Under the pieces are notes generated by a model. That model did no database searches. It worked only from the letters and a program-made list of their open reading frames with translations, and had not been told where the DNA came from. Of a stretch of DNA of 64,000 nucleotides, positions 1 to 64,000 are shown piece by piece; the first letter of the stretch is position 1; every line of letters begins with the position of its first letter. The position numbers and the translations under genes are program-made. Origin of the DNA: a candidate division FCPU426 bacterium (lineage in GTDB: Bacteria > Oederibacteriota > Muellerivitia > Muellerivitales > Muellerivitaceae); contig DAIDGV010000021.1 of NCBI GenBank assembly GCA_027452205.1, positions 1 to 64,000 of the forward strand, given 5' to 3'.

Positions 1-67
1 CCTGCTCTACTTCCACCTGGCGAAGTATGGAAATGATCTGTTCTGCGTTATGTTTCTTTCTCGGCAT
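1..67 (-). CDS. IS3-family transposase orfA, N-terminal fragment
   Basis: The reading frame starts at an ATG (minus strand, 67-65) and runs off the left edge of the window. The 22 visible residues begin MPRKKHNAEQIISILRQ, the usual start of the small helix-turn-helix subunit (orfA, HTH_Tnp_1) of IS3-family elements, in which the related sequence MPRKRxTxEQIIxxLRE is common. The product would bind the element's ends and, through a programmed frameshift, contribute to the OrfAB transposase. The fragment is partial only because of the window edge. The short length limits confidence about subgroup. Confidence 0.75.
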   Translation of the reverse strand, partial: MPRKKHNAEQIISILRQVEVEQ

Positions 68-113
68 AAAGCCCCCTTTTTCAGCCCGCCTTTCGGGTTA
101 TTATAACCTTACA

Positions 114-141
114 GGTGGACCAGTTTTTGGGGGGCAGGTCA
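114..141 (-). repeat. Terminal inverted repeat of the IS3-family element
   Basis: On the minus strand the element begins TGACCTGCCCCCC at 141 and continues with AAAAACTGGTCCACC to about 114, followed 46 bp later by the orfA start codon. The TG...CA dinucleotide end and C-run are typical of the family. The partner end is outside the window. Confidence 0.6.
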
Positions 142-156
142 GGGGGAAAGGTCAGC

Positions 157-201
157 TTGAAAATACGTACATAAATAATATAATCGTACGTATCAAGGGG
201 G
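157..201 (+). promoter_or_regulatory. Autoregulated promoter/operator of the toxin-antitoxin pair
   Basis: A near-consensus promoter is visible: -35 TTGAAA (157-162), 16-bp spacer, -10 TATAAT (179-184). An 8-bp perfect inverted repeat, ATACGTAC (163-170) and GTACGTAT (186-193), brackets the spacer and the -10 box. A G-rich Shine-Dalgarno run (about 196-202) lies 5 nt before the antitoxin ATG. An inverted repeat overlapping the promoter is the usual layout when an antitoxin or toxin-antitoxin complex represses its own operon. The repression itself is inferred. Confidence 0.7.
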
Positions 202-206
202 GCATC

Positions 207-455
207 ATGGATACCAAATTGACATTGAAGTTGGACGACAGGACCATCCAAAAGGCGAAGAACTTTGCCCGAAAAAATCACCAAACCCTCTCGGACCTGG
301 TGGAAAGCTATTTTGAGAACTTGACCCATGAAGTCCATGAAACCCCGGCTGAATACACACCGGTCGTAAAACAACTGATCGGTCAGGTGAAACTGCCTAA
401 ACAGTTCGATCCGAAAAAAGAATACGCCGGTTACTTGGACAAAAAATACAAATGA
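207..455 (+). CDS. Antitoxin of a PIN-toxin module (DUF6364-like)
   Basis: 82 aa starting at the ATG at 207, chosen because a GGGGGG run lies just before it and a promoter ends at 184. An in-frame upstream extension to 27 would read back through the promoter and the IS end. The N-terminal half (MDTKLTLKLDDRTIQKAKNF, then SLSDLV-like residues) resembles a ribbon-helix-helix DNA-binding antitoxin: a short beta strand then two helices. The C-terminal 40 residues are charged and proline-containing, as expected for a toxin-wrapping tail. The gene overlaps the toxin by 4 nt (ATGA), so translation is probably coupled. Proposed role: neutralise the ribonuclease and repress the operon through the palindrome at 163-193. 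Confidence 0.75.
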   Translation: MDTKLTLKLDDRTIQKAKNFARKNHQTLSDLVESYFENLTHEVHETPAEYTPVVKQLIGQVKLPKQFDPKKEYAGYLDKKYK

Positions 456-871
456 AGAAAGTCTTCATCGACACCAACGTGGTCTTGGATCTATTGCTGG
501 CCCGGGAGCCCCATTATCCCGCGGCGGCGACACTTTTTTCCTTGGTGGAAAAGGGTGACCTGCAAGGTTATCTTTCGGCGCTGACCTTTACAAACTTGGC
601 CTACATCCTACAAAAAACAGAACAGAAACGCGGAGCGATCCGGCTTTTGCAGACCTTGAGGCCGTTGGTTCACTTGCTGCCGGTCACGAGCCGGGTGATC
701 GACCTAGCGTTGGCGTCCCGCTTCAAGGATTTTGAGGATGGGGTGCAATATTTCACGGCCTCGGAAGCGGGGATTGGCGTTTTGGTGACCCGGAATGTCC
801 GCGATTTTTTTCCGGCGGAAATAACGGTCTGTTCCCCGGAAGAGTATCTAAAAACCCTTCGCCCGAACTAA
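452..871 (+). CDS. PIN-domain toxin ribonuclease (VapC-like)
   Basis: 139 aa. The start MKKVFIDTNVVLDLLLARE contains the PIN-domain signature D7-T8-N9. Further acidic positions occur in the FEDGVQYFTA segment (about 94-103) and TRNVRDF (about 119-125), matching the DxxDxxQ and TxNxxDF motifs of PIN nucleases. PIN toxins are Mg-dependent RNases that cut tRNA or other RNAs when free of antitoxin. The central acidic residue often found near residue 45 is not obvious (the segment reads LTFTNLAYILQK), as in some subfamilies. It overlaps the antitoxin by 4 nt. The pair next to an IS end suggests an acquired or mobile module. Confidence 0.85.
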   Translation: MKKVFIDTNVVLDLLLAREPHYPAAATLFSLVEKGDLQGYLSALTFTNLAYILQKTEQKRGAIRLLQTLRPLVHLLPVTSRVIDLALASRFKDFEDGVQYFTASEAGIGVLVTRNVRDFFPAEITVCSPEEYLKTLRPN

Positions 872-1510
872 CGGCGGTTCCTAAAGCGCCAAGGGGCTTT
901 ATGACTTCCGTTTCAGGGTGGGCAGACAAAAATGGGCGCTGAAATGATCGGGCCAATTCATTTAGCCACAGATGCAGGGGATACAGGGGATGAGCGGCCA
1001 AGCAAAAACGATTTAGCCACAGATGAACACAGATGGGGAACAAGATCGTCAGGCAAAAGAACGGCCAAGGCTAAGGCAATTTAGCCACAGATGCAGGGGA
1101 TACAGGGGATGAGCGGCCAAGCAAAAACGATTTAGCCACAGATGAACACGGATGAACATAGATGGGGAACAAGATCGTCAGGCAAAAGAACGGCCAAGGC
1201 TAAGGCAATTTAGCCACAGATGCAGGGGATACAGAGGATGAACGGCAAGGCAAAACCTATTTAGCCACAGATGAACACAGATGGACGCAGATAAGGAAAA
1301 GGATCATTGGGTTTTTAAGAATGAAGGCAGGCCGTTAAAAGGCGAAAGAACGGCAAAGGCGAAATCAATTGGCCGCAGATGAACGCAGATAGATGAAATG
1401 ATTTGGGTCTATCGGCGTGAATCCGCCTTGATCGGCGGTTGCGGAGGTTTTTGGGTGCTGAAAGCGCTGGCGCTGAGGTGATCGGGGGCAGGATATAAAG
1501 ATCCGTCCAA
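872..1510. other. Intergenic region without recognisable gene, rich in dispersed repeats
   Basis: I see no convincing gene. A small stem (TAAAGC ... GCTTTA, about 881-903) follows the toxin stop and could be a weak terminator. From 961 the DNA is made of CCACAGATG-type repeats, and reading frames through it are only repeat translations. From about 1380 to 1510 repeat similarity fades into unassigned sequence. Confidence 0.6.
961..1284 (+). repeat. Three tandem copies of a CCACAGATG intergenic repeat unit
   Basis: Unit 1 (961-1079, 119 bp) and unit 2 (1080-1208, 129 bp) are almost identical. Unit 2 differs mainly by a 10-bp insertion that repeats GGATGAACAT. Unit 3 (1209-1284) is a diverged partial copy. 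Each unit starts TTTAGCCACAGATGCAGGGG and contains a second arm TTTAGCCACAGATGAACAC. Related copies occur at 11632-11726 and 16861-17307. They lie only between genes, next to the surface-protein genes. No open reading frame or transposase accompanies them. Confidence 0.85.
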
Positions 1511-1671
1511 ATGCAACCGTTTGAAAGTCCAGTCAATCCTGTACGTTAGTTGGTTAATCCCGTCAATTTCATAAAACCTGCCATTCGCTAAGCTCTATCT
1601 AACTTCTTTTCCATCCAACGCCGTGAACAACGCCTGAAAGCGTTTTTCACAAAGAAGTTGATCGGGGAACC
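1511..1671 (+). promoter_or_regulatory. Conserved structured leader, copy 1
   Basis: This leader shares long stretches with the region at 4626-4793, including ATGCAACCGTTTGAA, AATTTCATAAAACCTG and AAGCTCTATCTAACTTCTTT. An outer 9-bp stem pairs AACTTCTTT (1601-1609) with AAAGAAGTT (1651-1659). An inner stem pairs AACGC (1629-1633) with GCGTT (1640-1644) around the loop CTGAAA. The outer stem is followed at once by ATCGGGGAA, the only ribosome-binding-like sequence before the GTG at 1672. A weak promoter TTGGTT-N16-TAAAAC may precede it. An RNA element controlling translation is inferred. Confidence 0.55.
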
Positions 1672-4596
1672 GTGAAGAGCTTTGTCATATCGGACCTTTT
1701 TGCCAAAAGGTTAAAACGATTTTACTGTCACGCGCTCATATTGATTTTAGCGATGAGCGCGGTACCTTCCTCTGTGTCCGCTGCCTTTACCGCCATTTAC
1801 GCTTCGGACGGCAATGACGGCTATACCTTCACCGGTTGTTTCACGGTGGCGAACTTAAAAGCCTCTTGTTGGAACGGCATCATCATGTTCGCCGCGTCGG
1901 TGCAGCCCAACGGCGATATCACCGCCGGGGGCAATACGCTGGTATCGAACGGCGTTTATATGGGGGACGCGAACTGGGGATCGAACGTGACGAACCTCAA
2001 GACCCCGCCGACCTCGGTGACCCGTTATGAACTTTGCGTGGGCGGCTGGGGAGACACTAGTTACGCGAACATCCAGAACATCATCAACAGCCAGGGCGCT
2101 TACGGCATCCTCTACACCAATTTCCGCGCGCTGAAGAATGCCTGCCCGGGTTTGGACGCCATCAACGACGATGATGAGGGCAATTACGACCTGAACTCCT
2201 CCATCCAATTCGGGCAGATGCTTTACAACAGCTGCGGCCTGAAATTCACCCAGGTGCCTTATCAGAACCAAAGCTTTTGGGTGTCGTTGAAGAACAGTTT
2301 GGGCGCGGCTTGCGATCTGGTCTATCTGCAATGCTACCAGGGCGGGGCGGGGAACAATCCGGCCCAGTGGGATTCGGCTTATGGTGGCGGGTTCCATGTG
2401 ATCCCCGGTGAAGAAACGAACTACGCCAGCCAATCGCAATTCGCCACCTGGGCCTCGACGGGATCGACCGGCGGGTTCTTTTGGCCGGACTGGTATTACT
2501 GCCCGGGCACTAACTGGCCGACACTGATCGCCCAGGGCATCGGCACGAGCTGTTCGCTGCCCGCGGTGAACCCTTACTTGCAGGTGAACGGCGGCGCTTG
2601 GCAGAACACCAACAACGCGACGGTGCCTTTTGGGGCGTTGGTGAATTTAGGCCCGCAGGATTCGGGTGAGGCCTGGAGCTGGACGGGACCGGGAGGATAT
2701 ACCTCCACTTCCCGCGAGATCGACAGCATTCCCCTGAGTGTGGGCGTGAATACCTTCACCGTGACCAACACCACCCAATGCGTTTGCAACCAAAGTAATA
2801 CTTTCACCATCACCATGCAGCCGCCGGCGGCCTGCGCCAACGGCAACGCCACCTTCGGCAATACCGCGGCGGGCACGGGATGCTGTAATCAGGGTGGGCA
2901 GTTGGACTGCTGTTCTTACAACCTGACCCAACCCATGACGGTCACCTATATGCAGATCTATATGGGATCGGGCACGAATGGCAACGGGGTGCTGGGCATT
3001 TACGCCGATAACGGCGGGTCGCCGGGGACCTTGCTGACCAAGAGTAACGCCATGCAGTTGACCTCGGGCTGGAACACCTTCGCGGTGAACCCGGTCTATT
3101 TGGCGCCGGGCAACTATTGGCTGTCCGCCAGCCTGGATAGCAAGACCAACAATTTTTGGTATTCCAACTCGGGCGGCGGGGGACTGTTGTTCAAGACCTA
3201 CGCTTATAACGGCAACCTGCCCTCGACGCCGGGCGGCGGCATGACGGGCTATGGTTGGCTGATGAGCATCAACGCCAATGGTTGTGTGGTACTGCCCACC
3301 GCCACACCGACCTGGACGGTGCCCGCCTGCACGACCAGCAGCACCACTTTGGGTAATGCGTCCTCAGCGAACGCGGGGTCCGCCGGGGCGGGTGGCATCA
3401 TTGGCGGCACCACTTACACCTTGTCCCAGCCGATGACGGTGACGTCGCTTTCGTTCTATTTCTCCGGCGGCACCAACGGCAGCGGGGTGGTGGGTCTTTA
3501 TTCGGACTCGGGTGGAAGGCCCGGGACACTCTTGGTGCAGAGCAACGCGCAAAGCCTGAACTCGGGGGGCTGGAATAATTTTGTGGTGACGCCGACGGCG
3601 ATCCAGCCGGGCAATTATTGGATCTACGGAAGCTTTTCGGGCACGGCGAACTGGCAATATTCCAATGGTTGCTGCACCGGGGGTTATCTCTTTGGAAGCT
3701 ATACCTATAACGGAAGCCTGCCGAACACGATCACCACGACCCTGACCGGTTATGGCTGGACCATGTGCGCTTACGCCAGCGGCTGCCTGCAGCCCACCGC
3801 GACGATGACCAACACGCCGCGCATGACATCGACCAGTACGGTGACGAACAGTCCAACGCAGACATCGACGGTGACCAATACCCCGACCGTGACGGATAGC
3901 CCGACGCAGACCAACACGGCCACGAATAGCGCGACCCATACCGTGACGAACACGGCCACCAATACGGCCACGCATACATCGACCAACACCGCGACTTCAA
4001 CGGCGACGAATAGTTCGACCTCGACGGCCACGAATACCGCGACCAAAACGAATAGTCAGACCGCCACCAATACCCGAACCGCTTCCTCCACCCCGACGGA
4101 AACTGATACGGCCACCAGCAGCGCGACCCACACGGCCTCAAATACGGCCACGGTGACCCATACCCAAACCCAAACTTCGACCGCTTCCAGCAGCCCGACC
4201 GAAACCCATAGCGCGACGATGACCTCCACGCCGACCGCAACCTCCACTTTGACCAGCACCAACACGCCCAAGGCCACCAGTACCCATACGGCGACCTGTA
4301 CCGTGACGATCACCAACACGCCCTCGGTCACGAAGCCGGTCATTTATCCCAATCCGGTGGCGGGTCCGACGGTGACCCTGCAATTGCCCGGAAATAATTT
4401 GACCAACGTGAGCGTGGAAATTTTCACGCTCTCTTTCCGCGAGATCAAAACGGTGACAATGCCCCAAGTGGTTGGAAGCAGTTTGGTGATCGATTTGACG
4501 GACCGTTTCAGCAAGCAATTGGCGAACGGTCTTTATTACTTCCGGATCACGGTGGGGAACAAAAAATGGGTCGAAAAGTTACTGGTGCTGCGTTGA
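1672..4596 (+). CDS. Large secreted GH18-like barrel protein with two Cys-bounded modules and C-terminal sorting domain
   Basis: 974 aa from a GTG start. A signal peptide (about 1-37, hydrophobic core ALILILAMSAVP) precedes a barrel-like region at about 40-298. There the motif AINDDDE (residues 163-169) resembles the DxxDxDxE active-site strand of GH18, but the match is weak, so the enzyme activity is tentative. An Ig-like segment (about 298-385) follows, then two copies of a roughly 150-aa Cys-bounded beta-rich module (about 388-543 and 552-707). A Thr/Ser/Asn linker (about 708-886) leads to a type IX-like sorting domain (888-974) with IYPNP, LANGLYYFRI and KLLVLR. The protein is probably exported to the cell surface. 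The conserved hairpin leader lies directly upstream. Confidence 0.75.
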   Translation: MKSFVISDLFAKRLKRFYCHALILILAMSAVPSSVSAAFTAIYASDGNDGYTFTGCFTVANLKASCWNGIIMFAASVQPNGDITAGGNTLVSNGVYMGDANWGSNVTNLKTPPTSVTRYELCVGGWGDTSYANIQNIINSQGAYGILYTNFRALKNACPGLDAINDDDEGNYDLNSSIQFGQMLYNSCGLKFTQVPYQNQSFWVSLKNSLGAACDLVYLQCYQGGAGNNPAQWDSAYGGGFHVIPGEETNYASQSQFATWASTGSTGGFFWPDWYYCPGTNWPTLIAQGIGTSCSLPAVNPYLQVNGGAWQNTNNATVPFGALVNLGPQDSGEAWSWTGPGGYTSTSREIDSIPLSVGVNTFTVTNTTQCVCNQSNTFTITMQPPAACANGNATFGNTAAGTGCCNQGGQLDCCSYNLTQPMTVTYMQIYMGSGTNGNGVLGIYADNGGSPGTLLTKSNAMQLTSGWNTFAVNPVYLAPGNYWLSASLDSKTNNFWYSNSGGGGLLFKTYAYNGNLPSTPGGGMTGYGWLMSINANGCVVLPTATPTWTVPACTTSSTTLGNASSANAGSAGAGGIIGGTTYTLSQPMTVTSLSFYFSGGTNGSGVVGLYSDSGGRPGTLLVQSNAQSLNSGGWNNFVVTPTAIQPGNYWIYGSFSGTANWQYSNGCCTGGYLFGSYTYNGSLPNTITTTLTGYGWTMCAYASGCLQPTATMTNTPRMTSTSTVTNSPTQTSTVTNTPTVTDSPTQTNTATNSATHTVTNTATNTATHTSTNTATSTATNSSTSTATNTATKTNSQTATNTRTASSTPTETDTATSSATHTASNTATVTHTQTQTSTASSSPTETHSATMTSTPTATSTLTSTNTPKATSTHTATCTVTITNTPSVTKPVIYPNPVAGPTVTLQLPGNNLTNVSVEIFTLSFREIKTVTMPQVVGSSLVIDLTDRFSKQLANGLYYFRITVGNKKWVEKLLVLR

Positions 4597-4625
4597 GGGG
4601 GCGATGAGGTTGAAAATCTCTCTGT

Positions 4626-4793
4626 ATGCAACCGTTTGAAGGGTGCGTTAATCGTATACGTTTTTTTGTTAATTCCATCAATTTCATAAAACCTGGTAAC
4701 CGTTAAGCTCTATCTAACTTCTTTCCTTTCAACGCCCTGAACAACGCCTGAAGGCGCTTTATATGAATTGAGAAAGAAGTTGATCGGGGAAAT
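4626..4793 (+). promoter_or_regulatory. Conserved structured leader, copy 2
   Basis: Closely similar to the leader at 1511-1671. The outer stem AACTTCTTT (4716-4724) with AAAGAAGTT (4773-4781) is kept at 9 bp. The inner stem here is CGCC (4745-4748) with GGCG (4753-4756), loop TGAA. A 14-nt longer spacer separates the inner hairpin from the outer 3' arm. TGATCGGGGAA then abuts the GTG start at 4794. Retention of both arms while surrounding bases change favours RNA structure. Confidence 0.55.
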
Positions 4794-7700
4794 GTGGAAA
4801 TTACTACGTTTCAAAACTCTTTGAACAAGGGTTTGAAATTTTCAGTTCGGTGGAACCTCATATCGTTTCTTTTGGAACGATCGATTCTTCTTTTTTTACC
4901 CCTCTTTCTCATAACGATGCCCGCTTGGGCGGACGGGGCCTTTGGACCGCAGCACGGGGTTGCCATCGGACCGGTCGTCGTCAACTTCTCTGACCTGGCG
5001 AACAAACAAGCCAAGGGTCTTTTGCCCGTTTCCAAACCGATCCAAATGTACGAACAGGACGAGGACCAGGGCCCGGCCCTGCCGGCCACGAATCCTTTGG
5101 CCAAGATATCTCACTTGATCCTGCCGAACATCCCCGCCGGGGCCTTGGTGCCTTCGCCTTCCAGCGCGATCGATTTTGAGGGACAAACCAACGGGGGATG
5201 GAACCCGCCGGATACCGAAGGGGCGGTCGGCCCCAATCACGTCATCTCGATGGTCAATAGCTGGATCAACATCAAGGACAAGTCGGGCAACTTGCTGAAA
5301 AGCGTGGATATGCAAAGTTTCTGGTCGGGCGGCGGCATCGCCACTTACGGCAGCGCTTTCGACCCCCGGGCCCAATATGACCCGATCAGCCAGCGCTTCA
5401 TCATCCTTTGCGGCAGCGGTATCGGCGACCTGAACCAATCGCAGGTCCTGTTGGCGGTGAGCCAAACCTCGGACCCGACGGGTAGCTGGAACCTTTATAG
5501 TTTCTTCGCGGACAACAACACCCCGACCCAGCATTGGCTGGACTATCCCACGATGGGTTTCAACAGCAAGTGGATCCTGATCCACGGCGACCTGTTCGGG
5601 CAGAACGGCGGCTCGACCGAGGATGGGATGTGGGCCTTCAATAAAGCCAACCTTTACGCCGGGGGCGCGGCCCAATACACCTTCATGGTCGCCGGGAGCT
5701 GGATGTGCATGCCCGCGGAAACCTATGACGCGGCCGAGCCCGATGAATATGTGGTCTGGAACGACAGTAACAGCAGTGTGGCGCTCTGGAAACTGACCGG
5801 CGCCATCGGCAGTGAGAGCTTGGTGCAGGTGGCCAGCGTTGGTTCGCCCCTGGGATGGACGGGTAGCGACGCGCCCGCGCCCCAGTTGGGGTCTTCGGTC
5901 ACGATCGGCGGGGGCGTGGGCGTCTTCATGAGCTGTATCTACCGCAACAGCTCGATCTGGGCCTGCGAGAGCGTGGCGCCGAACAGCGGGCCGACCCGAT
6001 CCTGCGCCCAATTCTTCCAGATGGATACCTCAGGTAATTTGCAGCAGTTCGGCCGGGTGGACGATCCCACGGGCACCAACTTCTATAACTTCGCCTCGAT
6101 GGGCGTCAACACCAACAACGATATCCTGGTGGGGTTCACCGTCTATTCATCCAGCATCTATCCCAGCTGCGCTTACGCTTACCACTCGGCCTCGGACCCG
6201 GCGGGTAGTTTCCGCGATCCTTATATCTATAAAGCGGGCGGCGGGGACGGCCAGAGCCGGTGGGGGGACTACAGCCACACCGAAGTGGACCCGACCAACA
6301 ACCTGGACTTTTGGACGGTGCAGGAATACCAGAACGGCGGCGGATGGGACACCTGGTGGGCCAAGGTGGCCGCTTTGTCCATCGCCACCGCGACCCCGAC
6401 GCCGAGCTTTACACCCACGACCGTGCCGCCCGTTTGCGCCTCTTGGGTGGTCAACGGCAACGCGAGCCAGGGCGCAGGGGTAACCTTGACCATAGCGGCC
6501 AATGGGGAAACCGGAACGGCTTGGAACACGAGCACCCTGGACTTGACGAAGGACTTTAACCTGGCCTTCAAAGCTTACTTTGGGGCGCCGGGCGGGGCGG
6601 ACGGCATCGACTTCGTCCTGCAGAACGACCCGCGCGCCACGGCGGCGATCGGCGGAGGGGGCGGGGGCAAGGGTTATTCGGGCGGGGTTTCGATCACGCC
6701 CTCGGTGGCTTTCGACCTGGAAACCTATGGCAGCAACGGCACCCTGCAAATGCTGGAGAACGGCAACACGACCAATACCTGCGCTTATGTGGCGGGCACT
6801 TGCCCCTATGTGTTCTCCTCGAACATCGCCAATTCCGCCGAGCATAGCTATCAAGTGACCTGGAGCGCCTCGGCTAAACAACTGATGCTGATCGTCGATG
6901 GCAACGTGGTGATGACCTATAACCGGGACCTAGTGGCGTCGGTCTTTGGCGGCAATAGCAACGTCTTTTACGGATTTACCGGGGCCACCGGCGGTTCGAA
7001 CAACTTGCAATATGTCTATCAGGTGGGCTGCGTGGTCCCGACGCCGACCGCGACCATTCCCGCTTGCACGACCAGCTCGACCACCCTGGGCAATACCTCC
7101 TCGGCTAACGCGGGTTCCGCGGGCGCCGGGGGCTATATTGGCGGCACCACTTACACCTTGTCCCAGGCGATGACGGTGACCTCGCTGTCGCTTTATTTCT
7201 CCTCGGGCACCAACGGGAACGGGGTGGTGGGTCTTTATTCGGATTCGTCGGGTAATCCCAACTCGCTGTTGGTGAAGAGCAATCCGCAAGTCCTGAACGC
7301 GGACGCCTGGAACAGCTTTGTAGTGACGCCGACGGTGATCCCGGCGGGCAAATATTGGATCTATGGCAGTTTCACGGGTACGGTGAATTGGCAGTATTCC
7401 AGCGGCTGCTGCGCGGGCGGCTATCTGTGGGGCGCCTATAGCTATAACGGCAACTTGCCCGCGACGATGGTCGGCGGGCTGACCGGATATGGCTGGACCA
7501 TGTGCGCTTACGCCAGCGGCTGTCTACAGCCCACGGCGACCATGACCGCGACCGGGACAAGCACGGCTACTTCCACCCCGGCCTATACGGCGACCGCCAC
7601 CTCGACCGCGACAGGTACGAATAGCGCGACCTCGACGGCCACTTCGACCGCGACCCAAACCGCGACCAATAGCGCCACCAAAACGAATTCGGCCACCCAA

Positions 7701-8333
7701 ACTTCCACTTCGACCCGGACGAATACCGCCACATCCACGGCCACTTCCAGCGCGACCTCGACGGCGACCCAGACGGCGACCAACAGCGCCACCTCGACCC
7801 GGACGAACACCGTGACTTCCACGGCTACGCCGACCTCGACCTTTACCCTGACCGAGACCTCGACCAGCAGTTCCACGGCGACCGCGACGGTGACGCCGAC
7901 CCGAACCTCCACCTCGACGGCGACGGTCACCCACACCCAAACCTGCACCTCGACCCCGACCAAGACCAATACCATGACCGCCACGGTGAGCTGCACCAAT
8001 ACACCCACGGTGACAAGGACCTATACGGTGACCGCGACCCAAACCCCGACGGACACGCCCCTGGTCACCCAGCCGGTGATCTATCCCAATCCGGCGACGG
8101 GAAATCAGGTGGCCCTGGCGCTGCCCAAACTGAACGCAGCATCGGTCACGGTGGAGATATTCACCCTGTCCTTCCGCGAGGTGCAAACCTATCACTTCGC
8201 GCAAGTGGCCGGAAGTACGGTGATCCTGCCCCTTTACGACAAGGGCGGCGTGGCTCTCGCTAATGGGCTTTATTACCTGCGGGTCACGGTGGATGGTCAT
8301 AAGTGGATCGTGAAGTTGCTGGTCCTCAAATGA
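4794..8333 (+). CDS. Secreted propeller-like protein with L-type lectin domain and C-terminal sorting domain
   Basis: 1179 aa, GTG start; the overlapping ATG two bases earlier hits a stop after ten codons. A signal peptide ends near PAWA-DG (about residue 46). Residues about 100-535 resemble an uncharacterised secreted propeller family marked by PPDTEGAVGPNH and FDPRAQYDPISQRFI. Residues about 544-747 are a bacterial L-type (legume-like) lectin with GADGIDFVLQNDPRATAAIG, likely binding mannose-type glycans. Then follow one copy of the Cys-bounded module (756-912), a Thr/Ser linker (913-1090) and a sorting domain (1092-1179). The next gene starts inside the stop codon (ATGA overlap), so the two are probably co-translated. 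No catalytic motif is evident. Confidence 0.78.
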   Translation: MEITTFQNSLNKGLKFSVRWNLISFLLERSILLFLPLFLITMPAWADGAFGPQHGVAIGPVVVNFSDLANKQAKGLLPVSKPIQMYEQDEDQGPALPATNPLAKISHLILPNIPAGALVPSPSSAIDFEGQTNGGWNPPDTEGAVGPNHVISMVNSWINIKDKSGNLLKSVDMQSFWSGGGIATYGSAFDPRAQYDPISQRFIILCGSGIGDLNQSQVLLAVSQTSDPTGSWNLYSFFADNNTPTQHWLDYPTMGFNSKWILIHGDLFGQNGGSTEDGMWAFNKANLYAGGAAQYTFMVAGSWMCMPAETYDAAEPDEYVVWNDSNSSVALWKLTGAIGSESLVQVASVGSPLGWTGSDAPAPQLGSSVTIGGGVGVFMSCIYRNSSIWACESVAPNSGPTRSCAQFFQMDTSGNLQQFGRVDDPTGTNFYNFASMGVNTNNDILVGFTVYSSSIYPSCAYAYHSASDPAGSFRDPYIYKAGGGDGQSRWGDYSHTEVDPTNNLDFWTVQEYQNGGGWDTWWAKVAALSIATATPTPSFTPTTVPPVCASWVVNGNASQGAGVTLTIAANGETGTAWNTSTLDLTKDFNLAFKAYFGAPGGADGIDFVLQNDPRATAAIGGGGGGKGYSGGVSITPSVAFDLETYGSNGTLQMLENGNTTNTCAYVAGTCPYVFSSNIANSAEHSYQVTWSASAKQLMLIVDGNVVMTYNRDLVASVFGGNSNVFYGFTGATGGSNNLQYVYQVGCVVPTPTATIPACTTSSTTLGNTSSANAGSAGAGGYIGGTTYTLSQAMTVTSLSLYFSSGTNGNGVVGLYSDSSGNPNSLLVKSNPQVLNADAWNSFVVTPTVIPAGKYWIYGSFTGTVNWQYSSGCCAGGYLWGAYSYNGNLPATMVGGLTGYGWTMCAYASGCLQPTATMTATGTSTATSTPAYTATATSTATGTNSATSTATSTATQTATNSATKTNSATQTSTSTRTNTATSTATSSATSTATQTATNSATSTRTNTVTSTATPTSTFTLTETSTSSSTATATVTPTRTSTSTATVTHTQTCTSTPTKTNTMTATVSCTNTPTVTRTYTVTATQTPTDTPLVTQPVIYPNPATGNQVALALPKLNAASVTVEIFTLSFREVQTYHFAQVAGSTVILPLYDKGGVALANGLYYLRVTVDGHKWIVKLLVLK

Positions 8334-11300
8334 GGCGGGTTGTTATCGTCTCGTGCGTGCTTTTTTTGAGCGGACTGACTCATAACGTTTTCGCGGACTT
8401 CAACACGAATGACGATACTGCCGCGGCGGTCCTGCAGACCTATTACAACAGCAGCGGTCTATGGGACGGCACTTTCGCGGGTTGGGGCGACGCGGAAGCT
8501 TTAGAGACGGTTGAGAACACCATTCTTCGCACCAATGGGCAGTCCTCTTACCTTTCCGACATCGCTACGACCTACAACGACAATTACAGCGGGGGCTTTA
8601 TCGATAATTACTATGACGACGAGGGTTGGTGGTGCAATGCCTGGATCCGGGCTTATGACCTGACGGGCAACACGACCTATCTGAACATGGCCAAGTCCAT
8701 CTATAGCGACATCGTGGGCGGATGGGATGCTTCGGTCTGTAACGGCGGGCTTTGGTGGCAGAAGCCGAACAATTATAAAAGTTCCATCTCGAACGAGCTT
8801 TTCCTGCTGGAGTCCATCCGCCTTCACCAGCGCACGCCCGGGGACAGCTATTACCTGAATTGGGCCAACGCCGAATGGACCTGGTTCAGCGGGACCGGCG
8901 TGATCAATGGGAACAACCTGATCAACGACGGGGTCGATTCCACGACCTGCGGGAACAACGGCGGGGGGATCTACACCTACAACCAGGGGGTCATCCTGGC
9001 GGGCCTAACGGACCTCTATAAAGAGACCCTGAACACCGCTTATTTAACGAAGGCCGAATCGATCGCGAACGCGGTGTTGAATTCCGCCAATGGACTGGTG
9101 AACACCAGTGAGATCGTTACCCAGGGCGGGCCCGGGGACGGATCGGAGTTCAACGGCATCTTCGCCCGTTATCTGTTCTATCTCTATGACACCGACCACA
9201 ACCCGGCCTATTACAACTTCCTCGTGGCCAACGCTAATTCCATCTGGGCCAATGACCGGGATGGGTCCAATAACTTGGGTTACCTTTGGACCGGGCCGGT
9301 GAACCTGTCCATGCCGGGCAGTCACGTTTCGTCCATGGACCCGGGGGCGGTCATTGCCAAACCCTGGACCACGACGATGGTCTATGCCCGGGGCGCGGGC
9401 GACCCGGAACTGAACCACTCGACGGGTTACGCGACGGGCACCCTGGCTTGGGCTTGCGACAACACTTCCTCCCAGACCTTCATGCAATGGGGCCCCTATG
9501 TGTCGTACCTATCAGCGGGAAGCCACACGGTGCATTTCCGGCTGGCCTCGTCGGTGACCAATTGCTCGCCGGTGAGCCTGTTGACCCTGCAGATCACCAG
9601 TAACAGCGGTACGGTCACCCAGGGCAGTATGAACGTGCCTTGGGCCGCCTTCGTGGAAGCGAACAAACCGCAGGATTTCGCCGTGAGTTATACCGACAAC
9701 ACCGCCAATGATCCTTTGGAGTTCCGTGTGATATGGAACGCGGTCCCGGGAACGCCCAAGGTGACCCTATCGGATATCACGGTGGATGGGAACTACAACT
9801 GGACCGCCGCCAACCTGACCCACGACATTGGCCGCCTGGACGGGGTGAACGACTGGGAGGCGGATTCGGTGAAGGATTCGGCCTCGGGTTATATGATCCG
9901 GGGGCCGGGTACCGCGGAACTTGGCAACGCTAATTGCCAGGCGGTCTTCGAGATGAAGGTGGATAACTTCAATTGGGATAACAACCAGGTGGCAACCTTG
10001 TCGGTGGTTGATGTGGATACCGGCACCACAGTGGCCAGCCAGAACGTGACGAGGAACCAGTTCAACACCATCTTGTTCCAGGACTTCACCCTGAATTTCA
10101 CCGCCACGCTGGGCCATCACTATGACTACCGGGTCTATTATGACGTCTTCAACAATTCGCCCCGGCTGACGGTGCGGGGCATCTATACCAGCATCCTTTC
10201 GGCCAATCCGGCGGCCACCCCGACCGCGATCGCCTGCGCCAGCGGCGGGACCTTTGGCAATACGGTGTCGGGCACCGGCGGTTATAACCTGGGCGGCCAG
10301 ATCGATTGCGCGAAATACAATTTGGCCCAGGCCATGACGGTGACCTCCATCAGCATCTATATGGGAGCGGGTACTTCGGGCAATGGAGTCTTGGGGATCT
10401 ATTCAGATAGCGGCGGGCCGGCGAATCTTTTGGTGCAAAGTTCGGCCCAGCCCTTGTTCGCGGGATGGAATACCGTGGGAGTGACCCCGACGGTGCTGAC
10501 GGCGGGCAACTACTGGCTATCGGGAAGTTTTACTGGCAACGCGGTCTTTGACTATTCGAATAGCAATGGCGGGACGATGTCCTGGACCAATTACACCTAT
10601 AGCGGCACCTTGCCCTGCACGGTGGGAGGCTTGACCGGTTATGGCTGGTTGATGAGTATTTACGCCAGCGGTTGTTTACAGCCGACCCCAACGATGACCC
10701 AGACCCATACCTCGACCGATACGGCGACCAACAGCCCTACCTGCACCCCGACGGCGAGCAGTACCGCCACTTTGACCGACACGGCCACCCTGGGCGAGAC
10801 CGCCACGAATAGCGCGACGAATACGGTCACGAACAGCCCTTCCTCGACGCCCAGCGAGACGGAGACCAGTTCGGCGACCTCGACGAATACGATCACTCCC
10901 ATGCCCACTTCGACCAGCACCCTTACCCCGGTCTCGAGCTATACGAGCACCTCGACCCAAACGGTTACTTTTACAGGGACGAGTACAGCTACTCGAACAG
11001 CGACGAACAGCGCCACTTCGACGGCGACAAACAGCGCTACTTCGACCGCGACGAATACCGCCACCAAAACGAGTAGCCAGACCGCGACGAGCACCTGCAC
11101 CGCTTCGTCGACGCCGACCGCGAGTTTTACTTCGACCAGCACGGCGACAAATAGAGCCACCAACACTGCGACGGTGACTCGTACGCAAACTTCGACATGG
11201 ACCGCTTCTTCGAGTCCGACTCAGACCGGCAGTTCCACCGCCACTTCGACACTGACAGCCACGGCGACCTCGACAGGCACCAGCACGCCCAAGGCCACCA

Positions 11301-11617
11301 ATACCCGCACGGCTACTTGCACCGCGACGGTGACCAACACGCCTGCGATGACCAAGGCGGTCATCTATCCGAACCCGGCGACGGGGGACCGTGTGGAAGT
11401 AGCGGTGCCTAAAGCGAACCCGAGTGAAGTAACCATCGAGATCTTCACGATTTCGTTCCGGGAGATCGCGACGGTTCAGGTGAGCCAAGTGGTGGGGAAC
11501 ACGGTGTTGGTGCCGCTTTATGACAAGCGGGGAACGGCCTTCGCCAACGGGCTTTATTACTTCCGGGTGACGGTGGACGGACAAAAATACATCACAAAGC
11601 TGTTGGTGCTGCGCTAG
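8330..11617 (+). CDS. Secreted GH76 family alpha-1,6-mannanase with C-terminal sorting domain
   Basis: 1095 aa from the ATG at 8330, which overlaps the previous stop by 4 nt; a longer GTG start would place the signal peptide internally. The signal peptide is 1-22 (NVFA-DFN). Residues 23-325 match GH76: WGDAEALETVENTIL, the catalytic-type YYDDEGWWCNAW (Asp97-Asp98), CNGGLWW and SNELFLLESIRL. GH76 enzymes cleave alpha-1,6-mannan backbones, as in yeast cell-wall mannan. Two beta-sandwich regions of carbohydrate-binding appearance (about 330-630) follow. After them come one Cys-bounded module (634-785), a Thr/Ser linker (786-1010) and the sorting domain (1010-1095, IYPNP to KLLVLR). Confidence 0.85.
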   Translation: MRRVVIVSCVLFLSGLTHNVFADFNTNDDTAAAVLQTYYNSSGLWDGTFAGWGDAEALETVENTILRTNGQSSYLSDIATTYNDNYSGGFIDNYYDDEGWWCNAWIRAYDLTGNTTYLNMAKSIYSDIVGGWDASVCNGGLWWQKPNNYKSSISNELFLLESIRLHQRTPGDSYYLNWANAEWTWFSGTGVINGNNLINDGVDSTTCGNNGGGIYTYNQGVILAGLTDLYKETLNTAYLTKAESIANAVLNSANGLVNTSEIVTQGGPGDGSEFNGIFARYLFYLYDTDHNPAYYNFLVANANSIWANDRDGSNNLGYLWTGPVNLSMPGSHVSSMDPGAVIAKPWTTTMVYARGAGDPELNHSTGYATGTLAWACDNTSSQTFMQWGPYVSYLSAGSHTVHFRLASSVTNCSPVSLLTLQITSNSGTVTQGSMNVPWAAFVEANKPQDFAVSYTDNTANDPLEFRVIWNAVPGTPKVTLSDITVDGNYNWTAANLTHDIGRLDGVNDWEADSVKDSASGYMIRGPGTAELGNANCQAVFEMKVDNFNWDNNQVATLSVVDVDTGTTVASQNVTRNQFNTILFQDFTLNFTATLGHHYDYRVYYDVFNNSPRLTVRGIYTSILSANPAATPTAIACASGGTFGNTVSGTGGYNLGGQIDCAKYNLAQAMTVTSISIYMGAGTSGNGVLGIYSDSGGPANLLVQSSAQPLFAGWNTVGVTPTVLTAGNYWLSGSFTGNAVFDYSNSNGGTMSWTNYTYSGTLPCTVGGLTGYGWLMSIYASGCLQPTPTMTQTHTSTDTATNSPTCTPTASSTATLTDTATLGETATNSATNTVTNSPSSTPSETETSSATSTNTITPMPTSTSTLTPVSSYTSTSTQTVTFTGTSTATRTATNSATSTATNSATSTATNTATKTSSQTATSTCTASSTPTASFTSTSTATNRATNTATVTRTQTSTWTASSSPTQTGSSTATSTLTATATSTGTSTPKATNTRTATCTATVTNTPAMTKAVIYPNPATGDRVEVAVPKANPSEVTIEIFTISFREIATVQVSQVVGNTVLVPLYDKRGTAFANGLYYFRVTVDGQKYITKLLVLR

Positions 11618-11631
11618 GCGAGGCAAAACCG

Positions 11632-11726
11632 ATCAGCCACGGATGGGATGAACGGCAAAGCAAAAACGATTTAGCCACAGATGAACACGGATGGGGAACA
11701 AAATCGTCAGGCAAAAGAACGGCCTA
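11632..11726 (+). repeat. Dispersed CCACAGATG repeat copy
   Basis: The sequence CAGCCACGGATGGGATGAACGG, then TTTAGCCACAGATGAACACGG, then GGGGAACAAAATCGTCAGGC, matches the repeat units at 961-1284 in the same order. It lies immediately after the GH76 gene stop. The following 160 bp to the next gene contain a small hairpin (CCTTAGGCTAAGG, about 11793-11805) and nothing else recognisable. Confidence 0.75.
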
Positions 11727-11888
11727 GAAGGTTTATGGGGGGTGTTGGCTGGGATGAGTGGCTTGAGGTTTTACATTTAACCTTAAAAAAGGCCTTAGGC
11801 TAAGGAAAACAAGGGTTTAGGGGCGGGAAATTAATTTTAGGGTGATAATGGTGCGGTCATCGCATCCGGTAATGGGAAGGGAGTTTCT

Positions 11889-12326
11889 GTGTCTCGGAAA
11901 AGCCGTCGGCGTCAAAAGAAAACCGATCCCACTGCTCAAAGAACAGGCTTGGTAGCCGGCTTGTTCCTGATCTTCGTTTCCTTGGCGGCGGCCTATCAAA
12001 GCCCGCGCGTCCAGTTCTTCTTTCACTCTATTCAAAATCATCCGGCCCTTCAGGGTGTTGCCGGAAAAATTCCGGATCCGGACAACGGCATCGACGGGGC
12101 GAAAGGGAACGATCCCAGCGAAAAGGAAAGGCTCAAGCCTGAAGATGAGGACCGGAACGGGGATGATTCGCTGAAGTTCAAAAAGCGCGCTTATGATTTC
12201 CGCGCTTATCCGAACAAGACCATTCCGGCGGGTTCACGGGAAAGGGCCTGGGAACAGTTCCAACAACACTATCCGCCGGACCAGAAAAAATCCTTGTGGA
12301 AACCCGCGAAGCAGGCGTTCCAATGA
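11889..12326 (+). CDS. Small membrane-anchored protein of unknown function
   Basis: 145 aa from a GTG at 11889, preceded by GGGAAGGGAG. The N-terminus is strongly basic (MSRKSRRRQKK), followed by one hydrophobic segment (about 20-36, VAGLFLIFVSLAAAY). This predicts a single inward-anchored membrane helix or uncleaved signal. The rest is highly charged and acidic-proline rich (about 60-100), then a basic tail ending KQAFQ. I do not recognise a family. Its stop codon overlaps the start of the next gene by 4 nt, so it may be co-produced with that large surface protein, perhaps as a partner. That role is inference from coupling only. Confidence 0.65.
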   Translation: MSRKSRRRQKKTDPTAQRTGLVAGLFLIFVSLAAAYQSPRVQFFFHSIQNHPALQGVAGKIPDPDNGIDGAKGNDPSEKERLKPEDEDRNGDDSLKFKKRAYDFRAYPNKTIPAGSRERAWEQFQQHYPPDQKKSLWKPAKQAFQ

Positions 12327-15300
12327 GAACCCCGGGGACAGTGAAAAGATCAGGGGTCCTGACAGGGGCGGTCTGGCTTTTATTGGCGTTGGCTCTTGGG
12401 GCCCAGAGCGCCTATGCGCTCTCTCCCCAGTGGATCCCGGTTGGGCCGGTCTATCTGACTGAAGGGTATAATCCCTCCAACCAGAAGGACAATGGCCGCA
12501 TCTGGAACATCGCGGTGGACCCTTCCAATGTCAACCACATCCTGATCTTCTCGGATTCGGGCGGTATTTGGCAGACGACGAACGACGGGACGACCTGGAC
12601 GCCGCAGACGGACGACTATCCTTCCTTCAACGTTTCCTATAACAACAATTCAGGCGCCATCGCTTTTGCCGCTTCCAGCCCGAACATCGTTTACGCCAAT
12701 ACCCAGCCCGCGGAAGACGGCTGGGGCGGGGTCATCAAGTCCACCGATGGCGGCAGCACCTGGAACGAGATCGCCACTTACAACAACATCCTGGGGACGA
12801 ACTATTACACCAACATGCGGGACATGCTGGTGGACCCGGCCAACCCGAACAATTTGGAATTTGACTGTAAGTATTCCTGGTATGTGGGGCCCACCTGGGG
12901 AAATATCGGCGGGGTGTATAAGTCAACCGATGGGGGATCGACCTGGACCAACACCTTCCAGGGCACGATTGGCGTGCCGGGACCGTGCCTGGTGGCCAGC
13001 TCCTCCAATTTCAGTAATCAGTATTTCGCGAACAGCACCAATATCGGATCGAACCCCACGGCGGGCATCTACCGGTCCACCAACGCGGGCACCAGCTGGT
13101 CGGTCGTCAGCGGGCCCTGGTCGTCGGTGAGCGGATTGGCGGACCTGTTCGTGGCCATCGCCCCCTCGGACCAGAACACCGTGTATGTCATCGCCTCCAC
13201 CGGCGACTATGCCTACAACCCCCCGGGTTTCTACATGACCTCCAACGCCTGGGCCGCCACGCCGACCTGGACCAGCCTGACCCCGCCGATCAGCTCGCCG
13301 GACGGTTTTAAGGTGCAACCGACCAATTCGCAGATGATCTTCCTGGACTTCTATAACTATTACTGCAACAGCCCCTGCACCGACAGCTGGACCAACTACG
13401 AAACCTTCAACGTAGCCAACGGCGCCGGGTCGGCCTGGACCGAATATTACGCGGGCAACAGTCCCTTCCATGCGGACGGCCGGGAACTGTGCTGGCAAAA
13501 CAACACCAACTTGTTAGCAAGCTGCGACGGCGGGATTTTTCTTAGCACCGACTCGGGAAATACCTTTAACGACATCAACGAGGGCGGCCTGCAAACCATG
13601 ATGATCTATGGCCACTCGGGCAGCGTGCAGCCGGGATATCCTTCCAACCTGGTCGGCGGGGGCACACAGGATAACGGCACGCAGCTTTCCATCGGGGGCG
13701 GGGTTTTCTCCCAAAGCTTGGCGGGCGGCGACGGTAGTTCGAACCAGCAAGACTTCTTTGGCGATGCGGCGGGAGCGCTGGGCACCTCCAGCAATGGCAC
13801 GATGTACCGATCCACGAACCCCAGCGTCTGGAACAACCCCAGCTTTTATTACACCTCTACGGGCCAACAAGTAGGGTCGCTCACGGGCATTCAAGCGACC
13901 GCGCGTTCTTATAACAATCAGAACTATGTATTGGCCGGCGCGAGCACGACTTTGTACCAAGCCACGGATTTTTGGAGCAATCCCACCTCCACGAACGTGG
14001 TGTGGACCAACATATCCTCCGGTATCGCGCCCACGGGGAACATCCAATATGTCGAATATGCCCTGGCGGACACGACGAACAAGACCATCGCCTTCACGGA
14101 CGCCAAGAACGAGATATGGGTGACTTCCAACGGGGGCGCGTCCTGGAACGGCCCGGTGACCAACGGCCTGCCGAACTTGAACATAACCCAGGTGACCTTC
14201 AACCCCGCGAACGCGAACACCCTTTACGCGGTCTATTCGGGGTACAACGGGACACCCGCCGGGCATATCTTCGTCACCGCCAACGCGCTGGCGGCCTTCC
14301 CGACATGGACGAGCATCGACGATGGGGTGAACATTCCCCATAACTGTATCGCGGTGGACCCGAATACGCCCGCGGATATCTTCGTGGGCACGGATATCGG
14401 CATGCTTTACAGCACCAACTCGGGGACCAGTTGGACGGCCATGAACCCGGCTTCCACCGGAATGCCGAACGTGAGCGTGCAGCAACTGATGTTCGAGAAA
14501 AGCACGGATACGCTGACCGCCTGGACCTTCGGGCGCGGCATCTTCCAAATGCAGATGAATAACTACACGGCGACCCCCACCTATACCCCGACCGTGACCC
14601 CCACCTTCTCGGCCTGCTCAAGCTGGGTCGTGAACGGCAACGCCACCCAGGGCGCCGCCGTCACCCTGACCACCGCCACCAACGGGCAAGTGGGATCGGC
14701 CTGGAACCGTAACTGCATCAACCTGACCCAGAATTTCAATATGACCTTCAAGACTTATTTCGGGGCGGCCGCCGGCGCGGACGGCATGGACTTTGTGCTG
14801 CAAAACGACCCGCGGGGCACCGCCGCCATCGGGGGAGGCGGCGGCGACAAAGGTTATTCGGGAACCAACGCCATCACGCCCTCGATGGCCTTTTGCCTGG
14901 AAACCTACGCCAACAATGGGACCCTGCAGCCGGAAGAGAACGGATCGACTACCAGCACCTGCGGCTATACGACCGGCGGACTTTGTCCTTTCACGTTTGG
15001 GACCGCCATCAATAACGGGGTGGAGCACACTTATAACGTCACCTGGGACCCGACGGCCAAGGTGCTGACCCTTTACATGGATGGGGCGGTGGTGATGACC
15101 TACAACCGGGACCTGGTGGCCAATGTGTTCGGCGGGTCCACTTGTGTTTATTACGGATTTACCGGCGCGACCGGCGGGGCGAACGATCTTCAATACTTCT
15201 ACCAGACCAATTGTTTTACGGACACGCCCACCCCCACGACGACCCATACTTCCACGGTCACGCCCACTGGTACGCAGACCAATACGCCGACCAGCCAATA

Positions 15301-15964
15301 TACGAACACGGCCACCAACACCGCTTCGCCTAGTTCGACGGCCACGTATAGCGCGACTTCGACGTCGACGAACAGCGCGACATCGACCGCGACCAAAACC
15401 AACTCGGCCACCGAAACCTCTACCTCGACCGGGACGAATACCGTGACTTTCACGGCCACACCCACGGAGACCTTTACGATGACCGAGACCTCGACCAGCA
15501 GTTCCACGGCGACCGCGACGGTGACCCCGACCCGAACCTCCACCTCGACGGCGACGGTCACGGATACCCAGACCTGTTCCCCGACGCCGACCAACACCAA
15601 TACCATGACCGCCACGGTAAGCTGTACCAGCACGCCTACGGTGACAAGGACCTATACGGTGACGGAAACCCAAACCCCGACGGCGACGCCTTTGGTCACC
15701 CAACCGGTGATCTTCCCGAATCCGGCGACGGGCAACCAAGTGGCCTTGGCGCTGCCCAAACTGAACGCGGGTTCAGTAACGGTGGAAATTTTCACTCTCT
15801 CGTTCCGCGAGGTGCAGACTTACCGTTTTGCGCAGGTGGTGGGGAGCACGGTGGTCTTGCCCCTTACTGACAAGAGTGGGACAGCCCTGGCCAACGGGCT
15901 TTATTACTTAAGGGTCACGGTCGATGGCCACAAATGGATTCTGAAACTGCTAGTACTGAAGTAG
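12323..15964 (+). CDS. Secreted BNR-type propeller protein with L-type lectin domain and C-terminal sorting domain
   Basis: 1213 aa from the ATG at 12323 (ATGA overlap with the upstream gene). The signal peptide ends near residue 32 (QSAYA-LSP). Residues about 33-750 contain repeated STDGGSTW / TNAGTSW / TSNGGASW motifs (Asp-box/BNR type) in a large propeller. The layout resembles GH74, sialidase or sortilin-type folds, but I cannot assign an active site. Residues about 764-964 are an L-type lectin closely similar to that in the protein at 4794-8333 (GADGMDFVLQNDPRGTAAIG). A Thr/Ser linker (965-1125) and sorting domain (1127-1213) follow. Part of the linker DNA is nearly identical to that of the 4794 gene. 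The Cys-bounded module is absent. Confidence 0.78.
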   Translation: MRTPGTVKRSGVLTGAVWLLLALALGAQSAYALSPQWIPVGPVYLTEGYNPSNQKDNGRIWNIAVDPSNVNHILIFSDSGGIWQTTNDGTTWTPQTDDYPSFNVSYNNNSGAIAFAASSPNIVYANTQPAEDGWGGVIKSTDGGSTWNEIATYNNILGTNYYTNMRDMLVDPANPNNLEFDCKYSWYVGPTWGNIGGVYKSTDGGSTWTNTFQGTIGVPGPCLVASSSNFSNQYFANSTNIGSNPTAGIYRSTNAGTSWSVVSGPWSSVSGLADLFVAIAPSDQNTVYVIASTGDYAYNPPGFYMTSNAWAATPTWTSLTPPISSPDGFKVQPTNSQMIFLDFYNYYCNSPCTDSWTNYETFNVANGAGSAWTEYYAGNSPFHADGRELCWQNNTNLLASCDGGIFLSTDSGNTFNDINEGGLQTMMIYGHSGSVQPGYPSNLVGGGTQDNGTQLSIGGGVFSQSLAGGDGSSNQQDFFGDAAGALGTSSNGTMYRSTNPSVWNNPSFYYTSTGQQVGSLTGIQATARSYNNQNYVLAGASTTLYQATDFWSNPTSTNVVWTNISSGIAPTGNIQYVEYALADTTNKTIAFTDAKNEIWVTSNGGASWNGPVTNGLPNLNITQVTFNPANANTLYAVYSGYNGTPAGHIFVTANALAAFPTWTSIDDGVNIPHNCIAVDPNTPADIFVGTDIGMLYSTNSGTSWTAMNPASTGMPNVSVQQLMFEKSTDTLTAWTFGRGIFQMQMNNYTATPTYTPTVTPTFSACSSWVVNGNATQGAAVTLTTATNGQVGSAWNRNCINLTQNFNMTFKTYFGAAAGADGMDFVLQNDPRGTAAIGGGGGDKGYSGTNAITPSMAFCLETYANNGTLQPEENGSTTSTCGYTTGGLCPFTFGTAINNGVEHTYNVTWDPTAKVLTLYMDGAVVMTYNRDLVANVFGGSTCVYYGFTGATGGANDLQYFYQTNCFTDTPTPTTTHTSTVTPTGTQTNTPTSQYTNTATNTASPSSTATYSATSTSTNSATSTATKTNSATETSTSTGTNTVTFTATPTETFTMTETSTSSSTATATVTPTRTSTSTATVTDTQTCSPTPTNTNTMTATVSCTSTPTVTRTYTVTETQTPTATPLVTQPVIFPNPATGNQVALALPKLNAGSVTVEIFTLSFREVQTYRFAQVVGSTVVLPLTDKSGTALANGLYYLRVTVDGHKWILKLLVLK

Positions 15965-16111
15965 ATCCAGTCAGAATTCAAACCCCAAGAAATACCTTTG
16001 TAAATCAACGGTTGCTTGAGGTCCAATCGACAACCTCATCTTGAGAATAACTCGGTTAGGTTGGTAGCATTCTATGAGTTAGTCCTATTTCAACGGGGAG
16101 CAAAAGAGATC

Positions 16112-16801
16112 ATGCATAGCTGGCCCCGACTTAAAATGATCGTCTTTTTTATGGTTGTCGGATGGAGTGCTTTGACCGCAGCTTGGGCGCAGAATGACGG
16201 GAACACAAAGCCTTTATTAACTATTCGCCCAGTGTTCTTTTGTTTAGGGGCCGGAATTCCCTTGATGGGTAGTGGGTTCGGGACGGAATACGATCCCTGG
16301 GTAGATTCGGGGAGCTATACCTTGGCTAATGGTTATGGAACGAAATATGACGTCGGTCCCGTTTTCGAGTTCGCTTTTGGTGTGGATCTGGACGACAATT
16401 GGTCTCTAGAGCTTGACGCGGAACTTTCCTATTTTTTGGGTTCGCAGGTCGGTATTTCCTCAGTCGAGACTAGTTTAGTTCCCTGTGTGCAGTACAACTT
16501 GGACCATGCATGGGCAACGCCTTATTTCAAGGTGGGATGTGGCTTGAACATCAACGATTCGAACACACCCGCAGGCACCTATACCGGATATACCAACAAC
16601 GGTGGAAATTATTACCAGACGGCGGATACCAATGGGTTGTCAGTCTTGAATCCGGTTTTGTGCGGAGGTGTGGGAGTTCTGATTGAAAATCCTTGGACTT
16701 CCAAAATCCAAATTTATGTCCAAGCGCTATACGATATGAGTTTTACATCACGAGGAGATTTTTCTTATTTCCCGATTACTGCCGGATTGCGGTTCCAGTG
16801 A
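16112..16801 (+). CDS. Outer-membrane beta-barrel protein
   Basis: 229 aa from the ATG at 16112, preceded by GGGGAG about 12 nt upstream. A signal peptide (about 1-26, ALTAAWA-QND) is followed by alternating hydrophobic strands such as VGPVFEFAFGVDLDDNWSLELDAELSYFLG, here given only as motif FEFAFGV and SLELDAEL. The chain ends in an aromatic-rich strand (FPITAGLRFQ), typical of outer-membrane barrels of the OmpA/OMP_b-brl type. Length suits an 8- to 10-stranded barrel. It sits between two surface-protein genes, and a decayed sorting-domain tail follows its stop directly. It lacks its own Thr-rich linker or sorting domain. Function is unknown; a role in anchoring or transport is possible. Confidence 0.7.
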   Translation: MHSWPRLKMIVFFMVVGWSALTAAWAQNDGNTKPLLTIRPVFFCLGAGIPLMGSGFGTEYDPWVDSGSYTLANGYGTKYDVGPVFEFAFGVDLDDNWSLELDAELSYFLGSQVGISSVETSLVPCVQYNLDHAWATPYFKVGCGLNINDSNTPAGTYTGYTNNGGNYYQTADTNGLSVLNPVLCGGVGVLIENPWTSKIQIYVQALYDMSFTSRGDFSYFPITAGLRFQ

Positions 16802-16803
16802 AC

Positions 16804-16844
16804 GGCCATAAAGTGGATATTGAAATTGTTGGTGTTGAAAGTAG
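16804..16844 (+). pseudogene. Fossil 3' end of a sorting-domain surface-protein gene
   Basis: Directly after the barrel gene stop, the bases starting GGCCATAA encode, with one extra base, the ending HKWILKLLVLK followed by GTAG. Intact genes here end GHKWIVKLLVLK or GHKWILKLLVLK and then a stop. A one-base insertion after CATAA and another before TAG break the frame. Only about 40 bp remain. I read it as the relic of a deleted surface-protein gene. Confidence 0.6.
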
Positions 16845-16860
16845 GTAAGACAAAGTTAAT

Positions 16861-17307
16861 GGAACCACGGATGTAGGGGATCAACGGCCACGGCGAAACC
16901 GATTTAGCCACAGATGCATGGGATTCATGGGATGAACAGCAAGGCAAAACCAATTGGCCGCAGATGTCCCGTTGGGCGGGACTATACCGATCTCCATGAA
17001 AAGTTTGAGCAAAGAGGATCGGCATGAACGCAGATTTTCGCTGTTAAAAAATCATAAGACTTTGCCTTTAAACAGCGATTATTTGCGTGAATTTGCGGCC
17101 AAAAGTTTTTTGTCGCCTATCCCGAATAACGCCTCAAGAGATCGCGTCGGCCACGGATGTAGGGGATCAACGGCCAAGGCGAAACCAATCTAGCCACAGA
17201 TGCAGGGGATGCATGGGATAAAGACGAAAGCTTAAACAGATTTGATTTTTCAAAAACAAGATGTCCCTTTGTTTTCATCCCCTGAATCCCCTGCATCTGT
17301 GGCTCAA
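16861..17307. repeat. Cluster of direct and inverted CCACAGATG/CCACGGATG repeats
   Basis: Direct copies of CCACGGATGTAGGGGATCAA lie at 16865 and 17151, each running about 37 bp with one or two changes. CCACAGATGCA copies lie at about 16908 and 17194. A 19-bp perfect inverted pair, AGCCACAGATGCAGGGGAT (17192-17210) and its complement (17286-17304), could form a long hairpin. An unrelated insert of about 150 bp separates GCCGCAGATG (16968) from later copies. No gene is visible in 16845-17361. Confidence 0.8.
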
Positions 17308-17361
17308 TTGATCTAGGAATTAAGCCTCATCCATCACTGTTGCGCCTGAATTCAAAAAATA

Positions 17362-17515
17362 CAACCGTTTGAAAATGGCCTAAAAACGACATTAATTCCA
17401 TACATCGACGCGATAATCCGGTCAATTTCCAATTCCCCCAACCTATGAAATCATTCAATGCAACAGACCCTTTTGGAACAACGTCTGAAAACGTTATCGG
17501 GGAAGGACTCTAATT
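17362..17515 (+). promoter_or_regulatory. Conserved leader, diverged copy 3
   Basis: Shares CAACCGTTTGAAA (17362-17374), GTCAATTTC, GGAACAACG and ATCGGGGAA with the leaders at 1511 and 4626. The inner hairpin is AACGT (17480-17484) with ACGTT (17491-17495) and loop CTGAAA. Compared with copy 1 the closing C-G pair has become T-A, a compensatory change. The outer AACTTCTTT stem is missing. Start codon is TTG at 17516, about 14 nt after the GGGGAAGGA run. Confidence 0.5.
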
Positions 17516-20500
17516 TTGCATAAAATTGATTTTAGCTGGATGACCCCAGCCATCAAGAAGATCTCCTTCGCTTTGCTTTTCTTCACACTCCTCGCCCTTT
17601 CTCAAAACGCCCAAGCCCAATGGACCCTCGTTTGGAGCGATGAATTCAACGGCGCCGCCGGGACTGCCCCGGATTCGACCAAATGGACCTACGACACGGG
17701 CGTCAACCAGCCAAACAACGAACTGGAAAATTACACCAACTCCACCCAGAACTCCTATATGGACGGTAACGGCCATCTGGTCATCCAAGCTTTGGATCCG
17801 GGCGGCAATAACGGCGCGATGGGCAGTTACACTTCGGCCCGTTTGAAGTCCCAAGGGTTGTTCGATCAAGCTTACGGGATGATCGAATGTTCCATGCAGT
17901 TGCCCGCGGGCGGCCCGGGGATCTGGCCAGCTTTCTGGATGCTAGGTGAGAATATCGGTTCGGTGGGTTGGCCGGCTTGTGGTGAGATCGACATGATGGA
18001 GGATGGTCTGCCTTGGTCGAACACCGTCATTGGGGAGCATGTCCATGGGACCCAGAGCGGCGGCGGGGACTATAACGGCGGGGCGGGCGTGGGATCGAAT
18101 ATCACTATCCCCAGCGGTACGGTCAATAGCGGGTTCCACACCTACGGGGTCACTTGGAGCCCGAACTGGATCCAGTTCTTTGTGGACGGGGTCAATTATC
18201 AATCCATCAGCCCCAGCAGCGTGCCGGGCTCTTATCCTTTCAATCATCCTTTCTTCCTGCTCCTCAATTTGGCGATCGGTGGACCTTCGGGAAGCCCTAC
18301 GGGTTCGTCTTTCCCGCAACAAATGCTGGTGGACTATGTGCGTGTCTATAAGTTGACCAACAACGGTACCACTCCTTATGGCGGGACCGCGGCGACCGTT
18401 CCGGGTCTTATCAGCGCCGCGAACTATGACAGCTATAACGACACGAGCGATCCTGTCGAACCCGGCGAGGGATTTGCTTACAACGCCAAGCAGACCAACA
18501 ACATCAGCGGCCAATACCGCACGGGTGACGCCATCAGCATCGAGCCTTGCAGTGACGCGGGCGGGGTGCCTTACGACGTGGATTACACCAGCCCGGGTCA
18601 ATGGCTGCAGTACACCATCAACGCGACGACATCCGGCGCCTATAACCTGGACGTACGTGTAGCCAGCAGCGGCCAGGGTGGTTCCTTCCACTTCGATCTG
18701 GACGGCAACACGGTGACCGGGGAATTGACCTGCCCGAATACGGGTGGCTGGCAGAACTGGACCGATGTGACGGCTAGCGGCATCAATATCACCGCGGGCC
18801 AGCACACCCTGCTTTTGGTGGAAGACACCATGGGCGCGGGTAACGCGGGGGTCTGTAATTTCCACACGATCAATCTGACCTTGCCGAACCCTCCGACAGC
18901 CACACCGACCTTTACGCCGGTGGTCTCGAATACCTGGCGCGTTGTCGCTGGGGGACCGGCCCATACGGATTGCAATAGCAATGTCTGGGCGGCGGACGAG
19001 AATTTCACTGGCGGAACGGCTGCGGTAGCTTCGACCAATACGGTCTCCAGCGTCCTTCCTTGCTCGACGGACCAAGCGCTTTATCAAAATCAACGTTATG
19101 GCACCTTTAGCTACAGCTTCAACGTGCCAGCGGGGAATTACCAAGTGACCTTGAAGTTCGCCGAGACCTATTCGGGCGATTTTGCCAATGGGGATCGGGT
19201 GATGAATGTCTCCATTAATGGTACCCAGGTCTTAACAGGCCTAGATGTTTACGCCAGCGTTGGCGGGAATGTCGGTTTGGATAAGGTCTTCAATAACATT
19301 GCCCCCTCGGGTGGGGTCATTACCATTTCCTTCGCGGCGACCAGCACGGTCGACACAAATGCCGATGTTTCGGCTATCCAGATCATCCCGGAACCGGCCA
19401 CGCCGACACCGACATGGACGGTTCCGGCTTGTACGACCTCTAGCAATACTTTCGGCAATACAGCGGCGGGGACCGGTGGTTATAACCAAGCGGGTCTTGT
19501 GAACTGCGCCCGCGCGACCTTGAGCCAACCGCTGACGGTCACTTCCATGCAGGTCTATATGGGAGCGGGCACGTCAGGTAATGGGGTGTTAGGTATCTAT
19601 GCCGATGGCGGCGGGGTGCCGGGTGGATTGTTGGTGGCCAGTAACGCCCAGGTCTTGAGCACGGGTTGGAACTATTTTGTGGTGCCGCCGATCGTTCTTC
19701 CGGCGGGGAGCTATTGGTTGTCGGGTAGTTTCAGCGGTAACGCGGTATTCGAGTATTCTTCAGCCAACGGCGGTCAGATGAATTTTGCTACTTATACCTA
19801 TACGGGTGGTTTGCCCAACGCGGTCACGGGAACGACGGGTTATGGCTGGTTGATGAGTATTTACGCCAGTGGCTGCGCGCAGCCGACCGTTACGCCGACC
19901 CGCAGCGCTACACCGATGACCTGCGGAAACAGCACGACGGTCTTTATCGGCAGCGACAATACCAACATGGCTTGGACCAATTGCAACGCCCCGACGGCGA
20001 CGCCTCCGGCGGATGGCGGCGGCAACGCCTGGAACAGCGCCAATTACAATCCGGCGGGGGTCAACGGTTGGATCCCGGCGGAAGTGATCAATTCTTTAGC
20101 GGGCGGATGGGCCGCTCCTTGTAGCATGGCGGGTTCGGGCTTGGTCCCCAACTGGATCTCGGTGATCCCTTCGGCCAGCCAGGGCAATGGGCCCTGTAAC
20201 GGCACTAACGGACAGCTTTACTACTATACGAAGACCTTCACCTTGCCGGCGGGCACCAACGTGTCCAGTGCTACCATGCAGATCGCGGCGGATGACGGCA
20301 CCTCGGGCGGTGGCACGGAGCCTTTTGGCCTTTATGTGAACGGTAACGCCGTTCCATCCGGCACCTTGATCTGGAGCTCTTGCAATACGGTCACGATCCC
20401 GGGTGCGGATTTCCGTCCGGGGAACAATATCGTCACTTTTGTGGATGAGAACGAGTCCGGTGGGCAGGGAATCGCTTATCAGCTTTCTATGTCGCTGCAA

Positions 20501-21703
20501 GCACCGACTTGCTCACCGACGAATACGGCCACCAATACCCAGACCAGTACGCCTTCAGCGACAATGACCTCCACTGTGGCCAATACCAACACCATGACGG
20601 CGACACCGACCAACACGATGACCAATACGGCCGCGGTTCAAACCAATACGCCCACCGAGACGAGCACCGATTCCCCGGTGAACAGCTCCACGCCGACCCT
20701 GACCTGGACCAATACCAGCACCAGCACTTCTACGGGGGTGAATACCGCTACTTCGACCAGCAGTCCGACGGTGACCAGTACGGGTTCCTTCACGCCGGTG
20801 TTGACCTCCACGCCGACCATGACCTCGACACCCCTGAACACGGCGACCAGCAGTTCCACTTCGGTCGATACATCGACGGCCACAATGACCCAAACCCTGA
20901 CCTCGACGGCGTCTCTGCCGCCTTCGTTCACGCCGACGATGACGAGCACGACCGCCTATACAGCTACCCGGACGAGTACTTCGGTCAATACCGGGACCTC
21001 CACCATGACCAATACTTCTACCCCGACCCGGACCTCGACGCCGGCCAATATCGCGACGAGCACTTCGACGTCAACGCCGCCCAACACCCCGACGCCGACC
21101 CTGACGAGCACGGCCACCCACAGCTTGACGCCAACGGCCACTTTTACAGGCACGCCGACGTCGGTGAAGACCGCTACCCCCACGCCTACATTTACTTCGT
21201 CGCCGACCAAGACGCTGACGCCCTTGCCGTCGCCGACGGTCGCGGGTTGCGCGGGCTTCCCGGTCTGGAACGGTAATTTCGTGGCTTACACCACGGGAGA
21301 AGAGGTCAGTTACAACGGGGAAAAGTATCAGTGTATCCAAGGCCACACTTCGGAGCCCAACTGGATGCCGCCGGTAGTCCCGGCCCTGTGGAAAGACCTG
21401 GGCGCTTGCGGTTCGTCCGCGCCCGCGGTGGCGACGGCCTCGCCGGTGGTCTATCCGAACCCGGCGACGGGGGATACGGCCAATATCGCGCTGCCGGCGG
21501 CCAACGCGACCAACGTGAGCCTGGAGATATTCACCATCTCGATGCGGGCGGTCCAAACGCTGACCATACCGCAGGTCTCGGGAACCGACATGATCGTAAA
21601 GCTCTGCGACAAGGCGGGCATCCGTTTAGCCAACGGTCTTTACTACTTCCGTATCAAGTTGGGTGGCCAGAGCTGGACGGTGAAGGTGTTGGTCCTTCGT
21701 TGA
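17516..21703 (+). CDS. Secreted GH16 endo-beta-1,3-glucanase with CBM6, malectin, CBM5/12 and sorting domain
   Basis: 1395 aa from a TTG start (an ATG at 17540 is an alternative). The signal peptide ends AQA-QW (residue 34). The GH16 domain is at 35-282, with the catalytic motif GEIDMMED (Glu157, Asp159, Glu162), flanking GIWPAFWML and a VDYVRVYK end. This suits a laminarinase or related beta-glucanase. Then come a CBM6-like domain (about 292-458), a malectin domain (471-628), one Cys-bounded module (638-789) and another beta-sandwich (about 801-997). The C-terminal part has a long Thr/Ser/Pro linker (998-1240), a CBM5/12 chitin-binding domain (1244-1300, VSYNGEKYQCIQGHTSEPNW) and a sorting domain (1310-1395). 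The pairing of glucan-cleaving and chitin-binding parts suits composite walls. Confidence 0.88.
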   Translation: MHKIDFSWMTPAIKKISFALLFFTLLALSQNAQAQWTLVWSDEFNGAAGTAPDSTKWTYDTGVNQPNNELENYTNSTQNSYMDGNGHLVIQALDPGGNNGAMGSYTSARLKSQGLFDQAYGMIECSMQLPAGGPGIWPAFWMLGENIGSVGWPACGEIDMMEDGLPWSNTVIGEHVHGTQSGGGDYNGGAGVGSNITIPSGTVNSGFHTYGVTWSPNWIQFFVDGVNYQSISPSSVPGSYPFNHPFFLLLNLAIGGPSGSPTGSSFPQQMLVDYVRVYKLTNNGTTPYGGTAATVPGLISAANYDSYNDTSDPVEPGEGFAYNAKQTNNISGQYRTGDAISIEPCSDAGGVPYDVDYTSPGQWLQYTINATTSGAYNLDVRVASSGQGGSFHFDLDGNTVTGELTCPNTGGWQNWTDVTASGINITAGQHTLLLVEDTMGAGNAGVCNFHTINLTLPNPPTATPTFTPVVSNTWRVVAGGPAHTDCNSNVWAADENFTGGTAAVASTNTVSSVLPCSTDQALYQNQRYGTFSYSFNVPAGNYQVTLKFAETYSGDFANGDRVMNVSINGTQVLTGLDVYASVGGNVGLDKVFNNIAPSGGVITISFAATSTVDTNADVSAIQIIPEPATPTPTWTVPACTTSSNTFGNTAAGTGGYNQAGLVNCARATLSQPLTVTSMQVYMGAGTSGNGVLGIYADGGGVPGGLLVASNAQVLSTGWNYFVVPPIVLPAGSYWLSGSFSGNAVFEYSSANGGQMNFATYTYTGGLPNAVTGTTGYGWLMSIYASGCAQPTVTPTRSATPMTCGNSTTVFIGSDNTNMAWTNCNAPTATPPADGGGNAWNSANYNPAGVNGWIPAEVINSLAGGWAAPCSMAGSGLVPNWISVIPSASQGNGPCNGTNGQLYYYTKTFTLPAGTNVSSATMQIAADDGTSGGGTEPFGLYVNGNAVPSGTLIWSSCNTVTIPGADFRPGNNIVTFVDENESGGQGIAYQLSMSLQAPTCSPTNTATNTQTSTPSATMTSTVANTNTMTATPTNTMTNTAAVQTNTPTETSTDSPVNSSTPTLTWTNTSTSTSTGVNTATSTSSPTVTSTGSFTPVLTSTPTMTSTPLNTATSSSTSVDTSTATMTQTLTSTASLPPSFTPTMTSTTAYTATRTSTSVNTGTSTMTNTSTPTRTSTPANIATSTSTSTPPNTPTPTLTSTATHSLTPTATFTGTPTSVKTATPTPTFTSSPTKTLTPLPSPTVAGCAGFPVWNGNFVAYTTGEEVSYNGEKYQCIQGHTSEPNWMPPVVPALWKDLGACGSSAPAVATASPVVYPNPATGDTANIALPAANATNVSLEIFTISMRAVQTLTIPQVSGTDMIVKLCDKAGIRLANGLYYFRIKLGGQSWTVKVLVLR

Positions 21704-21869
21704 GGGTGATGCCGGTGTGGCGGTTGGGTCTTTCGATTCGTGTGTGGTTAAACGACCACCAAACAATTTGGTACATGATTTTGATAATCCTGTCCGTTAC
21801 TCCGTTGAAGGGACCCTTTAAACTTCCTCGAATTCAAAACGGTCGACCGAAAAGGGAACTACAAGTCCC

Positions 21870-24647
21870 ATGGATCTTAAGTTCAAATCATTTTTAGCCT
21901 TGGCCCTGCTCCTGGCGCTATTGGGGCCTTCTAAGGCTGAGGCGACCCCTCCCTGCAAGAACGTGATGATCTATTACACCAGCTGGTCCAAGTACGCCAG
22001 CCCGGCCTATAACTTCAACTCCATCCCTTACAGCAAGATCAGTCATATCGCCTATGCTTTCATTACGCCCAACGCGGACGGCAGTTTGAACGTGACCGGG
22101 GATTATATGGGGTCCGACGGAGTGCATTACGACGGGGTTTCCATGATCGCGGCGGCCCATGCCCAGGGCGTGAAGGTGCTGCTTTCCTGCGGCGGCGCTG
22201 GAACGACCAACGCCAATAATTTCGCCACCATCGCGGCCTCTTCCAGCCTGACCAGCACCTTCGCCAATAATTTGAAGAACTATTGTTCGACCTACGGTTT
22301 TGACGGCGTGGACATCGACTGGGAATATCCGAACACCAGCGTGACCTCCACTAGTTTCGACAATATGTTGGCGGGTATTCGGACCGTCATGCCGGCGTCC
22401 CAATGGCTTTTGACGGCGGCCCTTTCCGCGGACAGTTATTCGCCGACCTTCCTTCATATCAGTACCATCAATAACTATCTGAGCTTCTTCAACCTGATGT
22501 GCTACGACTACCACGGTAGTTGGCTGACCCATTCGGGCGATAACGCCTCGCTGAACGAGGAGTCCCAGGACTCCGGCACTTATGGGCATACGGCCAGCGG
22601 GGTCTGGGCGGTCAATTACTACACCTCGAACGGCGCTTCGGCTTCCAAGATCAACTATGGCCTGCCTTTCTACGGTTACGGCTTCAACACGTCGGCCCTT
22701 TATCAAAATTGCGGGGGAAACTGCAACACCACCACCCTGACCTATGCCCAGATCGCGCCCCTGGTGGGAGCCGGTTGGACCCGGAATTGGGACGCTTCCT
22801 CCAGTTCCCCCAACATCACCTATAGCGGCGGGGCGAGCGTCATTTCCTACGATGACAGCCAGTCGGTGAGCATCAAAACCGATTACGTCATCAACACCCT
22901 GGGGGTGGCCGGGGTTTTTGCCTGGTCCGCGGACCAGGATTACAACGGCACGACCCAGCCTCTTTTGGACGCCATGTACCAATCCGCCTCGAAATACTGC
23001 GCCCCGACCAATACACCGACGATCACCTTTACGGTCACCCATACCCCGACCATGACCTGCACTTCGACCCCGGTGATCACCTCGACCTGGCGGGTCAACG
23101 CGGGCGGCCCCCAATATACGGATAGCCTAGGCAATGTGTGGGTCGCGGACACGAACTTTAGCGGCGGCACCGCGGCCACCGCCACGGGAACGGTGGGAGG
23201 CACGGCGGACCCGACCCTTTACGCCAGCCAAAGATACGGCACGAACTTTACCTATACTTTCCTGGTCCCACCGGGGTCCTATCAGATCACGCTGAAATTC
23301 GCCGAGACCTATTCGGGGGACGACACCGTTGGCGCCCGGGTCTTCAACGTGAACGTCAATGGGGCTTCGGCCATTCCGAACATGGACATCTACGCCCGGG
23401 GCGGGGCCAACAAGGCCTATGACGTGGTCCTCGACAATATCTCGCCCTCGGGCGGGGCGATCAGCATCCAATTCATCAAAGGAACGACCACGACCGACCC
23501 CAACGCGGTGGTGGAGGCCCTGCAGATATTGCCCGAGGCCTCAACGGCGACGCCTTCCTCGACTTCCACGACAGCCTTTACCGCGACCGGGACATCGACC
23601 GTGACCCAAACCTCTACCAGAACCCAGACCGCCACGATGACGGTCACTTCGACCCCGACCTACGCTTTCACCATGACCTCCACCTTGACGGTGACAACGA
23701 CCTCGACAGCGACGTCGAGCTCAACGACCAACCTGTCGGTCACGCCGGTACTGAGCGCGACCAACACCGAAACGGTCACTTCGACCCAGAGCCCGACCGC
23801 TTCCGCCACGGCGACGAATACATCCCAAAACACTGCTGTTTCCACGAATACGGCGACATTGACCTTGACGGCCAGCCCGACGCAAACGAACACGGTCTCG
23901 CTTGTTCATACCGCGACTTCGACCGTGACCTCCACGATGACCACGGTCTCGGCGGCCACGGGAACCTCGACCATGACCCGTGTCCCAACGGGGACCCCGA
24001 CGGCCACCTCCTCGATGACCTCGACCTCCGTCTCCACGGGAACGGCTACGCCGACCCGGACATCGACTTCGCCTTCGACGGCCACCGCGACCGTGACGGT
24101 GACCAACACCGAGACCTCGACCCCGGCTAAACCCAACAGCCCCACGCCGACCTCAACCTCGACCGCCACGATGACGGCCACTTCAGCCGGTTGCGCGGGA
24201 ATGCCGACCTGGAGCGGGGCTTTTTACACTTATTCAATGGGACAAGAGGTGGGTTATAACGGCCATCTTTATCAGTGCGTCCAAAGCCACACGTCCGAAC
24301 CTAATTGGATGCCGCCGACGGTGCCGGCCTTGTGGAAGGATATGGGGCCCTGCGGTCAGACACCGACCGTCATTCAACCTTCACCGGTCGTGATCTATCC
24401 CAACCCGGTCACGGGCGATACGGCGACACTTTCGTTGCCGGTATCCGACGGTTCCAGTGTGGTGGTGGAGATCTATACCCTGTCGATGCGGGAAGTGCGG
24501 ACGATACGTACCCAAGCCCCGGCCAGCGGCAGCCTGGCCCTGCGCCTTTGCGATAAGGGCGGCGTGTCCCTGGCGAACGGCCTTTATTATTTCCGGGTCA
24601 CGGCGGGTGGTCAGGTCCGCATCCTGAAGTTGTTGGTCCTGCGCTAA
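21870..24647 (+). CDS. Secreted GH18 chitinase with malectin, CBM5/12 and sorting domain
   Basis: 925 aa from the ATG at 21870. Signal peptide about 1-25. The GH18 domain (26-375) carries the full active-site motif DGVDIDWE (145-152, proton donor Glu152), the SCGG-type strand before it (KVLLSCGGAG), LMCYDYHGSW and a final GVFAWSADQD. All are standard in chitinases that hydrolyse beta-1,4-GlcNAc chains. A malectin domain (about 404-558), a Thr/Ser linker (560-770), a CBM5/12 domain (773-830, VGYNGHLYQCVQSHTSEPNW) and a sorting domain (838-925) follow. The 165-bp upstream gap has small hairpins (GTGGT...ACCAC near 21745) but not the shared leader. Its stop overlaps the convergent acyltransferase stop. 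Confidence 0.92.
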   Translation: MDLKFKSFLALALLLALLGPSKAEATPPCKNVMIYYTSWSKYASPAYNFNSIPYSKISHIAYAFITPNADGSLNVTGDYMGSDGVHYDGVSMIAAAHAQGVKVLLSCGGAGTTNANNFATIAASSSLTSTFANNLKNYCSTYGFDGVDIDWEYPNTSVTSTSFDNMLAGIRTVMPASQWLLTAALSADSYSPTFLHISTINNYLSFFNLMCYDYHGSWLTHSGDNASLNEESQDSGTYGHTASGVWAVNYYTSNGASASKINYGLPFYGYGFNTSALYQNCGGNCNTTTLTYAQIAPLVGAGWTRNWDASSSSPNITYSGGASVISYDDSQSVSIKTDYVINTLGVAGVFAWSADQDYNGTTQPLLDAMYQSASKYCAPTNTPTITFTVTHTPTMTCTSTPVITSTWRVNAGGPQYTDSLGNVWVADTNFSGGTAATATGTVGGTADPTLYASQRYGTNFTYTFLVPPGSYQITLKFAETYSGDDTVGARVFNVNVNGASAIPNMDIYARGGANKAYDVVLDNISPSGGAISIQFIKGTTTTDPNAVVEALQILPEASTATPSSTSTTAFTATGTSTVTQTSTRTQTATMTVTSTPTYAFTMTSTLTVTTTSTATSSSTTNLSVTPVLSATNTETVTSTQSPTASATATNTSQNTAVSTNTATLTLTASPTQTNTVSLVHTATSTVTSTMTTVSAATGTSTMTRVPTGTPTATSSMTSTSVSTGTATPTRTSTSPSTATATVTVTNTETSTPAKPNSPTPTSTSTATMTATSAGCAGMPTWSGAFYTYSMGQEVGYNGHLYQCVQSHTSEPNWMPPTVPALWKDMGPCGQTPTVIQPSPVVIYPNPVTGDTATLSLPVSDGSSVVVEIYTLSMREVRTIRTQAPASGSLALRLCDKGGVSLANGLYYFRVTAGGQVRILKLLVLR

Positions 24648-25750
24648 CCGAGCCTGGACCGGATAGCCTGATTGGCCGGTATTTCGAAGAAGTGGTAGGA
24701 AAGCCCGGCCACCAGGGTCGTGACGAGCGAAAAGACCCCGAAACCTTGCCAAGAACCCATCTGATAGATCACCGGAAAGACCACGGACAGGACCAAGGCG
24801 TGCAACAGATAGCCGCCGTAACAGTACCTGCCGGGAAGACAAAAAGGGCTTAACCAGGCCGACGCGAAGAATTTCATCCGCAGCCCACCCCAAAGGAACA
24901 AGGCTAGCCCCAAGTTCAAGAGAAGGGGCGTGAAGATCAGTTCCCGGCTATCGAAACTGGCGTTGAGATAAACCGTCAGCAAGGTCACTAGGCCCAAACC
25001 CCCAACGGCAAAAAGTTGGAGAGGGTTTCGGTCCGCGAAAGAGCGCGTCCTTTCTTCGACCATATAGAGAAGGATCCCGACCACGATGGAATCGATGGCG
25101 CCGAAGAAAGTGCAGATCTGCAAAAAGCGCTGGGCCGGGAACCAAAAGTAACAGCCGGTCCTCCAGGCCAAGCAAAGCACGATCAACCCGATCAGGAAAT
25201 GATAAAGTCTTTTTTCATCCTTCAGGAACTTCAAGGCCAGGGGGAAGAAAAGATAGAACTGTTCCTCGACGCTCAAGGACCAGAGAACGACCCAAAAGAG
25301 ACTGGACCCGATGGCGGGATAAAAAGCCATGAACCAATTGAAGGTGAAGGTGAGGATGGACAGCCAAAAGAGGGGGCTTAGGGGACCGGTTTGAGGATGG
25401 AAAACGTCCAGATAAGCCGCCGAGGAAAGGTGCGGGGTCAGTACCATGCAGATGCCGATCCAAACCGTTATCAGCCACAGGGGAAGGATACGGCCCGCCC
25501 GGTGGACATAAAAGCGGCGTAGGGAATGGTTGAAAAGCCCGCCCTCGCCTTTGGCGATGACCCGGGTGATCAGGTAACCTGAAACGCCGAAGAAGAGAAA
25601 GACCCCGTACATGCTGTTGCGCTGGAAGTGTTCCCATAACCAGAGGGTCCATCCGCTCCTGGGTTTTTGTAGCACTGGATCCAGGTGGCCGGACCAGACC
25701 GCCATGATGCAAAAAGTGCGGACCAGGTCGATGAGTTGGAACTTTTTCAT
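24644..25750 (-). CDS. Acyltransferase 3 family membrane protein
   Basis: 368 aa. Starts MKKFQLIDLVRTFCIMAVWSGH, the first helix of the acyltransferase-3 (OafA/YrhL) family, with the usual R-x-x-A-x-x-x-V-x-x-x-H layout in a slightly changed form. FFGVSGYLI follows. About ten hydrophobic helices run through to the C-terminus. These integral inner-membrane enzymes O-acylate surface polysaccharides or glycolipids. It is convergent with the chitinase gene (4-bp overlap of stops) and lies 114 bp downstream of the AraC-family gene on the same strand, so both may share a transcript. The sugar substrate is unknown. Confidence 0.85.
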   Translation of the reverse strand: MKKFQLIDLVRTFCIMAVWSGHLDPVLQKPRSGWTLWLWEHFQRNSMYGVFLFFGVSGYLITRVIAKGEGGLFNHSLRRFYVHRAGRILPLWLITVWIGICMVLTPHLSSAAYLDVFHPQTGPLSPLFWLSILTFTFNWFMAFYPAIGSSLFWVVLWSLSVEEQFYLFFPLALKFLKDEKRLYHFLIGLIVLCLAWRTGCYFWFPAQRFLQICTFFGAIDSIVVGILLYMVEERTRSFADRNPLQLFAVGGLGLVTLLTVYLNASFDSRELIFTPLLLNLGLALFLWGGLRMKFFASAWLSPFCLPGRYCYGGYLLHALVLSVVFPVIYQMGSWQGFGVFSLVTTLVAGLSYHFFEIPANQAIRSRLG

Positions 25751-25864
25751 GGAACGGGTCCCGTGGTGGTATGAACGAACGAAGCTTGGGATGCAAGCCC
25801 CTTTGTTCGACTATAGGCCAATTTTCCCGGAGCAAAAACACTATTTGAGGGGCCCATTGGGCTG

Positions 25865-26749
25865 TTATCTCTTCCCAAAAACTTCCCGGTAACGGCGGGG
25901 GCTTTTGCCCATCACTTGGGCGAATTGCCGGGAGAAATAGTTGCTGTCCATGAATCCGCACCGATAACCGACCTCGGTGACGGGAACGTCCTCCTGTTCC
26001 AGCATCTGGCAAGCCTTCCGGATCCGCAGGCGGATCAGGTAATTGATGGGCGATTCGCCGAAAGCGGTCTTGAACAAACGACGGAAATGGCTGGTGGAGT
26101 GGCCGGAAACCTTGGCCAGTTGTTCCAAGGCCAGGGGCTGGAGCACGTGGTCGTTCATATAGTCGAGACTTTTGACCAAGCCCGAATCCCCCGGGGGAAT
26201 GGGCGTGGCCCTTTTGGTATAGACCCGGGTGATGAAAAGGAAAAGCCGCCGCAGGATCAGGCGCATGGCGGCCATCTTGCCAGACTGGCTTCCACCCTGC
26301 TCCTCGTCCATCTCGCTCATCATTTGGTCCGCGATGGCCAGTTCCCTCGGCGTCAAACGCAACCGCGCCATGTTGTACTTGAGGGGTTTCTTGTTCTTGG
26401 GTCTTTCCAGCGCGGGGAAGAGAATGGAAAGGGCTTCCATGTCCGGCGCTTCCTTCTGCAATTCCTGGAGGATGAGCGGGTCGAAATGGAAGTTCCGGTG
26501 GGTCTGGTTCCGGGAACGGAAAAAACTGTGCACGACACCGGGCGGAACAATGATCACGTCGCCGGGCGTGGTGAGATGTTCCTGTCTCGCCACCCGGTGC
26601 CAGCCGTTACCGTGGGTGATGAGGGTCATTTCCATGTATTCGTGGCTGTGGGCCATGAAATCGTCATTAGGAAGCGTGTAAGGCTTCTCTAATTCCAACC
26701 ACATCTTGCCTGGATGGATCCCGGAGGGATAGCGATAGACAAAGGCCAT
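25865..26749 (-). CDS. AraC-family transcriptional regulator
   Basis: 294 aa. The N-terminal half is a cupin-like sensor (HSHEYMEMTLITHGNGWHRV, then TPGDVIIVPPGVVHSF), which normally binds a small molecule such as a sugar. The C-terminal half (about 190-292) is the two-helix-turn-helix AraC domain: LEQLAKVSGHSTSHFRRLFK and then VTEVGYRCGFMDSNYFSRQF, ending GKSPRRYRE. It is divergent from the giant two-enzyme gene at 27096 and upstream of the acyltransferase. By context it probably senses a carbohydrate and controls one or both neighbours. Target and effector are inferred. Confidence 0.9.
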   Translation of the reverse strand: MAFVYRYPSGIHPGKMWLELEKPYTLPNDDFMAHSHEYMEMTLITHGNGWHRVARQEHLTTPGDVIIVPPGVVHSFFRSRNQTHRNFHFDPLILQELQKEAPDMEALSILFPALERPKNKKPLKYNMARLRLTPRELAIADQMMSEMDEEQGGSQSGKMAAMRLILRRLFLFITRVYTKRATPIPPGDSGLVKSLDYMNDHVLQPLALEQLAKVSGHSTSHFRRLFKTAFGESPINYLIRLRIRKACQMLEQEDVPVTEVGYRCGFMDSNYFSRQFAQVMGKSPRRYREVFGKR

Positions 26750-27095
26750 GGTCAGATTGTGCTAGTTTGTGAGCAACTCGTCAAGCTTCCGGGTGGATCT
26801 TTGGTGAATGAGCATATCGTGCTAATTGAAGGTCACATCGTCGAGGTAAACATTGAACCGTGGGAAAGTTTTTCGGCAAGGTTTGGGGGTCCTTTTTTGA
26901 CATATCAGTTTTAGGCAGATTAAATCAATTTCAGGAATAGATTTTTCGGCTTCCCCAAAGGACTTCGTCGTAAGCTTTTTCCAAGAGGGGATCGATCGGC
27001 GCGGCGCTTGGGCCGGAGCCTGTTCACGCATAAAAACGGTTTCATAACGGCCAGGGACCAGGTCCTGACAGACCGGGTATTCACAAGGGGGAAGC
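26750..27095. other. Divergent intergenic region between the AraC regulator and the giant glycosidase gene
   Basis: No gene seen. Two copies of GTGCTARTT lie exactly 60 bp apart (26759-26767 and 26819-26827), a spacing that could suit AraC-type half-sites, but the match is short. A small palindrome GGACC-A-GGTCC (about 27053-27063) and AAGGGGGA (27085-27092) precede the TTG start of the plus-strand gene. The sequence AATCAATTTCAGGAATAG near 26925 is AT-rich and may hold a promoter. I could not identify clear -35/-10 boxes. Confidence 0.4.
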
Positions 27096-30000
27096 TTGAA
27101 GAAGGGGACCCGCAAGTCATTTTTGCCACGGACGGCCTTAAAATCGTTTTTGGTCCTGCTGTTCGGCGCTTGGACCGCCGCGTCCTACGCGGCCCCGACG
27201 ATCGGTACGGTCACGGCTAATGCCGGATCGGTCCCTCAATATAGTAAGTTCGAACTGACCTTTCCTATCACGACCTGGGCCACCAATCTTTTCGACCCGA
27301 ACCAGATCAGCGTCAGCGCCACCTTTACCGGGCCATCAGGCCAGACCTATGTCATCAACGGTTTTGCTTATCAAAATTACACCCGTTCGGGCAGCGTGAA
27401 TGGGCAGACCCTGTCCGCTTCCGGGCCGGTGGTCTGGAAGGTCCGCTTCGCCCCGCCTGTGACGGGTATTTGGTCCTACAGCTTGAGCGCGACGGACACG
27501 GGCGGCACCTCCACCCAGCCGGGCGGTACTTTTCAAGCGACGGCCGGCTCGAACCACGGGTTCGTGTCGGTCTCTTCTTTTGACGCCCGTTATTTCACCT
27601 TTAGCGACGGCACCGCCTTTTTTCCGGTGGGTGAGAACATGACTTGGGACAATGACGCCAATGGCAAGAGCGACAATACCTATTGTTACGATAATTACCT
27701 GTCCAAGTTGGCCGCCCAGGGCGGCAACTATGTGCGCATCTGGATGGCCAATTATGGTTTCGGTATCGAGAACAATACTTTAGGTAGTTATGACATGGAC
27801 AAGGCCTGGGCCTTGGACGAGGTCTTCAATACCGCCGAAAGCGATAACCTCTACATCCAACTTTGCCTGAACGCGGCGGTCCAATTCGACCCGAACAATA
27901 ATTTCTCGTCCAACCCCTATAACTCCGCCAATGGTGGGCCTTTGAGCAGCGCAGATGCGGTTTGGGCCAACACGACGGCCCAACAGTATATGAGCCAACG
28001 CTGGCGCTACATTACCGCTCGCTGGGGTTATTCGACCTCTTTGATGGATTATGAATTGTTCAACGAAGTAGACGATTCCTATAACTACTCAGCGCACATG
28101 ACCAATGACATCCCCAATTGGCACGCGAACAACAAGAACATCCTTAACAGCCTTAACCCCCAAAAGCACATGGTCGCTACCAGCTTTTCAACCTGGAACC
28201 TGGCCAATCAAAACTTGACCTGGGCAAACATGGATTTCACCCAGACCCACCAATATGACAACAGCGATGAAGCGGTGATGATGCAGAACTCCGTGCCTTA
28301 TTACGAGAACAGCGCTAACGGAAAGTATGCGCCCTTCTTCGCCGGGGAAATGGGCACGACCTGGAATTGGACGGGCCCGTCCGAACAGACCGAAGACCCG
28401 AATGGTCTGGCGATCCATAACGTGAACTGGGGTTCTTTGATGACCAATGCCGCCGGGGGCGGGTTCATTTGGTGGTGGGACAGCTATGTGGATCCCTATA
28501 ACCACTATCCCCAATGGAAGGGTATCTCGGCTTTTGTAGCGGGGGAGGACCTGGATAAAAGGGGTTATTCGGCCCAGTCGGTCACGCCGGGCAATGCCAA
28601 TGGGCAGCCCCTGCGCTGCCTCTATTTAAGGGGCAGTCAAAAGGTCCTGGGATGGGTCCAAAACACCAATAACGAGTGGTATGCCCAATATAACAACGGG
28701 GCCAGCGTGGGCAGTTCGCCCGCCCCCACGGTGCAATTGACGGGTTTGAGCCCCAATGGGAATTGGCAATTGCAATGGTGGAACACCAGCACCGGCGCGA
28801 TCTATCAAACCACCACCGCCATGGTCTCGGGTGGGACAGCCAATCTGGCGGTGCCGGCCATGAGCGGCACCAACCCGGATTGGGCCTTTAAATTGATTTC
28901 GGCCCCGGTGACCGCTTCCACTTGGAGGGTGGTAGCTGGGGGAAACCAATATACGGATTCACAAGGAAACGTTTGGAGCGCGGATACCCAATATATCGGC
29001 GGTTCTACCGCTGCCTCGACCAACGCCATTGCGGGCGCCTTGCCGGGCTCGGGGGACCAAGCTCTTTATCAGACCGAGCGTTGGGGTAGTCCCTTCCAAT
29101 ATGTCTTCAATGTGCCCGCTGGGTCCTATCAGGTCACTTTGAAGTTCGCCGAGACCAAGTGGACCGCCGCGGGCCAGCGGGTCTTCAATGTTTCCGTTAA
29201 CGGCAATACGGTCCTGGCCAATTTCGACATATATGCTGCCGCGGGCGGCGCGAACAAAGGGGTTGATGAGATTTTCAACTCCATCAGCGGTAACGGGGGC
29301 GCGGTCACTATTACCCTTGGCCCGGCCAGCGTGGATAATGCCAAGGTTGACGCCATCCAGGTCATCCCTCAACCAGCCCTCTTGACGCCGACGAACACGC
29401 CCACGGCCACCGCGACTTGGACCCTGACCAGCATACCGACCAAAACCTTTACCCTGACGCCGACCTTCACGCCGGTGGTCAGCAACAACAAGCCACCTTA
29501 TCCAGTGGTTTGCTATGTCAACCATACCAACAAGGCCAGCGCCACGAGCCTGGCCGGGTCCAGCGGCCCGGCGATCAATTGGACGACCGATGTGCCCTGG
29601 AAGGATATAACGGTCGTTGTCGACGCTTTTTTAAATCCCAATTCCAACGATACTTTTAGTAATGCCGGGGCACAAGGTGCCGCGTTGATCAATCCCGCGC
29701 ACTCGAACGGGGTTCGCTGTTGTGTGGCTTTAACGGCCGGGTCTTTGGCGACCCTTTGTTTACCCGCCAACCAGGCCGCTTTCGCTTCGGCAGTGACCGC
29801 GATGATGATGCAGAGTAACTATGATGGCGTGGAAGTGGACTGGGAAGTGACGGGCGCGGCGACGCAGGCCAACGCCACGAATATGATGGTCGCTTTGTAT
29901 AACGCCATCAAAGCCCTGCCGAATTCCAGTGTTGATGGAAAGCCCCGAACGCTTTCCTTCACGACCAATCCGGCTTATTCCAATATCTATAATATGACCA

Positions 30001-32015
30001 CCTTGGGGAATTACACGGACTGGTGTTTCTATATGGGCTATGACTGGTACGACAATCCCGCCAGTTACGCCAACGGCCCCCTGAACGGCGTCAATCCCAG
30101 TATCGCCGGGAACATCCAAAGTTTGACCAATGGGAGCCAATGGAGCTACCCGATCAGCAAGATGATCCTAGGTTGTCCCCTTTATACGAATGACTACAAC
30201 GCCGGTACTTATTATGACGTGCTTTCCATCCTGCATCTGGGGACCCCCGGCGCTTATAACACCTCCTATGCGGAGCAGGCCTATACGGCCCCCGACGGCA
30301 ATACGGTCTATGTAGATACGGCCCAAAGCTATTGCGACAAGATCAATTGGGCCTTGGGCTCGGGTTTGAAGGGAATCGGTCTGTGGGATATGGCACAAGC
30401 CCTGCCTTATACGGACAGCCTGGTCGGGCCGATCTGGAACACCATCGCCGGGCAAGCGGCCTGCCTGAATTTGGGTCCCACGGCGACGCCTACCAAGACT
30501 GCCACGCCCATCGTGGTCGCTACTTGGCGGATCAACGCCGGCGGTCCACAATATACGGATAGCCAGGGCAACGTCTGGTCGGCGGATACCCAGTACGCAG
30601 GCGGCACTACCGCCTCCACGACCAATGCGGTCTCGGGAGCTTTGCCGGGCGCCGCAGACCAGACGCTCTATCAGACCGAGCGTTACGGTGATCCTTTCAG
30701 CTATAGCTTCAACGTGCCGGCCGGGGCTTACCAGATCACCCTGAAGTTCGCGGAGACCTATTGGACCGCAGCGGGTCAGCGAGTCTTCAATGTTTCGGTC
30801 AACGGTACGACGGTCCTGACGAATTTTGATATCTTCAAGACCGCCGGGGCCATGAACAAGGCGGTGGATGAGGTGTTCAATAACATCGCTCCGTCGGGCG
30901 GGACCATTACCATTACCCTGGGTTCGGCTAGCGTGGATAACGCCAAGGTGGACGCCATCCAGATCATCCCGCAAGCTGCCACGCCGACCAACACGCCGAC
31001 GATGACGGCTTCCAAGACCCTGACGGCCACCAGCACGCCGACGTCCACGATGACGATGACCTCGACGGCGACGACGGCATCGACCAGCACCAATACCTCG
31101 ACGATGACGGCCACGGGCACGAATACGGTGGTGAACACGTCCACCTCAACGAGCAGTCCGACAGTGACCGTGACGGGTTCCTTCACTCCAGTGATGACTG
31201 CGACCCCGACCATGACCAACACCGCTACATCGACGGCGATGAACACGACAACCCGGACCAGCACGAATAGTCCGGTCAATACGTCAACACCGACGATGAC
31301 CCATACCTCTACCTCGACCAGAACCAATACCCCGATCTACACCGCCACTCCTACTTTCAGCTTTACGCCGACTAAGACCTGGACAACGGTATTCACGGTG
31401 ACGAGCACCGCCACCAACACCACGACGCCAACTTTGACGTCGACCTTCACTTTTACGGCGACCAAGGTGCCCTTTACCTCGACCCCCACCAAGTCTTTGA
31501 CCTCAACACCGAGCTGGACCGGTACGCCGACCCGAACGGCGACGCCTGCCAGCGCTTGCGCGGGAATTCCCGAATGGAACGGTAATTTCATCGCTTATTC
31601 CATCGGACAGAAAGTGCAGTACAACGGCGAGGAGTATCAGTGCATCCAGGCGCATAGCTCCGAATCGACCTGGGAACCGAATATCGTTCCGGCCTTGTGG
31701 AAGGACTTGGGTCCTTGCGGAAGTTCAGCACCGGCCGCCGTAGTTGCTTCGGCTCCGGTCGCTTATCCCAATCCGGCGACGGGGGATAGCACGACGATCG
31801 CCTTGCCCATGGCGACGGCCAGCCAAGTGAGCGTGCAAATCTATACGGTGGCCATGCGGTTGGTCCGGACGATCAATGTTGGGCAGGTCAACGGCGAGAA
31901 CGTGACCTTGCGGCTGGTGGATAAAGGCGGGGTCCAATTGGCGAATGGGATCTATTACTTCCGTGTCCAAGCCAATGGTCAGGGCTGGACGGTGAAAGTG
32001 CTCATTCTTAGGTAA
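27096..32015 (+). CDS. Giant secreted two-enzyme protein: DUF5060/GH-A glycosidase plus GH18, two malectins, CBM5/12, sorting domain
   Basis: 1639 aa from a TTG with AAGGGGGA just upstream. Signal peptide about 1-33. A DUF5060-like beta domain (34-150) precedes a GH-A clan barrel (150-500) with YELFNEVDD (acid/base Glu324) and FFAGEMG (nucleophile Glu418). Then come malectin 1 (607-757) and a second catalytic barrel of GH18 type (about 802-1128). In its motif DGVEVDWE (910-917) the second Asp is Glu, while Asp915 and Glu917 remain. Malectin 2 (1139-1293), a Thr/Ser linker (1297-1485), CBM5/12 (1487-1540) and a sorting domain (1553-1639) complete it. The two malectins are close paralogues, suggesting internal duplication. 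The first barrel's substrate is unknown. The gene is divergent from an AraC regulator. Confidence 0.85.
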   Translation: MKKGTRKSFLPRTALKSFLVLLFGAWTAASYAAPTIGTVTANAGSVPQYSKFELTFPITTWATNLFDPNQISVSATFTGPSGQTYVINGFAYQNYTRSGSVNGQTLSASGPVVWKVRFAPPVTGIWSYSLSATDTGGTSTQPGGTFQATAGSNHGFVSVSSFDARYFTFSDGTAFFPVGENMTWDNDANGKSDNTYCYDNYLSKLAAQGGNYVRIWMANYGFGIENNTLGSYDMDKAWALDEVFNTAESDNLYIQLCLNAAVQFDPNNNFSSNPYNSANGGPLSSADAVWANTTAQQYMSQRWRYITARWGYSTSLMDYELFNEVDDSYNYSAHMTNDIPNWHANNKNILNSLNPQKHMVATSFSTWNLANQNLTWANMDFTQTHQYDNSDEAVMMQNSVPYYENSANGKYAPFFAGEMGTTWNWTGPSEQTEDPNGLAIHNVNWGSLMTNAAGGGFIWWWDSYVDPYNHYPQWKGISAFVAGEDLDKRGYSAQSVTPGNANGQPLRCLYLRGSQKVLGWVQNTNNEWYAQYNNGASVGSSPAPTVQLTGLSPNGNWQLQWWNTSTGAIYQTTTAMVSGGTANLAVPAMSGTNPDWAFKLISAPVTASTWRVVAGGNQYTDSQGNVWSADTQYIGGSTAASTNAIAGALPGSGDQALYQTERWGSPFQYVFNVPAGSYQVTLKFAETKWTAAGQRVFNVSVNGNTVLANFDIYAAAGGANKGVDEIFNSISGNGGAVTITLGPASVDNAKVDAIQVIPQPALLTPTNTPTATATWTLTSIPTKTFTLTPTFTPVVSNNKPPYPVVCYVNHTNKASATSLAGSSGPAINWTTDVPWKDITVVVDAFLNPNSNDTFSNAGAQGAALINPAHSNGVRCCVALTAGSLATLCLPANQAAFASAVTAMMMQSNYDGVEVDWEVTGAATQANATNMMVALYNAIKALPNSSVDGKPRTLSFTTNPAYSNIYNMTTLGNYTDWCFYMGYDWYDNPASYANGPLNGVNPSIAGNIQSLTNGSQWSYPISKMILGCPLYTNDYNAGTYYDVLSILHLGTPGAYNTSYAEQAYTAPDGNTVYVDTAQSYCDKINWALGSGLKGIGLWDMAQALPYTDSLVGPIWNTIAGQAACLNLGPTATPTKTATPIVVATWRINAGGPQYTDSQGNVWSADTQYAGGTTASTTNAVSGALPGAADQTLYQTERYGDPFSYSFNVPAGAYQITLKFAETYWTAAGQRVFNVSVNGTTVLTNFDIFKTAGAMNKAVDEVFNNIAPSGGTITITLGSASVDNAKVDAIQIIPQAATPTNTPTMTASKTLTATSTPTSTMTMTSTATTASTSTNTSTMTATGTNTVVNTSTSTSSPTVTVTGSFTPVMTATPTMTNTATSTAMNTTTRTSTNSPVNTSTPTMTHTSTSTRTNTPIYTATPTFSFTPTKTWTTVFTVTSTATNTTTPTLTSTFTFTATKVPFTSTPTKSLTSTPSWTGTPTRTATPASACAGIPEWNGNFIAYSIGQKVQYNGEEYQCIQAHSSESTWEPNIVPALWKDLGPCGSSAPAAVVASAPVAYPNPATGDSTTIALPMATASQVSVQIYTVAMRLVRTINVGQVNGENVTLRLVDKGGVQLANGIYYFRVQANGQGWTVKVLILR

Positions 32016-32149
32016 CCCGAGCCGGCAAGAACATGGGACCTTCGGGCTCTATGATCTATATCATCATGATTTTCGCCATACTCCGACATAATTATTTCTT
32101 GCTTTCAAACGACCCGGAGCGCCGTTCTTGGGTCAGAATGAGGAAATAA

Positions 32150-33604
32150 ATGAAAGAACCAATGATCATCCAAGGCGGTATGGGAGTTGCGGTCTCGAAC
32201 TGGCGGCTGGCCAGGGCGGTTTCCAAGGAGGGGCAGTTGGGGGTTGTTTCAGGAACGGCCCTGGACAATGTGATGGCCCGCCGGCTGCAAATGGGGGACC
32301 TGGACGGATCCACCCGCCGGGCAATGGAAAAGTTCCCGGACCAAGAGATCGTCCGCCAGCTATTGGCCCGTTACTACATTCCGGGTGGCAAGGCGCCCGA
32401 AGCGCCTTTTAAACCCGTTACCCTTTATTCGCTACATCCTCCCAAAGAACTGGTGGAATTGACCATGGTCGGCAATTTTGTCGAGGTTTATCTGGCCAAA
32501 GAAGGGCATCCGGGCAAGGTGGGGGTCAACTTGCTGGAAAAGATACAGCTTCCGACCTTGCCGTCGCTCTACGGCGCCATGTTGGCGGGTGTCGATTATG
32601 TGTTGATGGGAGCGGGCATTCCCCGGACCATTCCCGGCATTTTAGACCAGTTGGCTACCCACCAAGCCGTCTCCATGAAGGTGCAAGTGCAAGGCGCGGC
32701 GATGGAGGACGATTTCCAAGTGACTTTTGATCCGGCGGACTATCTCCAAGACCGGACCAAACCCCTGAATCGGCCCAAGTTCATCGCCATCGTCGCATCC
32801 GAGGTGTTGGCACTGACCCTGGCGAAAAAGTCCTCGGGACAAGTGGATGGGTTCGTCATTGAGGGACCTACCGCGGGCGGGCATAACGCCCCGCCGCGTG
32901 GAGCGATGACCTTGGATGAAAAAGGCGAACCGATCTATGGTCCCAAGGACGAGGTGGATAAGAAGGCTTTCGTGAAGTTGGGACGGCCCTTTTGGCTGGC
33001 GGGTTCCTACGCGGACCCCAAAAAGGTAAAAGAAGCGTTGGAACAGGGCGCTTCCGGGGTGCAGGTGGGAACGGTTTTCGCCTATTGCGAGGAATCGGGG
33101 CTGACCGACGAACTCAAACAAAAGGTTTTCGAGGAGATAAGGCAGGGCCGGGAAGAGGTCTTTACGGACCCGAAGGCCTCGCCCACGGGTTTTCCATTCA
33201 AGATCGTGAAGGTGGCGGGAAGCGTTTCGGAAGAGTCGGAATATCTGGCCCGGCCCCGGCTTTGTGACCTGGGTTATTTGCGGGTGCTTTATAAAAGAAA
33301 GGACGGCACGGTTGGATACCGTTGTCCGGGGGAACCGAAAGAGATATTTCTTCAAAAAGAGGGGGATCCGGCGGAAATGCAGGGAAGAAAATGCATCTGC
33401 AATGGGCTGATGGCCAGTATCGGCTTCGGCCAGCACCAGCAGAACGGTTATGTGGAAAGACCTTTGGTCACATCGGGGAACGATCTGTATAAAGTCATCG
33501 AGTTCTTGAAAGGGGACAAGCTCTCCTATACCGCGGCGGATGTTATCCGTTATCTTTTGGGGATCATCTCGCTCGAAGCACCGGTGCCGGCGGTCGGGGG
33601 ATAA
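32150..33604 (+). CDS. Nitronate monooxygenase / 2-nitropropane dioxygenase family flavoprotein
   Basis: 484 aa, ATG preceded by GAGGAAATAA. It starts PMIIQGGMGVAVSNWRLARAVS, the standard opening of this FMN-dependent TIM-barrel family. GPTAGGHNAPPRG (about 245-257) is the conserved His/Gly region, and GASGVQVGTVFAYCEES (about 310-330) the phosphate-binding end. Family members oxidise alkyl nitronates or act as enoyl-ACP reductase-like or quinone reductases, so the substrate cannot be read from sequence. It is longer than the usual 320-380 aa because of a C-terminal region with several Cys (KCICNGLMAS), seen in one branch of the family. It lies 20 bp upstream of the YwiC-like gene and is likely cotranscribed. 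Confidence 0.8.
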   Translation: MKEPMIIQGGMGVAVSNWRLARAVSKEGQLGVVSGTALDNVMARRLQMGDLDGSTRRAMEKFPDQEIVRQLLARYYIPGGKAPEAPFKPVTLYSLHPPKELVELTMVGNFVEVYLAKEGHPGKVGVNLLEKIQLPTLPSLYGAMLAGVDYVLMGAGIPRTIPGILDQLATHQAVSMKVQVQGAAMEDDFQVTFDPADYLQDRTKPLNRPKFIAIVASEVLALTLAKKSSGQVDGFVIEGPTAGGHNAPPRGAMTLDEKGEPIYGPKDEVDKKAFVKLGRPFWLAGSYADPKKVKEALEQGASGVQVGTVFAYCEESGLTDELKQKVFEEIRQGREEVFTDPKASPTGFPFKIVKVAGSVSEESEYLARPRLCDLGYLRVLYKRKDGTVGYRCPGEPKEIFLQKEGDPAEMQGRKCICNGLMASIGFGQHQQNGYVERPLVTSGNDLYKVIEFLKGDKLSYTAADVIRYLLGIISLEAPVPAVGG

Positions 33605-33624
33605 GTTGTCCGAGGGGTTCAAGC

Positions 33625-34416
33625 ATGCTTCCTAAAGAACATGGTGCGTGGAACGCATTGGGGCTGTCCTTTTTAGCGGGATGGGCGGCTTTAGGAATTT
33701 GGTCCTTCCCGGGGGCGATGATCTGCCTTTTCTGGGGCGCCGGATTCTTGCTTCGTGGACCCATTTCCATTATTCGCCAATACCAAAAGGCGGATCCGCC
33801 CCGGGCTCGCCGGGCCAGGGTCTATTTAGGCTTCTTGTTATTGGTCTTGGGGTCTTCGGGCCCGCTGTTCATGATCACGGCCCCGCAAGCGGATCGTTAT
33901 TGGGTTCTTGGATTCGGTTTTCCGGTCGGTATCCTGGTCTTGATCCTTTCCGTTCTGAGAAGGAACTTACGGTCCATCCTTCCGGAAGTTTTTGGTTTTG
34001 CCGGCCTATGCGCTTTGGCGCCGGCGATCTATCTTTCGGCCCCCCAGACCGATCTTTCCAAAGCCGGGTGGATCTATGGTTCGGTCGCCGGTTATTTTGT
34101 CCTGGCGCTCTTCTATGTGAAGGTCCGGCAAAAATGGCTGGCCCTTTTCCGGCAAGGACATGAACTTTCCCCGAAAGAACGTCTTGCCCAAGGATGGCGG
34201 TTGGTGGCGCCTTACGCGTTGTGGGCCGTAGTGATCCATCATTCTTTTCCTGTGAGTTGGGTTTTGTTATCCGTTCCGGCTTTCGCGGTGACCCGGGTTT
34301 TGGGAGGCCTATTGTGGGGCCAAATGTCCCTGCCTCTCATGAAATTGGGTGTCCGGGAAATGACCCTTTCTTTCTTTTACCTATTCCTGGTCCTCTGGAC
34401 ACTGAAGTCCATATAA
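33625..34416 (+). CDS. YwiC-like integral membrane protein
   Basis: 263 aa, preceded by GAGGGG with 8-nt spacing. The N-terminus MLPKEHGAWNALGLSFLAGW carries the PKEHGAW signature of the YwiC family. About seven to eight hydrophobic helices follow. YwiC of Bacillus is encoded near nitrate-respiration genes, but its biochemical role is not established. Here it follows a flavoprotein gene by 20 bp, probably in one operon. No catalytic motif can be named beyond the conserved N-terminal EHG. Confidence 0.8.
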   Translation: MLPKEHGAWNALGLSFLAGWAALGIWSFPGAMICLFWGAGFLLRGPISIIRQYQKADPPRARRARVYLGFLLLVLGSSGPLFMITAPQADRYWVLGFGFPVGILVLILSVLRRNLRSILPEVFGFAGLCALAPAIYLSAPQTDLSKAGWIYGSVAGYFVLALFYVKVRQKWLALFRQGHELSPKERLAQGWRLVAPYALWAVVIHHSFPVSWVLLSVPAFAVTRVLGGLLWGQMSLPLMKLGVREMTLSFFYLFLVLWTLKSI

Positions 34417-34499
34417 AAGAAGATGCTTGTCCCTTGGATCGGGAGTGGGTGGCCCGGTAAAATCTTTCCAGCTTTCATCTCGTGATCAAGGAATGGGAT

Positions 34500-35060
34500 A
34501 TGGCGAACAACGACCTAAAGAATTGGGGCCCCTTGGCGGCCCTCGTCGGCAAGTGGGAAGGCATCAAAGGGGATGACACCGCGCCCTCAGATGACCGTGG
34601 CACGGAGAAAAACAAATACCGTGAAGTGGCGGTCTACGAAGCGATCGGCCCGGCGACCAACCACGAGCAACAACTTTACGGTCTGCGTTACAACATGATG
34701 GCCTGGCGCATCGGCGATGCCGATCCTTTTCATGAAGAGTTGGGTTATATGATGTGGGACGCGAAGGACGAACAGGTCATTCGCTGTGTCATGATCCCCC
34801 GAGGTGTGGCCATCGTATCGGGTGGCACGGTGAAGGCCGACGCCAAGAGGTTCCATTTATCAGCCAAGCTGGGTTCGGCCACCTATGGCATATCCTCAAA
34901 TATTTTCCTGGACCGGGAATTCAAGACCGTCGGTTACGAAGTGGATTACACGATCAACAGTGATGGGACCTTTACCTATGACCAGGATGTGCAGATCCAG
35001 ATCAAGGGGAAACCGGACCTTTTCCACCATAAGGACAGCAATACCCTTTATAAGATCTGA
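34500..35060 (+). CDS. Heme-binding beta-barrel (THAP4/nitrobindin-like, FABP-type) protein
   Basis: 186 aa from the ATG at 34500, chosen because AAGGA lies 8 nt upstream; a GTG 18 nt earlier is possible. The features are LAALVGKWEG near the start, YREVAVYEAIGPATNHEQ, LRYNMMAWR, FHEELGYMMWD and MIPRGVAIVSGG. This pattern is shared by small cytosolic beta-barrels annotated as THAP4-like heme-binding or FABP-family proteins. The family forms a ten-stranded barrel that can hold ferric heme and act on peroxynitrite or nitric oxide. No signal peptide. It is 83 bp after the YwiC-like gene and may belong to the same unit. Confidence 0.75.
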   Translation: MANNDLKNWGPLAALVGKWEGIKGDDTAPSDDRGTEKNKYREVAVYEAIGPATNHEQQLYGLRYNMMAWRIGDADPFHEELGYMMWDAKDEQVIRCVMIPRGVAIVSGGTVKADAKRFHLSAKLGSATYGISSNIFLDREFKTVGYEVDYTINSDGTFTYDQDVQIQIKGKPDLFHHKDSNTLYKI

Positions 35061-35155
35061 GACCCGATCCGAATTTTTTCGGGGCGAAAATAGGTTTTTT
35101 TGAACGATTTTTGGCACAAATGAAAGGCTCGCGGCCTGTCTTAAGGATTTCAGGG

Positions 35156-35189
35156 TAAAATTCCACCGCGGTATAAAGCTGGAATTTTA
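35156..35189 (+). promoter_or_regulatory. 10-bp hairpin in the leader of the S53 protease gene
   Basis: TAAAATTCCA (35156-35165) pairs perfectly with TGGAATTTTA (35180-35189) around a 14-nt loop. It is followed by TCTTTGAGGTCC, in which GAGG is the probable ribosome-binding site of the TTG-started gene at 35210. It differs in sequence from the three related leaders upstream of other surface genes. A regulatory role is inferred. Confidence 0.4.
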
Positions 35190-35209
35190 TCTTTGAGGTC
35201 CTTTTCTTT

Positions 35210-38200
35210 TTGAGCGATTCATTCTTTTATCCCTCATTACGATCGGTCCGCGGATATCTTGTCCGCGTTTCTTTCCTGCTTTTTTTCTTGAGCGGGCCAG
35301 TGGTATCCGCAGCGTCCCTCCATTTTTTCGAACATGCGAATTTGCCCAAGGACGTGCTGACCGCGACCCGGATGGAAAGGCTCTCGGCCAGTCGTCATCT
35401 TCATCTGACCATTGGTCTCCCCACGCGGGACCAGGCCAATATGCAAGCCCTGGTGGAGGCGATGTATGAAAAGGGGAATCCCCAATACCACCATTATTTG
35501 ACCCCGGATCAGTTCACGTCTTCCTTTGGACCGAGCGAAGCGGATTACCAAAAACTCACCGAATTCTTCAAAGGTAAAGGATTAACCATCGAGGGAACCT
35601 CGCCGGGCCGGGTGACCTTGAACGTGACCGGCCGGGTGGACCAGATCGAAAGAACCTTTCATGTCCATCTGCACAACTACCGCCGGGGCGATGGCAGTCA
35701 GTTCTTCGCGCCGGACGTGGAACCGTCGGTCGAGACCGAGGTGAACATCGCCCGGGTCGGCGGATTGGATAATGCCCACCCGGCGATCCCATTGGTACAC
35801 AACACCGGGGGCGGAGCCCTTTCGGACCTGGCGCCCAATGGAACGGGGACCTCGGGCGCGGAGTGGGGCAATGATATCCGGACCGCTTATATCCCCGGGG
35901 TAGCCCTGACCGGCGCGGGACAGACCATCGCCATCGTTTCCCAAGAGGCTTATCTTCCCAGCGACGTTTCGACCTACTGCACGGATACGGGCATCGCTTT
36001 GGCCAGCACGCAGAATGTGACCTGCGGATCCTATTCAAATTTACAGAACGACACTCAAGAAATGACCCTCGACATGGAAATGGCGAACACCATGGCCCCG
36101 GGCGCTTTCATCACCGCCTATATCGGCGATGATTTCGACGCCATCCTCAGCCAGATCGCTAGTGACGGCACCGCCTATCAGGTCACCTCCTCTTATGGCT
36201 TTACGGCGGATACAGTGACGATCTCTTTGTTGACCCAGTTGGCCCTTCAAGGGCAATCCTATTTGAATGCGGCGGGTGATGGCGGTTCCTATGTGAATGG
36301 CGCGCAAGATACCAACAATTCCACGGTCAAAGCAGCGTCCCTCACGGGCACGGTCATGGACCAGTCCCTGGTGACGGTGGTAGGCGGGACCGCGATGACA
36401 TTGACCGGGACCGGCACCGCCTATGGCGGCGAAGTGGTCTGGAACGATACGACCGCGGTGGAGACCACGCATATGACGACCGGGTCCGGTGGCGGACGTA
36501 GCGCGGACACCAGTATCCCTTCCTATCAATCCGTAGTCTCGATGGCGACCAATAATGGCTCGACGACCAAACGGAATATCCCTGATGTGGCCTGCCTAGC
36601 CTATGGCATCCAAATCGTTTGGAATGGTGCGATCACCCCTTTCATAGAAGGGACCAGTGCCGCGGCACCTTTATGGGCAGGTTTTATCGCCCTAGTGAAC
36701 GAACAGGCCGTGAATGCCTCCAAACCGCCGGTCGGGTTCCTGAATCCCAGTCTTTATGCCATTGGAGAGAGCGGGAATTATAGTTCTGATTTCCATGACA
36801 TCACCGTTGGTAATAACGATATGACGGGCTCGGCCCCGACCCAGTATTCGGCTGTGGCGGGTTATGACCTGGCCACGGGCTGGGGCACGATGAAGGGGCA
36901 GGCGCTCATCAATGACCTGATCACCAATTATGTGGCCCCGACGGCCACCATTACCCCCTCGCCGACCAACACCCCGGGCGGCTGCGGCAGTAACCCGGGC
37001 TCCAGTTGGACCCAATTGCATAACGTCATCGTCTCGGGCCAGGGCGGGGGAGCTTTCGATATCCACGACGGCAATGGTCCGGAGCCGGTCGTGATCGGAG
37101 GTCTCGACGCCGGCGTGAGCGTTCTTTACGCTTATCCAGGAGGAGGCGCCAGTTTGGGAGCGACGCAGATCACGGTCGCGCCGGTAACAATGAGGACCAA
37201 TTATGATGTGGTCAATTTCAACGGTTGGACCTGGGTCGTTGGCGGATTGAGCGGTTCTACCTACATGAACGATGTTTGGCGGACCTGGGACGGCGTGGAT
37301 TACGCTAAGGTGACCGGATCAGCGGCTTTCGCGGGTCGGGACAACTTTGGCCTAGTGGTCTACAACAACAAGCTTTGGGTCATCGGGGGGCAAACGGCCA
37401 CCGGTACGGTGGTCAATGATGTTTGGTCTTCGCCGGATGGCATTACTTGGACCCGGGCGACATCGAGCGCGGCCTTTTCGGCCCGGCAGCTGCTGAGCGC
37501 GGTGGTCTTCAACGGTCAAATGTGGGTGATGGGCGGGAAGAATTCCGGCGGCACGATGCTCAATGACGTTTACAACTCGACCGACGGGGTAAATTGGACG
37601 GCGGTGTCAGGAAGCGCCTTTACGGCCCGGGAAGCGGCCCTGGTCACGGTCTGCGGAAATGACCTTTGGCTCATCGGCGGCTCCAGCAACGGAACCTCTG
37701 GTCTGACGGATGTTTGGGTATCGGAAGATGGCGGCAACTGGACGAAGGAAACCAACGCGGCGGGATTCGGCGCATCGGTGACCGAATACGCAGCCTGCGC
37801 CTTCTCTTATAGCGGCAATGTTTGGGTCATGGGCTCCAATGGCACTTACACATCCAGCTGTTGCGCTTTACCTACTTACACGCCCACCCAAACCTCGACG
37901 CGTACCTCGACCTCGACCCAGACAGCCACCAACACGGCCACCAAGACCGCCAGCCAGACATCGACCGGCACGGCTACCAATACTGCTACCAATAGCACTA
38001 CTGCCACGGCGACCAGCACGGGGACCAATACCGGGACAAACACGTCGACCCAAACCTCGACCAGTACGGCGACCAATACAGAAACGGTCACGGAAACCCA
38101 AACGAACACCTCGACCAATAGCTCGACCAACACCCCAACTTATACCGGCACTAATACGGCGACCAGTACTGTCACTAATACCCAGACCGTTACTGAAAGT

Positions 38201-39103
38201 CAGACCAACACCGCCACCAACAGCTCGACCAACACCGCCACCAATACGCCTACGCTTACCAATACCCAGACCGTGACGGAGAGCGCCACGGCCACCTCTA
38301 CATCTTCTTCCACCGATACATCCACGAATACCCCGACGGTCACCGAGTCGGCCACGAATACCAACACGCAGACCGTGACCGAAAGCGCTACGGACACCTC
38401 GACCAATACAGCGACGGACACGGTCACCGATACCCAGACCGTTACCCAGTCCGCGACGGATACCAGTACTCAAACCGTTACCAACACCCAGACCGTGACG
38501 CAGAGCGCCACCGATACATCCACTTCGACCGCGACCAGCACGGTCACGAACACCCAGACCGTGACCCAATCGGCGACGAACACCAGCAGCCAAACGGTCA
38601 CCCTGACCGAGACTTCGACCGGTACCCCGACAGCCACGAGTACGTCAACCGCCACCCAAACGAACAGTGGTACGGCCACCTCGACGTTCACTTCCACTAA
38701 TACCTCGCTCTCAACATCTACCTCGACGAGGACGGCCACGGCCAGTTCGACGGCCACTTCTTCATCGACGGCGCTGGCCACCGCCACAGGTACTTTTACT
38801 TCTTCTCCGACGGTAACGGCCACGGTAGGGTCGGTGGCGATCGTTTATCCGGATCCGGTGACAGGTCCGGGGCCTGTCCAATTGCGTTTGCCCTTGAGGT
38901 CGAGGGGGAACGTGACGGTGGAGATCTTCACACTTGCTTTCCGCTGCGTGCGCACGTTGAACTGGAAACAGGTGCCGGTCGGACAGGATGTGACACTGGA
39001 TCTGGTGGACAACAAGGGCAGCGCCTTGGCCAATGGGCTTTACTACATCCGTGTTACGGTGCCTACAGGTCATTCCATCTTGAAACTACTCATCTTGCGA
39101 TAG
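35210..39103 (+). CDS. Secreted S53 (sedolisin/kumamolisin) protease with Kelch propeller and sorting domain
   Basis: 1297 aa from a TTG with GAGG upstream. Signal peptide about 1-34. A pro-kumamolisin activation domain (about 45-190, with NPQYHHYLTPDQF) is followed by the S53 catalytic domain (about 200-580). The catalytic residues are Glu284 and Asp288 in QEMTLD and Ser483 in EGTSAAAPLWAGF, with the late Gly/Asp calcium region DLATGWGT. S53 enzymes are acid-active serine-carboxyl endopeptidases. A Kelch-type propeller (about 586-885) with repeated VIGGQ / VMGGK / LIGGS and NDVW motifs follows. A very long Thr-rich linker (886-1205) and a sorting domain (1210-1297, ending KLLILR) complete it. 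Autoprocessing of the pro-domain at low pH is expected from the family. Confidence 0.9.
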   Translation: MSDSFFYPSLRSVRGYLVRVSFLLFFLSGPVVSAASLHFFEHANLPKDVLTATRMERLSASRHLHLTIGLPTRDQANMQALVEAMYEKGNPQYHHYLTPDQFTSSFGPSEADYQKLTEFFKGKGLTIEGTSPGRVTLNVTGRVDQIERTFHVHLHNYRRGDGSQFFAPDVEPSVETEVNIARVGGLDNAHPAIPLVHNTGGGALSDLAPNGTGTSGAEWGNDIRTAYIPGVALTGAGQTIAIVSQEAYLPSDVSTYCTDTGIALASTQNVTCGSYSNLQNDTQEMTLDMEMANTMAPGAFITAYIGDDFDAILSQIASDGTAYQVTSSYGFTADTVTISLLTQLALQGQSYLNAAGDGGSYVNGAQDTNNSTVKAASLTGTVMDQSLVTVVGGTAMTLTGTGTAYGGEVVWNDTTAVETTHMTTGSGGGRSADTSIPSYQSVVSMATNNGSTTKRNIPDVACLAYGIQIVWNGAITPFIEGTSAAAPLWAGFIALVNEQAVNASKPPVGFLNPSLYAIGESGNYSSDFHDITVGNNDMTGSAPTQYSAVAGYDLATGWGTMKGQALINDLITNYVAPTATITPSPTNTPGGCGSNPGSSWTQLHNVIVSGQGGGAFDIHDGNGPEPVVIGGLDAGVSVLYAYPGGGASLGATQITVAPVTMRTNYDVVNFNGWTWVVGGLSGSTYMNDVWRTWDGVDYAKVTGSAAFAGRDNFGLVVYNNKLWVIGGQTATGTVVNDVWSSPDGITWTRATSSAAFSARQLLSAVVFNGQMWVMGGKNSGGTMLNDVYNSTDGVNWTAVSGSAFTAREAALVTVCGNDLWLIGGSSNGTSGLTDVWVSEDGGNWTKETNAAGFGASVTEYAACAFSYSGNVWVMGSNGTYTSSCCALPTYTPTQTSTRTSTSTQTATNTATKTASQTSTGTATNTATNSTTATATSTGTNTGTNTSTQTSTSTATNTETVTETQTNTSTNSSTNTPTYTGTNTATSTVTNTQTVTESQTNTATNSSTNTATNTPTLTNTQTVTESATATSTSSSTDTSTNTPTVTESATNTNTQTVTESATDTSTNTATDTVTDTQTVTQSATDTSTQTVTNTQTVTQSATDTSTSTATSTVTNTQTVTQSATNTSSQTVTLTETSTGTPTATSTSTATQTNSGTATSTFTSTNTSLSTSTSTRTATASSTATSSSTALATATGTFTSSPTVTATVGSVAIVYPDPVTGPGPVQLRLPLRSRGNVTVEIFTLAFRCVRTLNWKQVPVGQDVTLDLVDNKGSALANGLYYIRVTVPTGHSILKLLILR
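38080..38600 (+). repeat. Degenerate coding tandem repeat in the Thr-rich linker
   Basis: This part of the protease linker repeats a unit of about 20-30 residues built on NTQTVTESAT or NTQTVTQSAT with short Thr/Asp/Ser runs between. At least six TQTVT blocks are spaced through it. At DNA level the copies use mixed ACN codons, so they are similar but rarely identical. Length variation by slippage or recombination is plausible. Confidence 0.7.
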
Positions 39104-39209
39104 GACTTTCTTTATTGTCTCAATGGGTTTTATCCGCTGGAAGAGGATGGGTCTAAAAAAGATTTTTTCTTTGATAAATAAGGGGTAAACGCTGTCCTAA
39201 AATCGTTTA

Positions 39210-39238
39210 TTGTGCGGGCAAAATTACGCTGTTATATT
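39210..39238 (+). promoter_or_regulatory. Promoter of the first TPR gene
   Basis: -35 TTGTGC (39210-39215), 17-bp spacer, -10 TATATT (39233-39238). It is followed by AGAAAAAAATTC and the ATG at 39264. The same arrangement is repeated in front of the paralogous gene at 41202. Confidence 0.65.
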
Positions 39239-39263
39239 AGAAAAAAATTCACATAGGCACCCT

Positions 39264-41093
39264 ATGGCGAACACTCCCCAAGACGACAAAAAGAGCATCG
39301 TCAAGCTCGCGCACATCTATTCCCAAGAAGGTCAATGGGACCGTGCTCTGAATGAATATCGAAAGATCCTCGCTTTGGATCCGGATGATATGAACACGCA
39401 CGGTATTTTGGGTGACATTTACGTTAAGAAGGACCTTGTTCCCGCCGCTTACGAAGCTTATACCCGGTCGGTGAATGGCTTTGTGGCCCGCAATCAGATC
39501 GATAAAGCCATGTCGATCTATCGAAAATTGGCCAAGTTAAATGCCAGTAAATTGATGGAAGACGCCCGCGCCAAGGTCGCTTTTGCCCAGCATTACGTCA
39601 AGATCGATGAAAGTCTTCAAACGGAAAAATTCGATCAAGCGGTCGATATGATGGGGAAGATCCTCAAGGCCCGCGCGGACGATCCGGTGGTCCTGGCTAA
39701 ATTGCTTGAGTTGGAATTGATGATCGCGGAAATGCCCCCCTCAGTCTTGCTGTACCAGAATTTTGGCGATCTTTTCCTCAAACACAACATCCTCGATAAA
39801 GCCCAAATGATGTTCAAACGCATCTCGGAACTGGATACCAAGGACCGATCGGTGCGGGCCAACCTAGCCCAACTGCACGCCAAGCAAGGACAGGACAGTG
39901 AGGCCAAAAAGGAATACCTGAGCCTGGCCGAAGAGGCCCTGGCCGAGGACAAATTGGACGAGGCGGTCGGCTACGCCCAAAAGGCCATCGAACTCAAGAG
40001 CGTGGAAGCCAATTACGTCACGGGGTTCGTTCTTTTCAAGAAGCAAAAATGGGCCGAGGCCAAGGCCGAATTTGAGAAGCTTTTGCGTATCAAGGTGAAT
40101 CATTTGGGGGCTTTGGTGCACATCGGCAAGGTCTTGGATGTTTTGGGGCAACCGGATAAGGCCAAAGAGTTTTTCCATAAAGCGCTGATGATCGATAAAG
40201 AGGGTGTGCTGGCCCAAGAAGCCTGGGCTGAATTTTGCGTGAAACATAAAGAGAAAGAAACGGCTATCCCGGCTTTGACCGTTCTTTTGGATAAAGCGAT
40301 CTTGGACCATCAGACGGAACGCGCGGTCAAGTTCGCCAAGATGTTGGCGGCCTTGGAACCGGAGGCCATTTTCCCCCAGGCCAAATTGGTCCAGTTGCTC
40401 CAGTCCGCGGGTGACATGAACGGCGCGTCGGAAGCTTGCCGGACATTGGCATCGGTCTATCAAAAGTCGAATCAATACGAAGGCGCGATCGAGTATCTTG
40501 AAAAGGCCGTGGAACTGAACCCAGGGATCGCCGGTGAGATAGAGCGGATCCTTATTGAGCTTCGTCAAAAGATTCAGCCGCCGGTGATCGAGGTGCCTCC
40601 GGAAGCGATCCAACAGCCATTGATATCGGAGCCGGTTCCGGTCGAGGAAGTCCAAACAGAACTGCCACCTGACCCGGTTCAGGGCAAAGAAGTAAAAGAG
40701 GAGATCCTGGAAGAACTGGTCGTGATTGAGGAAGAAAAGGATATCTTTACGGATCCTTTGCCGGGCTTGGAGTCCTTACTCAAGACGGAAGCCCAAAAGC
40801 CGGCTGAAGCGACCATTTTGCCTCTGATGCCGGACACCCTGGAAGCTTACGCGGCGGAACTGCAAACCGCTGAAATGTGCATTAAACAGGGCCTTTTGAA
40901 GGCGGCGATCGACATTTATCACCAACTTTTAGAAGTGGATCCCGGTTTGAACGAGATCCGTCAAAAACTCAATGAAGTGAATGCCGTTTATTTGAAGAAG
41001 TGGATGGAATCTAAGGTAATTAAAGCCCCCGTCCAACCCAACCCTTTTTTGATCTCGCCGCCCGCTTTTGGTAAAAAGTCCAATACCAACTGA
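39264..41093 (+). CDS. TPR-repeat protein, paralogue 1
   Basis: 609 aa from the ATG at 39264, which lies 25 nt after the -10 box; a longer frame from 39210 would start inside the promoter. No signal peptide, so it is probably cytoplasmic. Most of the chain consists of tetratricopeptide repeats: YSQEGQWDRALNEYRKILAL near the start, then units with W-A-E-A-K-A-E-F, LGxxDKA and YEGAIEYLEKAVELNPG. A Pro/Glu-rich stretch (about 435-510) links to a final TPR-like pair. It is a clear paralogue of the following gene. TPR arrays are protein-interaction scaffolds, and the partner is unknown. The ExeA-like ATPase downstream makes a role in an envelope or secretion process possible. Confidence 0.8.
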   Translation: MANTPQDDKKSIVKLAHIYSQEGQWDRALNEYRKILALDPDDMNTHGILGDIYVKKDLVPAAYEAYTRSVNGFVARNQIDKAMSIYRKLAKLNASKLMEDARAKVAFAQHYVKIDESLQTEKFDQAVDMMGKILKARADDPVVLAKLLELELMIAEMPPSVLLYQNFGDLFLKHNILDKAQMMFKRISELDTKDRSVRANLAQLHAKQGQDSEAKKEYLSLAEEALAEDKLDEAVGYAQKAIELKSVEANYVTGFVLFKKQKWAEAKAEFEKLLRIKVNHLGALVHIGKVLDVLGQPDKAKEFFHKALMIDKEGVLAQEAWAEFCVKHKEKETAIPALTVLLDKAILDHQTERAVKFAKMLAALEPEAIFPQAKLVQLLQSAGDMNGASEACRTLASVYQKSNQYEGAIEYLEKAVELNPGIAGEIERILIELRQKIQPPVIEVPPEAIQQPLISEPVPVEEVQTELPPDPVQGKEVKEEILEELVVIEEEKDIFTDPLPGLESLLKTEAQKPAEATILPLMPDTLEAYAAELQTAEMCIKQGLLKAAIDIYHQLLEVDPGLNEIRQKLNEVNAVYLKKWMESKVIKAPVQPNPFLISPPAFGKKSNTN

Positions 41094-41142
41094 GTTGTTC
41101 CTAACTTCTAGCCCACAAAAACCCAGTGTTCAGGCCCTTTTA

Positions 41143-41171
41143 TTGCGCTGTCCTATGGGCAATGTTATAGT
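41143..41171 (+). promoter_or_regulatory. Promoter of the second TPR gene
   Basis: -35 TTGCGC (41143-41148), 17-bp spacer, -10 TATAGT (41166-41171), then AGAAAAAAGC. It has the same spacing as the promoter of the paralogue and a similar A-rich initial transcribed region. CAGGGG lies 8 nt before the ATG at 41202. Confidence 0.65.
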
Positions 41172-41201
41172 AGAAAAAAGCTATATTTCAGCAGGGGTCT
41201 A

Positions 41202-43352
41202 ATGGCCAATCCTCCGGCAGGCGATAAAAAAAACATAGTAAAATTAGCCTACCTCTATTTCCAAGAGGGCCGCTGGGATAATGCCATTGAGGAATACCAA
41301 AAACTCCTTGAATTAGACCCGGAGGATATGAACGTCCACAATATGTTGGGGGACGTCTATGTCAAAAAGAGCGCCGCGGCCCAGGCCTATACCGAATATA
41401 ACCGTGTGGCCGAGGATCTGATCAATCGGGGACAAGTGGATAAGGCCGTCCTGATCCACCGCAAGATAGCCCGTTTGGATCCCACGCAACTTCCCGCTGC
41501 CGCCCGCCAAAAACAGAGCTTGATCCAACTCCATATGAAAGCCGACCAGGCCATGGAAGAGAGCCGGGTCGAGGAAGCGATGGAGGCTTATGGGGAAATA
41601 CTCAAACTGAACCCTGAAGACCTGATTGTCGCCTCCAAGTTGGCCGAATTGGACGAAAAGGTCGGTCGTGTTTCCGACGCGGTCCAACAGTACCTGCTTT
41701 TGGGTGATTCTTTCATGAAGAACCACCTCTTCAAAAAAGCCCAAGAAATGTACAGAAAAGTCACCCTCATGGACCCGAGCAATGTGCCGGCCCACATGAA
41801 TTTGGCCCAGATCTACATCAAACAAGGTTCGGAAAATGACGCGAAAAAGGAATATCTCAGCGTCGCCGAGCAGGCTTTGTCCAAGGATGACCTGGAAACT
41901 GCCTTGGCTAACGCCAGTAAAGCGGTGGAACTGAAGAGCATCGAGGCCCATTACATTGTGGGGGTGGTCTTCACCCGGCAGGGAAAATGGGCAGAAGCCA
42001 AGAATGAGTTCGACGATCTCTTGCGTTTTAAAGTGAATCACTTGGGAGCCCTGGTCTATTTAGGCAAAGTTTTTGCCGCGCAGAACCAAATGGACAAAGC
42101 GGCGGATAGTTTTCAAAAAGCCCTGAAGGTCGACAAGGACAGTGTGTTGGCCCTGGAAGGTTGGGCCGATTTCAATATCGCCCGCAAGAATAAAGCGGAG
42201 GCCTTGAAAGCCTTGACCCCTTTAGTGGACAAGGCCTTGGCGGGAAATGATGTGGACGCGGCGGTGAGCTGGGCCCAAAAGTTGGTCTCGGTGGATGTGA
42301 CCTTGACCGAATCCCGGGTTAAATTGGCGCAAGCCTTTGAAAAGAAAGGCGACGCGAAAGCGGCCGCAGATACTTATTACAATTTGTCGCTCGCTTTTGC
42401 CGGGGAGAACAAGGCCCAAGAAGCGGAGACCTATCTCAAGAAAACGTTGGAGCTCGATCCATCCCACGAAAGAGCGACGGCTAGCCAAGTCAAGCCGGTT
42501 CCCTCTCCTGTCGAAGAGGCGCCGCCAGTGGCGGAAGTGCCTGAAGAAAGATCCGCGGAAGCGACTCGGTCATCCCAGGCGGAAGTGGGCCATGTCAGCC
42601 CGCAAGAGGCTTTCAAGGCCCAAGTGGCCGTGGCCGACCAATATGTGAAACAAGGGTTGCTGGACGAGGCGATCGAGATCTTTCAACAGCTGTTGGACGT
42701 GGAACCGGAAAACGCCGAGGTCAAGACCAAGCTCAATAAGGTCTATTCAGCCCTAGCCAAAACAGGTACGGACCTGAGCGGGGTTTTCGCGCCCTCGAAG
42801 GCGGAGGAGGCGGCTAAAGCCGCCGAGGCCAAGGCTGCCGCCGATGAAGCGGCCAAGAAGAATTTGAAAGAGCTGGAAGTCAAAGCCCGGGAAGAAGCGG
42901 ACAAAAGGGCCCGGGTCGAGCTGGAAAAGCGGGCTAGGGAAGAGGCTGACAAGCGGGCTAATGAGGAGATCAAGCGCCTAGCCGAGGAAAAAGAGAAGAA
43001 GGCCCAAGCGGCCGCTTTGGTGGGCAAGGTCGATAAGGGGTTGCCGGCCATGGACGATATGGTGGCGATGGCTGAGGCGGATTTGCTGCATTCACAAGGC
43101 AAGGCCGAAGAGGCCGCTAAGATCTATCAAAAGATCCTAGCCTCTCATCCTGATAACCAAACGGTCCGCAAAAAACTGGATGCCATCGAGGAGAGCCTGA
43201 AACGGACGTCCGCATCCCCGACCCTCAAACCCGTCCAGCCTGTACTTAAAATCGTCGAAAAGCCAGCATCGGGTGCCCCTGCTCAACCGTCGTCCGGTCC
43301 TGAAAATGATTCGAATATTAAAAAGAAATCGAATAAGATAGGGTACGTTTAA
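41202..43352 (+). CDS. TPR-repeat protein, paralogue 2, with charged coiled-coil region
   Basis: 716 aa. The N-terminal 420 residues are TPR units aligned with the upstream paralogue (YFQEGRWDNAIEEYQKLLEL, FKKAQEMYRKVTLMDPSN). After a Pro/Glu linker comes another TPR pair (about 465-515). A strongly charged Ala/Glu/Lys/Arg helix (about 530-610, with repeated KAREEADKRA) looks like a long coiled coil. A further TPR hairpin (about 625-665) and a Pro-rich tail follow. No signal or membrane segment is present. It has its own promoter and is followed after 20 bp by the ExeA-like ATPase, so the two are probably expressed together. A scaffold role is inferred. Confidence 0.8.
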   Translation: MANPPAGDKKNIVKLAYLYFQEGRWDNAIEEYQKLLELDPEDMNVHNMLGDVYVKKSAAAQAYTEYNRVAEDLINRGQVDKAVLIHRKIARLDPTQLPAAARQKQSLIQLHMKADQAMEESRVEEAMEAYGEILKLNPEDLIVASKLAELDEKVGRVSDAVQQYLLLGDSFMKNHLFKKAQEMYRKVTLMDPSNVPAHMNLAQIYIKQGSENDAKKEYLSVAEQALSKDDLETALANASKAVELKSIEAHYIVGVVFTRQGKWAEAKNEFDDLLRFKVNHLGALVYLGKVFAAQNQMDKAADSFQKALKVDKDSVLALEGWADFNIARKNKAEALKALTPLVDKALAGNDVDAAVSWAQKLVSVDVTLTESRVKLAQAFEKKGDAKAAADTYYNLSLAFAGENKAQEAETYLKKTLELDPSHERATASQVKPVPSPVEEAPPVAEVPEERSAEATRSSQAEVGHVSPQEAFKAQVAVADQYVKQGLLDEAIEIFQQLLDVEPENAEVKTKLNKVYSALAKTGTDLSGVFAPSKAEEAAKAAEAKAAADEAAKKNLKELEVKAREEADKRARVELEKRAREEADKRANEEIKRLAEEKEKKAQAAALVGKVDKGLPAMDDMVAMAEADLLHSQGKAEEAAKIYQKILASHPDNQTVRKKLDAIEESLKRTSASPTLKPVQPVLKIVEKPASGAPAQPSSGPENDSNIKKKSNKIGYV

Positions 43353-43372
43353 ATTTAAGGAACGCCCTACCT

Positions 43373-44191
43373 ATGAGCTATGAACACTTTTATGGCTTGA
43401 AAGAACAAGCCTTTTCCAACGCCCCCGATAGCCGTTTTTATTATGAAAGCAGCCAGCATGCCGAGGCGATGATCCGTCTCTTTCACTCCGTGGACACCAT
43501 GAAGGGCCTCACCGTCATGATCGGGGATATCGGCACCGGCAAGACCCTTTTGGCCCGTAAAGCCCTGGAAAAATTCGAATCGGACCCCCAATACGAAGCC
43601 GCCCTTCTGGTGATGGTCCATAGCGAGATCTCGGCGGAATGGATGCTCAAACGTATCGCCCAACAGCTGGGCGTGGAAAATATCGGCGAAAGCGCGGCCC
43701 AGATCATCCCCCAACTTTACGACCGCTTGATGAAGATCTACGAAGAAGGGCGCAAGGCGGTGGTCTTGATCGATGAGGCTAACATGCTGCAAAAACGGGA
43801 GATCTTCGAGGAGTTCCGTGGACTGCTCAATCTGGAGGTCCCGGGGCGAAAATTGATCTCGATCGTTCTCCTTGGCCTGCCCGAATTGGAAAAATACCTC
43901 GCCTTGGACCAGGCCCTGCTCCAACGGGTGGCCGTGAAATTCTTCATCAAGACCTTGACCCGTGAGACCACCGAACAGTACATCAAGCACCGCCTGGCGG
44001 TGGCAGGTTGTGAAAAGGAAGTCTTCACCAACGATGCGTACCAAGAGATATTCGACTATACGAAGGGTATACCGCGGCTCATCAACACGATCTGTGATAA
44101 CGCCATGTTGGAAGGTTTTTTGCTGAAAAAAGAGCAGATTACCGGTGAAGTCATCGAACAAGTGGTCAAGGACCTGGGCCTAAAGAAATAG
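43373..44191 (+). CDS. ExeA/GspA-like AAA ATPase
   Basis: 272 aa. It starts MSYEHFYGLKEQAFSNAPD, the usual opening of ExeA-type ATPases, with Walker A GDIGTGKT (51-58), Walker B AVVLIDEAN (about 129-137), the sensor region VLLGLPEL and the final GIPRLINTICDNAML. ExeA energises assembly of the type II secretin in Aeromonas. Many shorter relatives without the peptidoglycan-binding domain, like this one, occur next to envelope or exopolysaccharide loci. It follows the TPR gene by 20 bp. Which secretion or surface system it serves here is not shown by the sequence. Confidence 0.85.
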   Translation: MSYEHFYGLKEQAFSNAPDSRFYYESSQHAEAMIRLFHSVDTMKGLTVMIGDIGTGKTLLARKALEKFESDPQYEAALLVMVHSEISAEWMLKRIAQQLGVENIGESAAQIIPQLYDRLMKIYEEGRKAVVLIDEANMLQKREIFEEFRGLLNLEVPGRKLISIVLLGLPELEKYLALDQALLQRVAVKFFIKTLTRETTEQYIKHRLAVAGCEKEVFTNDAYQEIFDYTKGIPRLINTICDNAMLEGFLLKKEQITGEVIEQVVKDLGLKK

Positions 44192-44211
44192 GTTTTAGCG
44201 TTATATGCGAA

Positions 44212-44240
44212 TTGACTCCAAAGGGGGTCAAAAGTATAAT
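44212..44240 (+). promoter_or_regulatory. Promoter of tRNA-Gly
   Basis: -35 TTGACT (44212-44217), exactly 17 bp, -10 TATAAT (44235-44240), 39 bp before the tRNA. GCGAATT and AATTCGC flank the promoter as an inverted repeat, and GACTCC/GGGGGTC lie within it. This is the best sigma-70-type promoter in the window. Confidence 0.8.
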
Positions 44241-44279
44241 TCGCACCTGCTTTGAGGCCTTTGTTTCACCGATCAGAGC

Positions 44280-44354
<75 letters not shown>

Positions 44355-44397
44355 TCTTGTTCCTCGGCCGAGAGGTATAAAACGGCAGTCTTGAACG

Positions 44398-44429
44398 AGC
44401 CCGGGGAAACCCGGGCTTATTGCTTTCTG
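44398..44429 (+). terminator. Hairpin between tRNA-Gly and tRNA-Cys
   Basis: AGCCCGGG (44398-44405), loop GAAA, CCCGGGCT (44410-44417), followed by TATTGCTTTCT. The stem is very stable, but the T-run is interrupted. It could be a terminator after tRNA-Gly or a processing signal between the two tRNAs. Confidence 0.55.
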
Positions 44430-44444
44430 GACAGGGTGCTACGG

Positions 44445-44520
44445 GGCGGCATACCCAAGTGGTTAAGGGAGCGGTCTGCAAAACCGCGATTCGGCGGTTC
44501 AAATCCGCCTGCCGCCTCCA
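44445..44520 (+). tRNA. tRNA-Cys (GCA)
   Basis: Acceptor GGCGGCA with TGCCGCC, anticodon stem GCGGT/ACCGC around CTGCAAA (anticodon GCA), T-loop GGTTCAAATCC, discriminator T and encoded CCA. It lies 90 bp after tRNA-Gly and 21 bp before the next coding region. Confidence 0.96.
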
Positions 44521-44541
44521 ATTTTTCTCGAGGTCCTTCGC

Positions 44542-46092
44542 ATGGTCTCCACGGCTTGGACTGAAAAAGACCTGGATCAAATGAGGTCTTTGGGCATCGA
44601 CCCAGCCGAAGTTGACCGCCAGATCGAACTTTTCAAAGATCCGCCTCCTTTTATTAAATTAGTAAGACCCGCTGTTCTCAATGATGGTATCGTTCATGTG
44701 AATGAAGCTGAGATCCCCGAACTCCTCCAAAAATACGAAGCGGCTAAAGACGCGGGTAGGTTCCTGAAATTCGTTCCGGCTTCCGGCGCCGCGACCCGGA
44801 TGTTCCAAACACTTTTCAAGTTCTTAGGCGAACCCAATGTCAGTAAGGCTCTTTTGAGAGAAAAAGCCGAGAGTGGGGACGGGGACGCCCTACAGTTGTT
44901 GAAGTTCATGGAACGGCTGCCTCGGGTGGCCTTTTATTCCGAACTGGAAGCGGTGATGGCCGCCAAGGGGTTGGACTTGAAAGAAGTGTTGAGCCGCGGG
45001 GATTACGGACTTGTCCTGCGCTATCTCCTGACCTCCGATGGTCTCGATTACGCCCAACGGCCGAAGGGGCTGATCCATTTCCACGATTATGGGGCGGAAG
45101 TCCGTACATCTTTCGAAGAACAGCTGATCGAGGGGGAACAGAGCGCGACAGCCATCCATTTCACGGTTTCCGCAGAACACCTGGATAGTTTTAAATATCA
45201 CCATACGGGTTTAAGGGGACGCCGGCGAACCGATCTGGTGGTGGATTTTTCGGTCCAAAATCAGGCCAGTCAGACCATCGCGGTGGACAAGTTGAACCGG
45301 CCTTTCCGGGACAAGGAAGGCCGACTGGTCTTTCGGCCCGCGGGCCACGGCTCCTTGATCGAAAACTTGGACCGGCTACGGGCGGACCTGGTTTTCATCA
45401 AGAATATCGATAATGTCTCCGTGGGTTCGGGTTTGACGACTTCCATCCAATGGAAAAAGATCCTGGGTGGTTATTTGGCGCGGTCACAAGAGAAAGTCTT
45501 TGCCTCATTGAAAACATTGAACGCTTGTTTGGTTGCCGAAAGCACTCTTTTGGAAATAGCCCGGTTCTGCCGGGAAGAATTGCGGATCAATCTGGGTGAA
45601 GGGTATGACCAACTCGGGTTTGAAGACAAAGCAAAGGTACTGAAGAAGGCTTTGGACCGGCCTATCCGGGTCTGTGGTGTGGTAAAAAATACCGGGGAGC
45701 CGGGCGGGGGCCCTTTCTGGGTGAGGGATTCACAAGGCAGGGAATCCTTACAGATAGTTGAAAGCGCACAGATCAACATGAAAGATCCGGGACAAAAGGC
45801 GGCTTTTGACCGTTCAACCTATTTCAACCCGGTGGATCTGGTCTGTGGAGTTAAGTCTTGGCAAGGAAAGCCTTTTTCGTTAAAAGACTATGTGGATGCC
45901 TCGGCGGTCTTCATCAGTCAAAAGTCCGTAGAGGGTCAGCAAATCAAAGCGCTGGAATTGCCGGGGTTGTGGAACGGGGCCATGGCGGATTGGATCACGG
46001 TCTTCGTGGAAGTTCCCATCGAGACCTTTAATCCGGTCAAGACGGTTTTCGATCTTTTAAAACCGGCCCATCAGGCGGGTTCGGCGGAATAA
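44542..46092 (+). CDS. DUF4301 family protein
   Basis: 516 aa, ATG with GAGG 8 nt upstream. The N-terminus (WTEKDLDQMRSLGIDPAEVDRQIELF, motif DxxQMxxxGIxxxxVxxQ) and FVPASGAATRMF (about 72-85) are typical of DUF4301, a family best known from Bacteroidetes-type genomes. The A-S-G-A-A-T-R-M stretch resembles a nucleotide-sugar or phosphate-binding loop, but no activity is established for the family. No signal peptide is present. It lies directly downstream of the tRNA-Cys gene and 31 bp before rfbB, whose product makes a deoxysugar nucleotide. A link to sugar metabolism is speculative. Confidence 0.85.
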   Translation: MVSTAWTEKDLDQMRSLGIDPAEVDRQIELFKDPPPFIKLVRPAVLNDGIVHVNEAEIPELLQKYEAAKDAGRFLKFVPASGAATRMFQTLFKFLGEPNVSKALLREKAESGDGDALQLLKFMERLPRVAFYSELEAVMAAKGLDLKEVLSRGDYGLVLRYLLTSDGLDYAQRPKGLIHFHDYGAEVRTSFEEQLIEGEQSATAIHFTVSAEHLDSFKYHHTGLRGRRRTDLVVDFSVQNQASQTIAVDKLNRPFRDKEGRLVFRPAGHGSLIENLDRLRADLVFIKNIDNVSVGSGLTTSIQWKKILGGYLARSQEKVFASLKTLNACLVAESTLLEIARFCREELRINLGEGYDQLGFEDKAKVLKKALDRPIRVCGVVKNTGEPGGGPFWVRDSQGRESLQIVESAQINMKDPGQKAAFDRSTYFNPVDLVCGVKSWQGKPFSLKDYVDASAVFISQKSVEGQQIKALELPGLWNGAMADWITVFVEVPIETFNPVKTVFDLLKPAHQAGSAE

Positions 46093-46123
46093 AGCAGGGA
46101 ATAATCTTAAGAACGGGAATGTT

Positions 46124-47218
46124 ATGAAAACGATCATTGTGACGGGCGGCGCGGGCTTTATTGGCGCGAACTTTATCCATTACTTGGCCAAATTAAAGGT
46201 GTCTTATCGGTTGGTGGTCTTCGACAAATTGACCTACGCGGGCCACTTGGAAAGCCTGGAAGGCCTACCTAACGCCCAAAAAGCGGTCTTCGTTAAAGGC
46301 GACATCGCCGATGAGAAGGCTGTTCTGAAACTCTATCGTGACTTCAAACCCACATATGTCTTCAACTTCGCGGCGGAAAGCCATGTGGACCGATCCATTG
46401 AGGGACCTGGCGAATTCGTGACGACCAACGTGATGGGAGCTTTCCAAATGTTGGATGGCGCCCGCCGCTACTATGCGGGGTTGTCCACGGCGGCAAAAAA
46501 GGAATTTCGCTTCTTGCACGTTTCGACGGACGAGGTCTATGGCACCCTGGGTAAGACCGGTTTCTTCACGGAAAAGACCCCCTATGCTCCCAATTCGCCC
46601 TATTCAGCCTCGAAGGCCGGCGCGGACCACCTGGTGCGGGCTTATCATGAAACCTATGGCTTACCCGTGCTTTTGACAAACTGTTCCAACAACTATGGCC
46701 CTTACCAATTCCCGGAAAAGTTGATCCCTTTGATGACCTTGAACGCTTTGGAAGGAAAGAACTTGCCGGTTTATGGTGACGGTGGCAATATCCGCGATTG
46801 GCTCTACGTAGAAGATCATTGCGATGCCCTGTGGACGGTCATGCGCAAGGGTAAGATCGGTGATAAATACAATGTGGGCGGGGACAGCGAAAGGACCAAT
46901 AAGCAGGTCGTGAATACCATCTGCTCGGTCATGGGTAAGGTGATGCCGGCTGGCCGTAACCAAAATCTGGTCAAGGCGGGGAAACGGGACTATACGGACT
47001 TGATCACATTCGTGAAGGACCGTCCGGGCCACGACCGCCGCTATGCTATCGACGCATCGAAGATCAAACGGGAGCTGGGCTGGAAACCGAAACATAACTT
47101 TAACACGGGCATTCAAACCACCGTCGAATGGTACCTACACAATCAAGACTGGTGTCAAAAGGTGCAGGCGGGCCAGTACAACCGCCAAAGATTGGGTTTG
47201 GCGGCCAAAGCCAAGTAA
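46124..47218 (+). CDS. rfbB: dTDP-glucose 4,6-dehydratase
   Basis: 364 aa. Extended short-chain dehydrogenase with the NAD-binding TGGAGFIGANF (7-17), the catalytic STDEVYG region (about 134-140) and YSASKAGADH (Tyr/Lys pair, about 161-165). NFAAESHVDRSI and YGPYQFPEKLIPL also match RmlB. It converts dTDP-glucose to dTDP-4-keto-6-deoxyglucose, the branch point to rhamnose and other deoxysugars of surface polysaccharides. The other rml genes (A, C, D) are not adjacent. The gene lies between the DUF4301 gene and ppa. Confidence 0.93.
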   Translation: MKTIIVTGGAGFIGANFIHYLAKLKVSYRLVVFDKLTYAGHLESLEGLPNAQKAVFVKGDIADEKAVLKLYRDFKPTYVFNFAAESHVDRSIEGPGEFVTTNVMGAFQMLDGARRYYAGLSTAAKKEFRFLHVSTDEVYGTLGKTGFFTEKTPYAPNSPYSASKAGADHLVRAYHETYGLPVLLTNCSNNYGPYQFPEKLIPLMTLNALEGKNLPVYGDGGNIRDWLYVEDHCDALWTVMRKGKIGDKYNVGGDSERTNKQVVNTICSVMGKVMPAGRNQNLVKAGKRDYTDLITFVKDRPGHDRRYAIDASKIKRELGWKPKHNFNTGIQTTVEWYLHNQDWCQKVQAGQYNRQRLGLAAKAK

Positions 47219-47295
47219 TACCCGATCCGATTTGAATGTGATTTGGCCGAGGCCTCGGATAAAATTAAACAAGACGCAACGCCCACGGAGATGCC

Positions 47296-47970
47296 ATGTC
47301 TGACGACATCATGTCAAAATATTCCCGGTTCATGTTCCGCCACCATCCGTGGCATGGTGTGGGTACGGGTAAAAAAGCTCCCGAGCTGGTGAATGCCTAC
47401 GTCGAATTGACCCCGACGGATACCGTTAAATATGAGATCGACAAGAACACCGGCTTCCTCAAGTTGGACCGTCCCCAAGTTTTCTCCAGCCAATGTCCCT
47501 CGTTGTACGGGTTGATCCCCCGGACCTATTGCGGCCCCCGGGTGGCCGAGTATTTCGCCAAAAAAGCCAAGCTCGACCGGATCGTGGGGGATGGGGATCC
47601 CTTGGACATCTGCATCTTGGCCGAGAGGCCTATCTTCAAAAGTGACATTTTGGTGGAAGCCAAGCCCATCGGCGGCCTTCGAATGATCGATAACGGGGAA
47701 GCGGACGACAAGATCATCGCGGTACTCAAAGCCGACTTGGTCTATGGCAACTGGAATGACATTAAAGATTGTCCGCCCAATTTGATCGACCGGTTGCGGC
47801 ATTACTTCCTGACCTATAAAGACCTTCCTTCGATCAATCTGGGGAAGACCGAGATCGTGCACACTTATGGCCGGGACGAGGCCTTTGAGGTTATCCGTAA
47901 TAGCCAGCAGGATTATGCGGAGAAATTCGCCGAATTAGGCGAAGTCATCAAGATCACCTTCCCCGAATAA
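47296..47970 (+). CDS. ppa: Inorganic pyrophosphatase (family I)
   Basis: 224 aa, ATG with GGAG upstream. It contains the family I signature DGDPLDICILAE with the metal-binding Asp triad, KYEIDKNTGFLKLDR for the substrate-binding Lys/Arg, and a further Asp in DNGEADDKIIAV. It hydrolyses pyrophosphate from biosynthetic reactions in the cytoplasm. It is longer than the 175-residue enterobacterial enzyme because of an N-terminal extension (SRFMFRHHPWHGVGTG) and an extended middle segment, as in a minority branch of the family. Confidence 0.9.
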   Translation: MSDDIMSKYSRFMFRHHPWHGVGTGKKAPELVNAYVELTPTDTVKYEIDKNTGFLKLDRPQVFSSQCPSLYGLIPRTYCGPRVAEYFAKKAKLDRIVGDGDPLDICILAERPIFKSDILVEAKPIGGLRMIDNGEADDKIIAVLKADLVYGNWNDIKDCPPNLIDRLRHYFLTYKDLPSINLGKTEIVHTYGRDEAFEVIRNSQQDYAEKFAELGEVIKITFPE

Positions 47971-47974
47971 TTGG

Positions 47975-48003
47975 TTGCATCCAACCCCAAGAAGCCTTAT
48001 AAG
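47975..48003 (+). promoter_or_regulatory. Probable promoter of tRNA-Val
   Basis: -35 TTGCAT (47975-47980), 17-bp spacer, -10 TATAAG (47998-48003), 35 bp before the tRNA. The -35 region overlaps a small stem, GGTTG...CAACC, just after the ppa stop. Confidence 0.5.
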
Positions 48004-48038
48004 ATTAGGACCTTTTAGGCCTTAGTCGTGTGTCGCGG

Positions 48039-48115
48039 GGGCGTATAGCTCAGTTGGTTAGAGTACTTCCTTGACATGGAAGGGGTCACTGGTTCGAGTC
48101 CAGTTACGCCCACCA
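48039..48115 (+). tRNA. tRNA-Val (GAC)
   Basis: Acceptor GGGCGTA with TACGCCC, anticodon stem CTTCC/GGAAG around TTGACAT (anticodon GAC), T-loop GGTTCGAGTCC, discriminator A and encoded CCA. It sits 34 bp before thrS. Confidence 0.96.
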
Positions 48116-48149
48116 TTTTTCCCGCTCAATCCTGCCTTGAGGATCATTC

Positions 48150-49976
48150 ATGTCCGATAAATACGAACCAAAACATCGAATGGACGAGTCGCTTTACAAG
48201 ATGCGCCACTCCCTGGCCCACATCTTGGCGGAAGCGGTCCTTCAAGTGCGTCCCAAGGCCCAGTTGGGTTTCGGCCCCCCGGTCCGTACCGGTTTCTACT
48301 ATGACATGCTGCTCGATGAGCCCCTGACCGAGGCGGACCTGCCGGATATCGAAAAGCGCATGCGCAAGATCATCCAAGAAAAGCAAAAGTTCCAACAAGA
48401 AGAATTGCCCAAAGAAAAGGCCCTGGAAAAATTGGCCGGTATGGGCCAAGACCTGAAGGTCGAGTACGCCAAAGAACTTCTTGAAAAGCATGATTCCTTA
48501 GGTTTCTATACCAGCGGTCCTTTTGTCGACATGTGCGAAGGTCCGCACGTTTCGAATACCTCCGAGATCCCGGTCAACGCTTTCAAACTGGACTCCATCG
48601 CCGGCAGCTACTGGCGGGGGGATTCCAGCCGTCAAATGCTGACCCGTATTTATGGCCTAGCCTTTCCGACCGAAGCCGAACTGAAAGAATTCATCAAGAA
48701 CCGCGAACTGGCTCTGAAGCGGGACCACCGCAAGTTGGGCCAAGAGCTGGAACTTTTCACCATCGACGAGCGGGTGGGCAAGGGCTTGCCCCTTTGGATG
48801 CCCAATGGAACGGTCATCCGGGAAGAGTTGGAAAAGTTCGCGAAGGAACTCGAATTCAAGGACGGTTACGTTCGCGTCGCGACACCGCATATCGCCAATG
48901 GTGAGCTTTATAAATTGTCCGGCCATTTGCCTCTTTATAAAGATTCCATGTTCCCGCCCATGCGCAGCATCGAGAAGGACCCGGACGCCCCGGCGGAAGA
49001 GTTCTACCTCAAGCCGATGAACTGCCCCCATCACCACATGATCTACATGAACCGTCCCCGCAGCTACCGGGAACTGCCTTTGCGCTTGGCCGAATATGGC
49101 ACGGTCTATCGTTACGAAAAGTCGGGTCAATTGGCCGGCTTGCTTCGGGTGCGGGGCTTGGCCATGAACGACGCCCATATCTATTGCACCGAGGACCAGA
49201 TCAAGAGCGAGATCAAAAAGGTCGTCGCCATGCACAAGTTCTATTTTGAAAAGTTCCGAATGGACAAGATCTGGGTCCGCCTTTCGCTGCACGACAAGGA
49301 CAAGAGCAAGTTCGGCGACGGGGAAGAGCTTTGGATCAAGACTGAAAATATCCTTCGCGAAGTGCTGAAGGAATTGGATGTGGAGTACGAAGAAGCGGTC
49401 GGTGAAGGGGCTTTTTATGGCCCGAAGATCGACTATCAAACCGAGAATGTGCTGGGCCGGGAAGAGACCGCCGCTACCGTCCAGTTGGATTTCTTGTCCC
49501 CGAGCCGCTTTGAGATGGAATACACCTCGGCGGACGGCAGCAAAGCCAGGCCTTTCATCATTCACCGGGCGCCCTTGGGCACCCATGAACGCTTTATCTC
49601 TTTCCTGATCGAACGCTGGGGCGGGGCTTTCCCGACCTGGTTGTCGCCTTTCCAAGTGAAGATCGTTCCGGTGGCCGAGGACTTTTTGCCCTACGCCCAG
49701 GAGATCGCGGACCATTTGCGGGGCCTGATGGTGCGGGCGGAGGTCGATACGACGAACGACTCCTTTGGCAAAAAAGTGCGTAACGCCATCACCAAGAAGA
49801 TCCCGAATATCTGGATCGTGGGCGCCAATGAACTGAAGGACCGCACCGTTACCTGGCGCCGCTACGCGGCCGAAAAACAAGCGCAAACGCCCCTAGATAA
49901 CGCTTATAAGACCTTAGCAACCATGGTGAACCAGCGATTGATGGACAATTTCGGGGATGTGGACCTGCCGCTCTAA
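48150..49976 (+). CDS. thrS: Threonyl-tRNA synthetase lacking the N-terminal TGS domain
   Basis: 608 aa. The start ATG has GAGG 8 nt upstream, so the short N-terminus is real. After ten residues the protein enters the editing (N2/SAD) domain: HSLAHILAEAV with its HxxxH, and DMCEGPHVS with the conserved Cys/His. A class II catalytic core follows, with zinc-binding MNCPHHHMIY (Cys near 292), motif 2 TVYRYEKSGQLAGLLRVRGL, NDAHIYC and motif 3 HRAPLGTHERFISFLIE. The anticodon-binding domain ends the chain. It charges tRNA-Thr and deacylates Ser-tRNA-Thr. Most bacterial ThrRS are about 640 aa with a 60-residue TGS domain, which is missing here. Confidence 0.95.
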   Translation: MSDKYEPKHRMDESLYKMRHSLAHILAEAVLQVRPKAQLGFGPPVRTGFYYDMLLDEPLTEADLPDIEKRMRKIIQEKQKFQQEELPKEKALEKLAGMGQDLKVEYAKELLEKHDSLGFYTSGPFVDMCEGPHVSNTSEIPVNAFKLDSIAGSYWRGDSSRQMLTRIYGLAFPTEAELKEFIKNRELALKRDHRKLGQELELFTIDERVGKGLPLWMPNGTVIREELEKFAKELEFKDGYVRVATPHIANGELYKLSGHLPLYKDSMFPPMRSIEKDPDAPAEEFYLKPMNCPHHHMIYMNRPRSYRELPLRLAEYGTVYRYEKSGQLAGLLRVRGLAMNDAHIYCTEDQIKSEIKKVVAMHKFYFEKFRMDKIWVRLSLHDKDKSKFGDGEELWIKTENILREVLKELDVEYEEAVGEGAFYGPKIDYQTENVLGREETAATVQLDFLSPSRFEMEYTSADGSKARPFIIHRAPLGTHERFISFLIERWGGAFPTWLSPFQVKIVPVAEDFLPYAQEIADHLRGLMVRAEVDTTNDSFGKKVRNAITKKIPNIWIVGANELKDRTVTWRRYAAEKQAQTPLDNAYKTLATMVNQRLMDNFGDVDLPL

Positions 49977-49984
49977 GTTGTTGA

Positions 49985-50013
49985 TTGACAAAAAAGGCCA
50001 CAAAATATAACAT
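49985..50013 (+). promoter_or_regulatory. Promoter of the infC-rpmI-rplT operon
   Basis: A consensus -35 TTGACA (49985-49990) is followed by the AT-rich -10 region TATAACAT (50006-50013), 9 bp after the thrS stop. With TATAAC the spacer is 15 bp, and with TAACAT it is 17. About 170 nt of leader separates it from infC. Confidence 0.6.
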
Positions 50014-50187
50014 TCTCACCTCAAAGAAGGGGCCTCCGTCCCTCACCCCCAGCCCAACTGGTGCGAACGGGTTACTTGTCGATATTGCCCCTTTGATAGG
50101 GTGTTTTCGCATATCTACATCGTTTGGACGGATCTCTTCGTGAGGTTCGTCCTTTTTTGTTTTGAGACCAAATTGGAGGTAGTGAAC
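50014..50187 (+). promoter_or_regulatory. Structured leader of the IF3-L35-L20 operon
   Basis: The untranslated leader contains a long-range stem: TCAAA-GAA-GGGGC (about 50022-50034) with GCCCCTTTGA (about 50087-50097). A terminator-like hairpin follows, just before the infC ribosome-binding site. In many bacteria this operon is feedback-regulated by L20 binding its leader. The sequence layout fits such control, but I cannot match a named leader class. Confidence 0.5.
50126..50158 (+). terminator. Attenuator-like terminator in the infC leader
   Basis: GGACGGATCTC (50126-50136) pairs over 11 bp, with two G-U pairs, with GAGGTTCGTCC (50142-50152) around TTCGT. TTTTTTG TTTT follows at once. A strong intrinsic terminator placed between the promoter and infC, inside the leader, implies regulated read-through. 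Confidence 0.7.
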
Positions 50188-50760
50188 ATTTCCGCTAAAG
50201 AACTCAGGATCAATCATCAAATTCGCGCCAAGCAAGTGCGCTTGGTCGGTGAAGAGGGCGAGCAATTAGGCATCGTCGAAACGTTCCGGGCCTTGGCCAT
50301 CGCCAAGGAAAAAGACTTGGACTTGGTGGAGATCGCCCCGGAAGGCGTGCCTCCGGTCTGCCGTATCTTGAACTATGGAAAGTTCCGTTACGCCCAACGC
50401 AAACGGGAAAAAGAAGCCTCTAAAAAACAACGGGTCATCAAGGTCAAAGAGATCAAGATGCGCCCCAAGATCGACGAACACGATTACCAGACCAAGATCC
50501 GCCAAGCTTGGACCTTTTATGATCATGGCGACAAGGTGAAGTTGACCCTGCAGTTCCGTGGCCGCGAGATGAGCCACAAGGACCTGGGTCATCAATTGAT
50601 GGAACGTATCGTTGAGGATATGAGCGAAGTGGCCGATCTGGAAGCCCCGCCTAAAGACGAGGGCATGCAGATCGTGGCGGTTTTCAACCCCAAACCGGTG
50701 TCGCAGCAAAAAGCCGCGGCAAAGGAAACTACATTAGAGAAGGAAGAGGAAAATGGCTAA
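50188..50760 (+). CDS. infC: Translation initiation factor IF-3, probable AUU start
   Basis: The best start is ATT at 50188: GGAGG (50175-50179) lies 8 nt upstream, and translation then begins MSAKELRINHQIRAKQVRLV, matching the usual IF-3 N-terminus. An in-frame GTG at 50182 is only 2 nt from GGAGG. The 190-aa product has the N domain (about 1-75, with GILEIA-type LVEIAPEGVPPVCRILNYGKF), a basic linker and the C domain (IDEHDYQTKIRQ, GREMSHKDLG). IF-3 binds the 30S subunit and checks start-codon selection. AUU starts are a known autoregulation device of infC. The gene overlaps rpmI by 8 bp. Confidence 0.92.
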   Translation: MSAKELRINHQIRAKQVRLVGEEGEQLGIVETFRALAIAKEKDLDLVEIAPEGVPPVCRILNYGKFRYAQRKREKEASKKQRVIKVKEIKMRPKIDEHDYQTKIRQAWTFYDHGDKVKLTLQFRGREMSHKDLGHQLMERIVEDMSEVADLEAPPKDEGMQIVAVFNPKPVSQQKAAAKETTLEKEEENG

Positions 50761-50956
50761 AGGTTTCAATAAGACCCGGAAAAGCATCGCCAAACGCATC
50801 AAGGTGACCGGCACCGGCAAATTGAAGGCGAAGAAGGTGCAGGGCCGCAGCCATCTTTTGGCGCATAAGTCGCCGAAGAAAAAGCGCCAGTTGAAGCACC
50901 AGCCCATCATGGGCAAGGCCGTGACTTACACGATGAAGCGGATGCTCGGCATCTAA
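50753..50956 (+). CDS. rpmI: Ribosomal protein L35
   Basis: 67 aa, very basic, with the L35 pattern KTRKSIAKRIKVTGTGKLK, SHLLAHKSPKKKRQL and a final KRMLGI. It is a component of the 50S subunit. The ATG lies inside the end of infC, with GGAAGAGGAAA upstream, so it is translationally coupled to IF-3. Order infC-rpmI-rplT is the usual bacterial order. Confidence 0.96.
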   Translation: MAKGFNKTRKSIAKRIKVTGTGKLKAKKVQGRSHLLAHKSPKKKRQLKHQPIMGKAVTYTMKRMLGI

Positions 50957-50994
50957 ATTAGAAGCACCAGCAAATATAAAAAGGGAGAAGGACA

Positions 50995-51345
50995 ATGGCT
51001 CGAGTAAAACGCGCGATGGCGAAACGGAAGCGCAAGAAGAAATTTTTCAAACTGACCAAGGGTTACTTCGGCGCGAAAAGCCGCCAGTACCGTACGGTCC
51101 GCGAGGCTTCCAAGCGCTCCGGCAACTACGCTTTCCGTGACCGTAAGGCCCGTAAGCGTGACTTCCGCCGTCTCTGGATCACCCGTATCAACGCGGCGGT
51201 CCGTGAGCATGACATGTCTTACAGCCAGTTCATCAAGGGTTTGAAAGCCGCCTCCATCAATTTGGACCGCAAGGTCCTTTCGGAGCTGGCCGTGAACGAC
51301 CCGAAGGCGTTCGGGCAAATTGTTGAGGCCGTTAAGAAGGCCTAA
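50995..51345 (+). CDS. rplT: Ribosomal protein L20
   Basis: 116 aa. [58 protein letters not shown] and [12 protein letters not shown] are all typical of L20. It binds 23S rRNA early in 50S assembly and in many bacteria represses this operon through its leader. GGGAGAAGG lies before the ATG. A terminator follows the stop. Confidence 0.97.
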
Positions 51346-51364
51346 GCCGATCTTGTCGCACAAC

Positions 51365-51406
51365 AACGCCTCTTGTCTTCCAAGATAAGGGGCGTTTTCA
51401 TTTTAT
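51365..51406 (+). terminator. Terminator after rplT
   Basis: AACGCCTCTTGTCT (51365-51378) pairs over 14 bp (two G-U) with AGATAAGGGGCGTT (51383-51396), with loop TCCA. It is followed by TTCATTTTAT. It ends the infC operon 20 bp after rplT. Confidence 0.8.
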
Positions 51407-51416
51407 GGAATGACCG

Positions 51417-52232
51417 ATGACCTTTGACGCTTCCAAACCCCAACTGATCCAAAGCGCCAATAATTCCATGGTGAAGCACGCTTATTCCCTGAAGGTTCCC
51501 AAAAAGCTGAAGTTTGCCGAGGATTTTCTTTGCGAAGGGTTCCATTTAGTCTTGGAAGCTTTCAAGAGCGATCTAAGGGTCCGGTTCGTTTTCGCCACCG
51601 CCGAAGCCTATCACCATCCCGAGGGCCAGCAGATATTGGAACTGGCCAAGCGCAACAAAACGCGCTGCTTCGAGGTGACGCCCCAGATCATTTCCTACTT
51701 GTCCGAAACGGTTACGCCCCAGGGCATGCTGGCGGTGGCTCAAAAGGTGGAGACCCATTATCCGGACTTTGATTCGGGTTTTCTTTTAGGGATTTACCAG
51801 GTCCAAGACGCGGGCAACATGGGCACTTTGTTCCGTTCCGCCGAGGCTTTCGGCATCAAGGGTCTTTTGCTCACCGAGGGCTGCTGCGATCCCTTTAATT
51901 CCAAGGTCGTTCGCTCGGCAATGGGTTCTCTTTTTCGCGTGCCTTTCATGACCGGCAAAAGCTGGGGCGAATATATGACCTGGTCCAAAGAGAACAACGC
52001 CAGCTCCTATGCCTTGGCCCAAACCGCCAGCGACAATTTGGTCGGTAAAAAGTTTGGGGCCAAGAACGTTCTGTGGGTCGGGTCCGAAGGGGAAGGGGTT
52101 CCGGCGGAATTGGCCGAAGCCTGTGATAGCCGCCTGCTCATCCCCATGAAGGGCCAAGTGGAGTCGCTTAATGTGGCGGTGGCCGCCAGTATCGCGATGT
52201 TCCAAGCGAATATGGGCCAGAATCCCCAATAA
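51417..52232 (+). CDS. SpoU/TrmH-family RNA 2'-O-methyltransferase
   Basis: 271 aa. The N-terminal substrate-binding domain (SANNSMVKHAYSLKVPKKLK, FLCEGFHLVLEA) precedes a SPOUT domain. That domain has the three family motifs: YQVQDAGNMGTLFRSAEAFG (about 131-150), WVGSEGEGVP (about 219-228) and LLIPMKGQVESLNVAVAASI (about 238-257). These enzymes methylate a ribose in rRNA or tRNA using S-adenosylmethionine; RlmB- and TsnR-like members act on 23S rRNA. The exact nucleotide target cannot be told. It lies between ribosomal genes and pheS, a common setting (rplT-spoU-pheS). Confidence 0.9.
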   Translation: MTFDASKPQLIQSANNSMVKHAYSLKVPKKLKFAEDFLCEGFHLVLEAFKSDLRVRFVFATAEAYHHPEGQQILELAKRNKTRCFEVTPQIISYLSETVTPQGMLAVAQKVETHYPDFDSGFLLGIYQVQDAGNMGTLFRSAEAFGIKGLLLTEGCCDPFNSKVVRSAMGSLFRVPFMTGKSWGEYMTWSKENNASSYALAQTASDNLVGKKFGAKNVLWVGSEGEGVPAELAEACDSRLLIPMKGQVESLNVAVAASIAMFQANMGQNPQ

Positions 52233-52303
52233 CCGTTTGAATTTTTGAAGTGAAGACGAAATAATAAGCTCCTCGTTGATCCACTCTGTGCCAGGAAAAG
52301 AAC

Positions 52304-53317
52304 TTGATCGACCAATTGAACGCCATCCTCAAGGACGCCGAAGGGACCATTGCCCAGGCTTCCGACCTCAAGATCCTGGAAGAGCTGCGGGTGAAATACC
52401 TCGGCAAGAGCGGGGCCGTGACCGAAATGATGAAGGGTTTGGGCCAAGTGCCTGCGGACCAAAAGCCCCAGATCGGTAAAGTTTCCAACGAAGTGAAGAA
52501 CAAGATCACCGCTTTGCTCGACCAAAAGGTGCAGGAGATGGAAGCCAAGGCGGAGCAGGTCGCTCCCGCGGGTTGGGATCCCACTTTGCCGGGCCGCCGA
52601 CTGACCGCCGGGGGTATCCATCCTTTGACCGCCGTTCAAAAGGACATCGCGGATATCTTTAGGGGTCTGGGATTCGATATCGCCGAAGGGCCGGACCTAG
52701 AAACGGATTACTATAACTTCCTGGCTTTGAACTTTCCGCCGGACCATCCCGCCCGGGACGCCCAGGACACCTTTTACGTGAAGGACCGGGTGCTCCGAAC
52801 CCATACCTCGCCCATTCAAGTGCGCCAAATGGAGAACAAAAAGCCACCTTTTAAATTCATAGCCCCGGGCCGGGTGTACCGCAATGAATCCATTGACGCC
52901 ACCCATCACCATATTTTCCACCAAGTGGAAGGTTTTCTGGTCGATGAGGGTGTCCAGTTCAGCCATTTGAAGGGTATCCTGAACGTGTTCTTCCAGAAGT
53001 TCTTCGGTAACGAGATCAAGACCCGGTTCCGGCCTAGTTTCTTTCCTTTCACGGAACCCAGCGCGGAAGTCGATATTTCCTGTATCTTCTGCGCCGGCAA
53101 GGGATGCCGCATTTGTAAACAATCGGGCTGGGTGGAAATGATGGGATGCGGCATGATCGATCCGGCGGTCTTGAAGAACTGTAAGATCGATGACGAGCGT
53201 TACACGGGTTTTGCTTTTGGGATGGGAGTGGAGCGGATCGCCTTGTTCAAGTACGGCATCGACGACATCCGGCTCTTTTACCAGAATGACATCCGCTTTT
53301 TAGAGCAGTTCCAATAA
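52304..53317 (+). CDS. pheS: Phenylalanyl-tRNA synthetase alpha subunit
   Basis: 337 aa from a TTG with CCAGGA 7 nt upstream. The N-terminal coiled-coil (LRVKYLGKSGAVTEMMKGLG) is followed by the class II core: PDHPARDAQDTFYV, LRTHTSPIQVRQM, GRVYRNESIDATHHHIFHQV, EPSAEVDISC, the Cys-rich CIFCAGKGCRICKQSGW and GMGVERIALFKYGIDDIRLF. With PheT it forms the alpha2-beta2 enzyme charging tRNA-Phe. The usual partner pheT is not downstream. Instead a small membrane protein gene follows after 21 bp. Confidence 0.95.
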   Translation: MIDQLNAILKDAEGTIAQASDLKILEELRVKYLGKSGAVTEMMKGLGQVPADQKPQIGKVSNEVKNKITALLDQKVQEMEAKAEQVAPAGWDPTLPGRRLTAGGIHPLTAVQKDIADIFRGLGFDIAEGPDLETDYYNFLALNFPPDHPARDAQDTFYVKDRVLRTHTSPIQVRQMENKKPPFKFIAPGRVYRNESIDATHHHIFHQVEGFLVDEGVQFSHLKGILNVFFQKFFGNEIKTRFRPSFFPFTEPSAEVDISCIFCAGKGCRICKQSGWVEMMGCGMIDPAVLKNCKIDDERYTGFAFGMGVERIALFKYGIDDIRLFYQNDIRFLEQFQ

Positions 53318-53338
53318 CCGTTATATACGAGGCAAGTG

Positions 53339-53797
53339 ATGGAAAACACGACGCAGACCACTGAAAAAAAGAATTCGGGTTGGAAAACCGCGATCATCAT
53401 CATCCTGACCTTTTTGAGCGCTTACGGTTTGGCCAATCTGGAAGTGATCCGCCGGGCCCGGGCCGCCTACCTGCGGGGCGAGGATTATTTCTCCAAGCAC
53501 CAATACAAGCAGGCGATGTGGAGCTATCAGGAAGTACAAGAATTCTACTATTTGCCCCATAGCCACTGGGTGGATGACGCCGCTGAGAAGGAGTGGATCT
53601 GCCGGGCCAAATTAGGGGATTTCATCCCGCCCGAAGGCCCCTTGGACGCCGATGTTCGCCAGACCCGTCCGGACTATCAAAAGTACGCCGCCGAGATCGC
53701 CCAGATCACGCCGACGGGGGATATTACCTACAATCCCGCGCCCACTTCGGATCAGGAAAAAGCCGCCATTGCCAAGGCGATAAAAAGAAAAGATTAA
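53339..53797 (+). CDS. Small membrane-anchored protein of unknown function
   Basis: 152 aa from the ATG at 53339 (GAGG 6 nt upstream; a GTG one codon earlier is less well spaced). A single hydrophobic segment (about 17-35, TAIIIILTFLSAYGLANL) anchors it to the membrane. A soluble part with a TPR-like YLRGEDYFSKHQYKQAMWSYQ helix pair (about 46-66) and a Pro-rich, acidic C-terminal half follow. I do not recognise a named family. It occupies the position where pheT normally lies and converges on the Tad locus, whose last stop is one base after its own stop. Confidence 0.7.
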   Translation: MENTTQTTEKKNSGWKTAIIIILTFLSAYGLANLEVIRRARAAYLRGEDYFSKHQYKQAMWSYQEVQEFYYLPHSHWVDDAAEKEWICRAKLGDFIPPEGPLDADVRQTRPDYQKYAAEIAQITPTGDITYNPAPTSDQEKAAIAKAIKRKD

Positions 53798-53798
53798 T

Positions 53799-55826
53799 TC
53801 AGTTCGATTCAGTCCACTGATAACCGACGGCACTCAGGCTTTTAATGAAGGATGGGGTAAAGGGTTGGCGAATAAGACCTTGTTCTTTGTCGTAAACGAA
53901 TATGTCCTGAAGAACAATAACGTCTCCCTCCATGCCTTGAACTTCGGATATTTGAGTGATAGTTCTTTTTCCATTCGGCAAACGGCTTTGTTGGACGATC
54001 AGATCAACGGCACGCGAGATCTGTTCACGAATGGCTTTGAGCGGAAGCTCGACGCCTGCAAAGAGGCACATAGTCTCGAGCCGGGCTAAAGCGTCCCTGG
54101 AAGTGTTGGCGTGGGCGGTGGTCATAGAACCATCATGGCCAGTATTCATGGCTTGTAACATATCCAAAGCCTCGCCTCCGCGACACTCACCGACAACGAT
54201 CCTATCGGGGCGCATCCTCAAAGCGTTGATCACCAGGTCGCGGATCGTAATTCGACCGGTGCCTTCCAGGTTCGCGGGTCGGCTTTCTAAGCGAACGACG
54301 TGTTCTTGTCCCAGTTGCAGTTCGGCCGAATCTTCGATCGTGACGATCCGTTCATCGGCAGGTATGAAGTTGGAAAGTATATTCAAAAGGGTCGTTTTGC
54401 CAGAGCCTGTCCCGCCGGAGACGACGATATTCTTTCGTGCCTTAACACAAGCGCCCAAAAACTGAGCCGCATCTTGGGTCAAAGACCCGAAACGGATCAG
54501 GTCTTGTACGGCCAACTTATTCTTTGAGAATTTCCGGATCGTTAAAGTGGGTCCGTTCAAACTGATGGGTGGGATCACCGCATTGACGCGGGAGCCATCC
54601 AAAAGACGGCCGTCCACATAGGGTTGGCTCTCGTCGAGTCGTCTGCCAATGGGTGCCAGTATTCTCTCAATGGCGGTCCGCAACTGTAGGTCGTCCAAGA
54701 ATTGAACTTCGCTCTTTCGAAGCTTTCCGTTTTTTTCGACAAATATTTGATGCGGGCCATTGACCATTATTTCTGTGATCTCTTGATCGCTTAGCAGCTT
54801 TTCCAGTGGGCCAAGCCCGAAAGCCAGATCCAATACTTCAATGACCAGTTGCTGCCGAAGCGAACGATCCGCAACATCCATTTCTTGAATAATACCGTTC
54901 AGTATTTCTTTGGCTTGAGGCTCAAGGAGCTGTCTTTGAAAAAGAATCCCTTTGCTATTTTCTTGCAACGAACCTGATTTTCTCAGCTTTTCTAAAAGTT
55001 GTTGATGAAGATCGTGCACGGTGTGAAGAGATGGGGGTTGACCGGTGGACACGGGGGAAGTTTGTTCGGCTTCGAGTTCCTTTGAGGAAGTCGCTGCGGA
55101 AAGAGCGGCGGTGATCATCCTTGTGATGTCAGTAAATTGTTTTTCGTTTGTTTTTTGAGAAGCCCTTTTTTCGAAAAGGTCGATGGCGATTTCCTCACCG
55201 AGGAAGGGCACGGTCCCTAAAAAAGATAAATGGGGCGAAAGCATGGACGGGTCTTTGGGAATGGTCTGACCGGCATGGGATTGATTGAGTAGGAAGCCGA
55301 AATTGTCGATCTTAAAATGATCGTCGGCCAACATTTTTTCAACATTCTTTAAGGAAATGAGAGCGGAGTGTTCAGCGGATATGATAATGATGTTTCGGTT
55401 ACCTATTTCTAATGATTTGGAATGGAATTTTTCGGGAATCGATGAAAGATCGATCAAGGTATAATCGGAAAATTTGGAGATTTTTTTAATCAACTTAAAA
55501 ACTTCCGAATCATTAAAGTTTTCTGAATAGTTTTTTGAGATGGGGATATAGGTTAAACCTTTTTCAGATATGAAATACTTTTCGAGGATTTGGTGATTAA
55601 GGTGGTCCGCGTAAGGCGCAAGTTGGTGCAGGTAGTGGGATGGTGTTGGGATGGGTAAGTAAGAGAAAAGAAGTGAACGAGAGAAGGGTGTTCCATCGAT
55701 TACCGCTATCTTATTGCCGTTCTTCTGGGAAAGTGTGATGGCGGTAATTGCGGTCAATAGGGAACACCCTACGCCGCCCTTCGCGCCTATTAAGTTAAGG
55801 GTTTGTTCTTTTAAGGCTGGTCCCAT
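53799..55826 (-). CDS. CpaE-CpaF fusion: MinD-like Tad protein joined to the Tad secretion ATPase
   Basis: 675 aa from the ATG at 55826 (GGGAAG upstream); a TTG 15 nt earlier is the alternative. Residues about 1-240 are a MinD/CpaE-like P-loop domain with the deviant Walker motif GAKGGVGCS (14-22), [12 protein letters not shown] and a receiver-free layout. This is TadZ-type, normally a polar localisation factor. Residues about 270-675 are CpaF/TadA, the secretion ATPase: [24 protein letters not shown], Walker [11 protein letters not shown] (about 468-477), the Asp box [13 protein letters not shown], Walker [30 protein letters not shown]. These are usually two separate genes. It is last in the minus-strand Tad series and probably powers Flp pilus assembly. 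Confidence 0.9.
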
Positions 55827-56176
55827 ATCCAAACTTCCCAATAGCCAGTTCCAGAAGCGCTTTCGTGATAGATCGCTAACCGCACGACGTCCTGAGAGTC
55901 CTGGAACAAAAATTTGTAGAGTGTTTCCTTGCTGTGTTCGGATGGGGAAAGGGCTTGTTCTTCGGTGAATTGGATCACCTTGCCCCAGCTAGGGTCGGCG
56001 GCGGGTTTATGAACAATGATCGTGTTCGAGGTAGCGTCGGTGGTATTTGTTTTCGCTTTTGAAGTGTGGTTTTTTATTACGGTGGGTGTGGATTCGGCGG
56101 TGTCGGCAAAGGCATAACCGAAAGTCGAAAAGAGCAGGAAAAGAACAAAGAGGGTAGGGCGCTTTTTCAGGTTCAT
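55811..56176 (-). CDS. Small periplasmic protein in the Tad locus, unknown function
   Basis: 121 aa. A signal peptide (about 1-24, LFVLFLLFSTFGYAFA-DT) precedes a Thr/Ser/Lys-rich stretch and a C-terminal domain (about 60-121, with WGKVIQFTEEQALSPSEHSK and [14 protein letters not shown]). I do not recognise the family. It overlaps the start of the CpaE-CpaF gene by 16 bp and begins 8 bp after the preceding gene, so it is clearly in the same operon. It may be a periplasmic accessory of the pilus machine. Confidence 0.7.
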   Translation of the reverse strand: MNLKKRPTLFVLFLLFSTFGYAFADTAESTPTVIKNHTSKAKTNTTDATSNTIIVHKPAADPSWGKVIQFTEEQALSPSEHSKETLYKFLFQDSQDVVRLAIYHESASGTGYWEVWIWDQP

Positions 56177-56183
56177 AGATGAA

Positions 56184-57335
56184 TTACATGCCGGGTTCGA
56201 TCGGATTGCTTTCGATCAAGTTGGTATAGGTGTCGGTATAAGGGTTATAACCGGTGACTTGAAATAGGTTGGCCAAGGTCAGGACGGCGGTCGGGTCTTT
56301 ATAGGTTTTAGCGGGAGGAACGGCCACGGAAGCCAACATCGGAGGGGTCAAGCTGGTCGCGTTGCCCCTGCCGTTATAACCGACCATAGCCGAGGGAGGC
56401 GGGGGTACCAGGGTCACGTCGAATTGTTTCGTGCGGGCGATATATTTGGGTTTCAAGTTCTCGACGTCATCGTAAATATCGAAGAATTGATAAAGCTTAT
56501 CGCTTTTCCAATCGTAGAAAACCCGGTCGCAAATAACTTTGGAGAAATTCTTTTTTTCGTCCACTGAAAGAGAAGAGTAAAAGTCGGCAGGATGCCCATA
56601 TTTACTACCCGGGGCTTTTTCGTCAGCCCACAGCATTTTGATGGGCGTGTTGAGCATGATCTCTAATTTTTGTTTGGCGACACCCGTTTCATTTGCGGTT
56701 GGTTCGATCTGTTGCAAGATCTTGTAAAGCCCAAATCCGAGCTTAAAGTTGATCCTTTTGATCTTGTATCCAGCGGGCACACTTTCTTTCCAGAGAAGAT
56801 CCCCTTTTTCGTCCAGTGTGCCGTCTTGATATCGGTAGTAGTCCCAGTTGGTCTGTAGGGTCGAAACTTGGTCGATCAAAAAGGTGGCAAAACGGGTCAC
56901 GAAGCCTTTCTTGATCGCGGGAGAGTTGGGCCAGCGTTTAGCCAATAGGTCCAAACCCTTGACGCATCCATCGTAATCACCGGTGCGGAAGGCACACTGA
57001 GAATAATAATAGAGGGAATTTCCGTTAATGATGGGTTGCATCGAAGCGGCGGCTAATTTGCGGAAAAGGTCCTTGGCTTGGTCGAACTTCCGGGCCTCAT
57101 ATAAGGAATAGGCGTAGTTATAAGCGATGATCATTTGTTGGGATTGAGGATCGACCGGGGCGGCGGCAGGCGCGGCAGCAACGGGAGCTCCGGCGGCTAC
57201 GGGTGCTTTGGCGGGAACTCCGGCAGCGGATAGCACAGCGGCTTGCGGTGGCGCCATTTTCGGCGCGGTTTGCCCGAAGGCGAAGTAAGGTAGAAGTAGA
57301 AGGCCCACAAGGGCTTTAAGGATCGTTTTGCGCAT
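56184..57335 (-). CDS. Secreted TPR-like accessory protein of the Tad locus
   Basis: 383 aa from the ATG at 57335, chosen because it gives a clean signal peptide (MRKTILKALVGLLLLPYFAFG-QT). An ATG 36 nt earlier lies upstream of the -10-like box. An Ala/Pro/Val-rich segment (about 23-60) precedes TPR-like helices (YNYAYSLYEARKFDQAKDLFRKL and YYYSQCAFRTGDYDGCVKGLDLL). A longer alpha/beta region without known motifs follows. Gene order suggests a role like that of TadD, the TPR lipoprotein of Tad systems, but there is no lipobox. It starts the second minus-strand part of the Tad locus. Confidence 0.7.
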   Translation of the reverse strand: MRKTILKALVGLLLLPYFAFGQTAPKMAPPQAAVLSAAGVPAKAPVAAGAPVAAAPAAAPVDPQSQQMIIAYNYAYSLYEARKFDQAKDLFRKLAAASMQPIINGNSLYYYSQCAFRTGDYDGCVKGLDLLAKRWPNSPAIKKGFVTRFATFLIDQVSTLQTNWDYYRYQDGTLDEKGDLLWKESVPAGYKIKRINFKLGFGLYKILQQIEPTANETGVAKQKLEIMLNTPIKMLWADEKAPGSKYGHPADFYSSLSVDEKKNFSKVICDRVFYDWKSDKLYQFFDIYDDVENLKPKYIARTKQFDVTLVPPPPSAMVGYNGRGNATSLTPPMLASVAVPPAKTYKDPTAVLTLANLFQVTGYNPYTDTYTNLIESNPIEPGM

Positions 57336-57371
57336 GAACCTATTATATTGATTTTGAGGGTTCAAAATCAT
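57336..57371 (-). promoter_or_regulatory. Minus-strand promoter-like element with 9-bp palindrome
   Basis: TGATTTTGA (57349-57357) and TCAAAATCA (57362-57370) form a perfect 9-bp inverted repeat with a 4-bp spacer. On the minus strand it lies just upstream of TATAAT (57347-57342), which is only 6 nt from the ATG at 57335. It looks like an operator next to a promoter and would yield a leaderless or nearly leaderless mRNA. No clear -35 box is present. Confidence 0.5.
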
Positions 57372-57429
57372 TTAAAATCAATGCTTCCATGGCTTTTGGG
57401 AAGCTTATTTAAGAAGGCGAAGGGGACCC

Positions 57430-57900
57430 ATGATAAAAACGATCAGTTTTCTCAAGACTTTTTTGTTGTTCCTATCGGTTGCGCTTTTCGGGTTTGCTTG
57501 TGGTTCGGGTAAAAAGTCCGATCTGCCGGTCGTTCAATTGAACGCGGATGGTAATAAAGTTGAAGTGGAAGTGGCCAATACCGAACCTACGCGTATGGCC
57601 GGCCTTATGTTCCGGCGGGACATGGGTGAGAATACCGGAATGTTGTTCGTCTTTTCGGACTCTCAACCCCGGGCCTTTTGGATGAAGAATACCCTGATCC
57701 CGCTCAGCATCGCTTTTATGGATGACAAAGGGAAGATCGAGAACATCCTGGAAATGCCGCCGCAAACCGAACAAACTTTTCGGTCGGCAGGTGCCGCTAA
57801 ATACGCCTTAGAAATGAACGCTGGATGGTTCACCAAGAAGGGCGTCAAAGCGGGGGATGTGATCGAAGGGGCGGTACAAGCCCCCGCTTCGAAGGATTAG
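57430..57900 (+). CDS. DUF192 lipoprotein
   Basis: 156 aa. The signal peptide ends in a lipobox (FGFAC, Cys at about residue 24), predicting a lipoprotein. The rest is a DUF192 domain: RMAGLMFRRDMGENTGMLFV, RAFWMKNTLIPLSIAFMD, ILEMPPQTEQTF and YALEMNAGWFTKKGVKAGD. The domain is a small beta-barrel of unknown biochemical role. The ATG is preceded by GAAGGGGACCC. The gene lies on the plus strand between two blocks of the Tad locus and its stop overlaps the secretin stop by 4 bp, so it splits the pilus genes into two transcripts. Confidence 0.88.
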   Translation: MIKTISFLKTFLLFLSVALFGFACGSGKKSDLPVVQLNADGNKVEVEVANTEPTRMAGLMFRRDMGENTGMLFVFSDSQPRAFWMKNTLIPLSIAFMDDKGKIENILEMPPQTEQTFRSAGAAKYALEMNAGWFTKKGVKAGDVIEGAVQAPASKD

Positions 57901-58880
57901 ATATTGTTCTCGCCAATCAGGGTTGGCGTTACAAAGATGACCAATTCTGTCTGGCTTTTTTGATCGTTTGTGAACTTGAAAAGTTCCCCCAAAATGGGGA
58001 TATCACTTAACAAAGGCAACCCCGATGTTGTCTTTTGATTTTCTTCCTCGATCAGGCCCGCAATTACCAAGGTGTTCCCGCTTTTCATATAAACGGAGGT
58101 TTCCGCCCAACGCGTTTTTAGGGCGGGTATCGTTATTCCGCTATTGACAATGCCATTTGAATTGTCCACCTCGCTTACTTCGGCCCTCAAATTAGCTTCA
58201 ATATTGCCGGTACTGTCGATGGTTGGTTTTATCTTTAGCTTTACACCATAAGGCTTCCATTCAACGTTGGTATCGCCAACCTTGTTTTCCGTCGCGTATG
58301 GGATCTCGCCACCGGCCAAGAAACTCGCTTCTTCACCGCTGACGGTCAGAAGCTTGGGTTTGGATAGAATTTTGGCTTTTCCCCGATTTAATAAGAGTTG
58401 GATGCTGGCCGCCAAGGAATCTCGAGTAAAAGAACCGAGTGAAACTAGGGAAGGGGGTGAGCCCTCCGAGATAGAAATGTTGTTCGCGACAGTGCTAGCG
58501 GAATTGTTGACCGTGGAGACGGAACCCCAGCTCAGGCCTGCCTGCAGAGCGCTCTGTGAATCAATTTCCATGATTTCTACACCGACTTCGATCATTGGTT
58601 TTTTTGTCAAATGGGCAGATACGGAAATCGTTGCTTCTTTTTCATCACCAGTGGTTGAAGTATATGAAAGCTTCGTTGTTCCTGTAGATTTACCGGAGAT
58701 GAGGATCTCGTTGTCGCTGATCGCGTTAAAGGATGCGATGGAAGGGTCGTCAATGACCGCTTTGTCCGCCGACCTTACTTTGAATAACTTCGATTCTCCC
58801 GTGCTCAAGGAAATGATCTCTTGCGCATAGAGCGTTTGTGTAACGGCCAGAAAAACGAAAAATAAGATCGTCGTTTTCAT
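57897..58880 (-). CDS. cpaC: CpaC/RcpA-type secretin of the Tad pilus
   Basis: 327 aa. The signal peptide ends LYA-QE (about residue 19). The N-terminal pilus-assembly domain (about 20-95: LSTGESKLFKV, ADKAVIDDPSIASF, LISGKSTGTTKL) precedes the secretin domain. That domain has VGVEIMEIDSQSALQAGLSWG, LSKPKLLTVSGEEASFLAGGEIPY, GVKLKIKPTIDSTGNI and a final SGLPLLSDIPILGELFK, TELVIFVTPTLI. It forms the outer-membrane ring through which the Flp pilus passes. At 327 aa it is short for the family (often 450-500) because it lacks a long N-terminal or C-terminal extension. It lies 10 bp after cpaB. Confidence 0.9.
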   Translation of the reverse strand: MKTTILFFVFLAVTQTLYAQEIISLSTGESKLFKVRSADKAVIDDPSIASFNAISDNEILISGKSTGTTKLSYTSTTGDEKEATISVSAHLTKKPMIEVGVEIMEIDSQSALQAGLSWGSVSTVNNSASTVANNISISEGSPPSLVSLGSFTRDSLAASIQLLLNRGKAKILSKPKLLTVSGEEASFLAGGEIPYATENKVGDTNVEWKPYGVKLKIKPTIDSTGNIEANLRAEVSEVDNSNGIVNSGITIPALKTRWAETSVYMKSGNTLVIAGLIEEENQKTTSGLPLLSDIPILGELFKFTNDQKSQTELVIFVTPTLIGENNI

Positions 58881-58890
58881 ATCGGGTTCC

Positions 58891-59613
58891 TTATTTCTTA
58901 AGTGATGCTACGAAATGGCCTAGTTTTGCAGAAACCTCCGATTCGCTTTTAGGTGAAACGGCGACGATCTCATCGTCATTAGGAGATCTCAGTAATAAGC
59001 GGATCGGCTGCCCTTCTAAATACATCAAGGTTTCGGCTTGTTCAGGGGTCAGGGCCAGAGTGACGGTGCTATATGAATCGGTTCCTTCGCCATTTTTGGA
59101 TTCGCTTTGGGCCATTTTTTGCCCGGTGGCCAATACTTGGATATCTTGAAAAACAAAAGCAGTGATCTCGCGTTTGCTGATAACGGACTTGGTCAAGATA
59201 TCAACGTGATTACCAGGGTGCAGAAGATCACCAACGCCACTAGTTTCATTGACGGCTAAAGTGTAGGCCCTTAAGCCGTGCTCGAGATTGAAAGCCAGAG
59301 AATTTCCGCTAGGTCCGAATTTATTCGATTGGATCTGTTCGCCGGCGGAGATAGGAACAAGCGTTAATAGTCCCGAAACTACGTTGATGTTTTGAATGGC
59401 GCTAGGACTGACATAAGATTCCGGGATGACTTTTTGGGCGACCATATCCTCTGTCAAAAGACTGCCGGCAGGGATGTACCGGCTGGCGACCAGGATGTTG
59501 ATCGGTGTTGTTCTTTTATCAATCTCAGAAGCCTTTTGGAAAAGCAGAAAAAAGGCCAGGAGTCCTGATAATAACCCAACACATAAAGCGATAAGAGTCG
59601 ATCTGTTTTTCAT
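58891..59613 (-). CDS. cpaB: Flp pilus assembly protein CpaB/RcpC
   Basis: 240 aa. One N-terminal membrane helix (STLIALCVGLLSGLLAFFLL) is followed by the SAF domain (about 37-105: NILVASRYIPAGSLLTEDMV, then LVPISAGEQIQSNKF). The RcpC domain comes after it (VGDLLHPGNHVDILTK, LALTPEQAETLMYLEGQPIRLLLRSPNDDE). CpaB is a periplasmic component that contacts the secretin and is thought to interact with peptidoglycan. It lies between a TadE-series unknown gene and cpaC, all closely spaced on the minus strand. Confidence 0.92.
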   Translation of the reverse strand: MKNRSTLIALCVGLLSGLLAFFLLFQKASEIDKRTTPINILVASRYIPAGSLLTEDMVAQKVIPESYVSPSAIQNINVVSGLLTLVPISAGEQIQSNKFGPSGNSLAFNLEHGLRAYTLAVNETSGVGDLLHPGNHVDILTKSVISKREITAFVFQDIQVLATGQKMAQSESKNGEGTDSYSTVTLALTPEQAETLMYLEGQPIRLLLRSPNDDEIVAVSPKSESEVSAKLGHFVASLKK

Positions 59614-59635
59614 ATCAGCCTTTCAATAACCTGGA

Positions 59636-60346
59636 TCAATCGATCTGGACTAACGCGATGCTGTTGGCGGCTTGAGTTCGATCAAATACGGCCAGGATTC
59701 TATTTTTTTTGTTCTTTAGAAGGAATACTTTTTTATTTTTTTCCTCTTCGGTAAGGGTCATTGAATAACCCGCCTCATAACAATTTTTGGTGAACTTTTC
59801 GAAGGGATTTTCAGAGCCTGAAGCGAGGATAATACCGACCTTCATGTTTTTTAATTTAACGTTAAAGATGAGATCTTTTTTATCCGGAGGCGGTATTGGG
59901 AAGTCCCAGCTCTTTAAGGTCTTATTCATATCAAAGGCAGTCTTTGGAAAGTCACTGGTCGCTCCATAGGTCATGTCGGCGTCCTTAGACTGCAAAAGAC
60001 CAATGGTTCGATAAGTGCCGTCTTTTTCCCAAACTTTGACATCCAATTGATCCGAAAAATCCAAACCTTTGGCGCTAGGGCCCAGAAGCGCGGAGCTGAG
60101 GTCGATACCGTTTGATTTCCAACCATTCTTTTCCATTTCGGAAAGGACAAGAGGCAATAGGTCCGTTAAACGTCCTTGATTTACCCAAATGTCCGTTCTT
60201 TGCTTTTGGCCATTCAGGTCATTTTCGAAGTGACTAATGATCTGTGGGCCGAAACGTAAAGGCGCAGAAATGAGGGCCCAAGAAACAATCGAACCACTGA
60301 AAAGCATCAAGAATATCAAAGTGCCCCAAAACCATTTTTGATTCAT
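59636..60346 (-). CDS. Membrane-anchored protein of the Tad locus, unknown function
   Basis: 236 aa. A single N-terminal helix (about 7-27, WGTLIFLMLFSGSIVSWALI) anchors a periplasmic domain with no family I recognise. It contains HFENDLNGQKQRTDIWVNQG and, near the end, KNKKVFLLKNKKNRILAVFD. It overlaps the TadE-like gene upstream by 4 bp and lies 22 bp before cpaB, so it belongs to the pilus operon. Candidate roles are a minor assembly or alignment protein. This is positional inference. Confidence 0.7.
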   Translation of the reverse strand: MNQKWFWGTLIFLMLFSGSIVSWALISAPLRFGPQIISHFENDLNGQKQRTDIWVNQGRLTDLLPLVLSEMEKNGWKSNGIDLSSALLGPSAKGLDFSDQLDVKVWEKDGTYRTIGLLQSKDADMTYGATSDFPKTAFDMNKTLKSWDFPIPPPDKKDLIFNVKLKNMKVGIILASGSENPFEKFTKNCYEAGYSMTLTEEEKNKKVFLLKNKKNRILAVFDRTQAANSIALVQID

Positions 60347-60828
60347 GCGGGATACCTTAAGACGGTGACTTGGTTTTGAAAGCTGATGCCGTTAGGCAAA
60401 ATGAATGTAGGTGAGAATGGAAGCGAGTAGTTAATGGTGATGGTCCAGGCTTTTCCTCCGTAGTTAATAACAAAGCCTTTAAGCTTTTGAGCGATAGGAC
60501 CTGCAGAGTCGATTTTTTGAACGATCGTGTCGATAAGACTGGGTTTCGGGTTTTGAGTGCCAACCGAAAGGCTGTTCCTAATAAAATATTTTTGATAAGG
60601 CCCAAGCCGGACCCAAAACTCATCGCTGAAAGCGTTTGAGTCGTTGACCGTACCAGCCGCATATTCGCGGGCAACATCGCCACAGGCTTTGTCAAAGACG
60701 ACACGGGCTTGGAACAAAAGAGTCAATTGGATGACCCCGGCCAACATAAGTGTTAAGAGCGGTATGACCAATACCATTTCGGTTAGTGCCTGGCCACGAA
60801 ATTTGTGAGTTAGTTTAAATAATGCCAC
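60343..60828 (-). CDS. TadE-like pseudopilin
   Basis: 161 aa from the GTG at 60828. It has GGAGG 6 nt upstream inside the end of the preceding gene, giving a 14-bp overlap and probable coupling. A longer frame would begin deep inside that gene. FRGQALTEMVLVIPLLTLML is a TadE-type start: a short basic leader, then Gly-Gln, a Glu at the fifth position and a long hydrophobic helix. The remaining part is a small extracytoplasmic domain (VFDKACGDVAREYAAG; TITINYSLPFSPTF). TadE proteins are processed like prepilins and needed for pilus assembly. Confidence 0.82.
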   Translation of the reverse strand: MALFKLTHKFRGQALTEMVLVIPLLTLMLAGVIQLTLLFQARVVFDKACGDVAREYAAGTVNDSNAFSDEFWVRLGPYQKYFIRNSLSVGTQNPKPSLIDTIVQKIDSAGPIAQKLKGFVINYGGKAWTITINYSLPFSPTFILPNGISFQNQVTVLRYPA

Positions 60829-61942
60829 CGGGAGCCTCCTTGAACAGGTCTTGCAGGTTTTGAAGATTTCCGCCTTGAAGCAAGTTCTGCATAAAGGATG
60901 TAAATCCACTTTGTTTCACTAGTTCAATTGGGTCGGTTGACGCAAGGGTCGTGATATAAGGTGGGTCTGAAACCTTCCAAAACTCCAAACCGCTACCAGT
61001 GACCATGACCTGTGACAGGGTTTGTATTTCAGCGTTTTTTCCGTTTGGATCTTTGGCAGTCGTGGGATAGGCCGCATAAAAGAAAATATTGTGCAAAGGC
61101 GGGGCGTCCCGGTCGATTACGTCTAATTTCATGGCCGAGAGTGTGCTAAAGATAGTCGCAATTTTATTTGCCTTATCGGTTGCGGCGTTTTTTATTTCGC
61201 TCACATATCGATGCGCGCCCACATAACCTGCTTTTACCCAATAAGTTGCCCCCCTTGAGTTTTTGGCGGGTTCGACTTGGTTCTCGGTATAGATTCGAAT
61301 TTTTCCCTGATCGTTCATTTGATATAACTTTGGAATTTTAGGAACCGCTAAAAAGCTACCATCCCTGAATTTAAGGGCCATATTTGGCACGACTGCTTTT
61401 AGGGTCTCAGGCCCAATTGAGGCGACGTTAAACAGCATTAATGGAGAGGGGACAGAAATGGGCGTTTGCCAGGTCGATGGAGCCAGGCTAGGCCAAGTGT
61501 TTTTCAGACCATTTTGACTGGTAAGCGAAAGGGTTTCAGTAAAGATCAAAAGTGGGTATAGCCCTGAAGGCTCATCTATTCCGAAAAGTAATTTTTGAAC
61601 ATTTTGGGCCGCTTTAACAACGTCAAAGGGATTAAAACCGAGCAGAAGGGATGAAATTTCTAAAACCGATCCAATGCCGGTTGCCAGTAACGCCACGCTT
61701 CCAAGTGCAATAGCAAAAACAATGGCATTGGATAGTCGAACGACCTGCATTCCGTTGGCATAGACGGCACCGGCCGACAGGGCGGTCAAATTGGCGGCTT
61801 GAATGGCGCGTTCTTTGGCGCTGAAAAGCAAGCCGGATTTAAATAAGCCGATAAACAAAGTGATGAAAATAAAACAGAACAATAAAGTGGCTAAAAGAAC
61901 CTGACCAGCGGGTTTTTGGGACCATCTGTGAATATGGGTCAT
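60815..61942 (-). CDS. TadG-like pilus assembly protein
   Basis: 375 aa. The start MTHIHRWSQKPAGQVLLATLLFCF has the Gly-Gln before a membrane helix typical of TadE/TadG-like proteins, but the Glu is replaced by Leu. A second hydrophobic stretch (about 70-100, FAIALGSVALLATGIGSVLEI) follows, then a long periplasmic domain (about 110-375). A region rich in Ala/Asn (AANLTALSAGAVYANG) after the first helix is like the Tad-type putative Flp pilus-assembly N-terminus. It overlaps the downstream TadE-like gene and starts 3 bp after the upstream one. Probably an envelope component of the pilus apparatus. Confidence 0.78.
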   Translation of the reverse strand: MTHIHRWSQKPAGQVLLATLLFCFIFITLFIGLFKSGLLFSAKERAIQAANLTALSAGAVYANGMQVVRLSNAIVFAIALGSVALLATGIGSVLEISSLLLGFNPFDVVKAAQNVQKLLFGIDEPSGLYPLLIFTETLSLTSQNGLKNTWPSLAPSTWQTPISVPSPLMLFNVASIGPETLKAVVPNMALKFRDGSFLAVPKIPKLYQMNDQGKIRIYTENQVEPAKNSRGATYWVKAGYVGAHRYVSEIKNAATDKANKIATIFSTLSAMKLDVIDRDAPPLHNIFFYAAYPTTAKDPNGKNAEIQTLSQVMVTGSGLEFWKVSDPPYITTLASTDPIELVKQSGFTSFMQNLLQGGNLQNLQDLFKEAPGGII

Positions 61943-61945
61943 GGT

Positions 61946-62479
61946 TCAGGAATGAACTCCGACCGTGTTTTCGTCCAGGCAATCGGCTTGAAATGTCATC
62001 CAGATGACGTTATTGGTGCTGCTAAGGTTGAGAAAAGAAGGCAGCGACAAACCCAGCGTGGACAATAAGCTTGAAAGATCTTGGGATACAAACGAGAGTG
62101 GACTGGTCGATGTGCTAAGCGGTTGTCCAAGAACTTTGCCGACCAAGGGAATCCAAATTGGCATGGGATAGCTGACAGTAGCGATAACTCGGTTATTTTG
62201 CTCTTGGATGTTACATTTGCTGGATAGGGCGTAAAGCAATGTCGAGTTGTTCAGCTTTTCGAGAGGGAAGAGGGCGGAGACAATTTGAAATTGAGATTGA
62301 AAAAATGTTGGTATTTCGGTTGATGCGGCTTGTTGAGCGATCGCGAAAGTCGCTTTTTGGACTGCAAAGGAAACATAAGCGCAATAGAACAACTGGATGA
62401 TTCCAAAAAATATGAGGAACAAAATTGGGGCAATCAACACAAATTCAACGGCTGACTGCCCCTTTTGGTCTTTAGGCAT
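61946..62479 (-). CDS. TadE-like pseudopilin
   Basis: 177 aa. The start MPKDQKGQSAVEFVLIAPILFL is a textbook TadE motif: Gly-Gln-Ser-Ala-Val-Glu-Phe before a hydrophobic helix. About 130 residues of periplasmic domain follow, ending in a segment with a single Cys. It is likely cleaved by the prepilin peptidase and needed for Flp fibre formation. It is 10 bp downstream of flp and 3 bp upstream of the TadG-like gene. Confidence 0.88.
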   Translation of the reverse strand: MPKDQKGQSAVEFVLIAPILFLIFFGIIQLFYCAYVSFAVQKATFAIAQQAASTEIPTFFQSQFQIVSALFPLEKLNNSTLLYALSSKCNIQEQNNRVIATVSYPMPIWIPLVGKVLGQPLSTSTSPLSFVSQDLSSLLSTLGLSLPSFLNLSSTNNVIWMTFQADCLDENTVGVHS

Positions 62480-62488
62480 GGTGGTAAC

Positions 62489-62746
62489 TTATTTGACAAC
62501 AGAACCAACGGCGTTTGCCGCACCACTCGCGGCGCTAGCCGCAGAACCAACAGCGCCTACGGCGCCACCGGCTCCGTTTGAGTTTGTGGAAGTGTTGCTG
62601 CTTATCTGATTAGAAGCGTTTTGAAAGCCTGTGGAAACGCTGCCACTGAAAGTCCTCACGGCAACAATGACGGCAATGGCGATCAAGGCAACGATCAAGA
62701 CATACTCCGTCATGCCTTGGCCGGATTGTTTTTGATTCAATTTCAT
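62489..62746 (-). CDS. flp: Flp-type pilin with long Ala/Ser/Gly tail
   Basis: 85 aa from the ATG at 62746, with AGGGAG 8 nt upstream. The leader MKLNQKQSGQG is followed by MTEYVLIVALIAIAVIVAV. The G/MTEY site is the class III (Flp) prepilin cleavage motif with Glu at position 5 next to Tyr. After the hydrophobic helix, the tail FQNASNQISS is extended by a low-complexity Asn/Ser/Gly/Ala stretch (about 50-85), longer than in many Flp subunits. It is the probable major pilus subunit. It follows a second small pilin-like gene by 23 bp. Confidence 0.92.
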   Translation of the reverse strand: MKLNQKQSGQGMTEYVLIVALIAIAVIVAVRTFSGSVSTGFQNASNQISSNTSTNSNGAGGAVGAVGSAASAASGAANAVGSVVK

Positions 62747-62769
62747 ATCTAGTCTCCCTTGGAATAAAT

Positions 62770-62940
62770 TTAGAACGGCAAAACCAAAACCTTGAATAGC
62801 ATGTCGAGATAGTCGTTCACTTGTGTTGAAAATAAGGTCGCTATCCCGGAGAAAGCCAGCAAAACAACGGCGACAGTCAACAAATACTCCACCGAAGCCT
62901 GTGCGCGTGAATCGAATGTCATTCGTCGTAAGCTTTTCAT
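62770..62940 (-). CDS. Second small Flp-like pilin
   Basis: 56 aa from the ATG at 62940. The motif QASVEYLLTVAVVLLAFSG resembles a class III signal region, with Glu-Tyr at the expected positions after the cleavage site but Ala instead of Gly before it. A short tail NDYLDMLFKVLVLPF follows. It could be a minor pilin or a pseudopilin. TATAAT lies 7 nt before the ATG, so its message may be leaderless. It is the first gene of the minus-strand Tad series. Start choice among nearby Met codons is uncertain. Confidence 0.65.
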   Translation of the reverse strand: MKSLRRMTFDSRAQASVEYLLTVAVVLLAFSGIATLFSTQVNDYLDMLFKVLVLPF

Positions 62941-62947
62941 CGGCAAA

Positions 62948-62953
62948 ATTATA
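62948..62953 (-). promoter_or_regulatory. -10 box of the Tad operon
   Basis: On the minus strand TATAAT lies 7 nt before the ATG of the first Tad gene. No good -35 is present at 16-18 bp; TTGATT lies 20 bp upstream. The closeness to the start codon suggests a leaderless transcript, as also seen before the gene at 57335. Confidence 0.45.
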
Positions 62954-63093
62954 TTTAGTGGCCAACTTTTTAAAATCAAAAAACATATGGTTCAAGGTTT
63001 TGTTTACCCGGTCGCGTTACCTTCATGAAAACGTTTTGATGTTCCTGCGGTTGGGTAAAGGCGAGGTAAAACGTTAATTCGGGGGCAAAAGCC

Positions 63094-63121
63094 TTGAAAC
63101 GGAAAGGGCCTATGGTATAGT
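63094..63121 (+). promoter_or_regulatory. Promoter of the zinc-ribbon gene
   Basis: -35 TTGAAA (63094-63099), 16-bp spacer, -10 TATAGT (63116-63121), 31 bp before the ATG at 63153. GGAG lies 13 nt before the start. Confidence 0.6.
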
Positions 63122-63152
63122 TACTGCCATTCACAACGGAGATATCCGCGAA

Positions 63153-63593
63153 ATGAAATGCAGCAACTGCCACACCAAAAATGATCCCAAGAACAAGTAC
63201 TGCAAAGAATGTGGCGCTGACTTAAAAACACACCCGGAACACGCGCAAACAGTGACAAACTCAGAACTATACGGTAAAGAAGTCGAAGTTCTCTTCTATA
63301 TAGACACCTCGACGGGGAAGATCACCGGATTCGTCAATCCCACCGAAGACCAGATCAGCCGCTATAAAAAAGACGGCGTGGTCCAACGGGTCGTGGTCGA
63401 GGCCCCGGATCACGTTCATACCGACGAGAACGCCGGCGCGGTGCTGGCCTTTATCCGCCAAAGCAAAGAGTTCCTGGGCGAGGAATATGACGAGGCCGAT
63501 TACCGCAAACACTCGGTGGCCGACCTGAAAAAAGAATATTTACGTCTGTTCGAGAAGGTCCTGAAGGCCAAGGCCCAACGGGGCATGAAGTAA
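63153..63593 (+). CDS. Zinc-ribbon protein of unknown function
   Basis: 146 aa. The N-terminus MKCSNCHTKNDPKNKYCKEC has four cysteines in the CxxC-x12-CxxC spacing of a zinc ribbon (residues 3, 6, 17, 20). The rest is a soluble, charged alpha/beta region (about 40-105, with VLFYIDTSTGKITGF and VVEAPDHVHTDENAG) and a Lys-rich helix at the end. No membrane segment or catalytic motif is seen. I do not recognise the C-terminal family. It has its own promoter and lies 211 bp before mreB. Confidence 0.75.
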   Translation: MKCSNCHTKNDPKNKYCKECGADLKTHPEHAQTVTNSELYGKEVEVLFYIDTSTGKITGFVNPTEDQISRYKKDGVVQRVVVEAPDHVHTDENAGAVLAFIRQSKEFLGEEYDEADYRKHSVADLKKEYLRLFEKVLKAKAQRGMK

Positions 63594-63679
63594 CCATTCC
63601 GCTTCTGTCACGGCTCTTTTCGTCCTTATTTTCGACCCATCCGGCTCTCTTTTGCCTTCCGATCCGTCTGTATAAATTA

Positions 63680-64000
<321 letters not shown>

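Follow-up and report, generated by a model that had tools for sequence, protein, structure and literature searches.

A candidate composite control region, combining a tandem direct repeat and a 5'UTR hairpin, upstream of secreted-protein genes in FCPU426

FCPU426 is an uncultured, little-studied candidate phylum. In the 64,000-nucleotide stretch of an FCPU426 genome analysed here (the window), three genes for secreted proteins carrying a type IX secretion system (T9SS) sorting domain lie behind similar leaders, which raises the question of whether these leaders act as RNA, as DNA or as both. A sequence-only reading of the window had proposed a cis-regulatory RNA that coordinates surface enzymes. 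The coordination is supported: in four genomes the shared element precedes genes for secreted proteins, most of them T9SS-sorted. The carrier, by contrast, appears to be mainly DNA, namely a fixed-spacing repeat with a 21-bp period that lies upstream of a -10-like box and is linked to AraC-type genes, so the block as a whole is not best explained as a regulatory RNA. We consider it likely that the leader is a composite control region, an AraC-activated promoter followed by a small structured 5'UTR, rather than a riboswitch. Coordinates are given in Table 1.

Table 1 Features of the control regions and neighbouring genes in the window.
Feature	Position	Strand	Comment
CAACCGTTTGAA	1514..1525	+	19 bp (start to start) upstream of tandem repeat
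Tandem direct repeat (candidate operator) of 1672 gene	1533..1567	+	half-sites 1533-1546, 1554-1567
Candidate -10 box TAAGCT	1589..1594	+	predicted from sequence
Predicted 5'UTR stem-loop	1601..1660	+	outer stem 1601-1609/1652-1660; inner hairpin 1629-1644 (AACGC-CTGAAA-GCGTT); z -2.2
ATCGGGGAA, ribosome-binding sequence	1661..1669	+	
Secreted T9SS-sorted protein	1672..4596	+	
CAACCGTTTGAA	4629..4640	+	19 bp upstream of tandem repeat
Tandem direct repeat of 4794 gene	4648..4682	+	half-sites 4648-4661, 4669-4682
Candidate -10 box TAAGCT	4704..4709	+	predicted from sequence
Predicted 5'UTR stem-loop	4716..4781	+	outer stem 4716-4724/4773-4781; inner hairpin 4743-4758 (CGC-CTGAAG-GCG); z -1.2
ATCGGGGAA, ribosome-binding sequence	4783..4791	+	
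Secreted T9SS-sorted protein with L-type lectin domain	4794..8333	+	
GH76 gene	8303-11617		overlaps end of 4794..8333 gene
CAACCGTTTGAA	17362..17373	+	30 bp upstream of tandem repeat
Tandem direct repeat of 17516 (GH16) gene	17392..17426	+	half-sites 17392-17405, 17413-17426
Inner hairpin AACGT-CTGAAA-ACGTT	17480..17495	+	without outer stem
ATCGGGGAA, ribosome-binding sequence	17496..17504	+	
Secreted T9SS-sorted GH16 enzyme with CBM6, malectin and CBM5/12 domains	17516..21703	+	
Weaker tandem repeat before GH18 gene	21763..21797	+	left-out score just above background
Candidate -10 box TAAACT	21819..21824	+	predicted from sequence
Secreted T9SS-sorted GH18 enzyme	21870..24647	+	
Cupin-AraC transcription regulator	25865..26749	-	candidate activator in the cluster

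A tandem direct repeat with a 21-bp period

The longest block conserved among the leaders spans 35 bp and is a tandem direct repeat, TYAATYCCRTMCAT-N7-NYAATYCNRTCMAT, made of two 14-bp half-sites with an exact 21-bp period and present in four related genomes. The two halves correlate at 0.85 at offset 21 and at 0.31 or less at each of the other offsets compared, from 12 to 27. The earlier account of the shared blocks was incomplete, having missed both this repeat and the fourth site, before the GH18 gene. Sequence models yielded six sites in the genome itself (2.89 Mb, covered by genome searches and fetched stretches) and four strong sites across three sister genomes. With each site left out in turn, all ten score above every other position in the 1.8 million fetched, those at 21763 and C11:78389 barely exceeding the best background. 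Secreted genes follow, in the same orientation, each of the ten strong sites whose downstream gene is visible; these genes are mostly T9SS-sorted (GH16, GH18, lectin-like) or encode an S53 peptidase. A sequence model of the repeat trained on seven sites (R2) recovered three sites beyond its training set, at G005:C26 (E 4.9e-6), G001:C31 (1.2e-5) and G004:C59 (2.7e-5), of which two are followed directly by a GH16 gene and the third by a secreted gene; a weaker match, G004:C18 (E 8e-4), does not precede a secreted gene. The strict repeat pattern has six matches in 257 Gb (85,000 species genomes), comprising two FCPU426 promoters already found and four positions inside open reading frames of other phyla; at a promoter it was seen in FCPU426 only. 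Most of about 20 other T9SS-type upstream regions scanned in the same genome are without the repeat.

When the whole leader served as the query, a sequence-only model found just the three window copies to be strong in the 2.89-Mb genome and a single clear relative, G005:C154, across 79 genomes, and blastn against 39 genomes matched copies 1 and 2 only. A weak match on C20, before a gene that reads as PHP-type phosphoesterase-like, was dropped.

The block CAACCGTTTGAA, reported earlier as common to the three leaders, is indeed exact in each, with 0.39 matches expected in the window when one mismatch is allowed. In copy 3 its distance to the repeat is longer by 11 bp, about one helical turn. It is probably a second DNA site and probably lies upstream of the transcript; used as a probe for more copies, it gave two other exact matches in the genome, both unrelated. 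About 21-25 bp downstream of the second repeat lies a -10-like TAANNT box. These candidate boxes are weak, with an offset of 17, not 21, in the 17516 leader and no clear candidate in the C24 and G001:C31 leaders, and a standard sigma-70 scan detected no promoter. Behind the leaders the start codons are GTG, GTG and TTG, in agreement with the earlier reading, and the C-terminal type A sorting domain TIGR04183 scores above cut-off in all five window proteins tested. The lectin-domain gene and the GH76 gene probably form one operon.

A small hairpin before the ribosome-binding sequence

The inner hairpin is common to the three leaders, as had been claimed (three pattern matches against 0.31 expected). 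Its CTGAA loop is likewise found in all three copies; only the loop size needs correction, to a hexaloop CTGAAR. The inner stem of copy 2 is AACGC/GCGCT, so that one pair is broken (A-C), with the loop still closed by C-UGAA-G. Around this hairpin, copies 1 and 2 share the perfect 9-bp outer stem AACTTCTTT/AAAGAAGTT described before, of which there is otherwise a weak trace in one relative, perhaps G001:C31. The ribosome-binding sequence ATCGGGGAA is shared near the start in all three leaders, but as a 9-mer it occurs five times in the window against 1.3 expected and therefore says little by itself.

Covariation in further homologues was found: leaders selected solely for the DNA repeat contain YUGAA-loop hairpins with different, complementary stems. 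In an alignment of seven short rows 91% of cells are paired, four of the five pairs have two-sided changes, and none of 500 shuffles has a covariation score as high. Among eight leaders picked regardless of the hairpin, two contain at least four of five Watson-Crick pairs and four contain at least three; random 100-nt windows reach these levels in 0.6% and 2.9% of cases. The hairpin is absent from about half of the repeat sites. Y-UGAA-N hairpins also stand before T9SS-cluster genes that are without the repeat, at G005:C154 (AACCGT-CTGAAA-ACGGTT), before a GH16 gene at G000:C23 (GGTTCT-TTGAAG-AGAACT) and at G001:C45 (AACCGA-TTGAAG-TCGGTT). Two hairpins that fall within the coding sequence of signal peptides (L216:6521, L218:3772) were excluded, since CTG-AAA codons probably account for them. 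By its covarying stem in independent homologues, the inner hairpin can be classed, at the sequence level, as a structured 5'UTR RNA element. It is possible, though rather doubtful, that in FCPU426 T9SS genes the Y-UGAA-N hairpin represents a new small RNA element that acts in cis and independently of the AraC-type site; an RNA-binding protein or an sRNA would then recognise it, and the surface cargo would come under additional, translational control.

A candidate AraC-type activator and other explanations

We propose that a dimer of an AraC-type regulator would bind the two 14-bp repeats, 21 bp or two B-DNA turns apart, on one face of the DNA. The candidate operator would adjoin the -35 region on its upstream side, overlap it in part and switch on a promoter with TAANNT as its -10; transcription would begin a few bases past this box and give the mRNA a 5'UTR of only about 70 nt. 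In roughly half of the members this 5'UTR would contain the Y-UGAA-N hairpin just before the ribosome-binding sequence, enclosed in copies 1 and 2 by the 9-bp stem, which would begin at the putative transcript start. The hairpin would probably determine how stable the mRNA is or how well it is translated, or serve as a binding site for a protein or RNA. The region as a whole would co-regulate secreted polysaccharide-degrading or -binding proteins and a peptidase, mostly T9SS-sorted. AraC-type genes recur near the sites: one adjoins the site or its GH16 gene in G004:C59 and G001:C31, one lies on the same contig in G005:C26 and G005:C154, and one is in the window (25865-26749), the linked candidates being cupin-AraC or PocR/GGDEF_2-AraC proteins. 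The genome studied here contains no clear member of the cupin-AraC orthologue group shared by G004, G001 and G005, so the regulator may differ or be the PocR-type AraC protein that is conserved in G000, G004 and G005.

This recurrence of AraC-type genes next to sites also argues against another regulator that recognises direct repeats two turns apart, for example a response regulator of the LytTR type, and a direct repeat would be an unusual form for an alternative sigma factor promoter. Two-turn repeats are known for LytTR regulators as well, and the repeats lie near the putative promoter; even so, we regard either version as unlikely. Slightly less probable still is that the whole 160-nt leader, with the repeat as part of its fold, is one riboswitch-like or protein-responsive RNA. 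In its favour, the covarying inner hairpin adjoins the ribosome-binding sequence and is enclosed by an outer stem in two copies, perhaps also in G001:C31. However, the best-conserved block repeats at exactly 21 bp without a common fold, folds of the whole leaders are of ordinary stability (z -1.8, -0.1 and +0.9), and the consensus structure is the 5-bp inner stem only, a shared core of stem and UGAA loop in which there is no conserved, structured ligand-binding core of the riboswitch kind. Rfam 15, searched at gathering and relaxed thresholds, returned tRNAs and chance matches, chiefly of microRNA models to an unrelated repeat, and no family match for the leaders; the 11-bp insertion of copy 3 between CAACCGTTTGAA and the repeat suits DNA helical phasing.

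The CTGAAA hairpin could instead be a DNA palindrome, because AACGTCTGAAAACGTT is nearly symmetric and could bind a dimer. An operator would retain its arm letters, whereas here the arms change completely between leaders while the pairing and the asymmetric loop are kept, which makes this improbable. Least credible is a recent duplication of one promoter region within the cluster. Over 160 nt, copies 1 and 2 share about 80% identity, and their outer stems are identical, but the N-terminal proteins behind them are unrelated, and other sites, on other contigs and in other genera, share the repeat only (pairwise 19-30 of 38, median 24). Recent duplication alone, which the sequence-only reading had named as a refuting pattern, is contradicted by the sister-genus sites; the outer stem may still fit it.

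Relation to known systems

Classical AraC-family activators such as AraC and XylS use direct repeats next to the -35. The candidate binder would resemble them as a one-component sensor with an AraC helix-turn-helix, and its tandem half-sites likewise lie two turns apart beside the putative promoter. Structured hairpins in bacterial 5'UTRs are translation or stability elements; the present one is also a short hairpin between the putative transcript start and the ribosome-binding site, and differs in its recurring Y-UGAA-N loop, its variable stems, its place before T9SS genes and its absence from Rfam 15. AraC-type regulators of Bacteroides polysaccharide genes bind direct repeats averaging 21 bp apart (PMC3878776), and the FCPU426 sites are like these hybrid two-component (HTCS) regulons in having a direct repeat (12-16-bp half-sites there, about 21 bp between), in standing upstream of polysaccharide-degradation genes and in having an AraC-type regulator in the same locus (PMC3878776). 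They differ in phylum and in their T9SS-type secreted targets, and the linked candidates are one-piece cupin-AraC or PocR/GGDEF-like-AraC proteins that do not unite sensor, histidine kinase, receiver and AraC domain as an HTCS does. A literature search retrieved no paper pairing FCPU426 with type IX secretion, and among publications on T9SS with riboswitches and on AraC sites only the Bacteroides regulon paper (PMC3878776) was directly relevant.

The motif outlines a carbohydrate-degradation regulon of FCPU426, marking a set of genes for degradation of the glucan, chitin and mannan type (GH16, GH18, operon GH76, lectins, S53 peptidase), and offers a handle on the diet of this phylum and its control. 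An AraC-type activator would mean that the two-turn operator logic seen at Bacteroides polysaccharide loci extends to a further phylum that uses T9SS, and the hairpin, if confirmed, would be an additional layer of control. As a separate observation, a LacI-like AACCGGTT palindrome occurs upstream of other T9SS genes.

Tandem repeat in the leaders

The three leaders preceding genes for secreted T9SS-sorted proteins (copies 1 to 3) contain all the elements named in the sequence-only reading, and its observation is confirmed. The block CAACCGTTTGAA near the leader 5' end and the hairpin pattern each gave match counts well over the shuffled expectation; the ribosome-binding sequence ATCGGGGAA taken alone is not very telling. 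The inner hairpin is present, but with one mismatch in the stem of copy 2. Across 160 nt, copy 1 and copy 2 share about 80% identity, and copy 3 has only blocks in common with them. Run over all 28 contigs of the genome (2.89 Mb), a leader sequence model gave strong matches to the three copies and to no other comparable sequence, and comparison of the leaders with Rfam gave no match.

A partial match to this model on contig C24, before a T9SS gene, and a match in sister genome G005 (E 2e-5) led to recognition of a common core, TTAAT..C.T.CAT, followed 21 bp on by TAATCC.GTCAAT. A short-pattern search, along with scanning upstream of T9SS genes, added two sites of equal spacing (C11:78389 and window 21763). 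Searching with the seven-site model (A3/R2) then found three sites outside its building set. Weak matches precede the GH16 gene of G001:C31 and, likewise, one in G001:C45; the own genome's other GH16 gene, on C23, is without a tandem-repeat site. The window scan showed no strong tandem repeat before the S53 gene at 35210-39103, whereas its C11 relative has one.

When left out of the model, each site outscored all other positions among the 1.8 million fetched, with a narrow margin for the 21763 and C11 sites. The half-sites correlate at 0.85 at offset 21 and at no more than 0.31 at other offsets (12 to 27). Among the family stretches fetched, G004:C18 stands out as a non-site; it does not lie at a secreted gene. 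A strict pattern matched six times across 85,000 species genomes: four of these lie within open reading frames of unrelated phyla, and the other two are FCPU426 promoters that had already turned up in the sister genomes.

Proteins in the window carry T9SS sorting domains with GH16, CBM6, malectin, lectin and GH18 domains, the probable operon of copy 2 encodes a GH76 domain, and the target at C11, a pro-kumamolisin peptidase, has malectin and CBM5/12 domains. We conjecture that the predicted glucanase, chitinase-like and mannanase-like activities fit fungal cell-wall material.

Features of the window and related genomes (unprefixed positions, window; G000, own genome; G001, G004 and G005, sister genomes; C, contig; L, position on a stretch of these genomes)
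Feature	Location	Detail
Leader copy 1	1511-1671	site 1533-1567; gene at 1672
Leader copy 2	4626-4793	site 4648-4682; gene at 4794
Leader copy 3	17362-17515	site 17392-17426; gene at 17516
Weaker site	21763-21797	before GH18 gene
Site	C11:78389	before S53 peptidase gene
Site	G005:C26	E 4.9e-6 (R2); directly before GH16 gene
Site	G004:C59	E 2.7e-5 (R2); directly before GH16 gene
Site	G001:C31	E 1.2e-5 (R2); before secreted threonine-rich protein gene
Weak match	G001:C45	E 1.6
S53 pro-kumamolisin peptidase, kelch motifs	35210-39103 (+)	same cluster
DUF6364 gene, then PIN_3 gene	27-871 (+)	VapBC-like toxin-antitoxin pair; T9SS cluster edge
CCACAGATGCA...GGGGAT repeat	16865-17310	just upstream of copy 3
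YTGAAR hairpin	L216:12812	G000:C23, GH16 gene
YTGAAR hairpin	L219:7599 (minus)	G005:C154
YTGAAR hairpin	L214:14798	G001:C45
YTGAAR hairpin	L212:11935	G004:C59
AraC proteins, ~610 aa	L208:4093-5970, L210:2916-4748, L211:2194-4029	
AACCGGTT palindrome	L264:4231, L264:8652, L273:1267, L219:828	gene starts

Candidate operator and promoter

The elements had been read as a possible undescribed cis-regulatory RNA coordinating surface enzymes. This interpretation finds partial support: a coordinating control region stands, but its main part is probably an AraC-type DNA operator, and the covarying 5'UTR hairpin is a small, less certain second element. Directly repeated half-sites with a two-turn period, fixed spacing and single orientation, placed ahead of related genes, suggest that a dimeric protein binds the DNA. 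The AraC-type sites of Bacteroides polysaccharide regulons show this layout, their tandem sites being on average 21 bp apart (PMC3878776).

A cupin-AraC protein gene lies between the two GH18 genes of the window, and in G004:C59 and G001:C31 a pair of mutually orthologous cupin-AraC genes stands directly ahead of the site and GH16 gene. The G005:C26 contig has a PocR-type AraC gene after its GH16 gene, and G005:C154 carries another AraC gene. Since the cupin-AraC group of G004, G001 and G005 has no clear orthologue in the own genome, these genes are candidate regulators only. The AraC proteins of about 610 aa share about 70% identity across genera; the two scanned both have PocR and degenerate GGDEF-like domains, and several relatives adjoin T9SS genes.

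In most members a TAANNT box lies 21-25 bases downstream of the second half-site; a standard sigma-70 scan found no promoter. For copies 1 and 2, initiation 7 nt beyond TAANNT would make the transcript begin with the outer stem's 5' arm. This stem occurs in those two copies, and the different 7-bp stem in G001:C31 could be due to chance.

The YUGAA hairpin

Within the repeat set, seven leaders have a Y-UGAA-N-loop hairpin 76-101 nt after the site start, with stems AACGC/GCGTT, CGC/GCG, AACGT/ACGTT (twice), CAGTC/GACTG, CCC/GGG plus a GACC/GGTC extension, and CGT/ACG. In the alignment 91% of cells are paired and four of five pairs show two-sided changes; no shuffle reached the covariation score, and sliding the pairing partner abolishes the signal. 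The larger alignment A4 takes in hairpins found by a pairing search and is not independent evidence. A fair test uses eight leaders chosen without regard to the hairpin: at least four of five Watson-Crick pairs form in two of them, compared with 0.6% of random 100-nt windows, and at least three in four, compared with 2.9%. Our own arithmetic puts the chance at about 1e-3 and 5e-5, respectively, ignoring the kinship of the two best, which are related GH16 promoters.

In a 590-gene sample, YTGAA hairpins with at least five Watson-Crick pairs precede 4 of 53 T9SS genes, two of which are discovery copies, and none of the 537 other genes; none of nine control loops was found before the T9SS genes. 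TGAA is the commonest core among hexaloop hairpins close to gene starts, with 9 cases against 4 for the next, some of them within coding sequence. Folding is notable only in copy 1 (z -2.2) and G005:C26 (z -2.1).

Neighbouring features

Perfect or near-perfect 6-bp YTGAAR hairpins also lie just before start codons of genes without the tandem repeat. The CCACAGATGCA...GGGGAT repeat comprises inverted copies as well as two 88-nt ones in direct orientation that are 85% identical, and is the source of microRNA matches that we reject as chance. The AACCGGTT palindrome, 32-59 bp before 4 of 51 T9SS genes of the sister genomes, looks like a LacI-type operator and is similar to CAACCGTTTGAA.

Follow-up and report, generated by a model that had tools for sequence, protein, structure and literature searches.

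The window analysed here, a stretch of 64,000 nucleotides, is the start of contig C21 in a 2.89-Mb genome that is 99% complete in 28 contigs. Between positions 1672 and 39103, eight large proteins (P1 to P8) are encoded on the same strand, the forward one, and each carries a Thr-rich linker and a type IX sorting domain. P1 (1672-4596) comprises a signal region, a 284-aa domain that we call P1N (1780-2631), a pair of beta-sandwich modules that we call R150 (2827-3297 and 3313-3801, together 2827-3801), the linker and the sorting domain. P2 (4794-8333) contains an L-type lectin domain (6441-7019; PF18483, E 1.9e-24), an R150 module (7053-7542), a linker and a sorting domain (8055-8330). In P3 (8330-11617), a GH76 domain (8423-9292) is followed by a beta region of about 300 aa (9305-10219), an R150 module (10235-10693), the linker and the sorting domain (11339-11614), whereas P4 (12296-15964) combines a VPS10/BNR propeller with a second L-type lectin domain (14621-15205; E 5e-31), a linker and a sorting domain. 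A small protein on the forward strand (16016-16801) has a weak PagL-like (outer-membrane barrel) match that falls below the cut-off (E 0.003). P5 (17516-21703) contains GH16 (17612-18370; E 5e-15), CBM6 (18515-18874; E 3e-19), malectin (18932-19351; E 5e-22), R150 (19421-19876) and CBM5/12 (21281-21394; E 2e-14) domains before its sorting domain. P6 (21870-24647) consists of a GH18 chitinase domain (21963-22940; E 3e-55), a malectin, a CBM5/12 (24228-24338) and a sorting domain; P7 (27096-32015) has a DUF5060 glycosidase-like domain (27195-28920), a malectin, a GH18 (29505-30398; E 3e-17), a second malectin (30522-30959), a CBM5/12 (31590-31703) and a sorting domain. P8 (35210-39103) joins an S53 kumamolisin-type peptidase (35315-36960) to Kelch repeats, a Thr-rich linker of about 330 aa and a sorting domain.

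Two genes within the island lie on the reverse strand, one for an acyltransferase family 3 protein (24644-25750; PF01757, E 4e-21) and one for an AraC-family protein with a cupin sensor domain (25865-26749; PF12833, E 2e-21; PF02311, E 1e-15), the latter being a candidate regulator of the island. Between P7 and P8, the Pfam scan found that the island is interrupted by three unrelated, non-surface genes on the forward strand (NMO-like, YwiC-like and THAP4-like; 32150-35060). The left border is uncertain because the window begins at a contig end, just left of the island. The GC3 values of the island genes (0.67-0.82), considered as a sign of recent arrival and not accepted as such, overlap in range with those of the other genes looked at (0.51-0.72). 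An earlier note on this DNA had named the GH76, GH16-CBM6 and GH18-CBM5/12 enzymes, the two lectin proteins and the S53 protease, and all of these were recovered; it had not described the DUF5060 domain and two malectins of P7, the propeller, the AraC regulator or P1N.

The architecture that the same note had ascribed to all eight proteins also held. Thr-rich linkers (37-44% T) occur in every one, and the eight C-termini can be aligned with 20 invariant columns. Seven pass the cut-off of TIGR04183, the NCBIfam type A sorting domain; the C-terminus of P8 falls below it, though it aligns with the other seven. The genome has 18 sorting-domain places, eight of them within these 37 kb, where about 0.2 would be expected if they were spread evenly over 2.89 Mb, and this concentration is not due to chance. 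The Pfam SprA_N model gave no SprA match in the genome, and a reading of this blank as the lack of a T9SS was overturned when a profile built on a pair of roughly 2000-aa proteins from the same family found SprA there; the same SprA/Sov ORF also scores above the NCBIfam cut-off (203.3 vs 200 bits). The predicted T9SS thus has its SprA/Sov translocon gene, in a test that covered SprA alone.

The catalytic motifs of the GH16 domain (EIDMME) and of the two GH18 domains (DGVDIDWE and DGVEVDWE) are intact. The solved proteins nearest to the P5 GH16, which has the EIDxxE motif, are beta-1,3-glucanases (E 4e-57); kappa-carrageenase (E 2e-7), lichenase and porphyranase are far behind. An NCBIfam match to kappa-carrageenase (32 bits, cut-off 350) was ruled out by these closer relatives. 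The P5 GH16 is, to judge from its nearest solved relatives, a GH16_3-like beta-1,3-glucanase, and P6 and P7, with DxxDxDxE-type motifs and chitinase matches, are putative chitinases. GH16_3 enzymes cut fungal beta-1,3-glucan and laminarin alike. Neither GH16 nor GH76 grouped with algal or plant enzymes, the outcome that the earlier note had named as contrary to its proposal, but a GH16_3 placement alone cannot separate fungal glucan from laminarin.

The pairing of modules is better evidence than GH16 alone. A chitin-binding CBM5/12 is carried by the GH16 protein, both here and in its homologue in G018, a genome of another family of the phylum. Fusions of GH16 and GH18 occur elsewhere in the same genome and in G019, from another family, and in three same-family genomes (G004, G005 and G001) GH16(-malectin) and GH18 genes lie about 5-10 kb apart. 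In a sister island in the genome G037, a single protein unites GH16 and CBM6 with an L-type lectin and a GH64 beta-1,3-glucanase (GH64 E 3e-77). The gene set as a whole also resembles a fungal cell-wall utilisation locus (FCWUL) of Chitinophaga pinensis that was tested on mushroom wall (PMC10449523). For these reasons chitin and beta-1,3-glucan are well supported as one joint target, and their presence within one matrix points to fungi first, with diatoms as a rival source. No beta-1,6-glucanase or alpha-1,3-glucanase was recognised in the island.

Further proteins of this kind were seen in the same genome. On contig C23, a 1640-aa protein (74673-79592, +) consists of GH16, two malectins, GH18, another malectin, CBM5/12 and a sorting domain, and forms a second chitin-glucan locus; near its gene lies that of a protein with a sorting domain and a weak similarity to the TIM barrels of GH72/GH2 (C23:63420-66392, -). 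Contig C26 encodes a sorting-domain protein (L122:7552-10311, -) with a CBM5/12 and an N-terminal part that has no Pfam match and reads like a beta-helix.

The GH76 domain of P3 is clear (E 7.5e-38), with a plausible ATG at 8330 (the longest ORF runs from 8303), and its catalytic DD pair is kept (DDEGW). Its best solved match is the fungal CtGH76 (147 bits), the next protein reaching 89 and ShGH76 57. In a tree of 83 sequences, it groups with proteins of Ktedonobacter and Verrucomicrobia (SH-aLRT 99) in a clade that also contains CtGH76, the fine placing of which is unsure because of long branches, and that leaves out ShGH76 and Lin0763. We assign it by this tree to the clade named 'Fungi/Bacteria-mixed' (F/B-mixed) in the CtGH76 paper (PMC12295086), and not to the ShGH76-type mannanases that have been characterised. 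CtGH76 was found to bind glycans of the GPI-core and alpha-1,6-mannobiose kinds but did not hydrolyse alpha-1,6-mannotriose to -hexaose (PMC12295086). Because the studied member of the clade gave no such hydrolysis, the alpha-1,6-mannan leg of the fungal-wall reading is weak. Unlike CtGH76, P3 is T9SS-tagged and multidomain and has in addition the beta region also seen in GH76 proteins of Ktedonobacter and Verrucomicrobia; the substrate is putative in both. The alpha-mannan loci of Salegentibacter and Bacteroides (ShGH76, BT GH76; PMC9213526) likewise combine the GH76 family with GH92, but here the GH76 lies outside their group, the genome's single GH92 is on another contig, and no mannan PUL was seen. 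GH92 also occurs in most of the family. The P3 GH76 seems, from its relatives in the tree, to have been acquired from a different source. Eight Ktedonobacter and Verrucomicrobia loci (L013-L015, L018, L019, L025, L026 and L028) carry GH76 together with the same beta region of about 300 aa, an architecture that crosses phyla, and in an acidobacterial locus (L055:9644-12325) a GH76 gene is directly followed by a GH16 gene.

Among the other modules, P1N has no Pfam or PDB match, and Pfam recognised no GH in P1. Its stretch DAINDDDE (DxxNxDxE) resembles the GH18 catalytic motif, a likeness in the motif only: negative results from a Pfam scan, from a profile search of the PDB and from hhalign with 21 GH18s of the phylum led us to drop the reading of P1N as a GH18. 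A single-sequence AlphaFold model of P1N reached a pLDDT of 31. For R150, considered as a possible CBM, the model reached 72, with weak jelly-roll and CBM6-like matches; the module is common across the phylum, and copies above 200 bits occur only in this genome, G018 and G037. The DUF5060 domain of P7 matches PDB 9gmj (E 2e-70), for which we found no paper, and the literature held nothing useful on the function of DUF5060. P8 has a Pro-kumamolisin match (E 4e-25), among solved proteins it is closest to kumamolisin (1t1e, E 2e-33), and its GTSAAAP motif is intact. A paralogue of P4 with 65% identity is encoded on contig C24.

How might this set of proteins have been assembled? In a sample of 384 genomes, no more than three had full-length P1N, namely ours (family f1), G018 (f10; 77% identity) and G037 (f11; 70%). 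All seven relatives within family f1 lack it. As a yardstick, the ThrRS of G037 is 41% identical to that of our genome, against 83-86% within the family; G018 (76% complete) had no ThrRS match, so the core-gene comparison rests on G037. In G018, P1N adjoins a GH16-CBM6-malectin-R150-CBM5/12 protein, and in the sister island of G037, P1N, R150, an S53-malectin-lectin protein and the GH16-CBM6-lectin-GH64 protein stand side by side. In the GH16 tree, the P5 domain is sister to that of G018 (100/99) and not to the same-family GH16s. Mis-binning was ruled out as the cause, since the GC of the island contigs of G018 and G037 fits their own bins and each has sorting domains of the type proper to its bin. 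Because the kinship of P1N and GH16 crosses families while the sorting domains fit each bin, the modules appear to travel between families and to be reshuffled, with the sorting tags staying local to the lineage. What is new here is this reshuffling of the same modules in two other families of the phylum, each lineage with its own tag.

The C. pinensis FCWUL encodes GH18-CBM5, GH18-CBM6 and GH16-CBM6 proteins, mostly T9SS-tagged, plus a peptidase, and has activity on mushroom wall (PMC10449523). The island resembles it in pairing GH18 with CBM5 and GH16 with CBM6, in its cross-targeted binding modules (the CBM5/12 on the island glucanase mirrors the CBM6 on a chitinase there), in its sorting domains and in its peptidase gene (PMC10449523). 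Unlike that locus, it belongs to a lineage with a divergent SprA and has a cassette-like spread, and the Pfam scan of the main ORFs from 1672 to 44191 found no SusC/SusD or other uptake gene among the proteins of the island, a result that is not absolute at a contig that ends just to the left. It further differs in having GH76, L-type lectins, malectins, the DUF5060 domain, P1N, R150 and long Thr-rich linkers. We class the island as a mobile, SusCD-less variant of the fungal cell-wall utilisation locus and not as a PUL of the FCWUL kind.

We consider it fairly probable, from the domain content, that the island serves a Gram-negative, T9SS-bearing bacterium in depolymerising the fungal cell wall, that is, chitin and beta-1,3-glucan with the mannoprotein layer. 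Of the joint fungal-wall target proposed in the earlier note, the chitin and beta-1,3-glucan part is strengthened by the paired modules (CBM5/12 on a glucanase, GH16-GH18 fusions, GH64 in the sister island and the likeness to the FCWUL), and the alpha-1,6-mannan part is weakened by the F/B-mixed GH76. The proteins would cross the outer membrane through SprA, and their long linkers may hold them at the surface, or the proteins may be released. Binding to the wall would fall to the CBM6, malectin, CBM5/12 and lectin modules, and the enzymes would degrade it jointly: the S53 peptidase would open wall proteins, GH76, with the genome's GH92, would act on alpha-mannan or GPI-type glycans, GH16 would cut beta-1,3-glucan, and chitin would be left to the GH18s. 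The set may be turned on by the AraC protein. P1N, R150, GH16-CBM6, malectin, the L-type lectin and S53 would form a cassette that moves between families of the phylum, with each lineage attaching its own sorting domain to the cassette modules. We raise more tentatively the possibility, in our view a doubtful one, that an uncultured phylum has a mobile mycolytic cassette, in which catalytic and lectin modules, including P1N as a new glycosidase-like family, pass from one distant lineage to another and are re-tagged in each lineage with its own T9SS sorting domain for contact-dependent feeding on living fungi.

Chitin is also present in arthropods and diatoms. The bacterium might be a general scavenger of chitin and beta-1,3-glucan, whatever their origin (chitin and chrysolaminarin of diatoms, remains of arthropods or mixed detritus), with no special fungal link, and we regard this as possible but rather unlikely. 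GH16_3, GH18 and CBM5/12 share these substrates too, GH18 and GH16 are common in the searched genomes, most of which are of the same phylum (31/49 and 19/49), and GH76 was not found in G018 or G037, the carriers of the sister islands. Against such scavenging, no role of GH76 or GH92 on diatom or arthropod structural polymers is known, the relatives of the P3 GH76 in its clade are, judging from record titles, mostly soil, bog and permafrost bacteria, the sister island contains GH64, and algae are not known to contain alpha-1,6-mannan (PMC9213526).

The fungal-wall reading has two weaker competitors. The lectins, propellers and glycosidases might be directed not at fungal walls but at glycans of the cell's own envelope or biofilm, or serve in cell contact; digestion has no need of a pair of lectins, a VPS10/BNR propeller or Kelch repeats, and nearby genes encode a GDP-mannose dehydratase-like protein (46124-47215) and a Tad-type ATPase (53802-55841). 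This seems improbable, however, as the targets of GH18, CBM5/12 and GH16_3, namely chitin and beta-1,3-glucan, are normally absent from bacterial envelopes and the catalytic motifs are intact. We give still less credence to the idea that duplication gave one tag and linker to surface proteins that are otherwise unrelated and whose substrates have no common target. Shared sorting domains and linkers do recombine easily, and the GH76 is seemingly of different source, but the same modules occur together in two other families, and the pairing of GH16 and GH18 recurs, even within one polypeptide.

What is known of bacteria attacking fungal walls comes mostly from Bacteroidota PULs, actinobacteria and myxobacteria. 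A version tagged for the surface and lacking SusC/SusD, with spreading modules and local tags, would broaden the known degraders of fungal necromass or fungal prey. P1N, the DUF5060 domain and the F/B-mixed GH76 are new enzyme candidates, and the island is a clear test case for the evolution of T9SS cargo.

The surroundings of the island show some further features. About 15 kb downstream, a gene for a TadA/T2SSE-type ATPase fused to a ParA/MinD-like part (53802-55841) opens a region that extends to about 63000 and is possibly the start of a Tad-type pilus locus; Tad-like systems serve myxobacteria at prey contact (PMC10433427). At the contig end (212-871) lies a small gene pair whose translations, judged by eye, are antitoxin-like and PIN-domain-like. 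Just upstream of the island, at positions 899-1402 of the window, there are several near-tandem copies of a repeat around AGCCACAGATGAACACAGATG, and one further copy is located at position 11673, between the third and fourth island genes; by chance no copy would be expected.

Follow-up and report, generated by a model that had tools for sequence, protein, structure and literature searches.

The window, i.e. the whole stretch of 64,000 nucleotides analysed here from a candidate division FCPU426 bacterium, holds four genes whose secreted multidomain products carry five copies of one Cys-bounded module of 151-156 residues (Table 1). No further copy was found in this genome by a genome-wide search; a sixth match at C3 (E 0.126) was judged by eye to be unrelated.

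Table 1. Module copies and host genes in the window
Feature	Positions	Strand	Cys-to-Cys limits	Description
Host gene 1	1672..4596	+		N-terminal domain without Pfam/PDB match, two modules, Thr/Ser/Pro linker, T9SS-type tail
Module copy 1	2824..3288	+	2833-3285	First of tandem pair in gene 1672-4596; choice_anch_R 23.7 bits, DUF4082 16.7 bits (both sub-threshold)
Boundary Cys codons of copy 1	2833 and 3283-3285	+		
Module copy 2	3322..3789	+	3328-3786	Second of tandem pair in gene 1672-4596; choice_anch_R 18.5 bits, DUF4082 17.9 bits
Host gene 2	4794..8333	+		N-terminal region, L-type lectin (aa 550-742), module, linker, T9SS-type tail
Module copy 3	7059..7526	+	7065-7523	In gene 4794-8333, after L-type lectin domain; choice_anch_R 24.8 bits, E 1.8e-5; AF2 pLDDT 88.9
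Host gene 3	8303..11617	+		GH76 (aa 42-330), module, linker, T9SS-type tail
Module copy 4	10226..10678	+	10235-10675	In gene 8303-11617, after GH76 catalytic domain; AF2 pLDDT 74.1; phrog_25864 E 1.5e-4
Host gene 5	17516..21703	+		GH16, CBM6, malectin, module, unassigned domain, linker, CBM5/12, T9SS-type tail
Module copy 5	19421..19879	+	19430-19876	In gene 17516-21703, after GH16, CBM6, malectin; choice_anch_R 15.7 bits

The module and its host genes

Pairwise identity among the five copies is 47-78%, copies 2 and 3 being 78% identical. In a similarity search the other copies matched the copy at 10.2 kb with E-values of 3e-55 to 5e-33, so their likeness is not due to chance. An initial annotation of this DNA had described such a recurrent module in five copies, and this was borne out, as all five lie in frame in the genes named and the measured Cys-to-Cys limits agree with the earlier ones within a few bases. 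The motifs it listed are partly looser than claimed: TGYGW is present in all five copies, but only the copy at 3322 has LSQPMTVTS in its exact form, GNYW varies to GKYW and GSYW, LGNT reads LGNA in one copy, and YASGC reads NANGC in another. The position given for the module, between a catalytic or lectin part and the linker, is broadly right, except for the tandem pair in gene 1 and the extra domain that follows the module in gene 5.

The C-terminal tails of the four host proteins pass the NCBIfam T9SS type A cut-off. A fifth protein of the set, encoded at 12296-15964, shares the L-type lectin and the tail but not the module, and the cluster also holds two GH18 proteins with malectin and CBM5/12. 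The region 1672-32015 thus encodes a secreted set (GH76, GH16, two GH18 proteins, malectin and L-type lectins, with CBM5/12 in three proteins) and accounts for seven of the 23 matches to the T9SS-type tail in this genome. It looks like an exported set for the degradation of chitin, beta-glucan and alpha-mannan, perhaps from fungal walls. As only four of the 23 matches belong to proteins with the module, a role for it in sorting or anchoring is unlikely.

Several parts of these proteins have no assignment. The N-terminal domain of gene 1 (1783-2610) had no match in Pfam or in a PDB sequence search. It contains a DxxDxDxE-like string, which we took to point to GH18, but with nothing in Pfam or PDB and only 2.5% in hhalign to the two GH18 domains of the window, this identity was rejected. 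A close relative of the domain in another genome (G018, L077:4131-5918) occupies the same place, preceding a module. A second such domain, in gene 5 (19913-20470, between module and linker), matched nothing in Pfam or PDB, and the N-terminal region of gene 2 (4965-6420) had no Pfam match of note (best E 0.18). Long ORFs on the minus strand, at 7524-8300 and 10676-11626, are antisense to the Thr-rich linkers and probably no more than artefacts of composition.

Relationship to choice_anch_R and DUF4082

When the full-length host proteins were scanned with Pfam and NCBIfam, nothing was returned on the module even at E 10. We attribute this silence to the HMMER composition filters, which act on Thr-rich proteins; a module member of 2078 residues was missed with default settings and found with the filters off. 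On trimmed copies, the NCBIfam profile choice_anch_R (NF041539) matched four of the five at 15.7-24.8 bits and gave no match in the fifth (curated cut-off, 30 bits), and the Pfam profile DUF4082 (PF13313) matched two at 17.9 and 16.7 bits (gathering score, 28.4 bits). Neither cut-off was reached by any copy, and because the scores for both families are below threshold, the module is not a member of either by the curators' rule.

Profile-profile comparison revealed the relationship. The eight close copies aligned by hhalign with ten above-cut-off choice_anch_R domains, all drawn from the window's own phylum, at 98.9% over 76 columns, and a 27-member family alignment did so with the same ten at 99.6% over 122 columns. 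For two above-cut-off DUF4082 domains, a target profile of two rows only, the values were 96.8% (close copies) and 98.8% (27 members), and for a domain from three viral contigs they were 96.2% and 95.2%. Values stayed at or below 0.7% in all controls, namely the window's L-type lectins, CBM6 and malectin and profiles that had been reversed or column-shuffled. Of these, CBM6 and malectin scored 0.2-0.6%, and membership in CBM6, malectin or L-type lectin was rejected, as profile-profile similarity to them is absent. An early weak PDB match to 1w9s (E 0.02), presumably a CBM6, was repeated by neither profile search.

The likeness to choice_anch_R extends over profile positions 6-146 of 155 in one relative (L010) and 10-116 in the copy at 7059, and the motifs YSDxxGxPGxLL, GWN and GxYW are common to both, whereas the boundary Cys pair and a C-terminal aromatic set are, as far as examined, the module's own. 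DUF4082 shares the same core motifs. One of the two above-cut-off DUF4082 domains, a distant relative of the module, is encoded elsewhere in the same genome (G000:C5:2458-2781, L071).

The initial annotation had found no named domain that matched with certainty and had offered the module as a new one. The first part stands in that the HMM check yielded only sub-threshold choice_anch_R and DUF4082 scores; the second does not, in view of the profile-profile homology to both. We conclude that the module belongs to a known family of beta-sandwich surface domains of uncharacterised function, in which it forms a divergent branch found phylum-wide.

Predicted fold and structural relatives

A first AlphaFold2 model, made with five sequences, had a mean pLDDT of 74.1 and was weaker at residues 111-139; a second, of the copy at 7059 with eleven sequences, reached 88.9. 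The fold results rest on the second model and, as it is a prediction, speak for likeness of fold only. It is an all-beta sandwich with one strand at each chain end.

In the VIA-align comparison, rows 1-15 had Z-scores of 13-17 over 132-151 residues and later rows 10.8 or less. The best row was chain Z of the cyanophage A4 capsid (9jwb_Z; Z 16.7, 150 aligned, 3.0 A, 15% identity), followed by the phi812 baseplate (Z 15.8, 142 aligned, 2.3 A) and the lectin-like domain of Cwp84 (4ci7, 4d59; Z 14.6-14.7, 141 aligned, 3.1 A). The PBCV-1 capsid protein (Z 13.6), the mycobacteriophage tail proteins of Douge (Z 13.4) and Bxb1 (Z 13.0) and a polyvinyl alcohol esterase (Z 13.2) were also found. Acetyl-xylan esterases (AcXE) with a CBM-like domain (FjoAcXE/PbeAcXE; 7tog, 7toh, 7toj, 7tok) matched as full enzymes at Z 13.0-13.3 (PbeAcXE, Z 13.3, 149 aligned, 2.7 A; CspAcXE, Z 13.0) and as the lone CBM domain of FjoAcXE at Z 10.7 (120 aligned, 2.7 A). 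PHR domains scored 9.6-10.8, and classical CBM32, CBM6 and F5/8-type domains 7.4 or less. With both models 9jwb_Z ranked at the top and Cwp84 and the phi812 baseplate ranked high; Foldseek alone gave 9jwb_Z an E-value of 3.5e-7. The predicted whole-domain fold is therefore that of the group formed by the AcXE CBM-like domains, the Cwp84 lectin-like domain and the phage A4 capsid chain. The structure prediction that the initial annotation had suggested as a check thus gave a jelly-roll-like beta-sandwich, with CBM-like and lectin-like domains among the matches.

We are highly confident in the assignment of the module to a beta-sandwich of the choice_anch_R / DUF4082 superfamily. That it might instead represent an entirely novel fold and family with no described relative would agree with the unreached Pfam and NCBIfam cut-offs, but profile-profile and fold comparison, with clean controls, found relatives and ruled out an unrelated fold; we give this reading practically no chance.

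Phage and viral relatives

The phage connection was also seen in sequence. A PDB profile search placed 9jwb_Z, a virion protein and not an enzyme module, first, if weakly (E 0.0091), and phrog_25864, whose function is uncharacterised, matched the window copy at 10226 (Table 1) and, at E 4.8e-11, a viral relative. The profile of a viral phrog_25864 member did not find 9jwb_Z, so the link that would make the two one family is absent from that search. Among predicted viral proteins (BFVD), 40 matches to the first AlphaFold2 model pass E 0.001, many of them phage collagen-repeat or tail proteins. One viral relative of the module (L069:3836-4534) is an ORF of 232 aa that immediately precedes an ORF of 726 aa for a putative terminase, in a probable virion gene cluster.

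These relatives bear on the notion that the module serves protein-protein contact or surface assembly, with a binding partner either on the envelope of the cell itself or among the other enzymes of the set. The closest solved relative is a capsid chain, next come the baseplate of phi812 and tail-tip and fibre domains of mycobacteriophages, and the BFVD and phrog_25864 matches point the same way. Yet the phage tail relatives may themselves bind surface sugars, and export and anchoring do without the module in most tail-bearing proteins of this genome. We regard an assembly role as rather improbable.

Distribution and partner domains

At E<=1e-8, a profile of the eight close copies matched 24 of 240 genomes, all in the window's phylum (24 of the 45 FCPU426 genomes, against none of 195 outside it). 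The scores drop stepwise, from eight full copies (228-253 bits) to three relatives (88-100 bits) and then to the rest (74 bits and below). The eight form a tight subfamily, with five copies in this genome, two in G018 and one in G037. The next three relatives (G006, G004 and G002; best 99.7 bits) directly follow an L-type lectin domain. A scan of the genome contigs with patterns from the close copies gave three loci.

Partners of the tight copies are GH76, GH16 with CBM6 and malectin (here and in G018), L-type lectin and malectin (G037); the remaining tight copies follow the gene 1 N-terminal domain (two copies) and its G018 relative. The wider family was surveyed with Pfam in 43 module-bearing ORFs from 40 regions chosen out of the list of relatives, after the removal of one ORF with a match of 18.9 bits (L093:4939-5598) and of two duplicate loci (L036, L037); as some of the 43 are truncated where a contig or region ends, the counts of partner domains may be too low. 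The survey found DUF5122 propeller in seven, FlgD_ig in six, malectin, SBBP and Por_Secre_tail in three each, Kelch_1 in two, and GH9, GH16, L-type lectin, CBM6, CBM11 and CBM5/12 in one each. A lectin profile derived from the window found three lectin proteins among the module relatives where Pfam found one. Because these counts favour other domains, e.g. beta-propellers, the wider family does not as a rule accompany glycosidases; within it, only the tight subfamily keeps to glycan-related proteins.

In a tree of the modules, whose deep forks are mostly weak, the copies of one genome tend to group (the G018 pair with 98/97; the gene 2 copy and copy 2 of gene 1 with 100/100), which suggests that modules have been duplicated or exchanged in a lineage-specific manner. 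Recent mobile spread found no backing, with no plasmid match and four weak phage matches (best E 0.2). The module-bearing ORF in G037 (L078:3279-5030) starts inside its malectin domain, at profile position 93, and the gene may be broken or misassembled there.

The company that the wider family keeps is what a structural spacer or a folding and stability domain might show: a rigid, disulfide-closed beta-sandwich that distances functional domains from the Thr-rich linker and the cell surface without binding glycan. Modules occur in tandem, with up to five matches in one ORF, their many partners are unrelated to each other (beta-propellers most often), the residues conserved family-wide look structural, and the fold also occurs in a phage capsid (9jwb). 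Such a role would, however, leave unexplained both the glycan-related company of the tight copies and the aromatic set described below, and short proteins consisting of one lone module (L109, L114) have nothing to space. We consider a spacer possible, though not likely.

Conserved cysteines and aromatic residues

The 43 ORFs contain 77 modules, of which nine scored under 50 bits and were left out. Among the other 68 (at least 50 bits), 54 have a Cys near both ends, as against 3.8% of random windows from the same ORFs. The boundary Cys pair is thus a hallmark of this phylum's version of the domain, and we infer that the two cysteines probably form an end-to-end disulfide.

The check for conserved aromatic residues uncovered a set of five that is specific to the subfamily. 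All eight members have an aromatic residue at positions 108, 123, 125, 139 and 141 (numbered as in the copy at 10226), compared with 1/19, 4/19, 1/11, 5/18 and 4/17, respectively, of the relatives outside the subfamily. In the better model these positions lie on two strands (110-114 and 142-144) and in the loops that follow residues 126 and 144, a predicted placement that fits a ligand face, though it does not show one. The family-wide invariants IY, GWN and GxYW look structural.

Discussion

Our results are consistent with the following proposal: each module copy would be an independently folding, jelly-roll-like beta-sandwich of the choice_anch_R / DUF4082 superfamily; its ends would be the first and last beta-strands, probably locked together by the disulfide; it would act as an accessory domain, without catalytic function, in exported enzymes with a T9SS-type tail; and, in the tight subfamily, it would most likely contact polysaccharide beside the catalytic or lectin part, as the CBM-like domain of PbeAcXE holds substrate. 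Candidate contact residues, we infer, are F/W108, Y123, Y125, Y139 and W141 (numbered as above). Carbohydrate contact is our best guess because the tight subfamily keeps to glycan-related proteins and a conserved set of aromatics is particular to it. For this branch, sugar binding is a plausible function and the explanation we favour; for the proposal as a whole, carbohydrate contact included, we judge the chances to be evenly balanced.

The known systems lend themselves to both sides. According to a report on the AcXE enzymes, the CBM-like domain of PbeAcXE contributes Arg25, Asn26 and Arg139 to bound MeGlcpA-Xylp, falls outside every existing CBM family and has no evident classical pocket (PMC9105624). 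Like the module, it is accessory to a secreted carbohydrate-active enzyme; unlike the module, it is described there as N-terminal and packed on the SGNH domain, and no sequence match between the two was found. The Cwp84 domain, which shares the fold and likewise belongs to a bacterial surface protein, was named lectin-like; in that report it has many non-carbohydrate structural matches and the usual carbohydrate site was not found, its sugar binding is putative, and, in contrast to the module, it carries Ca2+ and packs on a protease (PMC4089489). A Cwp84-like domain in a tail protein of the Bacillus phages Deep-Blue and Vp4 has been listed as a putative CBM fold (PMC11406892). Three points argue against a glycan role for the module: phage capsids, baseplates and PHR domains make use of the fold as well; few of the 43 ORFs have glycan-related Pfam domains, compared with seven with DUF5122 and three with SBBP; and, by analogy, the authors on Cwp84 and on PbeAcXE/CspAcXE report that the carbohydrate pocket of their CBM matches is not evident. 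Searches of the open literature returned no functional study of choice-of-anchor R or DUF4082, and no paper on the cyanophage A4 capsid or the polyvinyl alcohol esterase structure.

A domain that standard annotation of Thr-rich full-length proteins misses has now been given a fold, relatives and a testable set of residues, and it ties two unexplained bacterial families, choice_anch_R and DUF4082, to domains of phage virions, AcXE enzymes and Cwp84. More tentatively, and with the balance of probability against it, a beta-sandwich that phages use in capsids, baseplates and tail fibres may have expanded in FCPU426 into a Cys-closed surface module, one branch of which would have acquired a conserved face of aromatics and turned into a new wall-polysaccharide-binding family within a secreted set that degrades chitin, glucan and mannan. 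If the aromatic branch does bind glycans of fungal or plant walls, it would be a new CBM family.
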